Program-made: the position numbers and the translations under genes
Assembly: GCA_011033025.1 (NCBI GenBank)
Contig: WFMF01000022.1
Location: forward strand, 868,001-932,000
DNA from: Beroe forskalii
Lineage: Eukaryota > Ctenophora > Nuda > Beroida > Beroidae
Reading direction: 5' to 3'
Length of the DNA stretch: 64,000 bases
Part shown: positions 1-64,000 of the stretch, in pieces
Layout of the letters: each line of letters starts with the position of its first letter
Numbering within the stretch: the stretch's first letter is position 1
The notes under the pieces: model-generated
What the model saw: the letters and a program-made list of their open reading frames with translations, nothing else
Told to the model about the DNA's origin: nothing
Databases searched by the model: none

Positions 1-817
1 TTATATATCGATAATTATCACACCCGAATTATAATCACGGGAGGGTGATAATACTTATTATTGCACGCCTACAAGTACCCTCAAAATTGGCTAATAAAAA
101 TTATTGCACGAGGCGAAGACGAGTGCAATAATTTGTATTGTCGCACGAGGAGCAGGCCGAGTGCGACAATACCAAATTATTGCACGAGGCGAAGCCGAGT
201 GCAATAATTTTATTAGCGTCATGACCATTTGCCATGCTCTTAGTGTATTAGCCAATGTGAGGAGTGCAATATTGAACGATTAACTAACGAATGGGAGTGT
301 TATATCGAAAATTATCACACGAGGCGTCAGCCGAGTTTGACAATTTTCGATATAACACGATCCATGAGTTAGTTAATTGTATTATCACCCGACCCTACTT
401 GGCTAGACCTAGCTGCTTCTGATTTCGGTATTTACGCTGCCTACATCAGGATTCTAGCTCTTTTCTTCAGGATTCAGCCAGGGGCTAGCCATACAACAGT
501 ATTTCCTTCCACTCGGGTCTGACGACCCTCGTCCGGATTGAACGCCTTTATAGATTTGCAAGTGCTCCTTTATCAAAATTTCTTTTCAAGTTTTTTCTGC
601 ACTCATTTTTTCGGGATTGGCTGTTTACCGCCTAGATTTGGTTTTATCTTTTTATATTTGGGCTTCATTTGCTCCTTTAGAAAAATTTTGCGCGCGCCAC
701 TATACAGTAGTTTTAAAGGGGTGATATATCGATAATTATCACACCCGAATTATAATCACGGGAGGGTGATAATACTTATTATTGCACGCCTACAAGTACC
801 CTCAAAATTGGCTAATA
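1..817. repeat. MITE-like hairpin repeats, copy 1, with a 97-bp direct duplication
   Basis: Bases 1-97 recur identically at 721-817. Between them lie at least four short hairpins (about 101-138, 138-172, 171-210 and 307-352) that share a core of the type GCACGAGG...CCGAGTGC; two of them are the same hairpin. A longer inverted repeat at about 277-381 (GATTAACTAACGAATGGG against its complement) is followed by a unit bounded by TATTATCACCC (about 373) and GGGTGATAATA (about 763-773). The same arrangement recurs at 5.88-6.2 kb, which supports a mobile, non-autonomous origin. No coding capacity is seen; the 65-codon ORF at 538-735 has no coding features. Confidence 0.7.
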
Positions 818-1308
818 TCTCAAGATCCTCTTATGTAAGATCCTATGTCCTTCATAAACTCACTTCATAAAGTTGTTACTATGGAATATATTAAGCAACA
901 ATGCTCAGCCCATTACATTAAACGGTGTCTTCGTTCGTCTAATTGAGTAATTTGGCTCGTGAGATGCAAATTTTAAAACTTACACATTGCATAATAACAA
1001 ATTACAAAATTCATGAGTGTGTGTTCTGTTACACTTAACACTACTTAATGATGAATGAAATTTATTCTTATCTGTTAAGATCACAAGGGGCAGTTGCAAT
1101 TATTCTTTGAGCAGATGCCTTACAACTTGCTGAAAGCAATGGTATACTGATTTGGTTGTTCATTTGGTGGATCATTTTCTATCAGTATCTTATGTATACA
1201 ATGGGAAGATAGAACGACACCTATCTTAACAACAGTCAAACACATCTGACACCATCTTGACAAAAAACTTTACATGACACCACTTAGAATATGAACCCTT
1301 TCCCCCAG

Positions 1309-4300
1309 CAAAGCGAGGATATACTGCACCAGCAACAGGCCAGGGGAGGCCCCATTCAATCATAACGAGATCGGAGGGGCATTCTACAGATCTGGGACAC
1401 TCTACGCTGTCTTCAGTGGCCAAAGGTAAGCCTACTTGCTTACAAACATGGTACTGTTTATAGTTTATACTCTAACTCTTCAATGCATAATAAAACTGTG
1501 CTGCATACATAACAAGGCTTATAAGTAGCATGTACTTAATGATAAATCATATAAAATTGATATTATCATTTGAAATAACCGACAGGAATTTGAAAACCGG
1601 AAGTATCCTCTGCTCATTTTCAATCAAAGACATTGATTCTGTGTTCGAGGGTCCCTATATCACTTACCAAGACAATGTGAAAGAGTGGGTTACCACGCCC
1701 AACCAACCATTCTCAGTAAGTTTAGTTACCACGCCCAACTATTCTCAGTAAGTATTGAATGGGTTACCACGCCCAACCAATCTTAGAAACTTGTAAGTAT
1801 TGCGCATCAGCGCATTGTTTTATTGAATAAATAGGTTCCATCCTCAACGTATCTTTTTCAATCATATATTTCTAACATTTCTAGCATTTATAATTCTGAA
1901 ATTAATATCCGTCTTAATCATTAAGATTTAAAATTAATAAACTAAGCCCGGTTGTTAGCCACAGTATGCCTGGTGCGATTTATAGTTCCAAGGAGACAGG
2001 GAGTGAGGAAAGCCGGTGGAAATGTACATTATGTGTGTACACTGGAAATGTATGATCTACAGGCTGCTACTACAACTTGTTGGTATATTAGACCACTACT
2101 TGCCTCACGGTGCGTGATTGTCCTTATGAAAAGCAATCACTTCTCAATAGAATACTTGAATTAGGTCCCAGTGGGGCTACTTTACCACCCTGAAACTTAG
2201 TACATGCCTCCTTCCCATTGACAAGTATCATCTGTTTGTTTTCAGACATCCCAGTGTTCTTTTATTCAATTTACTGATTACCGCATGTTCAAGGCCGATG
2301 AAACAATTTGTATTAAAATCAGATAGGTAGATCAACAAACAGTTCAGTTCGCTTCTATTACTACTACACCCTTATCAAATTGCGCCACAATGAAAGATCC
2401 TAAATACTTTACTGCGGTCTGCAAATTTTCAAAATATTTGGAAAGCTTTTCATTCCATGAGAGTATAAGTGAGCCATTAGTCAACTTCACTTACATTTTC
2501 TATTTTCAATATTAGCTCTGAGGATTCATACTCGAAGCCTGGAGAGGTTGGATAAGGTGGGTCATTTGAAAAGTGTTCCTGTCTGACTGTTAGAGTGGTG
2601 AAGTTAGAGTGGTGAAGTTAGAGTGGTGAAGTTAGAGTGGTGAAGTTTTATTAGATCGAGAATGTGACATTTGGCGAATATTCCTGATCATCAAAACTTA
2701 CATTTGACGATTGTTGTTTTAGCTTTATAGATCACACACTAAAAGATTGCTAAGTAAATACCTTAATATGTTGACTTTCATTTATCAGAGTGACCAATGA
2801 ATGAAGATGAAAACAGTTAACAAAATGCACGTTCTGGGCCGTATCCAATATTCTAAATTCTAATAGTAATATAATACTGAATATTTTACTGTCTTTACAG
2901 TGCTCCAACAAGAAATCTATCAACGTGGCTGCGTACCAAACAATGATGGAACGGGCAATCTACCAAAACGAACCTCTGTACTACACACAGACCGAAACCA
3001 GGTATTGTATTGTCCTGTCCTGTTCTGCCATGCCTTATTCGGTCCGGTCCTTTTTTGTCCTGTTTCGTCCTTTTCTGCCCTCTCCTGCCCTGTACTATAA
3101 GGGCCGGATTACACAACCGTTTAAGGTCGACCTTTAGCCCTAGGTGCTCCTTAAAACGGCCCAAACTGCAGTTTAAGGTCCACCTTAAAATTCCGTATTA
3201 CCCAATGTGCTCCTTTGAGGCGATTTTAAGGTGCTCCTAAGCGAGTTAGGTCGACCTTAAAATTCCCGAAAAATCGGTATTACCCAACCTACCTCGTCCT
3301 TAAGTTGGTCCTTTAGCTGCTCCTTAAACGGCGAATTTTTAAGGTACCTCCAGCTCGTCCTTAAAACCAGTAGGTGCTCCTTAAACCACACGTTATATGT
3401 GATAATAATTTGGAGCTACATCGTTGTCACAAGAGAAGAGATAAAATTCAAGGATTCAATTTGCTGATAGCTTATTTTGCAGTCCGGCTGTGATCGGTTC
3501 AAAAAGCAAAAACAGCCAAAATCATTAAACAATTCACCTCCATAATGTGGTGTGTTTTATTGGGATTCGTAAACGGTAAAATGAAAGACCGATAATAAGC
3601 TCTGGAATTTGTGTACAACATTTTTATTTATATTCAAGTATTCAATCTCAATTCAGCAATTAGGGTAAACAGAGCTGGTAGTGACACCTCTCATGCTTTT
3701 GGGAACTGTGTGAGTGCCCCACCGTAGGCTTCAATCACTCAAATTGACAATAGGTCTATTATCCAGCAACTGTGTTTGATTGACTGATAAGGCATCTTTA
3801 TTATTTAACGAGCCCCATCATCATCGTTGCAAGATATTTCCTCACTAGCAGTAAAATCCGTTTCACTGGTACCGAGCACATTCAAACCCATCTATAATTT
3901 AGTTTGCTAACAGATTCAATTTGCATCCAGTTTCTAGATTTAATTTCACTTCCATATGAATTCCCTTATATGGTGGTCTCTGCCATATATGGAGCTGCTC
4001 CTTAACTGGGTTGCTCCTTTAATTTGGGTAATCCCAGAAAGTGTCAAAGGAGGAGCTGCTCCTAAGATGCTCCTTAGCGTTTGAGGACGACCTCCTCCTT
4101 TACGGTTTAGGTCGACCTTTACGAATTGGGTAATACCAATTTCGCTAAAGGAGGACCTACAGGAGGTGCTCCTTAGAGCTCCTCCTTAAACTTCGAGCCT
4201 CTTAGGTCGACCTAACACGAAAATTGTGTAATCCGGCCCTTAGTGTACTCTATGGTATTATATGGTATGGTATGTTGTTGTGAAAATATGGGATCAGGGA

Positions 4301-7300
4301 TGGAATGGGAACTTTGTATCTTGATATCTTAACGTACAATATATTTTCAGGCTAACAAGCATCTCAGTTATTGACACCCGGGTTCGAGACAGAGACTTCA
4401 CTATCATATACTCTGGTTCAGGTTAGTGGGCCGATTAAAATGGTTAAAAAATAGTGCGATTTTGGTCGGTAAAAAAGGCCGGTTACGGTAAATAAGGGCT
4501 GATAAGAACTTCTCTCAAAGGAATGAAAAATCTGTTATCGACTGAATTTCCATCAATAAACAGAAATCTTGCTGTTTCTATCCAGAACTTATTTAAGTTG
4601 TTATAGCCTTATAGTGAGCGAATGAGTATCAATTTTTTGAGCCCCTCTAGGTCATATGTTGTAATTTTTGAAACGTCAACGATCCTTATGATCACTCCTT
4701 AATCTGCCACAACCAATATTCTTAATGATCATTAAAGTGTGACCAATAAACATATACATCACCTGACAAATATCATCCATCAACAAGCTGAGTTGAGAAT
4801 AAGACAGTATTATTATTATGTAAATCGTAACTTACGGAGGAGCACTAAGTGTTGTTTATGAAGGAGCAAGGTTGTGTGACGCGGTGTGACCGAGTGTTAT
4901 GACACGTCATCTTGCCACAGCACACATTGCCATGTCACATGTCACCACCCTACACGCAGCTACCCCAACAAGTCACAGACTCTGTGACACGTGGTCTACT
5001 GACTTAACACGTCACCTGATCAGACCCTGTATTGTAACCACGTGTCTCAGTAAACACCGTGCAACACTACGCTTGTCAAAAATGCCGTGCATATTTGTAA
5101 TATTTTCATGAATTTTTAAACGCTCCTTTATTAAAAACATTGAATTTTTGCCGGATGCTTATATTAGCTGGTATAAATCACACATCTTCTCCCTCCTATG
5201 CTGCTAGTTGCACATGGAATGGTTACAATCAAGTAATTTAATAATTTAGTAATTGCCAATGATGCTGATAATTCACGGCTGATATGCGTCCACCTTCCCA
5301 TACTTCCAATTGCCAAATCAGTGGAATCACCAAAGAGGAGAACCAATAATCAATAGCACCAGTAGCATCAATCAACTCCTGGGAGCTTGTCAGTTATCAA
5401 TCGAGGAGCAGCCGATTCTTACATAACAGCTTAGTAATAGGTTCAATGTGCCCCTGTAATTGCGCTATGGGGCATAGGTAGGCATCAGCCCCTGTTGAAC
5501 TATGGGGCATGTTTCTATCTGTTTCTTTAAATTCCATTCTTCTCATGTCTATAATACCCACTATTCGGCTACCACCCACTTCACATAGAATTTACTTTTG
5601 TCTGCGTAACATTCTCAAAACAGCAGTCTCATCAAAGCCGTGCAGAGTCCTTTCTCTTCCAAGATAATTGGAATACTCATGTTATATAATGGGTTTACAG
5701 CAGGCAGGATGGGATGTTCCGATAGTCATTGTTATCGTCTCTCTTATAGAACTTAACAATGGTGGTGGTGTGTTGATGATGAATGGGAGGTTATTAGATG
5801 ACGTGATGTTTGATGAATGAAAGGTTATCACAGGCCCGTTTTCATCAATCAAACACCTAACCAAAGTTTCATAATGTACGATTAACAAACGAATGGGAGT
5901 GTTATATCGAAAATTATCACACGAGGCGTCAGCCGAGTTTGACAATTTTCGATATCACACGATCCATGAGTTTGTTAATTGTATTATTACCCGACAAAAC
6001 AGTACTCCCTACCACTCGGGTCTGACGACCCTCGTCTGAATTCAACGGTTTTATAGATTTTCGAGTGCTCCTTCATAAAATCAACAATTTATTTAACGAT
6101 ATCCTGCTCTATTATTCCGCCACTGTTCAGTAGTCCTATAAAGGAGTGATATATCGATAATTATCACACTGGAGTTTGAGCCACGGGAGGGTAATAATCA
6201 ATATTTTACTAGTTTATGAATATAATGGCTAAAATTCATCTATTCGCTGAGACTTTGAGAATTGAGATGGTGACAGTGGTACCATTGCCACAGAACGCAG
6301 TGCTATGCAAAGCGTACACTGAACCAGACTCAAACCTTTTCGTTACTTTCAAGAAGCATATAGTAACTTTCAGTTACCTTGTAGTAAAATAAAAAAAGTA
6401 GTTACCTTTATTTCACTGCCCTCTTGTCTTTTTTACCTTTCACATCTCACCCCACTGTTAGGTTCTAAACAAGTGTCTTTCACTGCCTCACAGCTTTGTG
6501 CTCTGACACTGTCATAGCAATGTGTGACCTTCACAGTGTCTTACGGTCCCCAAGTGTATAACGCAGTGTGTGTGTGACCTCCTCAGTGTCTTACGGTCCC
6601 CAAGTGTATAACGCAGTGTGTGTGACGCTGGCCTCGTAAAATGTAAGCGCTGTACTGAAGTAGCCGCAGCAAGGACTAAACGTGAAGCATAAACACCAAA
6701 CATTCTTACGACGTGAAGCGAGATGCATGAGAAAACACTGTGAATGTGTGTGTGTGCGTGTGTCTGGGTGAGTGTGTGTGTGTAATTTGTGTGTAGGTAA
6801 CTTGTGCAAGTGTAAATTGTGTGTTTGTGTGTGTAACTTTATGTGTTTGTGTGTAAGTGAATGATGTTTGTGTGTAAGTGACAGACGTATGTGTGAGTGT
6901 GTGTAGCTGTGTGAGTGTGTGTAACTGCGTGAATTTAGGTATTTGTGTAATTTAGTAATTTGTGTGTACCTATTAGGTACGTTTTGATGCGTGTAAGTTT
7001 TTGCTTTTGTGTGTGCGTGTTCCTGTGTTTGTTCGTCTGTTTGTAGCAATATCTGTTAGCTTCTTCATGTTAACGTCGCAGTGTAAGTTCTGTTAATCTA
7101 TTAACTTTTTCAATTTTGGACACTTCTGGCACGGTTCCAAGATACATGTTTTCATTTGGATGTCCTTCTTACTTTTTTACCTTTTCCCATTGTCACATTC
7201 TCCCCACTGTTCAATGAGAGGGAGGAGCTGAGACACGGTAAGCAAGCTAAAAGCTGCCCATTATCCCATTACAGCTGAATTAATAAATGCAACAGCCACT

Positions 7301-10300
7301 GAATCTCTGCAGAGCTGATCTTAAATGGTGCACGTAGATTGATCTAAGTAAATACCGCCCCTGCTAAATGAGTACAATAACTTAATGAGTTAATGAAGTG
7401 GTTCGACCTCCATTTTATGGTACCTCTGCTGCTTTTAATAGCCTTTTATAAATGTGCATTAATCTCAATGAAACATCTAATGGATTGATTCTCAGCGGAG
7501 AAAATCATTTTGTTGGCTAATTTGACCAAAAGCATATAAAAAGTGTTAATTTCATGAAATTATGACAAATTTTCACTAATATGGAGTATGGACCTATCAT
7601 TAGCGTTATTTGAACAATTATTTATGCTGTGAAGAGTGATTTATCTGTCGAAAGCCTGCCAACCTATCAATGCGATTGTGCGACTCGATGAAATACTGAA
7701 TCATGACGAAGTCGAATAAATCGATCATTTATAAAGTTATAAAATATCGATCGTATGAATAAATCAATCGATAATCCACGTTATCTGCATTACGAAGTAT
7801 GAACTCATGAAGAGCTCAGAAATTGTTTGTGTCTTGTGATGATGTTTTAAACGTATCATTTCAATTTCTGAATACAATAACCTTCCACTCTTATCTTGTA
7901 ACTGAGTACCCACTACCATGCATGTATAATTTTCTTGTGAACAAAATCCATTATCAACAGTAAGCAATTTTCAGATTTGATAACACCGAAGCTATAAGCA
8001 CGGATATTTATCATCTTTTTAGCCTTGCGCCAGAATGCGCACAGTTAACGGTTTATTTGCACATAGCTCAACTTTAGTAGATATATATGTTAAATGATGA
8101 CAATGACTTATATTGTGTTTATGCCTACGGCAATTCGTGCACGCACCTATCGTACAACGAGCAAATCTTTAGCCCAACTTATCGGATATTTATGCTGTGT
8201 GGATGTTCGATATAGCTATATAGCAGCTGCAGATATATGACCAACAAATGTGAGGAAGACGCTAAAAGTTGGGAATGCTAATGCCGTGTTAGGTTTTTAA
8301 AAGCAAACCACCGGAAATTGCTTGCTGCACCGTGTAAATCGGCATTCAGAACTAATTGAGTAATTGTAGTCAATAGCTCTGGCGTAGACTTTCTGTCTCG
8401 GCCCACAACTCAAGTCCTCAGTTTTAGCCCCAAATTTTCCGCGTATTGTGGGTGGGTTGTATCGAATGAAAATGACATGTGTCAATACTGGAAGTTCGTG
8501 TTGTGGGATACTGATGGAGTTCTATGGGTATCTAGCTTGTTTTGTGAAAACTTAAATATCAGATAATGACCGAAATGGTCTGTGATCGAAGTGGCTGTCT
8601 TCACATCAAATAACTTTTAACTTTTTAGTTATCAGAAGGTTATTGAAATTGAAATTTAACATTGTATTGATAAATGTTATAGTCAATGTCACCTTCGAAT
8701 CAAAACCATTTTGAAAAAAAAATATTATAATACCTACATCAGTCAACAGCATTCATACCTAAATTAAAAGAACCTTTTTGTCATGAATGTGGAATAGAAT
8801 AACTCAAATTATTCAATTGACTTCAATTTATTCATTTAACTTATGAACCTTCACCCCCTCGTATATTTTCTTATCCTCAAATTAAACTTCCCTCGACCAA
8901 GGCTCTGTCCATTTGAATGTTAACACGCTCTTTACTACTCTTCAGAGAGGATGTTCACAGTTTTCATGTGCTAATCCAGTGCAGTCCTAATTAGTAATTA
9001 GAGTAGCATTGTGTATGAAGTGTGCTCCTCCGATGAAGTAACACAGCAGGTCACTTGTCACTTCAAGTTAATTGCCATGCCTGTTCCTACTACTCTACTA
9101 CAAACCTACTTCCTGCAGGGTGAAATACATCATTTCACATTCTTACTGATGCAATATCAGCTGAGTCACAGAAATTCCATGAACGATGAAAATGTGCACT
9201 ATCTGAATAATAATTATAAGTGTTATTATGTGTACCATTTGACTATTTGAGTTGACTGAGGGTCTCTGTGTGTGTATTTGATTTATGCACCATGTTCCTA
9301 GCGTTGTCTCATTAGGTGTGTCTCACTGCTAACGTGTCATTTTTTGTTGTTTTATACCGACTTAGGTCATTGCTCACCAAGTTACATTCCGTCTGGGTAC
9401 ACCCATCTATCGTATCTTTTCCCTCATTGGATCATCAAGTGTCACGTGACATCAAGTTGACACCTCATTGGTTGAACCGAGGCCAAGTATCAGAGGAGAC
9501 ATTATGCGATTGGCTCATCAGCTACCACGTGGTTTGGAGCAAGCTGTCCATTGGTTAATCCGTATATATTGTAAACAAGTTATTCGTGTTAACTAATTAA
9601 CTTATTAATTAAACTTGTAGAATTCCCGGGACTTGTTTCTAAAGTCAGTGCGATCATTCACTTTCTCATTAATCCTGCTACTGATCATAGGTAGCCGGAG
9701 GTGGAAATAGAGTTTCGTGTGAAATAAAACATACTGCTCGCTCCACATACACACATACATACACACTACGTCTCTTACTCTTCACGAATAAAGAGAAATT
9801 GGCATGCATTGCTTCATAAAAAGTATTGCAAAACTGAGAATGAGAATTAAAGAGAGAGAGAGTTGTACAGCAGTCAGCTTTCCTTGAGGACATGTACTGG
9901 ACATGTCTTTAAATCGGCTCGCAGAGTCAAAACATTGCTGCATGTTGAGTGCTGTACACTCGCTGATCTTTGACTCTATATCATGAGCGCGCCTACAACT
10001 CACACTAACAACTAATCACGATACACACGGGATAAAGTGGTGTCCTCTGACGTCATATCACACGTAATGGAATTACACGTAGTCCGACAACCGTGTACGT
10101 ATTTACATTATATCTGGGGAAGCTGCTTATCACGTGACCCAGCCAGCCAATAGGAAAATAGACTGAAGGACTCACTGTGCACACTGATGTGGCCAATGTA
10201 CAAATATATAATATGTCCATCTTCAGAGGTTCTTCTAATATTAGTGTGCTTTCCCTACATTATAGCTCACAATTCATTATTTATATTCATCATTTCACTC

Positions 10301-13300
10301 CTACTGTCAATAGAATTGGGCCACCTCGAACCCTTCGTGGTGTTTAAACCAATCAGAAGTGCGAGGGCCCTGTACCCTTGTCATTTAGACCAATGAAAAG
10401 TGCGGAATCCTGTGTATGACTTCACGTGCCACTTCATCCCTCGTCACAGTGTTGTGATTACATCGAAAGCACTGAAGTGAATGCCTGTCTGTCTGCCTAT
10501 AGGCTTTTCTTTTCTTATAACATGAACCAAAACTTTTCTAACGAGTAATGAGATTGGGCGCTTGGTAGCAGACCGTGCCTTCTTTGAGATTTTATAACAA
10601 ACTACCTATCTATGACTGTTTATGTAGGCATGTTTTTGAATGTAAACGGTACAGTGTTCTTGTGTTCACATAAAACTTCAGAATAAATAAGTGAGTAAGT
10701 GATTCGTATGTCTTGAATTCCAAGAAAAAACAACTAAAAATGATCATCCTGGTATGGGCGTGCTGGATTAGTAGAGCCTTAGTGTGAGTTAGTACTGATT
10801 TGAGTATTAGAATTCGATGTGTATGCTAAAAGGTAGTGTGTTTGCAGACATACCTCCACAGGAATATTATATTAATTGGTTGTGTTAAATGCGAGCCAAG
10901 GATTTTAAAAATACATAGATGATATTCAAGAAATATTTCCTTGATGATATTACTCGGAAACAAATCATGTAGCCCGTGATTTAGAATTATCCAAACGTTT
11001 TTTCTCGCCATTTTACGTTGTACAATACCTCATGGAGAACGGTATAACATGTACCGCGTGTGTAATGCTAACGAATCAAGAATATACAAATATTCCTCTT
11101 GGAGCACCGTAGTCCGTCCCTATATATATTGCCATGTAAGAAATGATGAGGAAATCCCATCACACGTCTCTGTATGTTTTGATAAGACTTATCCTAAGTT
11201 AGGAGTATCTCATCTCCTTTTCAGGGTGACCCACCCACTCACTCCCTTACCTATCGTGCAGGTCTTATATAGGCACGAGAGGTATTTAAGCAGACACCGG
11301 CCTTTATTTTACATTCATAGTCAAAATAGAATATACTGCCAAATAAGCAGTGACACTCAAATCTAGAAGGACCTAAACACCTCCATATTCGATTATAACC
11401 CCCCTTTTGTGACCCCTGTATTCCTCTCCCCTCCACTGACCCTCCTTTCCCTCAGAGGAAGGGTACGTAGTGCGACTAGGCATGGAGAAGGGGCTGACAG
11501 GCAACATGCACTCAACCATCCTGCAAGTATCAGAGCGGGGCAGTGTGGACTACCTCAAGCTTTCCCCCGACACCAGCCACATCTTCGCTCTCTCTGACTC
11601 CTGGGTGGCTAGGATACCTACTCAGATAGGAGAGGAGGCCTGCCACTTCGCACGAACCTGCAGGTAAAGCGGCAATTTGTCCCTAGATCAGGGGAAGGGA
11701 CATGCTTTCAGAGGGTAGGGTGGATTGAATCCATCCAAATCACCAGACATTTTACTGTCATACGACGCGCTGATCGATTGTGTCCTTTTTCCTTCCACGA
11801 TACAAGTCAAGACACCCGAACTAAAATCCTACATGCCATTTTACTCGTGTATATACACTATTATTTTTGAAAACATTTGCTTCATGAAAATTATCTTAGT
11901 ATCTTCTGGATAAAGAATGCAATTGATGCTTATCAACTTTATTAAGACTGATTTCTTTTGAACTACTACGGCGCGCGCCTACGCCGAAAATTATTTTAGT
12001 TGTTGCAAACGCGCACGTTGCGTTTTTGACCATGTGTTAAGCGCCGCGCGCGTGCGCTTACCATGAAATGTGAAGCAGTGTATCAAGAATGTACCTACGA
12101 ATGGTACCTTCCATTCTTGATTCACTACAAAATGGCGAAGTACCTCAGCTCTCTAAACCTTTCCCTACAGCGAGTGTCTGGACCTATTCTACCCACACTG
12201 TAGCTGGTGCACAACCAGTCACGAGATGCGTTGTGTTTCCAGACTCACTGAGTGCGAGCCCACAGAACTCATTCGACCTACTGAAACCTGCCTGCCTCTA
12301 CCCACGTGAGTATGAGCATTCACACTTCCTTACAACGGACAATGGCAATTCCTTACATAGCATTCCTGAAGTGAGCACTGTATAAGGCTACACCTACTGT
12401 GTGTATTTCTTGACTTGCTCGGGCACATGGGCACCTTGCAATCGGCGCCGATCAGCGCTGATCATGGATCAGCGCCGACCCACCGCCGATCGGCGCTGAT
12501 CGGCGCTGATCAGCGATTGATCAGCGCTGATCAGCGACACCGCCGATCAGCGCTGATCGGCGCTGATCAGCGACGATGGAAAAAATTAAAATTTTCATCG
12601 GCGGTCGTCGGCGCTGATCAGCGCTGATCAAAGCGCCGATCGGCGCTGATCAGCGGCAGTCAATCAGCGCTGATCGGCGAGTGGCCGCTGATCAGCGCTG
12701 ATCGGCTCTGATCAGCGCCTGCAAAACACCTGCATAAAGAGCCTTAGAAAACTCTCCATCGGCGCTGATCAGCGCTGATCAGCGCCGATCAGCGCCGATC
12801 ATAACTTACTTAATTCGCATTGATATGGACGTGTGGGTATGTTTCCCAAAAATATAATTCCGGCTGGCCTGGGAAACGTTTAATGGCAAATCCACTCGCA
12901 CCTAGAGAACATTGGAGCAAAAATATTCCAAGTCCTGAGGTCATAATCAGACGTATTTCGTTTCATAACTCGGCTCCAGGATAGTAATGCAGCAATTACT
13001 ACTTTACTTATAGACCGCAACGTTGTTACGACAGAGATGCGAAGTAAAGGCACAGACGCTCCGTTATGACACGAAACACCGTAACGACACATTTTACGGC
13101 GTAGTAACACTGTTTACAATTACTGTAATTAGGCACAGTACGTCACCGTTACGACACAGTAAAAGCAGAAACACCGTTACGACTACGTCACAGTGACGAC
13201 ACTGTATTGCTGTTATGATACAGTATCGTCGTTACGACTCAGTATCGTCGTTACGACTCAGTAACGTCGTTACGACACAGTAATGCCGTTACGACACAGT

Positions 13301-16300
13301 AACGTTGTTACGAAACAGTAAAAGCCGTTACGACACAGTAACAACGTTACGACAGAGAGTATCGTCGTTACGACACAGTAACACCGTTACAACACAGTAA
13401 TATTGTTACTTAGTTACTTGTTACCCATCAAAAGCGATATATCAACGGGTCTTAAAAAGTAAAATGGCATTTCTGTCGTAAGTGCGTTATTTTGGCTTTA
13501 TAACAGTGTTAGTGTGTCGCACCGGTGTTGTGTCGTAACAATGTTACCGAGTCGTTACACCGTTACTGAATCGTACTTGTAACGACGACCGACGTTACTG
13601 AGAGTGTGTCGTAACGGTGTTGCTGTGGCGTAACGGTGTTACCGTCGTAATCGCAGTGTTACTGTGTCGTAACGGTATGGTTACTATGTCATAGCGGTGT
13701 TATACTGTGTCGTAACGGTGTTACTATTATTGGCCATACAGGCGAATTACTCCGTGACTCCGGGGGTACTCCGTAGTACTCCCGGGGTACTCCCGTAGTA
13801 CTCCCAGGGGACTCCTGTAGGACTCCGCGGTTCTTTCGTAGGACTCCCGGGGGACTCCGTGGTACTCCGTAGAACTCCCGTCGGACTCCAGGGGTATTCC
13901 CGTAGGACTTTCAGGGTACTCCCGTAGGACTCCCAGGTACTCTCAAGATGCTCCGTAGGACTCCCGGGGACTCTCAGGTACTCCCGGAGTACTCCCGTGG
14001 GACTCCTGGGGTACTCCCGGCCAGGACTCCCAGGGGACTCCGTAGGACTCTGAGGACTCCCGTAGGACTCCTGGGCTACTCCCGTAGGACCCCCAGGGGA
14101 CTCTCAGGTACTCCCGGAGTACTCCGTAGGACTCCTGGGGTACTCCCGTGAGACTCCTGGGGTACTCCCCGCAGGACTCCTGGAGGTACTCCCGTAGGAC
14201 TCCTGGGGTACTCCGTAGGACTCCTGGGGTACTCCGTAGGACTCTGAGGTGCTCCCGTAGGACTCCCAGGGGACTCTCGGAGTACTCCCGAAGGACTCGG
14301 AGTCTCCCGCAATAATTCGCTCTTATGACCGTTACGGTCTAGGGATTGGGCAGGAGGGATGTGTCTTTCACAGGTGTAAGCGGTTGGACTACCACATCAA
14401 CCAGCTGGGACCAGGGGCAGCTCTCATGGGTGTATGGGTGTTGAGATGCATCCAAAGCAGATAGGAGGCTGTCCTCTTATAACTTTATAACCTCCTTCCT
14501 TCCTGACGACCTGCCGTGTACATCCTCTTTGGTCAATTCTATCCACTTTGATCAATTTATCGGACTCTCCAACGTCACCCAGGGCCAGCCAGAATTATAT
14601 TTTTTAAGGAAACATGCCCACACGTCCATATCAATGCGAATTTAGTAAGTTGCGATCGGCGCTGATCGGCGCTGATCAGCGCTGATCGGCGCTGATCAGC
14701 TGATCAACGCCGATAAATTTTAAAGGCTCATGCAGGTGTTTTGGTAGGCGCTGATCAGCGCCGATCAGCGCGATCAGCGGCCAATTTCGCCGATCAGCTG
14801 ATTGATCCGCCGATCGGCGCTGATCAGCGCTGATCGGCGCTGATCAACGATCAGCGCCGACGACCGCCGATGAAATTTTTAATTTTTTCCATCGGCGCTG
14901 ATCAACGCCGATAAGCGCTGATCGGCAGGTGTCGCTGATCAGCGCTGATCAATCGCTGATCAGCGCCGTCAGCGCCGATCAGCGCTGATCCCTGTGCAGG
15001 TAGAGTTGGTTGACTCAGGCGGCTACATCTGCACTCTGAACAACACGAGTGGCCGTGTGTCTGTGAGTGGCTCCATCTCCGTGACGGAGCTCCCCTTCCT
15101 GGTACAGGAGCCTATAGACGTCACCTCCTTCGCGGAGGACGTTAATGTGGAGCTGGTGTGCGAGGCGGGGGGGACGCCCCCGCCCACTCTCGAGTGGTTC
15201 AAGATAGGCGAGACAGTGCCCGAGGGGAGCGAGGTGACCCACTCGGGCTCGCTGCGGATCTACAGGGTGCTAAGTGAGGATGCCGGGAGCTACTGGTGCA
15301 CAGCCACTAACTCCGAGGGAACTATCCGCAGCCGGATTGCCACACTCACTGTCCTGGGTGAGTGGGGAGTGGCTGTGCCAATTATTCCTTTGTATCTCCT
15401 GTATAATCATCCAAAATTCAAAACTGGAGTGTGAGAAATTGACATTATTAGATGTTATACCAGGAATCAGGATGCCCCAAATCTCATAAAATTCATACAT
15501 CATTATTATTTGACGATTTTATTCGACAATTTCAGACGGTGTAATGGAGAATACGGTGGAGGAAAGGGATTCGGACAGTTTGCCCAATGTAACAATGGTC
15601 GGAATGATAGTGGCGATAGTAGTCAGTGCTATCATTTGCTTTGCTATTGGACTCATTGTGCACAAACTCTACCGCAACCATCGCATGAAAAGGGTAAGCA
15701 CTCAGCACTGTCCGATTTCGATTGCAGTCTTCCTGATCTCGGAAATGCAATGTTAAATTAATGTTGATTCTGGGCAACTCTGCAAATCATTGATTGTCTA
15801 TTTTCCGCATCTCTGCAAAACTCTAACTCTAATCAGATAGAAGTTTCTATCCCACCTCAATTATAGTTTAATAATGGTGACATCCTCAGCAATCGGAGGG
15901 ATCTCAGACTCCGGGCTGTCGTGGCCGGGGGCCATGGACCCCCGTAAACACGCTACCCTATCAGATGTGTCGACCTGAGGAGTGGAGGGACAGTGGCGTG
16001 TTCTCCACACCTCACACCCTCATCCCCCCTCCCCTGCCCTCCCGATCAGGTAATGCCCAAACAGGAAATATCTTAATCCACAAACCACTACCGATGCTAT
16101 GCTATTTCATTCTAGCTTGACTATCTCTGATTATAGGCCCTTCCTGATACCAGCCCTTGGGTGGTTAACGTCAACTGGCCGGGTAGCACGATAAAATCTT
16201 ACAATTGATTATGATAGGAAATACACTGATATAGATAACAAATGACAATTCACAAGTACTTGCTACTTGAACTTGACTCACTTAGATCCCTCAGAGCTGC

Positions 16301-16731
16301 TCTCGGGAGTGGATATGGCGAGCACGCTAGCTGAGGAAGAAGCGCCGCCAGCTTACGACGACACGCCGGGCGGCGCAGGCGCCAACGCAGCGCTGTCGCC
16401 CCTCTCGCCCACCGCCCGCTACACGCCCTCTCACTTCTCCGACCTGTACTCCTCCCACTACACGCCCCTTAACACTGACTACGCAGTCATTACCGCCCCC
16501 ATCCCTCCCAGACAATACAGCATGGACCTCAGAGCAGGCGCTCACAACGCCTTTGCTCACAATGCCACCGATAGAGTGGCACCAGCTGATAGAGTGGCAC
16601 CGGCTGACAGGGTGGCACCAGCGGACAGGGTGGCACCGGCTGAAAGAGCCGCCACGTCGCAGCAAAATGCCATAATCCGCGCCGGCCCTTTCAGTCCTGC
16701 ATCGGTATCAGTTCACCAACATAATGTGTGA
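1309..16731 (+). CDS. Transmembrane semaphorin (sema C-part, PSI, Ig, TM, cytoplasmic tail), 5' end outside window
   Basis: Exons I can support, with matching phases: 1309-1425, 1586-1715, 2901-3001, 4351-4421, 11456-11663, 12171-12305, then 15000-15357, 15536-15693, 15890-16049 and 16286-16731 (stop). Exon 1 reads KARIYCTSNRPGEAPF..GTLYAVFSGQ and exon 2 GSILCSFSIKDIDSVFEG, the classic sema-domain stretch (KARL.C, LYAVF, S.VC.F...DI..VF). Exon 5 ends the last propeller blade and exon 6 is a PSI domain (CSECLDLFYPHCSWC). Exon 15000 holds the end of one Ig fold (DSGGYICTLNN) and one full I-set domain (CEAGGTPPPTLEWF...DAGSYWC). The next exon has a TM helix (MIVAIVVSAIICFAIGLIV) followed by basic residues. 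The tail carries PPLPSR, PPAYDD (WW-type) and PIPPRQY motifs. Known role of the family: cell-surface guidance and adhesion ligands, often acting through plexins. Exon 6 cannot join 15000 directly (a stop codon forms), so an exon is missing; 14374 to about 14433 is a weak candidate. The N-terminal sema part lies before the window. Confidence 0.85.
1686..1795 (+). repeat. Three tandem copies of the semaphorin exon 2 donor region
   Basis: The end of exon 2 plus its donor (GTTACCACGCCCAAC...TTCTCA|GTAAGT) is followed directly by a second copy that again ends TTCTCAGTAAGT (about 1726-1755) and a third, decayed copy (about 1762-1795, ...AATCTTAG). The first donor is chosen because it leaves phase 0, as needed for exon 3. 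Reading through to the second donor meets an in-frame TAA at 1749-1751. Confidence 0.75.
2585..2648. repeat. Short tandem repeat, 14-bp unit
   Basis: About four near-perfect copies of GTTAGAGTGGTGAA in the intron before semaphorin exon 3. Confidence 0.8.
3098..4242. mobile_element. Non-autonomous TIR element, 1.15 kb, in a semaphorin intron
   Basis: Terminal inverted repeats TAAGGGCCGGATTACACAA at 3098-3116 and 4224-4242 match base for base. Subterminal regions (about 3117-3390 and 3985-4215) are rich in the palindrome AGGTCGACCT and the motif GTGCTCCTT in both orientations, giving further inverted symmetry. The centre has no credible ORF. Target duplication is not resolved: flanks are TGTACTA on the left and GTGTACT on the right. 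This looks like a MITE-type derivative of a cut-and-paste transposon; the superfamily is not assigned. Confidence 0.7.
5877..6200. repeat. MITE-like repeat, copy 2
   Basis: Shares with 277-773 the inverted repeat beginning GATTAACAAACGAATGGG, the internal CACGAGGCGTCAGCCGAG hairpin, the stretch around CACTCGGGTCTGACGACCCT, and the end ATATATCGATAATTATCACAC...GGGAGGGT. It is shorter than copy 1 through internal loss. It sits in semaphorin intron 4. Confidence 0.75.
6200..9400. other. Intronic sequence without supported genes; GT-rich microsatellite at about 6740-7040
   Basis: Part of semaphorin intron 4. A 40-bp unit (CTCAGTGTCTTACGGTCCCC...) is duplicated at about 6527-6620. A degenerate GTGTGT/GTGTAA microsatellite runs from about 6740 to 7040; the ORFs over it on the - strand are low-complexity artefacts. 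From 7.1 to 9.4 kb I see AT-rich single-copy DNA and no exon with family resemblance. Confidence 0.5.
9421..10440. promoter_or_regulatory. Two clusters of CCAAT boxes and CACGTG E-boxes
   Basis: Cluster 1 has inverted CCAAT (ATTGG) at 9426, 9467, 9509 and 9550 with CACGTG at 9443 and 9526. Cluster 2 has CACGTG at 10131 and 10423 with CCAAT at 10147, 10349 and 10390. The CCAAT boxes point one way in the first cluster and the other way in the second, as in NF-Y/bHLH promoters. They lie inside semaphorin intron 4, so they could be an internal promoter, an enhancer or part of a repeat; no transcript start can be seen. Confidence 0.3.
13090..13735. repeat. Mirrored minisatellite, unit about 18-20 bp (CGTTACGACACAGTAACG)
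   Basis: From about 13090 to 13440 the unit reads GTTACGACACAGTAACG; from about 13500 to 13735 the reverse complement (TTACTGTGTCGTAACGG) is repeated. The two halves therefore form a long imperfect hairpin centred near 13470, nested in the larger inverted repeat. Confidence 0.75.
13738..14312. repeat. GC-rich minisatellite, unit about 19-20 bp (ACTCCCGTAGGACTCC)
   Basis: About 28 degenerate copies of ACTCCCGTAGGACTCCCAGG-type units. Open frames on both strands here (Arg/Thr/Pro/Gly repeats) are by-products of the repeat. Confidence 0.8.
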
Positions 16732-18611
16732 TGAATTGCATCAGATTTAATAATATAATGTTCGTTAACTAATACTAATGCCAATTTTTAGGGCATCAGA
16801 TTCTTTAGACGTTTGATAAAGATAACAGAATATGTATGGTTAAGAAATGATGTTTGATAAGTATCTTATCGGCCCTCACTATAGACTGACGTATTTTAAC
16901 CGGCCTCAAACTATTCTTGAGCCAACTCGTTGGGAGCGTTTGATTCAGTGGTCACCAGAAAACATCAAAAGGATATCATTATATACGTGTGCTACATGAC
17001 ATTCACTGAGTGGATTATCGCCGACCCCGGGACCCCCCACTCCCGGTAATTTTTCAGTTTTTGAGTTTTGATATCATTTTACCTGAATTATTTTATCGCC
17101 CAATCACTGTGGTTTCAAGACCTAGCTACATGTTGCAGCGTTACTGCGCTGCTTTTTCGAGCTGGCAATGCAGAATGTTGGATGCACAGCTATCTAAAGT
17201 TAGCGCTGCAGTGTCTGTACAAGTCTTGAATCGCCGCGGACATGACTAGTTCTAAAGTTAAAATAGTAGTCAGGAACATCATATGTGCATTATGCATGAT
17301 TCAGCAGGTGCAGCCACTTATTGGATTTGAACATGTCATTATAAGTTCAGCATTCTAAAAACCGCCTTGTATTCTAAAACTGGCCTTTTTTGACCAGGAT
17401 CTAATTTCTTAAGTGAAATGTGCTTTGGGTCTTTAATAAGGGTTCATGGTTTAAATAGAAGGGCCGATAAGGTTCACCAAATGATGTATAACAGAATGTT
17501 TCGTCAAAACTTAAAATTGCATCAGAAATATTATAACATGCATATAATAATCATCATATTACTATAAGATGTGATTATTATTTATAATTTAAATCACAAA
17601 TAAAGTATTTAATTGTGAATCTTTGCTGATTTTACCTTTCTTATCTTATCCATCAGATCATGTTATTCCCATATTCTTGGACTTATTCACTTATTTCTTT
17701 CCAATTCAAATCAATTTTTAGACGGTACTGACAGGTGGTTTAAATATACTGAAACTTTAAAATCAATCAACCGTTAGTTGACTTTCACTATATACCGAGG
17801 CCTAAAAGAACCTTAATAAGTAAATTCTGAATTGTGATAAGTTTTCATATCATTCATATATATGATACTGTAATTATTTGAAAATTGGATTGAGATTTCA
17901 AGCTGAGCAAAGTAAGTCAGTTAAGCCAATCATACTTTTCTTCCGTTTGGGGCATTTTAGCTTTTTAAGGGCATCTTTTGTCCTTGTTTTAATTTTTAAC
18001 GTTTATCAAATATCACAGAATCGAATACCAAATTATACCGCATGTGTGTAGATCGCCCAAAAAGGAGTGCTGGATAACTTTAAATTAAATACTAACAATC
18101 GCGAGCAAAACTTTATACAAAATAGTAAGTTACTGTATAAGAGAGTTGCGCGCAATCGTTAACTTTGTATGTAATTGTAATGGTATCGAGCACGCCTATA
18201 TCTGCACACATATGCGTTAAACTAAATAATCGTATTGAGGTGCCGAATGAAGTACATAAATATTTCTATCCATTAATCATGAGATTTATGGATGCTCATA
18301 AATATATTATTATATTTTGATGATTGGTGCAATATTACCGCGTCTGGACATCTGGTATCATTTGAATTGAATTATATGATTGATATGATGTGATGTTGAT
18401 ACGAGCACAATGACTATTAATTATGAATCTGTAAAACTGCAGTTTAATACTTTAATGAGTTTATAATTATAGTTTATACTTATCCTCGAAAAATTATTAT
18501 GATAGTTAATCATGATGAAAACTTTTATTTTATAACAGATTTTGTTTTAAAATCATTTATGAACTCATTTCAGCGAATTGCCGAGTTTGAATTTTGTCAC
18601 GTTTTTTAATA
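16732..18611. other. Semaphorin 3' flank, no further gene seen
   Basis: AT-rich sequence after the semaphorin stop. A canonical AATAAA at 17599-17604 could be its polyadenylation signal, giving a 3' UTR of about 0.9 kb. No coding similarity is seen from there to 18.6 kb. Confidence 0.4.
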
Positions 18612-18821
18612 TACCTTAGGAGGTGTATTCATAAAGGTTGTAATTTGGGGATTTTTCGGAAAAATCCCCATATTTTTACCCACCATGACTGTTTAAAATG
18701 ACGTCGTTATCATATGTTAACTAGAGGAATGACTTGAGAAAGATCCCCAAATTACAACCTACCAAAATTGTAAACCAAAATTTTATTCCATTTCCACATA
18801 TAAAATACACCTCCTAAGGTA
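18612..18821. mobile_element. 210-bp MITE flanked by TA
   Basis: Terminal repeats CCTTAGGAGGTGTATT at the left and its complement at the right, each next to a TA, as expected for the Tc1/mariner target. A second inverted pair (GTTGTAATTTGGGGAT and complement) lies inside. The centre is non-coding. Confidence 0.75.
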
Positions 18822-19350
18822 ATCAATATCATACACTCAGAAATTTAAACTTCAAAGGGCCGTGATCGACTGATCGTGTTAATGTGATGATTCACGTAAA
18901 AAAGTGTGCGAGCTGCTGAGGGTTGGTGGTACATCTGAGTAGGATTTTACCCTACCGCCTACCCTTTGCTAAGCACGTATATCCGGATATCCCTGACCCC
19001 TGTTTGCGAATTGCGCAACACGTTTCCCCGTAGGGAAGCTTACTCCATGTTACGGAGCCTTATTTTGCATTGCGCACGCAAGCGCGCCTCTTCAGAGAGA
19101 GGTGACTTTTCTACGAAAAGCGCGCGCAAGCGCGAACAAACAGGGACACGTAACATGTACATGTGGTAATAGGGAAGCGCTTTGCTAATTATTATGCTAA
19201 AAACTTCCTCAGCCCGCATAGGTGTGTTTATTCCTAATCTTCCTAAGCCCGCATAGGCTAGGCTAGGTGTCATAATGTGTCATGTGTGTACGCGCAACGC
19301 AAACGCAAGCAGGTGTATACTTGCCACTTGCCAGACGTTGTCTGCCCGGC

Positions 19351-21582
19351 CCCTTGCTAAACGCGTATATCCCTGTTATCGTCGCGCGGCGGCTTCCTAG
19401 GGGAAGCGCGGCCGCGCAACGTAGACAGGGATATACGTGTTTAGCAACCCGGCCACATATTTTTCGCGCGCGTGTCCTGATTAGGGCAATTCATGACCGG
19501 ACTGAACTTGCCCTAACCAGCGCCCTGGTTTCGCGCACGGAGTGCGCGGCGCGGCAAGCCGTCTCGCGACACCCCTGGTTAGGGGAAGGACTGGACATAT
19601 AAAGTTTTGTCTGACGTTGCATTGACAGACCCTCTCGAGAATCAGCGCGGCTGGCGTCAGCGGGCCATACAACGTACGGCAAACAAAGTTTCACGAACAA
19701 AATTTTCATGCTGAGCTAGGTTTATAATGTCAGGGCTGTAGTTTAGTTAAGGGTTTTGGTTCTGAGGAAGCGCGCCGCGCAACGCAGACAGGATATACGT
19801 GTTTAGCAAGGTTTTGATTAAGTAAAAAGGTTAAGGGGTGTAGTTTAGGGTTATTGCATTGATCAAATCAATGTATCTTGTTTGAACCAATGTTTGATAT
19901 ATGATTTGATCATTGCAGTGAAACACAGAAATCTCAATTATGAAATCAAACCCACACTTTATCACTACAAACCACTATTCTACTGACAGTTTCAAGATAA
20001 AGATATATCTTCTTCAGAAACGCCACATAGTGCTACACAACACTCTCAGTTAGTTATCATAATATGTCTTGTGTAGTGAGTTTAAAAATGAACCAATCAA
20101 TTCAAATGAAACAATAAATTAATAAATTCAAAATGTACACACTACACAAGTGCTCATGCATACATGGCTTTGCTCAAATATCACTACAGGGGGGGTGTCA
20201 CTGTCCCAATTGTCCCAAACTCAAGAAAAGTGGATTGGGTCAGGGACAATTGGGGACAAATGGGACATTTGGGACAAATGGGACAATTGGGACAAATGGG
20301 ACAGAGAAAATGGAACAAATGGGACTCAAAAGTGAATTTGGACTGGGACAATTGGGACATTTGGGACAAATGGGACAATTGGGACAAATGGGACAGAGAA
20401 AATGGAACAAATGGGACTCAAAAAGTGGAATACGGACTGGGACAAATGGGACATTTGGGACAAAAGTGACAAAGTGACAGAGACAACTGTGGCTCAAAAT
20501 GATTGTGTTTTGAGTGGGTGTTTAGTGTTTTTGTCTTTACAGCTTGTTACATAAGCACACAACCAAAACTTGTACTTATCAGCACAGTAGTATGATAGAA
20601 AACATTGATCAATGTAAAATGATAGATGACTGATTTGTCCAACTTTTTGTTTGTCCCAATTGTTCCAAATATTCCCCAGTTGTCCCAATTGTCCCAAAAA
20701 CCAGTCCCAAACTCAAAAAAAAGTAAATTGGGACAGGGACAATTGGGACAATTGGGACAATTGGGACAGTGAAACTCCCCCCACTACAAAAGTGGTATTA
20801 GAATTTCTACAATTTCTACAGGGATCATTCACAGATGTAATCAATTTATGGCCGATTGTATTTGTTACAATAACATGTAATGTAATCATTCAGAAGGCAA
20901 ACCCCCTAGGTGATTACAGTTAAATATGTGAACAATACCTTATGTCTGTGCAAAGCTGCGCATGTGCAAGCACTTTTGTGTGTTTTTCCATTGACCAGTT
21001 TGATAAATAAATTAAAAAATTAAAAAAAATGATGCAGGCACCTCAGGACATCTTTTGTAAGGATGTGTGCATAATTGTAGTTCACATATGACACCAGAAT
21101 AAATGGAAATGACTCTTTAGTAGGTATGGTGCTGTTTTTACATAGCAGTCGGTAGTTTCTAGCCTGAAGTTATAGAGGAACTAGCATTTGCCCACAAGAT
21201 TTGCAGAAGCAATCAATGTGATACCTGTGGATCATCTTGTATTGAGTAGCCAATAGGTTGTAACTGAATCACAACAATGATTCAATAAGCTTTTGGGTTA
21301 ATCATCTGGCCCTCGATTCCTTTGTAGAACAAATACATTCATCTTTGTAGTCATCAAGCCACAGAACTCTCCAACAACCCAACTGTAGTCTTTGATGGGA
21401 TCCATGAAATTGATGCTCTTCATCAAGGAGCTAGCAGACCAACAAGCTAAGGAGACACCAAAATGATATGGTGTAATGAGAGCAACACTGTAAGTAATAC
21501 AGATGGGACTGTGTTGTGGGTTGGATCAGATTTAATAGGCGCTCAATGCTCCCCAAACATAAGATGTAGTGTGTAAGCTTGA
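19351..21582. repeat. Direct duplication, copy A (2.2 kb)
   Basis: Nearly identical to 22062-24276 from the GC-rich stem with GCGCAACGNAGACAGG to the end AGCTTGAGAAACTCCAAG. Copy A has about 83 extra bases after GACCGGACTG (about 19501-19585) bounded by CCCTAACCAG...CTGGTTAGGG. It contains a minisatellite of TGGGACAAT/TGGGACAAA words (about 20200-20480), with reverse-complement words near 20640-20770. Reading frames through that minisatellite are artefacts. Confidence 0.85.
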
Positions 21583-22061
21583 GAAACTCCAAGGTCAGAT
21601 ATTTGAGTAACTTCCAGGGACGTTTTCAATAATACCACAATGAGCCACACATACCATTTTTTCATATGCTGTTCTAAAAAGATTAAACTTTGATATTGCG
21701 TTTGAGTGCCCACTGTGCCTCATTGTGTCAAGAAGTTATAAGCTAAATAAGAAGGGTGACTTTTCAAAATTTTCAAATGAATGTATCTGGGCAGCCATAT
21801 ACGCTAGAAACTTCTAAACTGCGGGAAACTTTAGATCTATCACCTGTTTACGATTGGAAAAAGATTCTGTGATGATTTGAAAAAATGCCTTGAAATTATT
21901 GCCATCAGAAGAGAGGTCACTTCCGCGCGCGCGAAAAAAGAACAAAAATACGCGAAATACTTGTTTTGCAATATCCGCGCATCGCAGCCACTGTGCGGCG
22001 CGTACACACACCTATGCGGGCTTAGGAACCCGGCCTTCCTAAGCCCACATAGTTGCTAAAC

Positions 22062-24276
22062 AACACGTATATCCCTGTCTGCGTTGCGCGGCGCGCTTCC
22101 CCCGTAGGGAAGCGCGCGGCGCGTACACACACCTATGCAGGCTTAGGAACCCGCATAGGTGTGCGTACGCGCGCCGCGCTTCCCTACGGGGAAGCGCGCC
22201 GCGCAACGCAGACAGGGATATACGTGTTTAGCAACCCGGCCCCATATTTTTCGCGCGCGTGTCCTGATTAGGGCAATTCATGACCGGACTGGACATATAA
22301 AGTTTTTTCTGACGTTGCATTGACAGACCCTCTCGAGAATCAGCGCGGCTGGCGTCAGCGGGCCATACAACGTACGGCAAATAAAGTTTCACGAACAAAA
22401 TTTTCATGCTGAGCTAGGTTTATGTTAATGTCAGGGCTGTAGTTTAGTTAAGGGTTTTGGTTCTGAGGAAGCGCGCCGCGCAACGCAGACAGGGATATAC
22501 GTGTTTAGCAAGGTTTTGATTAAGTAAAAAGGTTAAGGGTGTAGCTTAGGGTTATTGCATTGATCAAATCAACCAATCTTGTTTGATATGATTGATCATT
22601 GCAGTGAAACACAGAAATCTCAATTATGAAATCAAACCCACACACTTTATCACTACAAACCACTATTCTACTGACAGTTTCAAGATAAAGATATATCTTC
22701 TTCAGAAACGCCACATAGTGCTACACAACACTCTCAGTTAGTTATCATAATATGTCTTGTGTAGTGAGTTTAAAAATGAACCAATCAATTCAAATGAAAC
22801 AATAAATTAATAAATTCAAAAATGTACACACTACACAAGTGCTCATGCATACATGGCTTTGCTCAAATATCACTACAGGGGGGGGGTGTCACTGTCCCAA
22901 TTGTCCCAAACTCAAGAAAAAGTGGATTGGGACAGGGACAATTGGGACAAATGGGACATTTGGGACAAATGGGACAATTGGGACAAATGGGACAGAGAAA
23001 ATGGAACAAATGGGACTCAAAAAAGTGAATTTGGACTGGGACAATTGGGACATTTGGGACAAATGGGACAATTGGGACAAATGGGACAGAGAAAATGGAA
23101 CAAATGGGACTCAAAAAAGTGAATACGGACTGGGACAAATGGGACATTTGGGACAAATGGGACATTTGGGACAATTGGGACAAAAGTGACAGAGACAACT
23201 GTGGCTCAAATGATTGTGTTTTTGAGTGGGTGTTTAGTGTTTTTGTCTTACAGCTTGTTACATAGCAGCACACAACCAAAACTTGTACTTATCAGCACAG
23301 TAGTATGATAGAAAAACATTGATCAATGTAAAAATGATAGATGACTGATTTGTCCAACTTTTTGTTTGTCCCAATTGTCCCAAATGTCCCAGTTGTCCCA
23401 ATTGTCCCAAAAACCAGTCCCAAACTCAAAAAAAAGTAAATTGGGACAGGGACAATTGGGACAGTGAAACTCCCCCCACTACAAAAGTGGTATTAGAATT
23501 TCTACAATTTCTACAGGGATCATTCACAGATGTAATCAATTTATGGCCGATTGTATTTGTTACAATAACATGTAATGTAATCATTCAGAAGACGAACCCC
23601 CTAGGTGATTACAGTTAAATATGTGAACAATACCTTATGTCTGTGCAAAGCTGCGCATGTGCAAGCACTTTTGTGTGTTTTTCCATTGACCAGTTTGATA
23701 AATAAATTAAAAAAATGATGCAGGCACCTCAGGACATCTTTGTATGATGTGTGCATAATTGTAGTTCACATATGACACCAGAATAAATGGAAATGACTCT
23801 TTTAGTAGGTATGGTGCTGTTACATAGCAGTCGGTAGTTTCTAGCCTGAAGTTATAGAGGAACTAGCATTTGCCCACAAAGATTTGCAGAAGCAATCAAT
23901 GTGATACCTGTGGATCATCTTGTATTGAGTAGCCAACAGGTTGTAATTGAATCACAACAATGATTCAATAAGCTTAAGTTAATCATCGGGTCTGATTCCT
24001 TCTTTGTAGAACAAATACATTCATCTTTGTAGTCAAGCCACAGAACTCTCCAACAACTCCAACTGTAGTCTTTGATGGGATCCATGAAATTGATGCCTTC
24101 ATCAAGGAGCTAGGCAGATCCGAACAAAGCATGAGACACCAAAAATGATATGGTGTAATGAGAGCCAACACTGTGGCACACAGACATGGGACTGTGTTGT
24201 GGGGTTGACTGCATTTGACAGGTGCCCAATGCTCCCCCAAACACAAGATGTAGTGTGTAAGCTTGAGAAACTCCAA
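22062..24276. repeat. Direct duplication, copy B (2.2 kb)
   Basis: Second copy of 19351-21582, about 2.7 kb downstream. Differences: it lacks the 83-bp palindromic insert, has a longer GC-rich palindrome at 22065-22225 (GCGCGCCGCGCTTCCC arms), and has a different number of TGGGACAAT units (about 22905-23190). A 99-codon ORF on the - strand (24282-23983) spans the copy end; its counterpart in copy A is broken by indels, and I do not recognise the product. Confidence 0.85.
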
Positions 24277-24691
24277 GTTCATCTAAGAAATTAAGTTCAT
24301 CAATGTATTTATCCAGTGTAGGGAATCTAAAGATCCATCTGGTCCGGACATACCTTTTTTGCTCATTGAAGGATTAATTCTTCAATTGTTGATATATACT
24401 TAAAAGCTACCTAGATAAATTGCATGATCAATTTCTTGTTGGGGATTACTCCCATATTATGTAATCAATTATTCAGCACTTCCCCATAATATAATCAAGT
24501 TTGTAACAGTAGTTGTATTTGTTATATATTGATTGACTTGCAACACAATCATTTGAGAACTTCTTTCCTCCTAAGTTTATTTAATTTGTGAACCATCTGA
24601 TATTACTAAATCATTGCAATCATATTAAAACATCTCCTATTTCAGTTCATATCTTGTCACATATTAATGTTGGCTTGAAGCAGTCAGCTCA

Positions 24692-25889
24692 ATGGCAGAT
24701 CAAATATCTGACAATTCTGAAGAAGAATTTGAGGAAGAATACATGGTTTTGAAGGTGCCCGTCATTCCATCATTGGGGATGGGAATTAGTGAAGGTAAAC
24801 AATGGTTTGTTTTCGACAAAAGATGATGCAATATATGGTATGTGAAAAAGATTGGATGGTAAGGTGTTGTAGAATGGGAAACAATGCAGCTCAAAACTTA
24901 AATGAATTTCATTTGTTTCTAGTTCATGTTAGGAATCATGGATTGTCAATAACATTTTATATACATTACTCCTGCCCAGATTGCAGTCAGAAGTTGAATC
25001 CTGGAATCCTACAACAGATACTGTGCCAATTCATTCCTGGCTCCAGCCCTGGCTTCCTGTTATGGGGGATTCACTGTCTGGAATATTTCCAACAATTCGT
25101 CAGAAACTTGGAAATGCATTAACTGAATGGCACCCTTCAGACCCATCTGCGAAGTTAATAATCCAGCCATGGATCAGTGTGTGGTCTGTTGCATCTATGG
25201 ATACATTTTTGCTTAAATGTATCGTTCCAAAACTTAATCAAGCTCTATCTGAACTTGTGATCAATCCCAATCATCAAGTTTTAGACCCATTTCACTGGGT
25301 TCTCTCATGGTCAGATATGATGTCAGCTGTGCACTTGGCTTCAATTTTTGATAAGAATTTCTTCCCTAAATTCACCGCAATCCTCAGAACTTGGCTTTCT
25401 AGCAATCCTAACTTTAATGAAGTAATTATGTGGTATCAGGGATGGAAGAGCTTATTCCCTCCTGCTATCATCAATACCCCTGTTATCAAATCAAACTTTC
25501 ATCAATGCTTGGACCTGATGAATAAAGCTGTATCTTCATCTACGAATCTCATGCATCCTGGTGCCAGGGAGACAGTCCTTTATTTCACCACTGCAGAACG
25601 AAAAGGTGAATCAGATGCAACATTTCGACAAGCCCCTCTTCCAACCGTTCCTCCCCCACCCCCACCTCCTCCAGCCCAGCTTACATTCAAAGATGTACTT
25701 GTACGACAAGCTCAAGATCATAATATCATATTTGTACCACTTCCTGGCAGATATCATGAAGGAAAATCATTATTTAAATTCGGAAATTGTACTTTGTATT
25801 TAGACAAAAACGTTGCATTTGTTCAGACTCATCCTGACATATTCAATCCAATATCACTGTCTAAATTGATTGAAATTGCTAAATCATAA
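24692..25889 (+). CDS. Short TFIP11-like protein (C-terminal GCFC part only)
   Basis: Two exons, 24692-24794 and 24991-25889, phase 1, giving about 333 residues. Exon 1 encodes an acidic start (MADQISDNSEEEFEEEY) with no counterpart that I recognise. Exon 2 matches the C-terminal part of TFIP11/STIP: EVESWNPTTDTVPIHSW, LPVMGDSLSGIFPTIRQKL, WHPSDPSAKLIIQPW, LDPFHWVLSWSDM, WYQGWKSLFP, and near the end FKDVLVRQAQDHNIIFVPL. Full-length TFIP11 (about 830 residues in human) has an N-terminal domain and a G-patch that activates the helicase DHX15 during spliceosome disassembly; none of that is visible upstream. The frame is intact for 300 codons, so this is either a functional short paralog or a young partial copy that captured a new first exon. 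A proline run (PPPPPPPP) precedes the last block. AATAAA at 26242 could end the transcript. Confidence 0.75.
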
Positions 25890-26283
25890 CCAGCATCATC
25901 TTTATTTTCTTGATATTTTAAAATAGTCAAACGGTGATATACACTCCAATAGACCGAAGTCCGAAAGTTTTTAATAGCTTTGCAGTGTTACATACCATCT
26001 ATTGCTTTAAAGCTTAAATTTTGCTTTTTTTAGTTATTTAGTTTAACATTGAAGAGAAAGTGAAAGTTTTGTGCTATGTACAGCTTTAATAACAGTTTCA
26101 CAGTGCAGTAGTTACATTTTTCTGTACGAATTCAAGAAAAAATTAATTAACTAACTGATAAAAGATTATCAAAGCTGTCAACTTCATAATTGCTTACTGT
26201 TATCAACTCCATATTGCAATTAGTTTTAAATAATAGATCCTAATAAAATTCTAACACAATTAGTGAGAAAACTGAGAAGGCTG

Positions 26284-27353
26284 TTAAGGGGGCCAGGGGG
26301 GTCGATTTTCGGTTTTTTTTGTTGTTTCTTATAGAGCTGAACACCAGCTACCAGTTGGTTTTACCCCATGAAAAAATATTGTTCCTAGCAAACAGTGTGT
26401 GCGCAAATTTCTAACGAGATTTGCCCAAAATAAACTTTAAAATGTATCTCCTCCTACAGTTTTGGAGGAGAGCCCTTGAAACTTGGTAGTTGTGTTCTGG
26501 GGTATAAAACAAAACTTCTAATCGAGCTGATTTTTGATTTAGGCCGCAGAAGTGAAAATATGGCTTTTTGATATTTGAAAATCGTCATTTTTGACTATTT
26601 TTGGACAGGAGCCAACTTTGAGAGGCCATATTTTCACTTCTGAGGCCTAAACCAAAAATTTTGTTTTAGGCCTCAGAAGTTTTATGCCCTAGAACACGAC
26701 TATCAGGTTTCGGGGGTTTTCCTCAGAAACTGTAGGAGGAGATACATTAATTAAAAGTTACTTTTGGCAAATCCCGTTACAATTTCGTGTGCATACTGCA
26801 TACTCTTCAGTCTCAAATAGACGGGGGGGGGGGACGATTGCAGTTTTTTGGATTTTGCCACGGTGGGGGACAATTATTTAACACCCTCCCCGTTTAGAAA
26901 TTTTGAAAATTTCGAAAAAAATACATACATAAATCAAAGAAAATTCATATTTTTTGTCAGAATTGAGCAAAATCAAGCAGCAACCTGAAAGCTTTGACAA
27001 CTGTTTCTCAGAATTACGATCTTTTTCTCGATCTGAGTCCATATTATGTTTGATGAATTTGGGTATTTCAAACCATTCGATTGAAATTTACCTCCCCCTC
27101 CCTCTTATTTGCAACCCCCCCCCCTTTTTACGACATTTTTGAAAAACCTACACAGGGGGACAGTTATTACAGCCCCCCCCCCCGTCTATTTGAGACTGAA
27201 GAGTACTGTAATTACAGGTGAACGCTCGATTTGAAAATTCATAACTTTGGCTAGGAACAATATTTTTTCATGGGGTAAAAACCTGGCGTTCAGCTCTATC
27301 AGAAACAAGAAAAAAACGAAAATTGAAATCGGACCCCCCCCTGGCCCCCTTAA
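26284..27353. mobile_element. TTAA-flanked foldback element, 1.06 kb
   Basis: TTAA at 26284-26287 and 27350-27353 flank terminal repeats GGGGGCCAGGGGGG and complement. The arms pair far inward: TTACCCCATGAAAAAATATT on the left with its complement near 27255-27280, and TGTATCTCCTCCTACAG at about 26443 with its complement near 26737-26755. TTAA targets are typical of piggyBac and Kolobok families; no transposase is present. The right arm is split by the element at 26801-27205. Confidence 0.75.
26801..27205. mobile_element. 405-bp MITE nested inside the TTAA element
   Basis: Terminal repeats CTCTTCAGTCTCAAATAGAC followed by a G run, and complement at the right, each next to TA (Tc1/mariner-type target). 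The interior has poly-G/poly-C tracts. Its removal restores the pairing of the outer element's right arm. Confidence 0.75.
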
Positions 27354-27739
27354 TGCAGTTGAGAACTTGATGTTTCTCTAAATGTTGTTGTTTTTAAATT
27401 TGTACCTAGTTCGTGAGGGATGTAGGACGGTAATTTGAAATGTTTGAAATTTAGGAAATCGAAAGTAGGGTATGATCACCAATATTTTTCCTAAGAAGTC
27501 CGAGCAGGTTTCCAGGTACTAAATTTTGCAGAAAAAACAAGATTTTGAGTGAAATTTCTAGAAAATTTTGAAAAAGACTTAGATTATAAACTTATTAATC
27601 AACTTCCTGACTCCATCCCTCCCCTGTAAACCTACAATCAAGCCTTATCATTTGAAAATCCCCTTCCCCTTGGCTGATTACATAATATGTGAATGGCCCC
27701 TATAGTTGGCGCAAAAAGTAATGAGCAGAGTTTGTACGC

Positions 27740-27830
27740 GCTCTGTGATTGGTCGGGATCACCCGACCAATCAGCGCTCTAGTGGGTGTCACGTGCTCTA
27801 GTTCACGGCACGTGACGTTACGATAATCAA
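27740..27830 (+). promoter_or_regulatory. Promoter-like cluster: paired CCAAT boxes, two CACGTG, CRE-like TGACGT
   Basis: ATTGG at 27748 and CCAAT at 27767 form a palindrome (ATTGGTCGGG...CCCGACCAAT). CACGTG follows at 27790 and 27809, and TGACGT overlaps the second. This is the makeup of NF-Y/bHLH-driven CpG-type promoters. It could serve the + strand ORFs at 28.1-28.8 kb. Confidence 0.35.
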
Positions 27831-28104
27831 ATAATTGATACTTCACACGGCCATCGAATGCGGCGTTTCTTTTCGCGCTGTATCTCATGTTCAACCCCTC
27901 GTATACGAGATAATGCAAATGCAAGGCATCAACGATATAATAGTGCATCAAATTAAAATTCAGTGGTTCGTATTATAATTATCTTCACGCTTCATTTTTT
28001 CATTGCAGGCACAAAATCTACAACATAATTTCAATCATCCTAGATAAAAATTCTCGGACTTGTCTTCAAAATCGACTATCAGTATCATTCATTTTACTTT
28101 TTAG

Positions 28105-28767
28105 CTCACAAAATGCGCGTTCAGCCAGCCAAATGCCCTCTTCTATACCGACAACTTTTGTTTTGATTGATGTGAGGTACATGCCTCTGACTGCAGAACA
28201 GAGAATTCCAAATCTGATGACCTATCCAGGTAATCAGATCACAGTGTGGGAAAAGAAGCAGTACTCAGTAATTGTTTGTGTAAGAGCGATTCTATTTCTA
28301 TACACAACCCACAAGAGATACATCCTTGACAGGTAATTTGAAACTCTTGCTGGGAGCTGGAAAACGTACAGGAAAGTTGGAAACGTCTACAATATCATGT
28401 ACTCAGCACACCTTACACTCTTACACCCGTTGAGTACATGTTGCTGCGTGTCCAAATTCCTCAATACCAATGTGACATGGCCTATACATGTGTTGAGCTG
28501 CAGCAGCCGGCAGTGTGGTTCCGTTTTCGAACCGTCCAGATCCCGGGGGTATTGGAGCATCTGTTGTGCGTGGAATGTCATCGTCTGAGGGTAGAACCAG
28601 TCGTAAACAGTGAGCCATGGCAGATCTATTTGCACGTAAACCATCCTGCACGGCCATATTATTACATGTCTACCATCCTGAAATACAGAAGTATTGTCGT
28701 GCAGTCATGCAGGCTTGCAGGTAAAAGAGTTCGGCTGGATTCGATGGATCAATGTAACCATTGTTGA
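28105..28767 (+). CDS. Hypothetical coding exons, product not recognised
   Basis: A possible exon 28105-28229 has an acceptor TTTTTAG and donor CAG|GTAATC and reads ARSASQMPSSIPTTFVLID.. through DVRYMPLTAEQR. A second open stretch from 28438 (MLLRVQIPQYQCDMAYTC...) runs to a possible donor GCAG|GTAAAA near 28721. Amino-acid composition is not low-complexity, but the two pieces do not join in an obvious phase and I recognise no family. It could be an unknown gene under the promoter-like cluster at 27.74 kb, or chance ORFs in a transposon. Confidence 0.25.
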
Positions 28768-28994
28768 TGATCAATGGCCATGACCAATGGAGCAATGGAT
28801 CCGATGGGCACAATCGACAAACTCATTCTGGAGTAGAACATCATTTTGGTATCTTTGTGCATTGTGCAATGGATCCATTTAAACCATGGGACGATGATGA
28901 TATTGGTGTCGATTGGACATATAAACATATATTTCCAATGAATCGATTTGGGTTATTGGCTCAAAATTGAAAATAATAAGGCGAAAAACTATCC

Positions 28995-29695
28995 CCCTCT
29001 CATCTCACTCCACATCGCACCCACTCTATACATCGCAGCCACTCTTCTCACTCTACATCGCACCCACTCTTCTCACTCCACATCGCACCCACTCTTCTCA
29101 CTCCACATCGCACCCACTCTTCTCACTCCACATCGCACCCACTCATCTCACTCCACATCGCAGCCACTCATCTCACTCCACATCGCAGCCACTCTACTCA
29201 CTCCACATCGCACCCACTCATCTCACTCCACATCGCACCAACTCATCTCACTCCACATCGCAGCCACTCTACTCACTCCACATCGCACCCACTCATCTCA
29301 CTCCACATCGCACCCACTCTTCTCACTCCACATCGCACCCACTCTTCTCACTGCACATCGCACCCACTCTTCTCACTCCACATCGCACAAACTCATCTCA
29401 CTCCACATCGCACCAACTCATCTCACTCCACATCGCACCCACTCTTCTCACTCCACATCGCACCCACTCATCCCACTCCACATCGCACCAACTCATTTCA
29501 CTCCACATCGCACCCACTCATCTCACTCCACATCGCACCCACTCTTCTCACTCCACATCGCACCCAAGCACCCACTCATCTCACGCCACATCGCATCCAC
29601 TCATCTCACTCCACAATCCACATTGTAACCACTCACCTCACTCCACATCGCACCCACTCTTCTCACTCTACAGTCTACATTGCACTTTCCCATCA
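28995..29695. repeat. Satellite array 1, unit about 25-26 bp (ACTCATCTCACTCCACATCGC)
   Basis: Some 25 tandem copies of CACTCATCTCACTCCACATCGCACC with C/T changes at a few positions. The 226- and 246-codon + strand ORFs through it are Ser/His/Thr repeats in two frames at once, so they are artefacts. Confidence 0.9.
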
Positions 29696-30720
29696 GCCAT
29701 TCTATGACTCATCAACTCATCTCACTCTACATCGCACTGCCCCATCAGCCATTCTATGACTCATCAAATCATCTCACTCTACATCGCACTGCCCCATCAG
29801 CCATTCTATGACTCATCAACTCATCTCACTCTACATCGAACTGTCCCATCAGCCATTCTATGACTCATTAACTCACCTCACTCTACATCGCACTGTCCCA
29901 TCAGCCATTCTATGACTCATCAACTCATCTCACTCTACATCGCACTGTCCCATCAGCCATTCTATGACTCATCAACTCATTTCACTCTACATCGCACTGC
30001 CCCATCAGCCATTCTATGACTCATCAACTCATCTCACTCTACATCGCACTGTCCCATCAGCCATTCTATGACTCATCAACTCATCTCACTCTACATCGAA
30101 CTGTCCCATCAGCCATTCTATGACTCATCAACTCATCTCACTCTACACATCACTGTCCCCATTAGCCATTCTATGACTCATCAACTCATCTCACTCTACA
30201 TCGCACTGTCCCATCAGCCATTCTATGACTCATCAACTCATCTCACTCTACATCGCACTGTCCCATCAGCCATTCTTTGACTCATCAACTCATCTCACTC
30301 TACATCGCACTGTCCCATCAGCCATTCTTTGACTCATCAACTCATCTCACTCTACATCGAACTGTCCCATCAGCCATTCTGTGACTCATCAACTCATCTC
30401 ACTCTACATCGCACTGTCCCATCAGCCATTCTATGACTCATCAACTCATCTCACTCATCACTGCCCCATCAGCCATTCTATGACTCATCAACTCATCTCA
30501 CTCTACATCGCACTGTCCCATCAGCCATTCTATGACTCATCAACTCATCTCTACATCGCACTGTCCCATCAGCCATTCTATGACTCATCAACTCATCTCA
30601 CTCTACATCGCACTGTCCCATCAGCCATTCTATGACTCATCAACTCATCTCACTCTACATCACACTGTCCCATCAGCCATTCTTGGACTCATCAACTCAT
30701 TTCACTCTACATCAGCCATT
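29696..30720. repeat. Satellite array 2, unit about 52 bp, derived from array 1
   Basis: About 20 copies of a unit combining CTCACTCTACATCGCACTG (related to array 1) with TCCCATCAGCCATTCTATGA and CTCATCAACTCAT. The transition from array 1 is gradual at 29660-29700, so array 2 looks like a longer unit that grew out of array 1. Confidence 0.9.
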
Positions 30721-31242
30721 GACCTCTCCACCCCTTTCACTCCAACATCTGACATGATTATCACCACACAACAGCTTAAGTCAAATTTGAAAGCTGCCAA
30801 CCAAATAACCTCAAGTGAATAGAATTCGCAATGCAATAAAGGGAGGTGTCACAGCGAAAACATTGATGGACCAAGAACTGAGCGGGAAATTGGAGCAGCT
30901 CAGCACTGTCAAAACAAACACGAAACATTACCCTGTCTACACATAAGATCATAGCTATTATTAGCTTTCTCTTCCTTGTAACTTTGTAATGAGCTCTTAA
31001 GCCAGTGAAGAGGTATGTTATCCAGTAGGGATTTCTCCACTTCTCCAGGAACGGAGATATTTTCTCCGCGCATTGGCAACTCGAATTCGCAGAGCCGCGC
31101 ACAACGCAAAGGGTCACGCAAAATAACAACGCCCGCAGTCGTTAGTCGTAATCTATACTTTAATGAATTTCCTTGTGACGGAACGCGCGAAAATTGACAC
31201 TTCGCGATCTTAGGCTGCTCATTACTTTTTGCGCCTACTATA

Positions 31243-32687
31243 ATACTCCAATTTATTCTACTAGCATTTCTAGAGACTAGTACCCTAATCAATATCATGG
31301 CGAACGAAGGTTCATATGGGGGCGACCAAATTTGAGTGGATTAATCAAAAAATTTAATTTTTTATCAATTAGTTCTTTAAAACTTAACTCTATTAACAAC
31401 AATGCATCATTCAATCAATTTTTATAATACCTAGAAAGCCAGTACCTACCTACTTGATACTTACTACTCTATATCGGAATCATCTATTGTTTAATGTGCA
31501 GCTTGTGCTAGGTGATAGCAATTCCTGTTCCTTGTCGTAATCTTATTAAGAGCGAGCTCAAGACGAACGCGTTCGCAGGTTTCATGAATCTGACCCCCCA
31601 AACGAACGAAAATGTTACTTCAACGTTGGTCGTAATTTAGTTTGAATAATATCTCCTGGTTTCATTCGATTTGGACCCTAATCGAATTAGATTTGTAGCC
31701 TCAACGCAGTGAGGAGGAGAGTATGATTGTTGCTATATCAAGATGAGTAATCCGATACGTTACTTCGAGACCTTTGAGCCAAGCAGATATAATTTTACAT
31801 AGCTGAATGATGAAATAAATGTACCTAACGGCGATTTGCACCTATGACCTAGGAGTTAATTTGGTTCACAAGTTACAACACTTTCACGTTCAGGCGGGAA
31901 GGAGATATTCATTGATCCGTTTCTGCTGATTGTGTTGGATTTTCACATCGAGTACTGAGTAGGTACTATAGGTACTGACATGATTGAACATAAATTATAG
32001 AGAATAGGATTTCAGGTGCGCATTTGATGCATAGGTTTTAGATTTTGCTATGAACTTTCGATTTTAATTTGACATCATATTAACAAAATTTCTTAATTAA
32101 ATTACGTGGCCAAAATAGGGAGACCAAATTCACTTTCGGGGGCGACCAATTAATTATGATATTGATCTGGGGACTAGTATCAAGATTCAGTGCCACACTT
32201 ACAATGAGGCCCTGAAACTGTGCTCCCTTTCATCCCTTTCCTGTACATTTCAGTTTGTAAATTTGATTGATTGAGAACTTTAATCGACATGTCTTGCCAC
32301 GTTTTAATATTGAGTAGTTCCTACCTGTTGGTTATCAATATTTGTATGTTTGCGTGTGTGCAATGATATAAATTGACAATGCAATTTCGGCCTGATGATG
32401 TCATATGATATGATGAGGGTTCGCTGCAACTAACATGTCGTGGTTACTTGTTTTGAAATTTCTTGATTTTTGTTCTTTGATGAATTTCAATTAAGAATTG
32501 CATAGTCCGTAGGTACTGTCTCTATTCCAATTTTCCATGCTTCCAAGTGTTTACTTTATCTCATGGATAGATTTATTGGAGGGTATTCTATTTGTTTCGT
32601 TGTTTTTTAATGTATAATCTACTTCAGATGAAAATATAAAATGCACTTTTGTCTTTTTGCTTTGAAATTCGCCCCAAATTGCTCAGA
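31243..32687. other. AT-rich intergenic sequence, nothing recognised
   Basis: No coding similarity, inverted repeats or arrays noticed. A motif GGGGGCGACCAA occurs at about 31318 and again at about 32139, possibly remnants of one repeat family. Confidence 0.4.
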
Positions 32688-35600
32688 TAGTCTGGTCAGT
32701 ATATGCATGTACCCTGCAAAAATTCGTTAACGTATCCCACTATATTATTTGTGCTTCTTATCATGTTAGAAAACATATAAAACCAGGAGTATTAAAAAAT
32801 ACCTTGGGGAAACTCGAAAATTGACCACGCCCTTTTCCGACCGTGGGAAAATTCATGGATCGCAGAACAAAAAATATTTATAGTCATATATAGCATGATG
32901 GGTGTCTAAACCCATGTTTTTTGGGGCGCTGAATCGATTGCAAGGGTTATTTTTAGTCTCTGACCATCACATAAGCCATAAGTGACCACGCCCACCCTCT
33001 ATTGTGGGAATTTTTGAGTCATTTTCACATGATATATTTCCAAATCAAACTGTGGCATGTTGGGTGTCTGAACCCATGTTTTTTGGGACGCTGAATCGAT
33101 TGGAATGGTTGTTTTTGGGCTCTGACTATCACATAAGCCATAAGTGACCACGCCCACCTGTGGTCGTGGGAATTTTTGACTCAATTTCACATGATATATT
33201 TGCAAGTCAGACTGTGGCACGTTAGGAGTCTGAACTCATGTTTTTGAGATGCTGAATCGACTGGAGGGGTTATTTTCAGGCAATCACATAAGCAATAATT
33301 GACCAGGCCATGCCCACCTTTCATCATGGGAATTATGTTAGGAGTCTAACCCATGTTTCTTAGGACTCTGAATCAATTCAAATCGTTAATTTTATGTGCT
33401 ATAATCATCATAATGGACGTTAATGAGGACACCCATCTTCGGCCATATTGCGAGACTTTTTCTTGACCAAAACGAGGGGGGAAATACCGGTTTATAGTAG
33501 ACCTCGCCAGCCTCAGCAAGTGCATCAGGAAAGAAGACTTCAAGATGCAGAATCGTCATCAAACACTAGGTTCGACGAAATCAGGCTGTTTCATGCTGAA
33601 GATTGACCTCAAAATGAATATTTCAGGATGCCAATCTGCCAGGACAATCTAGCAATCGTTTGGGGGAACGAAATATGGACATTAAAATGCCTGTGTTTAG
33701 GACTATTCCCACTCCCCAGCTCCACCATGGAATTTCACCAAGATCGTAAAACTGCTTTTAGCTCTTCAGCGGACTGGGGCCGATGGGGGCCAATCTGGAC
33801 GGTTTTTGAGAAAGATGTCTCATCTTCGGCAATCACCTGATATCGAGGTAGAGTACCTAAGGTTTGTAGAGAAACAGGAGAAAAGTTCTCGGAACCAGTG
33901 CAGGTTATAGCTTTTCTGGGAATGGAGCTGTCTTCAACAATCATTAGACATGCGATGAATCTTTCCCTCCCTGAAGCAAGAGAAGCTCCTAGCTCAAATT
34001 CCGGAGTTTCGAGAAGCAGGAGAGGTTTCAACTAGGGAAGCTGGGGTGTGGGAAATATCAGTATATCAGTTAAAAGAACTGAATTTTGGAGCAAACTGTT
34101 CCTAGTGCTGCGACAGTGAAACACCAGAAGATTTTTTGTTGGTCAAGGTCAGCCATACACCATCAATTAGATGCTAGCAACTCAGAATGAGGAGTATTGT
34201 TGAACTCCAGACAAGCGCATGGAAATTGGTCCCCAGAAAAACAAAATCTAGAGCTCATCACTCCTCCTCTTAGAGGACAAAAACTGGTCATATGTGGAGG
34301 CAACACTCCCAGTGCGTCATGCATACATAATGAAAAAGGAGGAACGAAGAGTCCTCAACTCTGCAATTTCCTTATACAGATATGGGAATTAGCCCAAGTA
34401 CCAGACATGCTGAAAAGGGTGGGTTCTATTCTGTCAGAAGCATGAAATTGACCCATTCAATACATGTGAGTTGTGACATTAGTCCAATAATAGATTTTTA
34501 CATGAAATGAAAACAGAGGGAGTGTCATAAATCATAGACTTGTCAGTCAGCTTAGCAGTTAAAAATCTGCACTTTCCACTTACTTGTCTAGCAGTATCTC
34601 AGATCATGACTTTTATGAAAGCAGCATAAGAATCTAATCCACACAGGGCTAGATAATATAACACGACGTGGAATGTAAAACAAGTGATAATCAGAGTCAG
34701 CGATTCTTCCAACACTGAGCTTTCCATCTTAGATCAATAAGACTTTATATTTGGAACTATAGGGCATTGAGGCACCAAAGATAACAGTCTGGTCAAAGAT
34801 AAAGATGGGAACTAATTGCTCTTGATTTGTCAATAAAGCTTTCGTTCCCCAAACAGCAGAGTTCAGGACCCCTTACTACCCGTGAGAATCATTGTGGCAT
34901 CTCAGGTCATGGCTATTGGCTAACATTTGTCCTGTGAGAGCTTCAGAGCATGCATGGTTTACATAGGAAGAACCAAGAAAATTATATGGCTATTCAGATC
35001 CATAATCCACCACACTTCATTACAAGAAAATTTCCTCTAAGGTGATTTCTGCCTCAAGGTGAATCACTACATCCATGGATAAAGACATAAAGGAGAAGTT
35101 AAACCAATCGACTTAGCGTCTCAAAAAACATGGGCTTCGACAGTCTAATAGATTTGATTTGCAAATACAAAATGTGAAAATGACTTATAAATTTCTGCCA
35201 TAAAAGTGGGCGTGGTCACTAATAGCTTATGTGATGGTCAGAGCCTATAAATAATCCTTCCAATCGATTCGACGCCCCAAAACATGGGTTTAGACACCTA
35301 ACATGCCACAGTTCGATTTGGAAATATATAATGTGAAAATGACTCAAAAATTCCCACGAAGCCACGATAAGGATGGGCGTGGTCACTAATGGCGTATGTG
35401 ATGGTCAGAGACTAAAAATAACCCTTGCAATCGATTCAGCGTCCCAAAAAACATGGGTTTAGACACCTAACATGCCACAGTTTGATTTGGAAATATATCA
35501 TGTGAAAATGACTCAAAAATTCCCACAATAGAGGGTGGGCGTGGTCACTAATGGCGTATGTGATGGTCAGAGACTAAAAATAACCCTTGCAATCGATTCA

Positions 35601-36012
35601 GCGTCCCAAAAAACATGGGTTTAGACACCTAACATGCCACAGTTTGATTTGGAAATATATCATGTGAAAATGACTCAAAATTCCCACAATAGAGGGTGGG
35701 CGTGGTCACTTATGGCTTATGTGATGGTCAGAGACTAAAAATAACCCTTGCAATCGATTCAGCGCCCCAAAAAACATGGGTTTAGACACCCATCATGCTA
35801 TATACGACTATAAATATTTTTTGTTCTGAGATCAATGAATTTTCCCACGGTCGGAAAAGGGCGTGGTCAATTTTCGAGTTTCCCCAAGGTATTTTTTAAT
35901 ACTCCTGGTTTTATATGTTTTCTAACATGATAAGAAGCACAAATAACATGGTGGGATACGTTAACGAATTTTTGCACAGATGAGCTTATTTTTGCATATA
36001 CTGACCAGACTA
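32688..36012 (+). mobile_element. Degenerate DIRS-like retroelement with inverted terminal repeats of 165-bp subunits
   Basis: Termini TAGTCTGGTCAGTATATGCA (32688) and complement (ends 36012) begin inverted repeats of about 700-880 bp. Each is made of tandem units of about 165 bp (GACCACGCCC..., ATTTCACATGATATATTT, CGCTGAATCGATTG): four on the left (32822-33400), five on the right (35205-35870). The interior, with frameshifts and stops, reads as RT (LASLSKCIRKEDFKM, GCFMLKIDLK, FTKIVKLLLAL, FLGMELSS; about 33500-34030), RNase H (DASNSEWGVLL, GNWSPEKQNLEL, NEKGGTKSPQL; about 34165-34430) and a tyrosine-recombinase-like piece (PHRARYNTTWNVKQVI; about 34590-34760). The order RT-RH-YR and inverted termini are DIRS hallmarks. 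It is inactive. Confidence 0.7.
33500..34760 (+). pseudogene. Broken pol of DIRS-like element (RT, RNase H, tyrosine recombinase remnants)
   Basis: Coding remnants in at least three frames. The RT part has the KEDFKM and KIDLK blocks but no intact catalytic YxDD that I can find. The RNase H part keeps a DAS start and the KGGTKSP block. The recombinase part retains only the region before the catalytic residues. Stops and frameshifts interrupt every domain. Confidence 0.65.
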
Positions 36013-36640
36013 AGACATGAAGATCATTCTAATTTCCATTTATTCTATACAAGTTGAATATCATTTGAGCATTTGCATGCTTCTTGATCACTACTCTCGT
36101 TTGCTTTCTGGTTATTATATAAGTATAAAGAATGCAAAACATCTATCTTAGACTCTTTAATCTTTAATAGTTTAATGAAAAGATGACAGAAGACCCTTGG
36201 AGAATAAAATCCTATTCGTGTTTAGAACTTTAAGTTTATTAATTAGAACTGGCAATCAATTAAAGAATAATCTTTCAACAAATTTTTGAACTTTCATACT
36301 AGACTAGATCCTGGGCTTATCTTAGATTTGAATTGAATATGGTAGTTACTATAGTAAATGTAGTAAATAGATTGTTAAATTTCTATGCACGTAGACAGTT
36401 CTAGTTTAAAAAATGTGAAAATCTAAGCTCACTCCATTATACAAACATACAATTATGGGCGAGATCAATAGCATCCTAAATTAAATACTTGGTTATGAAT
36501 CAGTAAAGCTAAACTATTTATGATTAATAAATTGAATATATCTATAGTACCTATTAAGCTATCAAGGTATTAATCTTTTAATCTATATTGGTGCTAGCAC
36601 TAACGCATCCTAACAATCTAATTCTATTTGAGATATCGGA

Positions 36641-39600
36641 ATGACATATCCTGATGCATCATCCTCTAATCCTCATGGACAAAGGCAAAGAGACTTGGAC
36701 ACGTTCTGGTCTGACCTGAGGAATGGTATTGATCAGGTAAAATGGTGTGCTTGTGAAATATTTGGCCTGAAAAATTTGTATGTTTACGTTATTTCGTTGA
36801 TGAAATAACAAATGATGTTCTATACTTCTAAATTTCTAAATTTGCTCTATTCAAGTATTTAGGAACTTAACATAGGTGTTGCATAAATTGTTGGCACTTG
36901 GCACCTAACTTACTTCAAAAGAAGGCCATGTAAAAGTGTATAAATTCACAATACGTTGTATTATATATTGTGTAAGTTGCAAATGATGGGGCTGATTACC
37001 ATCTTTCTTGTACATGATTTTAAATTCCTAGCTATAGCCTACCCTATCGTCCATAATATATTGCTGCAACAAAATCACTGCTCCTCCAACACTAGGTATA
37101 CAACAAGGAAAACATCAACCGTCAGCGGTACATGCAGCTGTACTCGTGTGCCTATGACTACTGTGCTAATGTTAGTGGAGACCCTAATGCCAAGGCTAAT
37201 GAGATCCCCAAACCAACCAAGAAGCCAATCAAATCTGCCAATGGAAAGCAAGGTAAGAAAAATAGCATACAGTACTATTAAACTATTAAGCAAGTAATAC
37301 TAATCTGCATTATGTTGCTCCTTGCTGAATTACTACTGTTACTGAAATGAACAGTTGATTAAGTAACAAGGACTTATCCTATGGCGTTTTGCTATCACTG
37401 CCATATTATAATCTATGCACCGGATTTGATTTTGCCGATGTAAACCACTCCAGCACTATATAATTTCATATTAATTCTCTTTTAAGCTTTTGCATCTTTC
37501 ACTGAATTATTCATCCACCACAGGTGCAAGGTTTATTGGACATGAGCTGTACAAGAAAATCAAGGATTACCTGGAAGCCTATCTCCATGGATGTAGAACT
37601 AAAATTGTGAGCCAAATCTGCCATATTTCACGTTTTCATTCGTTGCTATTGCTTATTTTCATATTCTTCCTTGTTGCCAGTCCGTATGATTGATTGCCGC
37701 ACTGTATAGTGACACCGCACTATATAGCTATATAGTGACAAGCTTTTCAGTGCCAAAATACCCCAGTCACTATATAGTGCGTAAAAACATTTTATAGTGT
37801 CAGCGCACTATATAGTGACATGTTCTCCCCAATAATAGCCTACGTTTGAGAATCACATTGCATGCCTTTATTGGCCTACTTATTAAAGGCAATGACCCCA
37901 TTAGGTCTTATGTCTACCGTGAGCTGTAAGCATGGTTTCGTGAGTTATAAAGTCGATTGAAGAGAAGAGCCCGGGCAGAAGTCCACAACCAGGTGAACGC
38001 AACCAGGTCAACGCACTGGGACCATCATCTGATCTACGGCTACCCCTGGATATCAAACATGCTGGAAGTTCGAAATGACGGAAGTTCGAATTGTTCGAAC
38101 TTTCGTTGGATCACCTGTGAACGCAAGGCTAAGGGGAGGGAGGGAGGCAGGAGGAGGAAAAAGTGGAGGAGGAGAGTCAGGTGTCCCTAGCCATTAGTGT
38201 TGAGGACGCTCTGAATGTGCTGGAAGGTTGTCTGTATATTAGGCATTTCGAGAATGCGATACTTTGCCTCGGGGATGAACCTCCCATGTACACTAGTCGT
38301 AACGAGATTCTTAACACGATTTGGACTGATCAAGTGCGGTAATACAGTTATGAGAGAACCTTTTGCATGGGGCCAGTGTGATAGCATGAGATCTACCACA
38401 GTACGATGGTCGATGAGACACCATAATCACTCTCCAATGTAATCTAATTGTATGTGGTGCGATAACAATTTTAATAGGGGACAACGTGTACCCTATCACT
38501 TGCAGTTGCATAGGATGCAATGTGATCCACCAAGATGCCGTGCCGTTAATGAGGCCATGTCACTATATAGTGCGCTTTGCCGCTTTCCCTTCAAGGTGAT
38601 TCAGGACACTCAATAACATATTACTATATGGATAGCCAAAAACAATTGAAAATTGTTTGGGTTCCGCAGCCACTCCAGTTCCTAAAATTATACGACTAAA
38701 AATATTGATATGATTTAAATCGCAGCCCGTCCGTGACGATGTGCTTTGGTTACAAAAATATCTTGGTAACGCATATGGTGTGAGCTCATTACACTGTACA
38801 CACGTGAAAACTTTCTACTTCATTCTTATAGAACATCTTCACAATGTTGTCGCTCCAACCATAATAATTAGTGTGACGTCGTGTCTCCTACCGGCTTAAA
38901 ATCATGCATTATCAACGTAGTGGACTCATATTCTAAATTATAATCAACCTCAAATTCGCTGCAATTTGGAGATTTCACTCATCAAATAGTGATTAACGTA
39001 CGATTAATTTTAGGATGCTTTCAAGCCTTTTCACGTAAAAACATGTTTAAAAGAATGATAGAAATAAAAGATTCAAACGGCCGTGAGTTGCTTATTTTAT
39101 GTAACCAAAGCACACCGCCACGGACGGGCTGCGATTAAAATCATATCAATATTTTTAGTCGTATAATTTTAGGAACTGGAGTGGCTGCGGAACCCAAACA
39201 ATTTTCAATTGTTTTTGGCTATCCATATCACTCTTTTTTGGCAAAAAATACGTCATTCAATTCAAGTTTAATTGGTCAATTTTCTCATATGACAACCGGT
39301 ACTGAAATAAGATATACAAAACGAAGTTTTGACTCTTACAATAATGCTGTAAGAATGACGTCGTTATCATTTTTACTTTTTGAATTACACGAGATAATTA
39401 CTCTAATTGGCCAATTATTTAATTAAGCGCTAAACAACTGGTACTTAGATTAAACGTACAAATCGTATTTTCGGCTTAAGTTAGTGACGCCGTTAGAATT
39501 AAGACGCTATCATATTTACTTTGTGAGTTATAGGCGATAATTACTTTAATTGGCCAATTAACTAATTAGGCGGTTGGCAACCGGTACTTAAATTAAACGT

Positions 39601-42600
39601 ATCAATCGTAGTTCCGGCTTAAGTTAGTGATGCTGTTAAAATTGAGACGCTACCGTTTTTACTTTTTGGGTTATAAGCGATAATTACTTTAATTGGCCAA
39701 TTAACTAATTAAGCGGTTGGCAACCGGTACTTAAATTGGACGTATCAATGGTAGTTTCGGCTTAAGTTAGTGATGCCGTTAGAATTGAGACTATATCATT
39801 TTTGCTTTTTGAATTACAGGCGATAATTACTTTAATTGACCAATTAACTAATTAAGTAGTTAACAACCGGTACTTAAATTAAACGTATCAATCGTATTTT
39901 CGGCTTGAGTTAGTGACGCCGTTAGAATTAAGACGCTATCATTTTTACTTTTAAAGTTATAGGCGATAATTACTTTAATTGGCCAATTAACTAATAAGGC
40001 GGTTGGCAACCGGTACTTAAATTAAACGTATTAATCGTAGTTTCGGCTTAAGTTAGTGATGCCGTTAAAATTGAGACGCTATCGTTTTTACTTTTCGAGT
40101 TATAAGCGATAATTACTTTAATTGGCCAATTAACTAATTAAGCGGCTGGCAACCGGTACTTATATTAAATGAATAAATCGTAATTTTTACTCAATTCAAT
40201 GATGCCGTTAAAACTAACACGCTATCATTTTTACTTTTTGAGTTATTCGCGATAATTGATTTAATTGGCCAATTAACCAATTAAGGAATTGTCATTTTAA
40301 AATTTCATATAGCCTAATGCACGCACATCATTCTGAAGTTTCATATGCCGTTTAGATTATGTTTCTATCTTTTATGGTTCTCGAGAACACTCAAACACAA
40401 TTTTTATCATCGGGTCGTAGTCCAAGTTCTAATTTTTGATAAAATAGCGTTTTTTTGATAATTTATTGTGAGAAAACGACGCGGTCGATTTTCATGAAAT
40501 TTACAGGGTTTGTTATTCATGTCATGGACTATGTCTGTGCAAATTTTCGTGATTAACGGATCGAATTAACAGGTTGAAAGCGTGACTCGAAAATCGCGAT
40601 TTTCGCGATTTACTGTATTTTTATATAATAGGCGCTGGCAAACGTATTTTTCAATACTTGAAAAACGGTTCCGCTACCACTTTTAGCACTTCATGCTGGT
40701 ACTACTGGCTTGTTAGGGTGTCTGGCCAGCAGTCCCGCCCTTCGGGCCGGGACTGCTGGCCTATATTGCCTCGGCCCTTCGGGCCGAGGGCATCTGCCCT
40801 TCGGGCAGATGCCCTCGGGTTTTTTTCCGTGGCTGCGGGCGCTTGCCAGCGCCCTGATTATGGTCTATTTTTTGTCACTAAATAGTGCGTAAAAACACTT
40901 TATAGTGTCAGCGTACTATACAGTGACATGGTGTCACTATATAGTGCGATTACCCGTATGATTTTATATTGTCTTGATCATAATTGATAGACGTAATACG
41001 TATTATAATGTTAGTCAAAATAAATTACATATAATATGTAATAAGATCGTAATGAGAATAGTAGTACTACCTATCGCGAAATATTATGGTATACTGGTAT
41101 GAGTCATAAGCTATGTAAGCTTTTCTTACAACGGTCAATTATGGTTTTCAATTAACGTGAGTTTGTTTTTCGCGTTGATACTAAAAGCAAGAACTAGCCG
41201 AATCATGCCGAAACAAGCGGAACAAGGCGAAATGAGCCGAAACAATCGATTCAACCTGAAACAAGCGAATCGACCCGAAACAACCCGCAACAAGCAGTTT
41301 TACATTCTCCACTTGTTTTGGCTTGATTCAGCTTGTTTCGGGTTGTTCCAGGTTTTAGTAAAATTTTGGCTTGATTCAGGGTTGATTTGGGTTTTTCCTT
41401 CCATATCAACATATATTAACCAAAACAAGGCAAATCAACCAGAAACAAGCGAATCAACCCGAAACAAGGCGAATCAAGCCAAAACAATTGGAAAATGCAA
41501 AACTGCTTGTTTCGGGTTGATTCGCTTGTTTCGGGTTATTTTGCTTGTTTCGGTTGATTTGCTTGTTTTGTTTTGGCTTGCTTCGGCTTGCTTCGGCTCG
41601 TTTTGCCTTGTTTCGACTTCATTCGGGGAGGTTTTTTGGCTGGTTTGGGTTTTTTCGGGTTGTTCTGCTTTTTCGGCTTGATTCGGCTTGATTCGGCTTG
41701 ATTCGGCTAGTTCCTGCTTTTAGTATCAACGCTGAACTTGTTCTGCTATTTTGCAAAACATTTTACCATAACTCGGGATGCATTAAGTGAGCAAGCCGCA
41801 TGCGTCTTAGAACACAAACTGGTTCTGTGCCTGTTATTCATAGTTCTTCAGAATTGGTCATGAAGTTCGTGAGAATGGCAATTGATTTCCCAATCCCCCT
41901 GATGCTTTCTAAAAAAGATGCTTTCTAAGGACATGTGATTTATATAGATGTAACTAATATGGGGAATGACACATATATAGTACTGATTATTCATCGTGCT
42001 TATTTCACTTTACTGAGTTCAAGAAGAACATTAATAATGGCTGATGTTATAACCCCGTGGTGAATAATATGAGATGTGCAACCCATAGATTCATCTTAAA
42101 GGTATTTCTACATAAATCATATTTCATTATCATTACGGTTTTAGTGGCACATGAAATTTTCATATAAATCAAAATTCGTTACGTCATTGCACAATGCACC
42201 TGTTATTCCATTGGAACAGGTGCGAAAGAATTTCGGGGACAATCAATGAATGTTCGTCAAAGGACTCACACTTTCCTGACATCACAACAATGAATTCGGA
42301 ACAATGGAGCAACATTTCTTATTCACGGACCTACACAGAATATTTACTGATACCCAATGCTTCGGTATAGTTATTCTTCGATTTCTCCCTTTCATTTGTG
42401 CCAAAAATTTCCAGAGTGTTATTAAGAGACCCAGGAACTGTGACTGTAGCGACATTGATAAAGATATTATGTTATTCATCTTACTAACAGTGTTACTCAT
42501 TGGTGAGGCGGCAAGCTACAAGTTCATTGCTAACAACCAGTTTCTGTTCTACAACAAATATCATAGTAATTCTCGACTTTCAATGAAAGACAACAAATCG

Positions 42601-45600
42601 AATGGCATTAAAGGCAACAATGGAGGTAAAGGTAGAGATCAAGTGTGGACATTAGAACCTAGCCCTAGTCCAGGATGTTACTATTTTGCAAGTGAGAAGT
42701 ACCCTAGCTGGAGAATGGCTGATTCTAATCAAAAACTTGTGGCATGGAATACAAAATTAAATGACCAAAAATTTAAGATGGTTGACTCAGGGAATAATGA
42801 TGGGTATTTCTACCTCTACAACTGTGTTCACACTAGCGACAGAGTGGCAAATCCGACCAGGAAACAGAGTGACATCATCATCTGGAGTGGCAACAAGAAC
42901 AACGACCAACTCTGGAGATTGGTGCCAAGGTTTAAAGTCAATCTATACACAGATACAATTACCACACGTGATTACAGGAATTATCGCTTTGGAACGGTGG
43001 TCCGGGTTCCTGTGAACTATGGACTGACTAGAGCTTCCTCTGCAAGCATTCCTAACATGAGCAATTATAAAAAAGCTATAAAGAACTCACTGCGTGAAGC
43101 TCTATGGCAGTTTGATGTTAATCTTCTCAACACAATGGATTTCACTAGCGAGATGGATGCAGCATTGGGAAGAAGCAACTGGAAGAAAACAGGGACTGTG
43201 GAAATGGTAGTGCCAGCTGGACAAAGATGCAAATTAATGCAGCACCGGGCGTATATAAAGGAGAATTTTGGAGGGACAGGTTCGATCACATTACGGAGTA
43301 ATGCAAAGGTCTTATGTAGCAAAACTAATTCATATAGCGATGATGCAGATTTCATTATAACACACACTCAATAAACTGCATTTCATGAGAATGTGTTGAA
43401 GAAAATTATTGAGCTATTGCTTTGTCTGTAATCAATTATAGATCTCATCATTTGTGTTGAAAAATTAAAATTCAATTGATCTTGTGGGAGAAGGGCATGA
43501 AGGGAGATATTCAATAATTTCTGATAACTTAAAAATAATATTAAATAAATAAATAACAAAAATTTATTCATCGCTCTTAAGCTAAAATAGGTCTATACTT
43601 AAAGACGCAATGTCAGGAAAGAAAACTGAATCACTCAGCATAAATTAGGTTCAACATATTTCACTTGAAAATCTTAGCCAAATGCAATCTTAAAATAATA
43701 GGTCTTTAATACTTTCTTAAAATTATCAACATTACTGCATGATCTTATATCATAGCTTCATAGGGATGATTGTTCCATATCTTAGGTGCAGTAAAACTAA
43801 ATGGTATGTAGATACCATAATGAAACTGTGTTATCAAGGGGAGGGGGGTTAAGGCAAACTATGGCAAATGCTTCCAATTTTTGGAGTTTGCCAAAAAAGT
43901 GTTTGGCAAAGTTTGCCTTACCCCCTCCCCTATCAAGACTAAATTACTAGCTTAAAATCATAGTCATATGGCAGCATGGAAGTTTCCACGTGCACCCTTC
44001 CATGTAACGTGAACGAACCCTAAGGTCAGGGATTTACCGACCTAACGTCCACCCAGGTTTTCCGTCACTGACCTCGCGTCCACCGACCTCGTGTCCTAAA
44101 GATAATGCACCGATGATTTCAGACTTATCAATTTTTCGTAGTAGAACCATACTTTTCGTAAAATGGCTACTTCAAGACAAATGACAATAAAATGATCAAA
44201 GCCAATTTGAAAATTTATTTCATGTTAAAAGATATAAAACGGATGCAAAACGTAATATAAACGCTATAGTAATTAATGAACTTGCACGTGTTAGTTTGGG
44301 GGGGGGGGTAAGGCAAACTTTGGCAAACGCTTCCACTTTTTTTGGAGTTTGCCAAAAAAAGTGTTTGCCAAAGTTTGCCATAGTTTGCCAAAGTTTGCCA
44401 AAATTTGCCAAAGTTTGCCAAAAATACCCCAAAAATTTTGTTATTTCTGATTTCTTGTCCACTGTGCATGCAGGACGTGTGCATAATGGTTTTTGAGGGA
44501 GCTGAATCGATTTCCAATGCTTAGTTTTCATTCATACCTTCCCCTTCGAGGCTTTACTGGTGTCCACGCCTGGACCTTCCCTCTGCAAGCACCCCATTGT
44601 TTATAAAAAGGTATCGTAAAGGACCTTTTGGTTCAAGAAGAGAGATCTTTATAATTCCCAGGCATGGATCTATGGATCTACTATCTACTACTGGTTCATC
44701 AGATAACGTGTCTTCGGCAAAATGGTACCACAGGAATATGACCAACATTAGCTTCCATTAGCATCCATGGAGGCTGAGTGGAGGCTAATTTCAAGAATAA
44801 ACCTCCTTGGAGGCTAACGGTAGCATTAGGCTAATTTTCGAAAAATAGTCTCCACTGTGGTGGCTAATTAACCTCCATTAGCCTCCACTCAGCCTCAATG
44901 GAGGCTAAAAGTTTGGTTTCACCTCCACTAGCATCCACTGAAGTCTGAAGAATTAGCTTCAACGGAAAATAAAATATAACATTTTCGTTGAGGGCAAAGT
45001 TTTAGTTTATGGAGGCTAGTTAAGGCTATTTGGAGGCTGAGTGGAGCCTAAATCAATACGCCTCCATTATTAAAACTGGTCAAATACGTGCACTAAAAAT
45101 CAATTTATAGATTCAAACTTTCAGACAGCTCCAACTATCCTCCACTCATACTCCACTAGGCTCCACTCAGCATCTACTAGGAATCACTCAGCCTCCACTA
45201 GTCTCCGTTCAACCTCCACTAGGCTCCATCAGCCTCCACTAGGCTCCACTCAGCCTCCACTAGGCTCCATTCAGCATCCACTAGGCACCAAGTAGCCTCC
45301 ACTAGGCACCACTCAGCCTCCACTAGACTCCACTCAGCCTCCACTAGTCTCCAAACAGCCTCCACTAGGCTCCACTTGGCCTCCAATAGGCTCCATTCAG
45401 ACTCCGCTAGGCACCAAGTTGCCTCCACTAGGCCCCACTCAGCCTCCGCTAGGCTTCACGCAGCCTCCACTAGGCTCCACTCAGCCTCCACTAGTCTCCA
45501 CTCAGCCTCCACTAGGGCCTAAGCTGAGTGGAGCCTAGTGACTAGGCTCCACTCAGCCTCCATTAGTCTCCAATAACCTCTACTAGGCTCCACACAGCCT

Positions 45601-48600
45601 CCACTAGGCTCCACTTGGCCTCCACTAGGCTCCACTTGACCTTCACTAGGCTCCACTCAGCCTCCACTAGTCTCCAAACAGCCTCCACTAGGCTCCACGA
45701 AATTCATGAATTATATTGCTAAACGCGGGAAAAGACGGAGCATGTGGCACAAAGAATATATGAGGCAAATTCTAGAACTCTGCCAAGCGTTTAGGGCGTG
45801 ATTTCACGTACCAATGTGTGTAACAATAATGATCGAACCTCCACAATAAATTTTGATTTTCAAAAAATATTGTTCAATCGCCTCCACTGGTACGGGTACG
45901 TACTTTTCAAATGGTCCGTACTAGTACGTACTTGTGGCCCGGTATCATACGTACTTCTCATCTTAGCTCCACACAGCCTCCACTAGGCTCCACTTGGCCT
46001 CCACTAGGCTCCACTTGACCTTCACTAGGCCCCACTCAGCCTCCACTAGTCTCCATTAACCTCTACTAGTCTCCACTCAGCCTCCACTAGTCCACTAGAC
46101 TCCACTCAGCCTCCACTAGTCTCCAAACAGCCTCCACTAGGCTCCACTATGCTCCACTTGGCCTCCAATAGGCTTCACTCAGCCTCCACTAGGCCCCACT
46201 CAGCCCCCAAAAGGCTCCGCGTGGCCTCCACTAGGCACCACTCAGCCTCCACTGGGATCAACTCCGCCTCCACTAGGCTCCATCCAGACTCTGTTAGGCA
46301 CCAAGTAGCCTCCACTAGGCTCCATTCAGCGTCACTAGGCTCCACTTGGCCGCCACTAGTCTCCATTCAGCATCCACTAGGCACCAAGTAGCCTCCACTA
46401 GGCACCGCTCAGCCTCCACTAGGCTCGACTCGGCCTCCACCAGGCTCCATCCAGCCTCCACTTGGCTCCATTCAGCTTCACTAGGCTCCACTTGGCCGCC
46501 ACTAGTCTCCATTCAGCATCCACAAGGCTCCGCTTGGCCTCCACTAGGCACCACTCAGCCTCCACTAGGCTCAACTCCGCCTCCACTAGGCTCCATCCAG
46601 ACTCCGCTAGGCACCAAGTAGCCTCCACTAGGCTCCATTCAGCCTCCACTAGGCTCCACTTGGCCGCCACTAGTCTCCACTCAGCCTCCACTAGTCTCCA
46701 CTCAGCCTCCACTAGGGCCACTCAGGCTCCAGTGGGCCACCAGTGACCCGCCACTAGGCTCCACTCAGCCTCCACTAGTCTCCAATAACCTCTACTAGGC
46801 TCCACACAGCCTCCACTAGGCTCCACTTGGCCTCCACTAGTCTCCATTAACCTCCACTAGGCTCCACTCGGTCTCCACTAGGCTTCATCCAGCCTCCACT
46901 AGGCTTGACTCAGCCTCCACTAGGCACCACACAGCCTCCACTAGGCGTCACACAGCCTCCAATAGGCGTCACACAGCCTCCACTAGGCTCCACTCAGCCA
47001 CCACTAGGCCCCATTAAGCCTTCACTAGGCAATTAGCATTCTCTGGTGACCAGTGGTTACGGTGGGGCCTTACCATTGATTTTAGGCTGCTTATGTAGTG
47101 TAGATGCTTTGGTTAAGGGCTTCATAGAACTGTTTGATACGTTGATCGGACTACTTAGTACTTAAATGCATAAATCTTAAAGTAAGAGGTAATGAAGTAT
47201 CGTATTTGTAACTGTAGCCTACTACTCTATTCAATGTGGATGTGGTCTCTGCTACAGCTTCTGGGTAACGTCAAAATGTGAAACAGACCTTGGGAATCGA
47301 TTCAGCATCCTTGAAAAGCATATTATGGGTACCTAGAGTGTTGCCAAAGTGCTCAAAAAGGTGTTTAATTTTTGGCAAACTTTGGCAAACTTTGGCAAAT
47401 GCTTCCACTTTTTTTGGAGTTTGCCAAATAAAGTGTTTGCCAAAGTTTGCCATAGTTTGCCAAAGTTTGCCTTACCTCCCCCCCTAGTTTGCACACGTTA
47501 CCATAATAATAGCGGACGGTATGGTTTATTTTATCCTTGATTTTTCGAACATTTCAGACGTTTCACAAAAAAGGTCGGATGGACTTTTAAACCAGGTCTT
47601 GGTCCATTACGGACAATTACGAAAAATTACGGACTTTCGGCTGCATTTGTGGCAGTTGTTTGGACACGCTTCCGAACTACCTCTCTGTTTGATATAGTAG
47701 GCCCGGTGGGTCTGCTCATACACAGCTACGCGCCACCTTGTTCTCAGCTGTCGACCAATATTATTTAATATTCAATTTAAATTTTCAAAATGTATAACGC
47801 AGCATTCATCAAGTTTTACAAATGGAATTCTCAGAACACTAATCATAATCTGCACGTGCACATTTGTAGAACCCTAGTAACGGCGCATCTGAGGCTCTTA
47901 TTGGCAAGGTCAAATTATTTAAAGAGACTGGAAAAACGCAAAATTTCACTTTACAATTGAGATGATTGGTGAATCCCACTAGCTCAGCCATACCTGCCAT
48001 TTTTGGCGGTCATTAACAAAACCTGTTGCAAAGGGTTGAAAAGTTGCATCCAAACAGAATTTGGCCACTCATACTTTCATGACCATGAGCACAATTGTGT
48101 TTCATGGTTCCAGGGCAATCATGAATTGCATGTTGATATTTGATAATAAGGTTAGAAAGTTACGTTTAAAAAGTAATTGTATGAGTATTGCATCACTCTG
48201 ATGCCCTGAACAGTGATCATTCAGTTATATATTTCAGATTGAGAAGGACTTGCAAGATGAACTTCTCCTTGATTTCTACACCAAACAGTGGTCAGATTTC
48301 CGCTTCAGCAGCAAAGTCCTCAATGGCATCTGTCAGTATTTGAATCGTCACTGGGTGAAAAGGAAGCGAGAAGAGGGAAATAAGAAGATATTTGAGATTT
48401 GCGACGTGAGTTCCTTTTTTAGGCTTTTAGAGCGTTAACTTCTGATTTTCAGATTCCCTACGTCCTAAATTCTACCCCAATATAAGGCAGTTTCCCCAAT
48501 CAAACCTTTTTGTTTTACAATAAGTCATTAAAGAAGGGCTGAGAGCAGCCGTGATTCTGAGGGCCGGATTAGAACCAATACAACGTATTTGATTTTCACC

Positions 48601-51600
48601 GATTACTACATCGTATGACATGCGATAAAGTGCCGTATCTAAATAAGCATCCTTAAGAGATGATCTTGCTCGAAAAATTTTAAACACGATGGTGATATTG
48701 AAAATAAAACCGGTTTGGAGTGTAATGGTACATTCAGTGATATTATCAGACATCACATATCATGCGATATGTGATGACTGATTCGAATCCGATTTATTTT
48801 CCTAGCTCTGATATCAAACGAATTTCATTTCAGCTAGCCTTGGTTCAGTGGAAAGAACACATGCTTACTCCCCTCTCAAATCAGGTTATGATAATGTGTG
48901 CCTAAATAGTAAATGTGTATTGTGCAACGAAAAAGTGCATGAATGTGATGTTTAGACACTAGATAGTAGACATGTATCAGTAATTTTCTATAATAGATAG
49001 TCGGTGTTTCTTGTTGTAGTATGGGTATAATAATTGTGTGCTATTTGATTGATTAAATGAAGCCCGCATAATGATGTAAAAAGTGGGCGATGTTGTCGTG
49101 AATTATTTTTCCCTTGATCCGTAGAGTGATTACCGAATACTCAAGATCGCGTAATTTAATAAATGAAGATACAAGAGTTGGATGATATTCTACCCTGAAA
49201 TCATATTGCAACGAGAATCACTCTCGTGCTGAATGTTTGATACTTTGGGACTAGGCCTGCGTGTAGGCTGTATAACTATTCCAGTTACCGGGTTACACAC
49301 TTACACGTAAACAGTCAGATTGAAAACTCGCACACTGTTTACAATGCGCGCTCTATTGCAGTTTAATTGCGCCATTGCATTATCGCACGTGCACACTGCA
49401 CCAGCAACTTGGTTTGTGTGCATGAGTAGGTGTATGCTTATCTCTGCGCATGTTTATTTTTGCACGCGCGCACAAATTCAACGTGTAAAATTTTGCACGG
49501 ATACACTTTTTTCTTACTATGCACTTAAATACGGACACCCTTAATGCGCCTGCACCTTGTGACACATACATACTTTTGTACGGGCAGCATTTAATTAATA
49601 ATTTGGTTGTGCTATTATACGATCATGCTTGGTAACCTGGAAACTAGTTGTAGGTATTAGTTACGTTCGATTATCACATACTTAATTTATAACTTATTAT
49701 GTATACGTTAGAAATGAAGAAAACTTTTCCTGGTTTTCATAAATTTTCTTTTGAAAAGTTGAGCTTACAATCATATAGGTAGCTAAAAGTTTCAACGCAG
49801 TAGCCATAATAATTTATATACATACATAATTAATATATTGTGGATACGTTGGAAATGAAGAAAACTTTTCCTGGTTTTGAAAAATCAGCGCAGTAGCCAA
49901 ATGAGCCGGGGAAAGATTCCTTCCTGTAGCCGTTGATGCCTATCACCATGATTTTAGTGGTTCACTAGTTTAGGCGGAGTTTAGACAGATATGTGAAATT
50001 GTAAATTTTCTATTCCATGCTTTTTCAATTTCCATGGGGTTAATTTGAGAATAGTAAAACTCACTCCACACAGAGATTTGAAAATACATTGCAACTGAAT
50101 CGCCGAACTGATAATCCGTTTTGTCAAACTGACCGTTTTCTGGTTAAGATGCTATGTTTCCATTGATCTCCTATTCCACGTTTGTTCTAAGTTGTATCTC
50201 TAAAACCTCCATTTATGACCATCAGTGTGTCACGTCGTATGACGTAACGGTTCTGAATCACATGCTCCGTAAAACTCCAAACCTGTTTGTTTGGGACAGA
50301 AAACCAGCATCTACTGCTCAACTAGCAGACATTCACCAAACTGCTGATATTGTGTGCGCGTATCCAATAACCCGCGCGCGCGCCGCACGTACTTAATCAT
50401 ATTCATTATTCAATATTCATTAACTCGCGTCGATCACTGAGCTGCATGTGCGTCAGTTTCGGTAATCATCGTCGTAGTGACCTTCTATCGGGTCAATTTT
50501 GAGCTGCAAATTCCATGGAGCATGCTTTCATAGTGTTCTGGACTGACTCTATCAGCTGTATTGATGTGAACGTTCCCGAAAACTCCGAATCAAGGTCATG
50601 TTTGCAGTTTGGCCTTGATTTGGTTTGTTTCGCCCTTCAACTCGAAGCTGATGCCTTAAACCAACCTTGTACTTTGAAGCTAATCTACCCGAAACCGGGA
50701 AAATCAGCTCCAAGATAAGCGAAACAGTCCAAACCGCTTTTTTGAGTTTATTTGGCGATTTGCTGATTTGCCTCGTTTTGAGGAGGTTTTAGAGAGGGTA
50801 TGAGATGGATTCGGCTTGATTTAGCTTGTTCCTCCTTTTAAATTTACTTCATTATCAAAATGCTTTGTGCCCTTCACTTGTCGGGTCATTTGAACCCAAA
50901 TCATCCAGTTTCTGAAAATAACTGTCTAAAGCAGCCTGTTTCTATATTTTCGACCTTCACATTGGCAACACAATCACATGACTTATCAAATGTATTCTAT
51001 TTTATGTGCTGTTCCATCGCATTGATAATCTCATCGCAGGTTACCAGAGCTATCCTGAAACTTATCGAAAAGGAAAGGAATGGTGAAGTGGTGAACACAG
51101 GTCTCATTAAAACTGCTATAGAGAGCTTCGTTCAGTTGGGTTTGAAGGGCAGTGCCCCCGAACACAGACTCGAGGTCTACTCGAAGAACTTTGCGACGCA
51201 CTTCCTGGCCGAGACGAACAGTTACTACACTGCAGAGAGCATGTTGTTCTTGCAGGAGAACCCGGTCAGTTATCCAAGGTCACATTTTCCTGGTGATAAA
51301 CACATTCTCTTAATTGTGATGGCTTATGTTGTTATGTACATTGTACATAACAACATAAGCCATCACAATTAAGAGATAGAAGAATGTGTACAAGGTACCT
51401 GACTACTATACTAATTCTCATATTCAAACATTCAAGGTACCTGTAACCTGAGTGCAATACTAACTCCCATAAACAAGGTACCTGAGTACCATACTAAATC
51501 AGCATATTCAAGGTACCTGAGTACCGTACTAACGTTTCTTTTCAAGGTACCTGAGTACCATACTAACTCTCATATTCAAGTACCTGAGTACCATACTAAC

Positions 51601-54600
51601 TCTCATATTCAAGTACCTGAGTACCATACTTACGCTCCTATTGAAGGTATCTGAGTACCATAAGACCAGACTAATTCTGATATTCCAGGTACCCGAGAAC
51701 CAAACTAACTCTTATATCCAAGGTACCTGAGTACCTGAAGAAGGCAGAGAAGCGTCTCCAAGAGGAGCAGGAGAGGTGTGCGAAGTACCTGCACGAGAGC
51801 ACCAAGTCAGACTTGGAACACAAGTGTGTGCAGGTCCTGGTGGAGCACCACCTTCACATCTTCTACGCCGAGTTCCAGAATCTGCTAGACAACGACAAGA
51901 ATGAAGGTGCCTTGTCGTGCGTGGTGTAGCGTGGTCTGAAACGCTTGGTCGGTTTGACCGTCTGTGGGTTTGTAGCTCTGGTTTTGTCCGTTTGTGGGTT
52001 TGTCGCACTGGTTTGTCCGTCTGTGGGTTTGTCGCACTGGTTTGCCTGCCTGTATGGTGACTCATTATATTCTTGCTGCGTTGCAGATTTCACTAATCCT
52101 ACCGATAACCCCAGACATTGGTCGCCTGTACGACTTGGTTGTCAGACTTCCTGCCGGCTTGCAGCATCTCAAGCAGCTATTTGAGGATCACGTGCTGAAC
52201 GTGGGACTGAAAGCGGTGCAGAGCTGCCAAGAATCACGTGACAACGTGGTTAGTAGACACCAGACACCTTAATGTCTCTTACCAGGGACACCAGACACCA
52301 TAATGTCTCTTACCAGGGACACCAGGCACCTTAATGTCTCTTACCAGGGACACCAGGCACCTTAATGTCTCTTACCAGGGACACCAGGCACCTTAATGTC
52401 TCTTACCAGGGACACCTGGCATCTTAATGTCTTTTACCAGGGACACCAGGCATCTTAATGTCTTTTATCAATGTCTCTTACCGAGGACACCTGGCACCTT
52501 AATGTCTCTTACCAGGGACACCAGGCACCTTAATGTCTCTTACCAGGGACACCAGGCACCTTAATGTCTCTTACCAGGGACACCTGGCATCTTAATGTCT
52601 CTTACCAGGGACACCAGGTACCTTAATGTCTCTTACCAGGGACACCTGGCACCTTAATGTCTCTTACCAGGGACACCAGGCACCTTAATGTCTTTTATTA
52701 ATGTCTCTTACCAGGGACACCTGGCACCTTAATGTCTCTTACCAGGGAGCCAGGGACACCAGTCACCTTAATGTCTTTTATCAATGTCTCTTACCAGGGA
52801 CACCTGGCACCTTTGGTGAGTGTTCTCTAATGAAACCATGATGTGACTGCCTATGGTACCTGCTCCTTCTCGTGATAACAACCCTTATCATCGCCTCTTT
52901 CTGTGTCACGCTGCAACCACACTCTGTTGTCTCGTAACACCATGAAACCACGTTTTATACCTTCCTGTCCTCTCAAAAGTGACAACCTGAACCAATGCTG
53001 CACTTTTTCGCTCTGTTTTACTGCTATGCCTATAATTAAAATTTATTAAACTCCTCTTACTATGTTGTCCCTGTTACAGGACCCCAAGACGTTCGTTCAA
53101 GCTCTCCTTGACGTGTACCGGAAGTACCAGGACTTGGTTCACAACTACTTCCAGAAGAACCCCATCTTCGTGCAGGCGTTGGACAAGGCCTGCACCGGCT
53201 TCATGAACAAGAACAGCGTGTCGGAGTGGTCCAATAACACCGGCAAGTCACCGGAGTTACTCGCCAAGTACTGCAATCTCCTTCTAAAGAAGAGGTACTT
53301 GGTGGTACAGCCACACGCCAGGGCTATAATCATCGTGTTATTGTGACGAAATCAACGAATTTTGGCGCACTTCAGACACGATTTTCATATTCACGACTTA
53401 TGAAAGCTTTTTAAGTTGATCTTGATCATTGATGACGCCGTTTGATTTCGACCACAACAATAACATACAGCTCCTAGTACACTAACTCATGTATTTCAGT
53501 TCCCGCATTAACCCCGTACACTTACTCATGTATTTCAGTTCCCGCATTAGCCCCGTACACTAACTCATGTATTTCAGTTCCCGCATTAACCACGTACACT
53601 TACTCATGTATTTCAGTTCCCGCATTAGCCCCGTACACTAACTCATGTATTTCAGTTCCCGCATTAACCACGTACACTAACTCTTGTATTTCAGTTCCCG
53701 CATTAACCCCGTACACTAACTCATGTATTTCAGTTCCCGCATTAACCCCGTACACTAACTCATGTTTTTCAGTTCCCGCATTAACCCCGTACACTAACTT
53801 ATGTATTTCAGTTCCCGCATTAACCCCGTACACTAACTCATGTATTTCAGTTCCCACATTAACCCCGTACACTAACTCAAGTATTTCAGTTCCCACATTA
53901 ACCCCGTACACTAACTCTTGTATTTCAGTTCCCGCATTAACCCCGTACACTAACTCATGTATTTCAGTTCCCGCATTAACCCCGTACACTAACTTATGTA
54001 TTTCAGTTCCCGCTTTAACCCCGTACACTAACTCATGTATTTCAGTTCCCGCTTTAACCCCGTACACTAACTCATGTATTTCAGTTCCCGCATTAACCCC
54101 GTACACTAACTCATGTATTTCAGTTCCCGCTTTAACCCCGTACACTAACTCATGTATTTCAGTTCCCACATTAACCCCGTACACTTACTCATGTATTTCA
54201 GTTCCCACATTAACCCCGTACACTAACTCATGTATTTCAGTTCCCGCATTCACCCCGTACACTAACTCTTGTATTTCAGTTCCCGCATTAACCCCGTACA
54301 CTAACTCACGTATTTCAGTTCCCGCATTAACCCCGTACACTAACTCATGTATTTCAGTTCCCACATTAACCCCGTACACTTACTCATGTATTTCAGTTCC
54401 CACATTAACCCCGTACACTAACTCATGTATTTCAGTTCCCGCTTTAACCCCGTACACTAACTCATGTATTTCAGTTCCCGCATTAACCCCGTACACTAAC
54501 TCATGTATTTCAGTTCCCGCATTAACCCTGTACACTAACTCACGTATTTCAGTTCCCGCATTAACCCTGTACACTAACTCTTGTATTTCAGTTCCCGCAT

Positions 54601-56724
54601 TAACCCTGTACACTAACTCTTGTTTTCAGTTCCTGCTTTAACCCCGTACACTAACTCATGTATTTCAGTTCCCGCATTAACCCCGTACACTTACTCATGT
54701 ATTTCAGTTCCCGCATTAGCCCCGTACACTAACTCATGTATTTCAGTTCCCGCATTAACCACGTACACTAACTCTTGTATTTCAGTTCCCGCATTAACCC
54801 CGTACACTAACTCATGTATTTCAGTTCCCGCATTAACCCCGTACACTAACTCATGTTTTTCAGTTCCCGCATTAACCCCGTACACTAACTCATGTATTTC
54901 AGTTCCCGCATTAACCCCGTACACTAACTCATGTTTTTCAGTTCCCGCATTAACCCCGTACACTAACTCATGTTTTTCAGTTCCCGCATTAACCCCGTAC
55001 ACTAACTTATGTATTTCAGTTCCCGCATTAACCCCGTACACTAACTCATGTATTTCAGTTCCCACATTAACCCCGTACACTAACTCAAGTATTTCAGTTC
55101 CCACATTAACCCCGTACACTAACTCTTGTATTTCAGTTCCCGCATTAACCCCGTACACTAACTCATGTATTTCAGTTCCCGCATTAACCCCGTACACTAA
55201 CTTATGTATTTCAGTTCCCGCTTTAACCCCGTACACTAACTCATGTATTTCAGTTCCCGCATTAACCCCGTACACTAACTCATGTATTTCAGTTCCCGCA
55301 TTAACCCCGTACACTAACTCATGTATTTCAGTTCCCGCATTAACCCCGTACACTAACTTATGTATTTCAGTTCCCGCTTTAACCCCGTACACTAACTCAT
55401 GTATTTCAGTTCCCGCTTTAACCCCGTACACTAACTCATGTATTTCAGTTCCCGCATTAACCCCGTACACTAACTCATGTATTTCAGTTCCCGCTTTAAC
55501 CCCGTACACTAACTCATGTATTTCAGTTCCCACATTAACCCCGTACACTTACTCATGTATTTCAGTTCCCGCATTAACCCCGTACACTAACTCATGTATT
55601 TCAGTTCCCACATTAACCCTGTACACTAACTCTTGTATTTCAGTTCCCGCATTCACCCCGTACACTAACTCTTGTATTTCAGTTCCCGCATTAACCCCGT
55701 ACACTAACTCTTGTATTTCAGTTCCCGCATTAACCCTGTACACTAACTCTTGTATTTCAGTTCCCGCATTAACCCTGTACACTAACTCTTGTTTTCAGTT
55801 CCCGCTTTAACCCCGTACACTAACTCATGTATTTCAGTTCCCGCATTAACCCCGTACACTAACTCATGTATTTCAGTTCCCGCATTAACCCCGTACACTA
55901 ACTCATGTATTTCAGTTCCCACATTAACCCCGTACACTTACTCATGTATTTCAGTTCCCGCATTAACCCCGTACACTAACTCATGTATTTCAGTTCCCGC
56001 ATTAACCCCGTACACTAACTCATGTATTTCAGTTCCCGCATTAACCCCGTACACTAACTCATGTATTTCAGTTCCCGTATTAACCCCGTACACTAACTCA
56101 TGTATTTCAGTTCCCGTATTAACCCCGTACACTTACTCATGTATTTCAGTTCCGCATTAACCCCGTACACTAACTCATGTATTTCAGTTCCCGCATTAAC
56201 CCCGAAGAGGAGGAACTGGAGGGAGTTCTCAATAACGTCATGTTGATATTCAAGTACATCACCGAGAAGGATGTTTTCCAGAAGTTTTATAGGAATCTCC
56301 TCGCCAATCGACTTGTCAACGACACCTCTGTGTCGCACGACTTGGAGGGCAGCATGATCTCCAAACTCAAGGTATATACTATATACTATAGATCTCTTGT
56401 CTCTTATTAAGTGACCAAAACTGAAGTTATATGATGGATTTCTTGTCTCTAATGTGATCAAAACTCAAGGTATATCATGGATCACTCGTCTCTAATGTGA
56501 TCAAACTAAAGGTAAATGATGGTTCATTTGTCTCTTAAATGATCAAAACTCAAGGTATACGATTGATCACTTGTCTCTTAAGTGATCGTAATGTAACTTT
56601 CAGCAAGAGTGTGGATTCGAGTACACTAGCAAGCTGCAAAAGATGTATACAGACACGCACACAAGCAGAGACCTCAACGACAGATTCCAAGAGTATTGCT
56701 CCGATAATTCCCCTAGCGACAACA
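36641..56724 (+). CDS. CUL1: Cullin-1, N-terminal 539 residues in eleven exons (3' end outside window)
   Basis: Scaffold of SCF ubiquitin ligases; the N-terminal cullin repeats bind SKP1/F-box adaptors. Exons: 36641-36736, 37096-37252, 37524-37606, 48238-48405, 48834-48884, 51040-51264, 51723-51906, 52115-52248, 53080-53294, 56188-56371, 56604-56724; all phases agree and all introns are GT-AG. Matches to CUL1 run in order: [191 protein letters not shown]. The C-terminal half, which recruits RBX1 and carries the neddylation lysine, is not found before 64000. The start ATG fits the usual short N-terminus. Intron 3 is 10.6 kb and hosts another gene; introns 6, 9, 10 and 11 (and probably 8) hold splice-site-bearing minisatellites. 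Confidence 0.9.
38626..39228. mobile_element. Foldback element with 130-bp inverted repeats, nested
   Basis: Arms start ATATGGATAGCCAAAAACAA and run about 130 bp (through CCGCAGCCACTCCAG, ATATTGATATGATT and CGCAGCCCGTCCGTG) to TGTGCTTTGGTTAC; left and right arms are about 97% identical by eye. The 330-bp loop has no ORF. Confidence 0.8.
39425..40290. repeat. Tandem array, unit about 144 bp, six copies
   Basis: Units contain AATTGGCCAATTAACTAATT, AACCGGTACTTAAATTAAAC, TTTCGGCTTAAGTTAGTGA and GACGCTATCATTTTTACTTT. The CCGGTACTTA landmark recurs every 140-146 bp from about 39438 to 40155. The array is AT-rich and shows no coding signature. Confidence 0.85.
40724..40860. repeat. Cluster of four GC-rich hairpins, three with CCCTTCGGG loops
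   Basis: Hairpin 1 at 40724-40761 (GGCCAGCAGTCCCG stem), hairpin 2 at 40768-40791 (GCCTCGGCCC stem), hairpin 3 at 40789-40813 (GGCATCTGCCC stem), each closing on TTCG, then a T run and a fourth stem (GGGCGCT...AGCGCCC, about 40837-40854). The surroundings are AT-rich. UUCG loops are exceptionally stable in RNA. Confidence 0.7.
41172..41732. mobile_element. Foldback MITE with AAACAAGCCGAA-type subrepeats
   Basis: The ends GCGTTGATACTAAAAGCA (41172) and complement (ends 41732) form inverted repeats of about 34 bp with one mismatch; the whole 560 bp is rich in CGAAACAAGC on the left and GCTTGTTTCG on the right. The 174-codon ORF through it is an artefact. Similar words occur near 50590-50840. 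Confidence 0.75.
42469..43374 (+). CDS. Secreted ricin-B-like beta-trefoil lectin with a C-terminal domain that may be aerolysin-like
   Basis: Intronless, 301 residues. The start at 42469 is chosen because residues 1-16 form a clean signal peptide ([16 protein letters not shown]); the frame is open 55 codons further upstream but that part has no signal or similarity. Residues 17-153 make three trefoil-like repeats with QxW-type endings DQVWTLEP (57-64), DQKFKMVD (99-106) and DQLWRLVP (146-153). Residues 154-301 form a different, strand-rich domain containing [15 protein letters not shown] (243-257); this arrangement recalls lectin-plus-pore-forming proteins, but that is inference and no catalytic motif is seen. 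If so it would be a defence or venom-type protein. It lies in CUL1 intron 3 on the same strand, between repeats. AATAAA motifs follow at about 43543. Confidence 0.65.
   Translation: MLFILLTVLLIGEAASYKFIANNQFLFYNKYHSNSRLSMKDNKSNGIKGNNGGKGRDQVWTLEPSPSPGCYYFASEKYPSWRMADSNQKLVAWNTKLNDQKFKMVDSGNNDGYFYLYNCVHTSDRVANPTRKQSDIIIWSGNKNNDQLWRLVPRFKVNLYTDTITTRDYRNYRFGTVVRVPVNYGLTRASSASIPNMSNYKKAIKNSLREALWQFDVNLLNTMDFTSEMDAALGRSNWKKTGTVEMVVPAGQRCKLMQHRAYIKENFGGTGSITLRSNAKVLCSKTNSYSDDADFIITHTQ
43848..43930. repeat. GGCAAAC hairpin repeat, copy 1
   Basis: Inverted repeat: a G run, AAGGCAAACT, ATGCTTCCA, then GGAGTTTGCC, AAGTTTGCCTTA and a C run. It is the short form of the elements at 44285 and 47270. Confidence 0.7.
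44285..44525. repeat. GGCAAAC hairpin repeat, copy 2
   Basis: Begins with a G run and AAGGCAAACTTTGGCAAACG, then a run of AAGTTTGCC words, and ends near a GAGCTGAATCGATT block. The same parts occur in reverse order and orientation at 47270-47490. Confidence 0.7.
44750..47040. repeat. Minisatellite field, unit about 21 bp (CACTCAGCCTCCACTAGGCTC)
   Basis: Two blocks, about 44750-45700 and 45965-47040, of the 21-bp unit with many variants; the first 300 bp carry both orientations (GGAGGCTAA and CCTCCA). About 265 bp of unrelated sequence separates the blocks. Because the unit is a multiple of three, ORFs appear on both strands and are artefacts. Confidence 0.85.
47270..47490. repeat. GGCAAAC hairpin repeat, copy 3, inverted relative to copy 2
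   Basis: GGGAATCGATTCAGCATCC, then TTTGGCAAACTTTGGCAAAC, ATGCTTCCAC, GGAGTTTGCC, AAGTTTGCC words and CTTACCTCCCCCCC. The AATCGATTCAGC word also appears in the DIRS-like terminal subunits at 33-35.8 kb. Confidence 0.65.
47491..48237. other. End of CUL1 intron 3, nothing recognised
   Basis: Single-copy-looking AT-rich DNA up to the exon 4 acceptor (TATTTCAG). Confidence 0.5.
48885..51039. other. CUL1 intron 5, minor repeats only
   Basis: A 25-bp stretch GAAATGAAGAAAACTTTTCC plus CAGTAGCC is duplicated at about 49711-49805 and 49852-49898. A CG-alternating tract lies at about 50376-50386. No coding exon or TIR element was recognised. Confidence 0.45.
51306..51376. repeat. 71-bp perfect palindrome in CUL1 intron 6
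   Basis: Two 35-bp arms (TCTCTTAATTGTGATGGC...TTATGTACA and exact complement) around a single T at 51341. Weaker pairing extends to ACACATTCT / AGAATGTGT outside. It lies 42 bases after exon 6 and just before the splice-site array. Confidence 0.9.
51391..51722 (+). repeat. Minisatellite carrying the CUL1 exon 7 acceptor (CAAG|GTACCTGAGTACC), about 9 decoy units
   Basis: Units of 33-44 bp begin at about 51391, 51435, 51473, 51510, 51543, 51578, 51612, 51643 and 51685. Each contains AAGGTACCTGAGTACC or a one- to three-base variant, followed by ATACTAACTCTCATATT. The last copy is the real junction: ATCCAAG|GTACCTGAGTACCTG, where the right-hand part is the start of exon 7 (VPEYL). Confidence 0.85.
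51930..52060. repeat. Short tandem repeat in CUL1 intron 7, unit about 28 bp
   Basis: Three to four copies of TCTGTGGGTTTGTCGCACTGG/TTTGTCCG. Confidence 0.75.
52252..52815 (+). repeat. Minisatellite abutting the CUL1 exon 8 donor, unit 31 bp, about 18 copies
   Basis: The unit is GTCTCTTACCAGGGACACC + AGGCACCTTAAT. The array starts within seven bases of the donor (GTG|GTTAGTAGACACCAGACACC), whose intron part aligns with the unit. Each unit also holds CTCTTACCAG|GGACACC, which resembles the true acceptor of exon 9 (CCTGTTACAG|GACCCC). Confidence 0.8.
53478..56187 (+). repeat. Minisatellite carrying the CUL1 exon 10 acceptor, unit 39 bp, about 69 copies
   Basis: The unit is GTACACTAACTCATGTATTTCAG + TTCCCGCATTAACCCC. 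The right part equals the first 16-17 bases of exon 10, and TGTATTTCAG is its acceptor. The array ends exactly at the genuine junction (56187|56188), where CCCCG continues as AAGAGGAGG instead of TACAC. Long + and - strand ORFs (13-residue repeats such as [13 protein letters not shown]) result from a 39-bp, stop-poor unit. Confidence 0.95.
56355..56600 (+). repeat. Minisatellite carrying the CUL1 exon 10 donor, unit about 42-46 bp, 4-5 copies
   Basis: Exon 10 ends CCAAACTCAAG|GTATATAC. Copies at about 56413, 56459, 56503 and 56544 repeat CAAAACTCAAGGTATA or variants, followed by GATCACTTGTCTCTTAAGTG. Together they fill the whole 232-bp intron 10. Confidence 0.8.
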
Positions 56725-57330
56725 GTAAGTTTCCATGACAGCAGTTTGTTGCCATGGCAACAGTAATTAACCCTGACAACAGTTTGTTACTATGACTACA
56801 GTGAGTTACCCTTACAGAAATTTGTTGCCATGACAACAGTGAGTTACCCTGACAACAGTTTGTTGCCATGACTACAGTGAGTTACCCTGACAACAGTTTG
56901 TTGCCATGACAACAGTGAGTTACCCTGACAACAGTTTGTTTCCATGACATCAGTGAGTTACCCTGATAACAGTGAGTTACCATGACAACAGTAAGTTTCC
57001 ATGACAACAGTTTGTTACCATGACAACAGTGAGTTACCCTGATAACAGTTTGTTGCCATGACAACAGTGAGTTTCCATGACAACAGTTTGTTACCATGAC
57101 AACAGTGAGTTACCCTGACAACAGTTTGTTGCCATGACAACAGTGAGTTACCCTGACAACAGTTTGTTTCCATGACATCAGTGAGTTCGCATGACACCAA
57201 TTAGTTACCATGACAACAGTGAATTACGTTTAAAATAGTGAGTTACCCTGCCAACAGTTTGTTACCATGTCATTACAGTGAGTTCGCATGACACCAGTTT
57301 GTTACCATGATAACAGTAAATAACCTTGAC
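56715..57330 (+). repeat. Minisatellite carrying the CUL1 exon 11 donor, unit about 38 bp (two 19-bp halves)
   Basis: Exon 11 ends AGCGACAACA|GTAAGTTTCCATGAC. The array repeats TGACAACAGTGAGTTACCC and TGACAACAGTTTGTTGCCA; every first half keeps ACAACA|GTGAGT, a good donor. The array decays gradually towards about 57650. Confidence 0.85.
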
Positions 57331-57659
57331 AACAGTGAGTTAGCATAATAGGATGACACCTATATGTAGCCATGATTACAGTGAGTTAGCATGACACCAA
57401 TTTGTAACCAGGACAGCAGTTTGTTATCATTTAAATCGAGGCGACAGCGTGGTTCCATGACAACAGTGTGAAAACTTGAGTGTACGACAAATGACGACAG
57501 TGTGTTACCATGGGCACAGCGTGTTGACCGGACAATATGATGTGTGATAATTCATGAGAGCAGTATGTGGACGTACCAAATATAACAAGCCACAAGGATT
57601 TACTTCGACAACAGTGTGTTATCATTTCAATTCTTTACTGCCATGACAACAGTACGCTT

Positions 57660-58183
57660 TCATGAGGGATCGTTCGTATATAACGTATGAATAGATAATC
57701 ATCTTTAAAAGGGCAAAGGAAACCGAAGGGGATCGGCTGCTGTCGGAAAGGTGTAAAAGTGCCAAGCTATAACACATATAACGCTCACTTTTGCGATTTG
57801 TGCATATCTGCCAGATATAGATAGTGTGTATTTTAGTAAATTTATGAGTTATACTGTAAACAGGATTATACAGAATGTAACAAATTCACGGAAAAAGTAA
57901 AACACTAAATCATAGATCCAAAATAAAACTTAGTATATAGAGTACAATACAATGATAAAATACTTATAGGTTCTAACTTCTTATAAATGAAAGCTTGATA
58001 GGTAGAAAGCTTATGATTGATATTATGTATAATATTCTTTGAAAATTATTGGCTTGAAAAAGCATAATATATCAAACTTAATTGTCCATGCTAAAATATA
58101 ATCTGTTTGAGTTTTTGAATAAAAATTTCGGAGAATAAAATCAAGTGACCTCGTAGATTGAAAAATTGAAAAAAGAAGTATTT
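57660..58183. other. No gene seen; 3' flank of the Ly6-like gene
   Basis: AT-rich DNA between the decayed donor array and the stop codon of the - strand gene; probably its 3' UTR and flank. No CUL1 exon is found here. Confidence 0.4.
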
Positions 58184-61098
58184 TTAAACTTCGCTGAAGA
58201 AAATACCGAACAAAACACTCATGAAAAGGACCATGGAAAGTTTGCCGGTGAAGGATGCGTTGCACTCGGCTTTGGTGCACTGCTTGCATTTGTTTGCAGT
58301 CTGCTCTGCCTCCACACAAGGCCCGCATCCTGCATTGGTGTTGGTGTAGTCGGCTTCGGCTTTAGCCTCTGCTCCGGGCCTGCAAGAAGAGGGTAATAAA
58401 TTCAGCAAGCCTATCATTTCAAGTGGTAGATTATCAAAATCCTTATTATGAAGTTCCTTGATTATACTGTCGAGTTATTGATTGATGAAGTTCATTATTA
58501 TCATGACTTTGTTCACTTGCAAACTAGCGGTCGACTCTTTGCTCAGGAAATATAAATTACTATATGATCGGCCATTATTCTATCATTATTAAGAAGTACC
58601 TAAGAATATTTATTTCTGTCTTATTTGACAAAACAAAGTCTTATCTACCTATATAGGGTATATAGGTAGGTATAATATGACAAACGTAACATCAATATTG
58701 CAATCGATTTTCTATAACAAAGGATTGAGACAAGAGGAGAGAAGAGACTGTGAATCATCAGCGGTTGCTTGCAGGTCCTCCCATGTCAAGTGCAATGTTT
58801 CTCTGAACATTCAGCAGGTGGCAAGAGAAAACGGAGAGGTTTCAGCTCACTGGACCTCTTGCACCCTACAACTACAAGGCTGGCCCAATCGGAACTCCGG
58901 AATTCGGAACATTATTGTTTAAAGAGAAAAGAGGGGAAAGGATTGTCATAGAATTCAGTAGAAATGGAAGATTAGTAGGTCAAGTGACACTTACTGATTG
59001 CAAATGAGAGCGGTTGCCGCCAGCCTTTGACATGTTATCATTTCAGCTTTTTTCTCAAACTTATCCGTGTTCCAAGTCCAGGAATAACACTTGAAGGCCT
59101 CCCCTGTCGCTTCAGGCTTGTTACAGGCAGCTGACGGAAGCGTTTATTAGTTATAATCCGTTTTTTGAATCGGCGTGTTCATCCCTCATCACCCTCACGA
59201 TTCACGAACATTGATTGAATTAATGCAAATAAGCTAACTTTATAGGAGTGAGAATGTTTGTTGATTGATGAGATATTCATGAAGGATAATGGTGAGATAC
59301 GCGATATGTAAGCGGGTTAATAATGCTACCGCCAGGGCTCAGTGGCGACCTTTTGGATATAAATTTTACAATGCAAACTCTGATATTTCATAATCGCGAA
59401 ATATCAAACAGCAAGTAAATTAGTAAAGTTTCAATATGTTCGATGTACCGTAATCCGTATTCACGTGCACTTGCTACGTCGAACGCATTGAAAATCAGGT
59501 ATATCACATACTTCGTTTTGAATAAAAGAATCATTTGTTTCCTGGCATCTACCATTATACCGGTATCAGTGCTTAGAACTATTAAATTCTATAATTCCTT
59601 ATTAAATACATACTTGCAGCTGCAGTGCAGCCTTTGCAGGTTCCAGCTGTAGTGGCTTCTGCGGCACATGAGCCACATGCGTACGCAACACCCGTAGAGA
59701 GTCCAGTGTACTCCTTGAATACCGGCTGAGGGGGAACGGACTTTACACCTCAAGACAATTCACCTCACGACAATTCACCTCACGAAACTTTACCTCGTGA
59801 TATTTCACCTCTAGGCAAAGGATAGGGTCTGGGTTAGAGGGGAGGCGTTGGGTAAGGTTAGGGTTATACTGACGTGAGGTAAAGTGTCGTGAGTTTAAAA
59901 GTCGGAATCCCTTCAAATACCTTGCTGCTCCTACCTATGATCACTTTAACGGGCCCTCGAATAATGAGTTCATTATCATGTTACTTCATGTTATCAATAA
60001 TTGATGAATTTTAGACAGCTCTAAATGAATAATGAAAAGCATGTTTTGATCAAGGCAATGAATTAATTCCTTAAATAAAGAGAACCGTATCGTAAAGAGA
60101 ACCGAAATCACTCCAAAAGTGATCAAGGACGCGGTGAAGACTGCGGTAACCGAGGAAGACCGATCTCACAACGTCATGGTTTATGGTTTGAAGGAGCTAG
60201 ACGGACATGACTCTATTCAGAAGGACCTTCTGCAACTTGCTGATATGGTACAGGAGATCGGGGTGGAATGAAAGTTAGCTGTGTGAGGCTTGGTGTTTCT
60301 AAGGAGGGGAGTGTACGGCCTCTGCGACTGCGGTTTGGTCGGAAGGACGACGTGCTCGATGTCTTGTCAAGTGCCAGGGAACTGAAGAACAGCCAGAAAT
60401 ACTCTTCTGTGTTCATGGGTCCTGATCGGATCATTGAGGAACGTTAAGCTCAGAGACTTCTTGTGGAGGAGCTGAAGAAGAAACGCCAGGAAAAGCCAGA
60501 CCGAGTATTCTTCATCAAACAGGGTGCTGTTTGCTCCAAAGCAAGACCCACTGTTGAGGAAGAGGACTAAGACTTTTTTTAAAGTTTTTAGTGGGTGTTA
60601 TATTTTGTACTGATTTTGAGATTTGTGAAATTGTGGGTTTTTCCTTATTTTCAGCTACAATGATCTTTATCGAACGTTAATGGCATTTTGATGGAAGAGT
60701 TTTATCCCCCCCCCCCCGCCTTTGTCTTACAAATGTTTGCACGCACTCGCAGGACTTGATTGTCCTCGCATCATTATAAGGCAAGGCCTATATAGCTGTT
60801 GTTATTAGTCTGCTGTAATTATTGTATATTTTACTCAATCCGCCCATAAAAGAGGCAATCCCCTACGGAGTCTTTCAAAAAAAATATAAGATAGCTGCAC
60901 TTTCAATACTTGTCGTCATAATTAATCTCATATTTGATTGCATCAAGTAGTTGTTGTAACCTGACTACACTCTGTCTCTTCACAAGCTGCACCATCTCCA
61001 GAGCCGTCATCGGTCACTACGCACAGATTAGAAGCGAGCGTTGAAGATACGGCCAAGAGCAGGACCAAACCTGGAGTTACAACTGAAAAGCGAGCCAT
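58184..61098 (-). CDS. Small secreted cysteine-rich protein, Ly6/uPAR-like, probably GPI-anchored
   Basis: Four exons on the - strand, 5' to 3': 61098-60961, 59725-59614, 59130-58995, 58379-58184; phases 0, 1, 2 agree and total 193 residues. Residues 1-23 are a signal peptide (MARFSVVTPGLVLLLAVSST). The body has 17 cysteines in CxxC and CKGC-type spacing, including FKCYSWTWN, ITCQ, LICNQ and a final CKQCTKAECNAS. The C-terminus is a hydrophobic stretch (MVLFMSVLFGIFF) after a small-residue site, as in GPI signals. CY at the start and CN at the end of a cysteine-rich body are typical of three-finger Ly6 domains; the exact fold is inferred. The exon 1 donor was chosen at CAG|GTTACA (phase 0), giving CEETECSQ. 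The gene lies opposite to CUL1, either in a CUL1 intron or downstream of a truncated CUL1. Confidence 0.7.
59741..59910. repeat. Hairpin with CACCTCACGACA arms and a TTAGGG-like centre
   Basis: CACCTCACGACAATT and related words (three variants) on the left pair with GTGAGGTAAAGTGTCGTGAG on the right; the loop contains GGGTTAGAGGGGAGG and GGTTAGGGTT. It lies in intron 1 of the Ly6-like gene. Confidence 0.6.
60079..60895 (+). mobile_element. LINE (non-LTR retrotransposon) remnant: ORF1 C-terminal part and 3' end
   Basis: Translates with one frameshift/stop near 60268 as RSHNVMVYGLKELDG, then VSCVRLGVSKEGSVRPLRL, RFGRKDDVLDVLSSAREL, MGPDRIIEER, and LLVEELKKKRQEKPDRVFF, the pattern of ORF1 proteins of CR1/L1-type elements. 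After a stop near 60570 and about 300 bp, the sequence ends with ATTGTATATTTTACTCAATC and an A-rich tail (about 60880-60895). The endonuclease and RT are missing. Confidence 0.6.
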
Positions 61099-61287
61099 GA
61101 TTCCTTCCTGGGTGGAAGGTAGTTATGGGCATGTTGTTTATGTTGTGTTGGGATCTGCTCACTGCGCACATTGAAAATCACAGAATTTGCAAATTGCACA
61201 ATTGAATTGCCACCGCCATCGTTTTATTTTGGCAGTTGTAGGATGAATTCAGTTATAAAATGATGCAAACTTTAAGGCACCTGCATC

Positions 61288-61425
61288 GTTCCGCGTCGAT
61301 CGAATGAACTGATCAAATGAAAGCGCACACTCGCTTGCGCTTGCTTTTTGGCGCGGACGTTATCGTAAAAGTGTATTGTGTGCGTTTTTCATTTGATCAG
61401 TCCATTTGATCGACGCAGAACGATG
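61288..61425. repeat. Small inverted-repeat element, about 137 bp
   Basis: ATCGTTCCGCGTCGATCGAA, AACTGATCAAATGAAA on the left pair with TTTCATTTGATCAGT and TTGATCGACGCAGAACGAT on the right. It sits in the 5' flank of the Ly6-like gene, about 190 bp upstream of its start codon, so it may affect its promoter. Confidence 0.65.
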
Positions 61426-61429
61426 AAAC

Positions 61430-62290
61430 CACCTAATATGATGAAAGGGGAAAGAAAACATAAAAATATGAAATCTGGAAACTCAAAAATTCAAAATTTG
61501 TGGAGTGTCCAAACTTAACACTCGAAAGGAAACGAGTCTTTGTGAAATGGGGTTTGCACAATGGAATGGGATCTATATTTTGCGAAATGCGTGAGGGCTC
61601 ACGCTGATCACGCGGAAGCTCCAACTGAGCCACGTGAGTTGAACCTCAAACCACAAAACGATTCCATCACCTATCTGCTTATAATTCCTCATGTCAGTTG
61701 TCATTGGTTAAACTTAACAACACTACTAATTACAATCAAATTTGAGGCAATGGGGGCCTCAAATATGATTGTAGCACTGATGATGTTCTGAAAGTACTTT
61801 GCTATTTTACAATCAGCTCGTGTGTCTCATTAAAGTGTTGTGAAACCTGGCAATTGACAGTGACAAAGTGTTAAACAGTAAACACGTGATATATTAACCC
61901 TCCATTAGGGTGATTGGACACATCACTGGTGTTGTGACTAGAAACCTGTGACCGCAGAAGAAGAAGAAGAAGGGTGATTGGATTTCACTATTACTGGGAG
62001 ACGAAGACCGCGCGCACCATTTCATAATTCATATCCTCATGAAGACGATGGTATAATTCTACAGAAGTATGGAATAATCGCTGCTCGGCGGCACCATTTA
62101 CCACATTGTGGAGCAGCTTCTGGGGTACGTTAAATAAACCGGCAAAGTGAAAGTAATAGCTGTAGAACCGCGACTGAGTAGGACCTCACCTTCTTATTCT
62201 TGTTGTAAAGCGTGCCCTGGCACGTGACATGCGAGTCTTCCTAACTTAGGATCCTGGATCAGGCGTTGTTCTGTTGATATTTCATGATTT
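61430..62290. other. Intergenic sequence, nothing recognised
   Basis: Short ORFs on both strands lack family resemblance. A GAAGAAGAAGAAG run lies at about 61958. Confidence 0.4.
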
Positions 62291-62299
62291 GCAAAGTGG

Positions 62300-63295
62300 C
62301 GGGTTGCGCGGGAATAATTGGTTAGGGGTCCGGGAATGATTGGTGTGATGGTGAGAGGGCTGGTAATAATTGGTGTGATGGTGAGGGGCTGGTAATAATT
62401 GATGTGATGGTGAGAGGGCTGGTAATAATTGGTGTGATGGTGAGAGGGCTGGTAATAGTGGGTGTGATGGTGAGGGGCTGGTAATAATTGGTGTGATGGT
62501 TAGGGGGCTGGTAATGGTGGTGTGATGGTGAGAGGGCTGGTAATAATTGGTGTGATGGTGAGAGGGCTGGTATTAATTGGTGTGATGGTTAGGGGCTGGT
62601 AATAATTGGTGTGATGGTGAGGGGCTGGTAATAATTGGTGTGATGGTTAGGGGGCTGGTAATAATTGGTGTGATGGTGAGAGGGCTGGTAATAATTGGTG
62701 TGATGGTGAGAGGGCTGGTAATAATTGGTGTGATGGTGAGAGGGCTGGTAATAATTGGTGTGATGGTTAGGGGCTGGTAATAATTGGTGTGATGGTGAGA
62801 GGGCTGGTAATAATTGGTGTGACGATGAAGGGGCTGTTAATAATTGGTGTGATGGTTAGGGGCTGTTAATAATTGGTGTGATGGTGAGGGCTGTTAATAA
62901 TTGGTGTGATGGTGAGGGGCTGGTAATGGTGGTGTGATAGTTAGGGGCTGGTAATAATTGGTGTGATGGTGAGAGGGCTGGAAATAATTGGTGTGATGGT
63001 GAGGGCTGGTAATAATTGTTGTGATGGTGAGGGCTGGTAATAATTGGTGTGATGGGCTGGGAATAATTGGTGTGATGGTGAGAGGGCCGGTAATAGTGGT
63101 GTGATGGTGAGAAGGCTGGAAATAATTGATGTGATGGCGAGGGCTGGTAATAATTGGTGCGACGATGAAGGGGCTGTTAATAATTGTTGTGATGGTGAGG
63201 GCTGGTAATAATTGGTTTGATGGTTAGGGGCTGGTAATAATTGGTGTGATGGTGAGAGGGCTGGGAATAATTGGTGTGATGGTGAGGGCTGGTAA
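62300..63295. repeat. Minisatellite, unit about 29-31 bp (GGTGTGATGGTGAGAGGGCTGGTAATAATT)
   Basis: About 33 copies with length variants in the GGTGAGAGGG / GGTTAGGGG part. It ends where the T run of the SINE begins, so the SINE's tail was inserted next to, or into, the array. Confidence 0.9.
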
Positions 63296-63475
63296 TTTTT
63301 TTTTTTTTTTTTTTTTCGGGCAATATTCACTGACCACCCCCCTCCCCTTGCAGGGGGGTGATGGCAGCTCTCCAGCACGGAGAGCTCGACTGGAACCCAC
63401 CTGGCTGCACTCGAGCCCCTGCCACCGGGCACCAGGTGATGATACCTGACGGGTACCAATTGAGCGGGGGGCCCT
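63296..63475 (-). mobile_element. Probable tRNA-derived SINE
   Basis: On the - strand a GC-rich 160-bp body ends in a 21-base A run (T run at 63296-63316 on +). A B-box-like GTTCCAGTCGAG lies at about 63397-63385 and an A-box-like CGCTCAATTGGTAC at about 63467-63454. A-to-B spacing (about 70 bp) is longer than in a normal tRNA, so this is a divergent or composite SINE rather than a tRNA gene. Confidence 0.45.
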
Positions 63476-64000
63476 CCGAAGATTGACTACCTTGATCCCT
63501 TGGTAAGTGTGGCTTACGAGCCTGTCCCTCTAACTCTGGGTGCTAAATCACCAGGTTAGGTCGTGCAGGAACTATCTGTGATACTGTTTATTGAATGTTT
63601 TGTATTCCTTGTTATAATAGTGGGATTATAGCAGTTTTCGGGAGATAATTTGATTCGTGATTTATTTTGATGTTTGTGATAGTATTGGTGAGCCGTTATC
63701 GGTGGTTACTGGTTCCGCTAGCTGCATATCATTTAGTATCTGTGTAAGTGGTATATATGATTGGTTACTTTTGGCAGTGAAAGTTATTTATCGTCGGAGA
63801 TAAAGAGATCGTTGAGCAAGTATTGTGGCGATACTCAGGAAACAATGCACACAACTAGGTAGAAGACTGCAACAGTGCTTTCTACTCCAGAGATTGTAAT
63901 GCCTGCCCTGTGGGTTGCTAAGAACAAAGATATAACCCCATAAGGAGGCCATAATGGCATCATGACGGTCATCATGAAGACATCATGGCAGGATGGGGAG
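63476..64000. other. Window end, nothing recognised
   Basis: Single-copy-looking sequence; ATCATG/GTCATC words recur in the last 60 bases. No exon is seen. Confidence 0.4.

What the first reader, a model, noticed from the sequence alone, without database searches (positions are those of the whole stretch)
1686..57330. Minisatellites repeatedly born at splice junctions in two unrelated genes
Five arrays have units that contain an exon edge and its splice site: semaphorin exon 2 donor (1.7 kb), CUL1 exon 7 acceptor (51.4 kb), exon 10 acceptor (53.5 kb), exon 10 donor (56.4 kb) and exon 11 donor (56.7 kb). A sixth (52.25 kb) abuts the exon 8 donor. Both donor and acceptor sides are affected and unit sequences are unrelated, so this is not one mobile repeat. 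It points to a genome-wide process that duplicates DNA at exon-intron boundaries and keeps it there. I recall that intron minisatellites spanning an exon-intron junction have been reported in amphioxus, but cannot verify this here.
Basis: partly seen in the sequence, partly recalled or inferred. Interest (0 to 1): 0.93.

Follow-up and report, generated by a model that had tools for sequence, protein, structure and literature searches.

The report
Splice-junction minisatellites, probable comb jelly
Short DNA repeats in this animal genome, probably a comb jelly, sometimes run across the edge of an exon and copy its splice site many times over; this matches the 'mirages' described in amphioxus and looks like a side effect of a repeat-rich genome rather than a process aimed at splice sites.

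Summary
CUL1 has four arrays whose units contain an exon edge plus its splice site: acceptors at 51723 and 56188, donors at 56371 (weak) and 56724. A semaphorin donor (1715) has three irregular copies; one array (52256) only abuts a donor. Homology to human CUL1 supports the exon edges. The amphioxus precedent exists: such arrays are called 'mirages'.

The genome is probably a ctenophore (Beroe?), not amphioxus: mitochondrial cox1 reads with code 4, atp6 matched only off the mitochondrial contig, and that contig (13,339 bp) has a published Beroe forskalii length.

The proposed junction-targeting process is not supported. Outside the window contig, 8 of 219 predicted junctions carry a local tandem copy, against 158 of 2383 intron points and 9 of 750 exon-interior points. 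Junctions lie between the two, as expected if duplication ignores exons and selection removes damaging copies. Against this, array ends pile up just inside introns, and the junction-intron difference alone is not significant (Fisher P 0.11).

Added here: mirages in a non-cephalochordate, with a controlled rate of about 3-4% of junctions. Splicing outcome is untested.

The parts
1687..1800 (+). Semaphorin exon donor (exon end 1715) with two further irregular copies containing exon end + donor-like sequence
   Evidence: read directly; Sema domain Pfam PF01403 E 2.8e-6 in the ORF that holds it; not in the TRF table
51040..51264 (+). CUL1 exon preceding the first acceptor array
51306..51376 (.). 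Perfect 35-nt inverted repeat (1-nt loop) in the CUL1 intron upstream of the 51723 acceptor array
   Evidence: intron RNA fold z -8.4
51446..51735 (+). Acceptor-side array, 34 nt; common unit = ACTAAC branch-point-like motif + AG + first 13 nt of the exon
   Evidence: degenerate copies start near 51389 by eye
51723..51906 (+). CUL1 exon [11 protein letters not shown]...; its first 13 nt are in the array
51951..52044 (+). Purely intronic 29-nt array in the CUL1 intron 51907-52114
52115..52248 (+). CUL1 exon [11 protein letters not shown]...
52256..52813 (+). 31-nt array abutting the donor at 52248 (starts 7 nt inside the intron, no exon sequence)
53080..53294 (+). CUL1 exon [10 protein letters not shown]...
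53477..56204 (+). Acceptor-side array, 39 nt x70; unit = GTACACTAACTCATGTATTTCAG + first 16 nt of the exon; about 70 near-identical 3' splice sites
   Evidence: piece of it matched only here
56188..56371 (+). CUL1 exon [12 protein letters not shown]...MISKLK, arrays on both sides
56391..56587 (+). Donor-side array, 43 nt, degenerate; copies contain AAACTCAAG|GTATA of the exon end (9 exon nt)
   Evidence: weak, under the cut
56604..56724 (+). CUL1 exon [12 protein letters not shown]...
56718..57342 (+). Donor-side array, 38 nt (two ~19-nt halves); unit contains exon end GACAACA + GTGAGT

Best explanation
These are 'mirages': minisatellites founded by a short tandem duplication that happened to straddle an exon-intron boundary, then expanded and homogenised like the genome's other minisatellites. 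Founding duplications fall without regard to exons. Those wholly inside exons are mostly removed because they damage the protein. Those straddling a boundary often survive, because the copy next to the exon is intact and the extra copies are intronic decoys. The spliceosome must then use the exon-proximal site: the last acceptor of an acceptor array, the first donor of a donor array. Shown: anatomy, exon edges by homology, unrelated units, recurrence in several genes, and a rate between intron and exon interior in the sample. Inferred: the duplication mechanism, the selection step, and exon-proximal splicing (no RNA was available).
For: Junction test outside the window contig: 8/219 junctions, 158/2383 intron points, 9/750 exon points; junction/intron 0.55 (locus bootstrap 0.24-0.78), junction vs exon Fisher P 0.034. 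An earlier version gave 6/203 vs 64/987 and 51/987. Over 2 exon sets x 2 exon cuts x 2 copy cuts, junction was below intron and above exon interior in 8 of 8 (junction vs exon P 0.0005-0.075). Array-level: 2 of 39 TRF arrays in predicted introns outside the window contig span, 1.74 expected. In the held 354 kb, 0 of 21 AGGTRAGT places have a second copy within 45 nt, against 12 of 51 for the reversed motif and 5.8% of random 8-mers. A piece of the 39-nt array matched only its own array. 11 of 13 unit lengths that I listed are not multiples of 3, so use of a decoy would shift the frame in most cases.
Against: Array ends pile up within 25 nt on the intron side: 11 observed, 3.8 expected, P 0.0018; outside the window contig 8 vs 2.8, P 0.008; exon side 6 vs 3.9 and 4 vs 2.9. 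A uniform model does not explain this. Junction vs intron is not significant by Fisher in any of the 8 settings outside the window contig (P 0.095-0.59), and intron points are not independent. Rigid placement of whole arrays gave 10 of 99 spanning vs 7.6 expected (P 0.21), 9 of 58 vs 5.3 (P 0.07), 8 of 46 vs 4.4 (P 0.07); these include the window that prompted the finding. Genome-wide, paired CAGGTGAGT motifs (485) exceed the reversed control (77) more than singles do (2375 vs 1139), but all but 6 of the listed pairs are in two giant arrays. The exon set is ab initio; after seeing arrays I moved one L011 edge, added one L011 exon and moved one semaphorin edge, which favours junction hits. The sample is one long contig plus two contig ends.
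Confidence: 0.7

Rival explanations
1. A process targets exon-intron boundaries (for example splicing- or transcription-coupled breakage) and duplicates DNA there; this is the first reader's reading.
For: Both donor and acceptor sides, several genes; pile-up of array ends within 25 nt on the intron side; raw excess of paired donor motifs.
Against: Junction points carry fewer local copies than intron points in every setting, without reaching significance by Fisher. Spanning arrays equal expectation. A hidden hot spot whose products are mostly purged cannot be excluded, because only survivors are seen.
Confidence: 0.1
2. The arrays are kept because repeated splice-site modules are useful (buffering, stronger splice-site recruitment, or ratchet-like recursive splicing at AG|GT units).
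For: The common unit carries an exact CTAAC motif, AG and exon start in 4 of 6 acceptor arrays (CUL1 x2, SLC13-like, ATPase). At 51723 several units read AG|GTACCTGAG, an acceptor joined to a donor-like GT.
Against: Rate is not above intron background. In 2 of 6 acceptor arrays (semaphorin, LRRK-like) the common unit lacks an exact CTAAC. Purging of units without a branch point would give the same pattern. No RNA.
Confidence: 0.08
3. The introns themselves were born by tandem genomic duplication of an exon segment holding AGGT.
For: Units contain exon edge plus splice site; the globin authors proposed mirages as a source of new introns.
Against: In CUL1 each spanning array explains only one end of its intron; the other end has its own site outside the array. 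Copies in the 51265-51722 intron start more than 100 nt after the donor.
Confidence: 0.04
4. Assembly or annotation artefact: collapsed or inflated repeats, or wrong exon edges.
For: No reads or cDNA available; copy numbers rest on one assembly.
Against: The joined exons align with human CUL1 through the junctions with gaps of at most three residues; units carry substitutions distributed along the array.
Confidence: 0.04

Closest known systems
Mirages of amphioxus (Adh3, globins, troponin C, PGBD5), PMC3087553 and PMC3902484 (passages seen)
   Same: Minisatellite-like tandem duplications spanning an exon-intron boundary, on donor and acceptor sides; many units carry AG/GT splice signals; reported in several unrelated genes.
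   Different: Probable ctenophore instead of cephalochordate; up to about 70 copies; normal splicing is supported by RT-PCR there, untested here; a per-junction rate with intron and exon controls is given here, which I did not see in the passages.
Human variable internal tandem repeats in genes of segmental duplications (PMC2812944, passages seen)
   Same: Minisatellite units of ~30 nt; [quoted passage not shown]
   Different: About half lie in coding sequence of recent paralogs; here at edges of conserved exons.
Intron gain by tandem genomic duplication (titles and abstract starts; Rogers model as cited in PMC3087553)
   Same: Tandem duplication of a segment with splice signals.
   Different: There the duplication makes a whole intron; here an existing intron is padded at one end.
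Dispersed 21-nt minisatellite CTCCACTCAGCCTCCACTAGG in this genome
   Same: Large tandem arrays, also present in this window (45140-47030).
   Different: Dispersed: 381 exact double units genome-wide, reversed control 0. The junction array tested was matched at one place.

Membership tests
Mirage (amphioxus-type junction minisatellite) | Tandem array whose unit spans an exon-intron boundary | tested here: met
Mirage (amphioxus-type junction minisatellite) | Both 5' and 3' boundaries can be affected; units differ between genes | tested here: met
   (by inspection)
Mirage (amphioxus-type junction minisatellite) | Unit length about 10-160 nt, as reported for Adh3 and globins | tested here: met
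   13 junction arrays listed with units 31-140 nt
Mirage (amphioxus-type junction minisatellite) | Regular splicing despite decoy sites | not testable with these tools
   no RNA data
Mirage (amphioxus-type junction minisatellite) | Copy-number instability between haplotypes or in soma | not testable with these tools
   single assembly
Mirage (amphioxus-type junction minisatellite) | Cephalochordate host (as reported so far; not a mechanism) | tested here: not met
   mt code 4 and other ctenophore features
Intron born by tandem genomic duplication | Both intron ends lie in copies of one duplicated segment | tested here: not met
   CUL1 introns with spanning arrays have one end in the array, the other outside
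Mobile or dispersed repeat (including introner-like) | Same unit at many loci | tested here: not met
   39-nt array: 30 rows, one place (the tool skips very common words). Other junction units not searched genome-wide
Junction-targeted duplication | Excess of tandem copies at junctions over intron positions | tested here: not met
   8/219 vs 158/2383; no excess in 8 of 8 settings; but see the intron-side pile-up of array ends

The most novel reading that the evidence does not exclude
In ctenophores a few percent of all splice junctions carry tandem decoy splice sites, thousands per genome, arisen independently of the amphioxus ones. Splicing there must follow a strict exon-proximal rule that ignores up to ~70 near-identical complete acceptor modules. 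Such arrays would be natural saturation tests of splice-site choice and a standing reservoir for intron sliding and gain.
Probability: 0.4. Interest if true: 0.65.

Novelty: new member of a known kind. Interest (0 to 1): 0.45.

Why it matters
If correct, mirages are not an amphioxus oddity but may appear wherever minisatellites are dense, in a lineage far from chordates. The intron and exon controls separate two ideas that single-gene reports cannot: targeting of junctions, and tolerance at junctions. The CUL1 array with about 70 near-identical branch point-acceptor modules next to one conserved exon is a ready natural test of how the spliceosome picks among identical sites by position alone.

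Tried and rejected
Counting array ends near junctions with an exon set predicted while arrays were masked gave an apparent excess of about 2-4 fold within 20 nt on both sides. I do not rely on it, because masking lets the predictor slide exon ends to array ends. The unmasked set left no significant excess on the exon side (6 vs 3.9) but kept the one on the intron side. Rigid shuffling of arrays was borderline and includes the window. The paired-donor genome search was set aside: of the listed pairs, which reach only contig C77 of 1134, all but 6 lie in two giant arrays, and the control's places are not listed. The array-level test leaves out known spanning arrays whose flanking exon is outside the stretch (transglutaminase, ATPase, the CUL1 array after 56724) or whose copies are below TRF's reach (LRRK-like, innexin), so it counts few. 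The branch-point filter idea was kept only as a remark (4 of 6 acceptor arrays). A mollusc-like first hit for myosin and an innexin hit without pannexins first suggested a protostome; the mitochondrial code overruled this. Absence of zf-C4 and of the nuclear-receptor ligand domain is weak, because no control genome rang.

Full report
WHAT IS THERE. I rebuilt part of the CUL1 gene. Eight consecutive exons between 48238 and 56724 join in one frame and match Cullin-1 over 424 residues, E 7e-156. A tblastn with human CUL1 recalled from memory places the same exons, earlier ones at 36.7-37.6 kb, and later ones at 69.9 and 71.3 kb beyond the window. Comparing 16 CUL1 junctions and one semaphorin point with their surroundings (cut 16) shows spanning copies at acceptor 51723 (13 exon nt, 5 copies), acceptor 56188 (16-17 exon nt, 69 copies), donor 56724 (7 exon nt, 21 copies) and the semaphorin donor (1 copy; I had set that point 2 nt early, the exon ends at 1715). 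Donor 56371 is weaker (9 exon + 6 intron nt, best score 15, under the cut). The array at 52256 only abuts its donor. The other 12 CUL1 junctions have none over the cut.

ANATOMY. At 56188 the 39-nt unit is GTACACTAACTCATGTATTTCAG followed by the first 16 exon nt; 70 copies, TRF 95% match. At 51723 the common 34-nt unit holds ACTAAC, AG and the first 13 exon nt. Donor units hold the exon end plus GTGAGT or GTATA. An upstream unit at 56188 would keep the frame but reads TAA within the unit (read from the sequence). Of 13 junction-array unit lengths that I listed are multiples of 3.

NOT ONE MOBILE REPEAT. A 117-nt piece of the 39-nt array, searched against the whole 216-Mb assembly, matched only this array (30 rows; the tool skips very common words). 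The units of the other junction arrays look unrelated but were not searched genome-wide. In contrast the 21-nt unit of the window's 45140-47030 array is dispersed: 381 exact double units, reversed control 0.

ELSEWHERE IN THE GENOME. I fetched 20 evenly spaced 10-kb stretches of contig C1, two contig ends, three neighbours of the window, and four neighbours of C1 stretches that held genes, one of them (L028) next to a stretch with a junction array (290 kb, 260 kb of it outside the window contig). Minisatellites of 10-200 nt period cover 8.9% of the 20 C1 stretches and 12.8% of the first 250 kb, which includes the window neighbours. Inspection and a simple ab initio exon finder, trained partly on homology-supported exons, found further junction-spanning copies: a transglutaminase donor (31 nt x65), an SLC13-like donor and acceptor (38 nt; 73 nt x13.5), an innexin donor, a P-type ATPase acceptor, an LRRK-like donor and acceptor, and a semaphorin acceptor 2.9 kb upstream of the window start. 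Pfam supports transglutaminase, innexin, cation-ATPase and myosin exons; the SLC13 and LRRK names are recalled from predicted peptides.

IS THERE AN EXCESS AT JUNCTIONS? I asked, for each predicted junction, whether the sequence centred on it has a copy 12-300 nt away (score >=18, >=4 on each side), and asked the same of points 40-300 nt into introns and 25-100 nt into exons. Outside the window contig: 8 of 219 junctions (3.7%; 95% interval 1.6-7.1%), 158 of 2383 intron points (6.6%), 9 of 750 exon points (1.2%). Junction/intron ratio 0.55, locus bootstrap 0.24-0.78; junction vs intron Fisher P 0.11, junction vs exon P 0.034. One of the eight (L019) is doubtful. After seeing arrays I had moved one L011 edge, added one L011 exon and moved one semaphorin edge; this favours junction hits. 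An earlier version without those changes gave 6 of 203 vs 64 of 987 and, at a higher cut, 51 of 987. With two exon sets, two exon-score cuts and two copy-score cuts (8 settings) the junction rate was below the intron rate and above the exon rate each time; the junction-intron difference alone was not significant in any (P 0.095-0.59), the junction-exon difference had P 0.0005-0.075. In the window contig: 5 of 54, 127 of 664, 2 of 176; the five include one edge at 16629 that is really a coding repeat, and omit the weak 56371 donor and the semaphorin donor, whose edge I had mis-set. At array level, 2 of 39 TRF arrays in predicted introns outside the window contig span a junction, 1.74 expected; 2 of 35 in the window contig, 2.48 expected; CUL1 2 of 6, 1.69 expected. 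That test omits spanning arrays whose next exon was not in the stretch (transglutaminase, ATPase, 56718) and copies TRF does not call (LRRK-like, innexin). In the held 354 kb, 0 of 21 AGGTRAGT places had a second copy within 45 nt, reversed motif 12 of 51, random 8-mers 5.8%.

RESULTS THAT CUT THE OTHER WAY. Array ends pile up within 25 nt on the intron side: 11 vs 3.8 expected, P 0.0018; without the window contig 8 vs 2.8, P 0.008; on the exon side 6 vs 3.9 and 4 vs 2.9. Rigid placement gave 10 of 99 arrays vs 7.6 (P 0.21), 9 of 58 vs 5.3 (P 0.07) and 8 of 46 vs 4.4 (P 0.07). Perfect donor motifs in tandem pairs are 485 genome-wide vs 77 for the reversed control, singles 2375 vs 1139, but all except 6 of the listed pairs are in two giant arrays on one contig. 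These leave room for a modest attraction to the splice-site neighbourhood inside introns; a strong hot spot spanning exon edges is not seen.

WHICH ANIMAL. COX1 lies on contig C1134, 13,339 bp. Of 7 AGA/AGG codons in its first 448 codons, 5 fall on arginines of mammalian COX1, as in code 4; the invertebrate code would read serine. Atp6 had one match, on contig C176, none on C1134. Innexins are present, 13 exon-wise matches. No zf-C4 match (no control rang). ARAGORN, with bacterial settings, found no tRNA in the 2.8 kb held. Passages of PMC6991124: ctenophore mtDNAs are thought to use code 4, lack tRNAs, atp6 and atp8, and three Beroe forskalii mtDNAs are 13,357, 13,339 and 13,338 bp. A ctenophore, probably Beroe, fits; sequence identity to Beroe was not tested. 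Hormiphora has 13% of its genome called as repeats by Tandem Repeats Finder (passage of PMC8527503).

KNOWN OR NEW. Passages of PMC3087553 and PMC3902484 describe amphioxus 'mirages': tandem duplications across exon-intron boundaries, both sides, AG/GT in many units, no interference with regular splicing, length instability. Passages of PMC2812944 report human variable repeats, some at exon-intron boundaries. Among the papers listed to me none ties such arrays to ctenophores (one search listed 15 of 233, searches listed 2 of 2 each; full text of open-licence papers only). So I file this as the mirage kind in a new phylum, with a controlled rate.

MECHANISM. Best reading: duplications fall without regard to exons; selection removes most inside exons; those across an edge survive because the exon-proximal site remains and is used. 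Position, rate and anatomy are shown; the duplication mechanism, selection and splicing choice are inferred. The evenly spaced 200 kb hold five clear cases (transglutaminase, SLC13-like x2, innexin, ATPase), three of them in one stretch (L011); scaled to 216 Mb this is a few thousand, an extrapolation from one contig.

Noticed in passing
window 51306-51376: A perfect 35-nt inverted repeat with a 1-nt loop lies in the CUL1 intron upstream of the 51723 acceptor array; the intron RNA folds far better than shuffles (z -8.4).
   Followed up: partly
window 45140-47030; L016 8343-9989: The 21-nt unit CTCCACTCAGCCTCCACTAGG occurs in both (mainly opposite strands) and as 381 exact double units genome-wide: a dispersed minisatellite family, sometimes on both strands close together.
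   Followed up: partly
window 20243-20472 and 22917-23195: Two copies of the same GGGACAAAT-type array about 2.7 kb apart, each preceded by the same 18-nt repeat (20086, 22774), suggesting a duplicated element.
   Followed up: no
window 58187-58474 (minus strand): A short cysteine-rich open frame with a hydrophobic end lies inside the 13-kb CUL1 intron on the opposite strand, possibly a nested gene; Pfam gave only a sub-threshold hit.
   Followed up: partly
window 24933-25886: Open frame with a GCFC domain (E 4e-47).
   Followed up: no
window 16573-16648: An 18-nt tandem repeat inside the predicted last semaphorin exon codes for repeated DRVAPA: a coding repeat, not a junction array.
   Followed up: partly
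G000:C77:417548-420317 and 453270-454967: Giant arrays of a ~36-nt unit containing the perfect donor motif CAGGTGAGT, on opposite strands ~33 kb apart; not known whether an exon edge lies there.
   Followed up: no
CUL1 joins 52248/53080 and 53294/56188: One extra residue relative to human CUL1 sits at or within a few residues of each of these two exon joins (alignment), one of them beside the 70-copy array.
   Followed up: no
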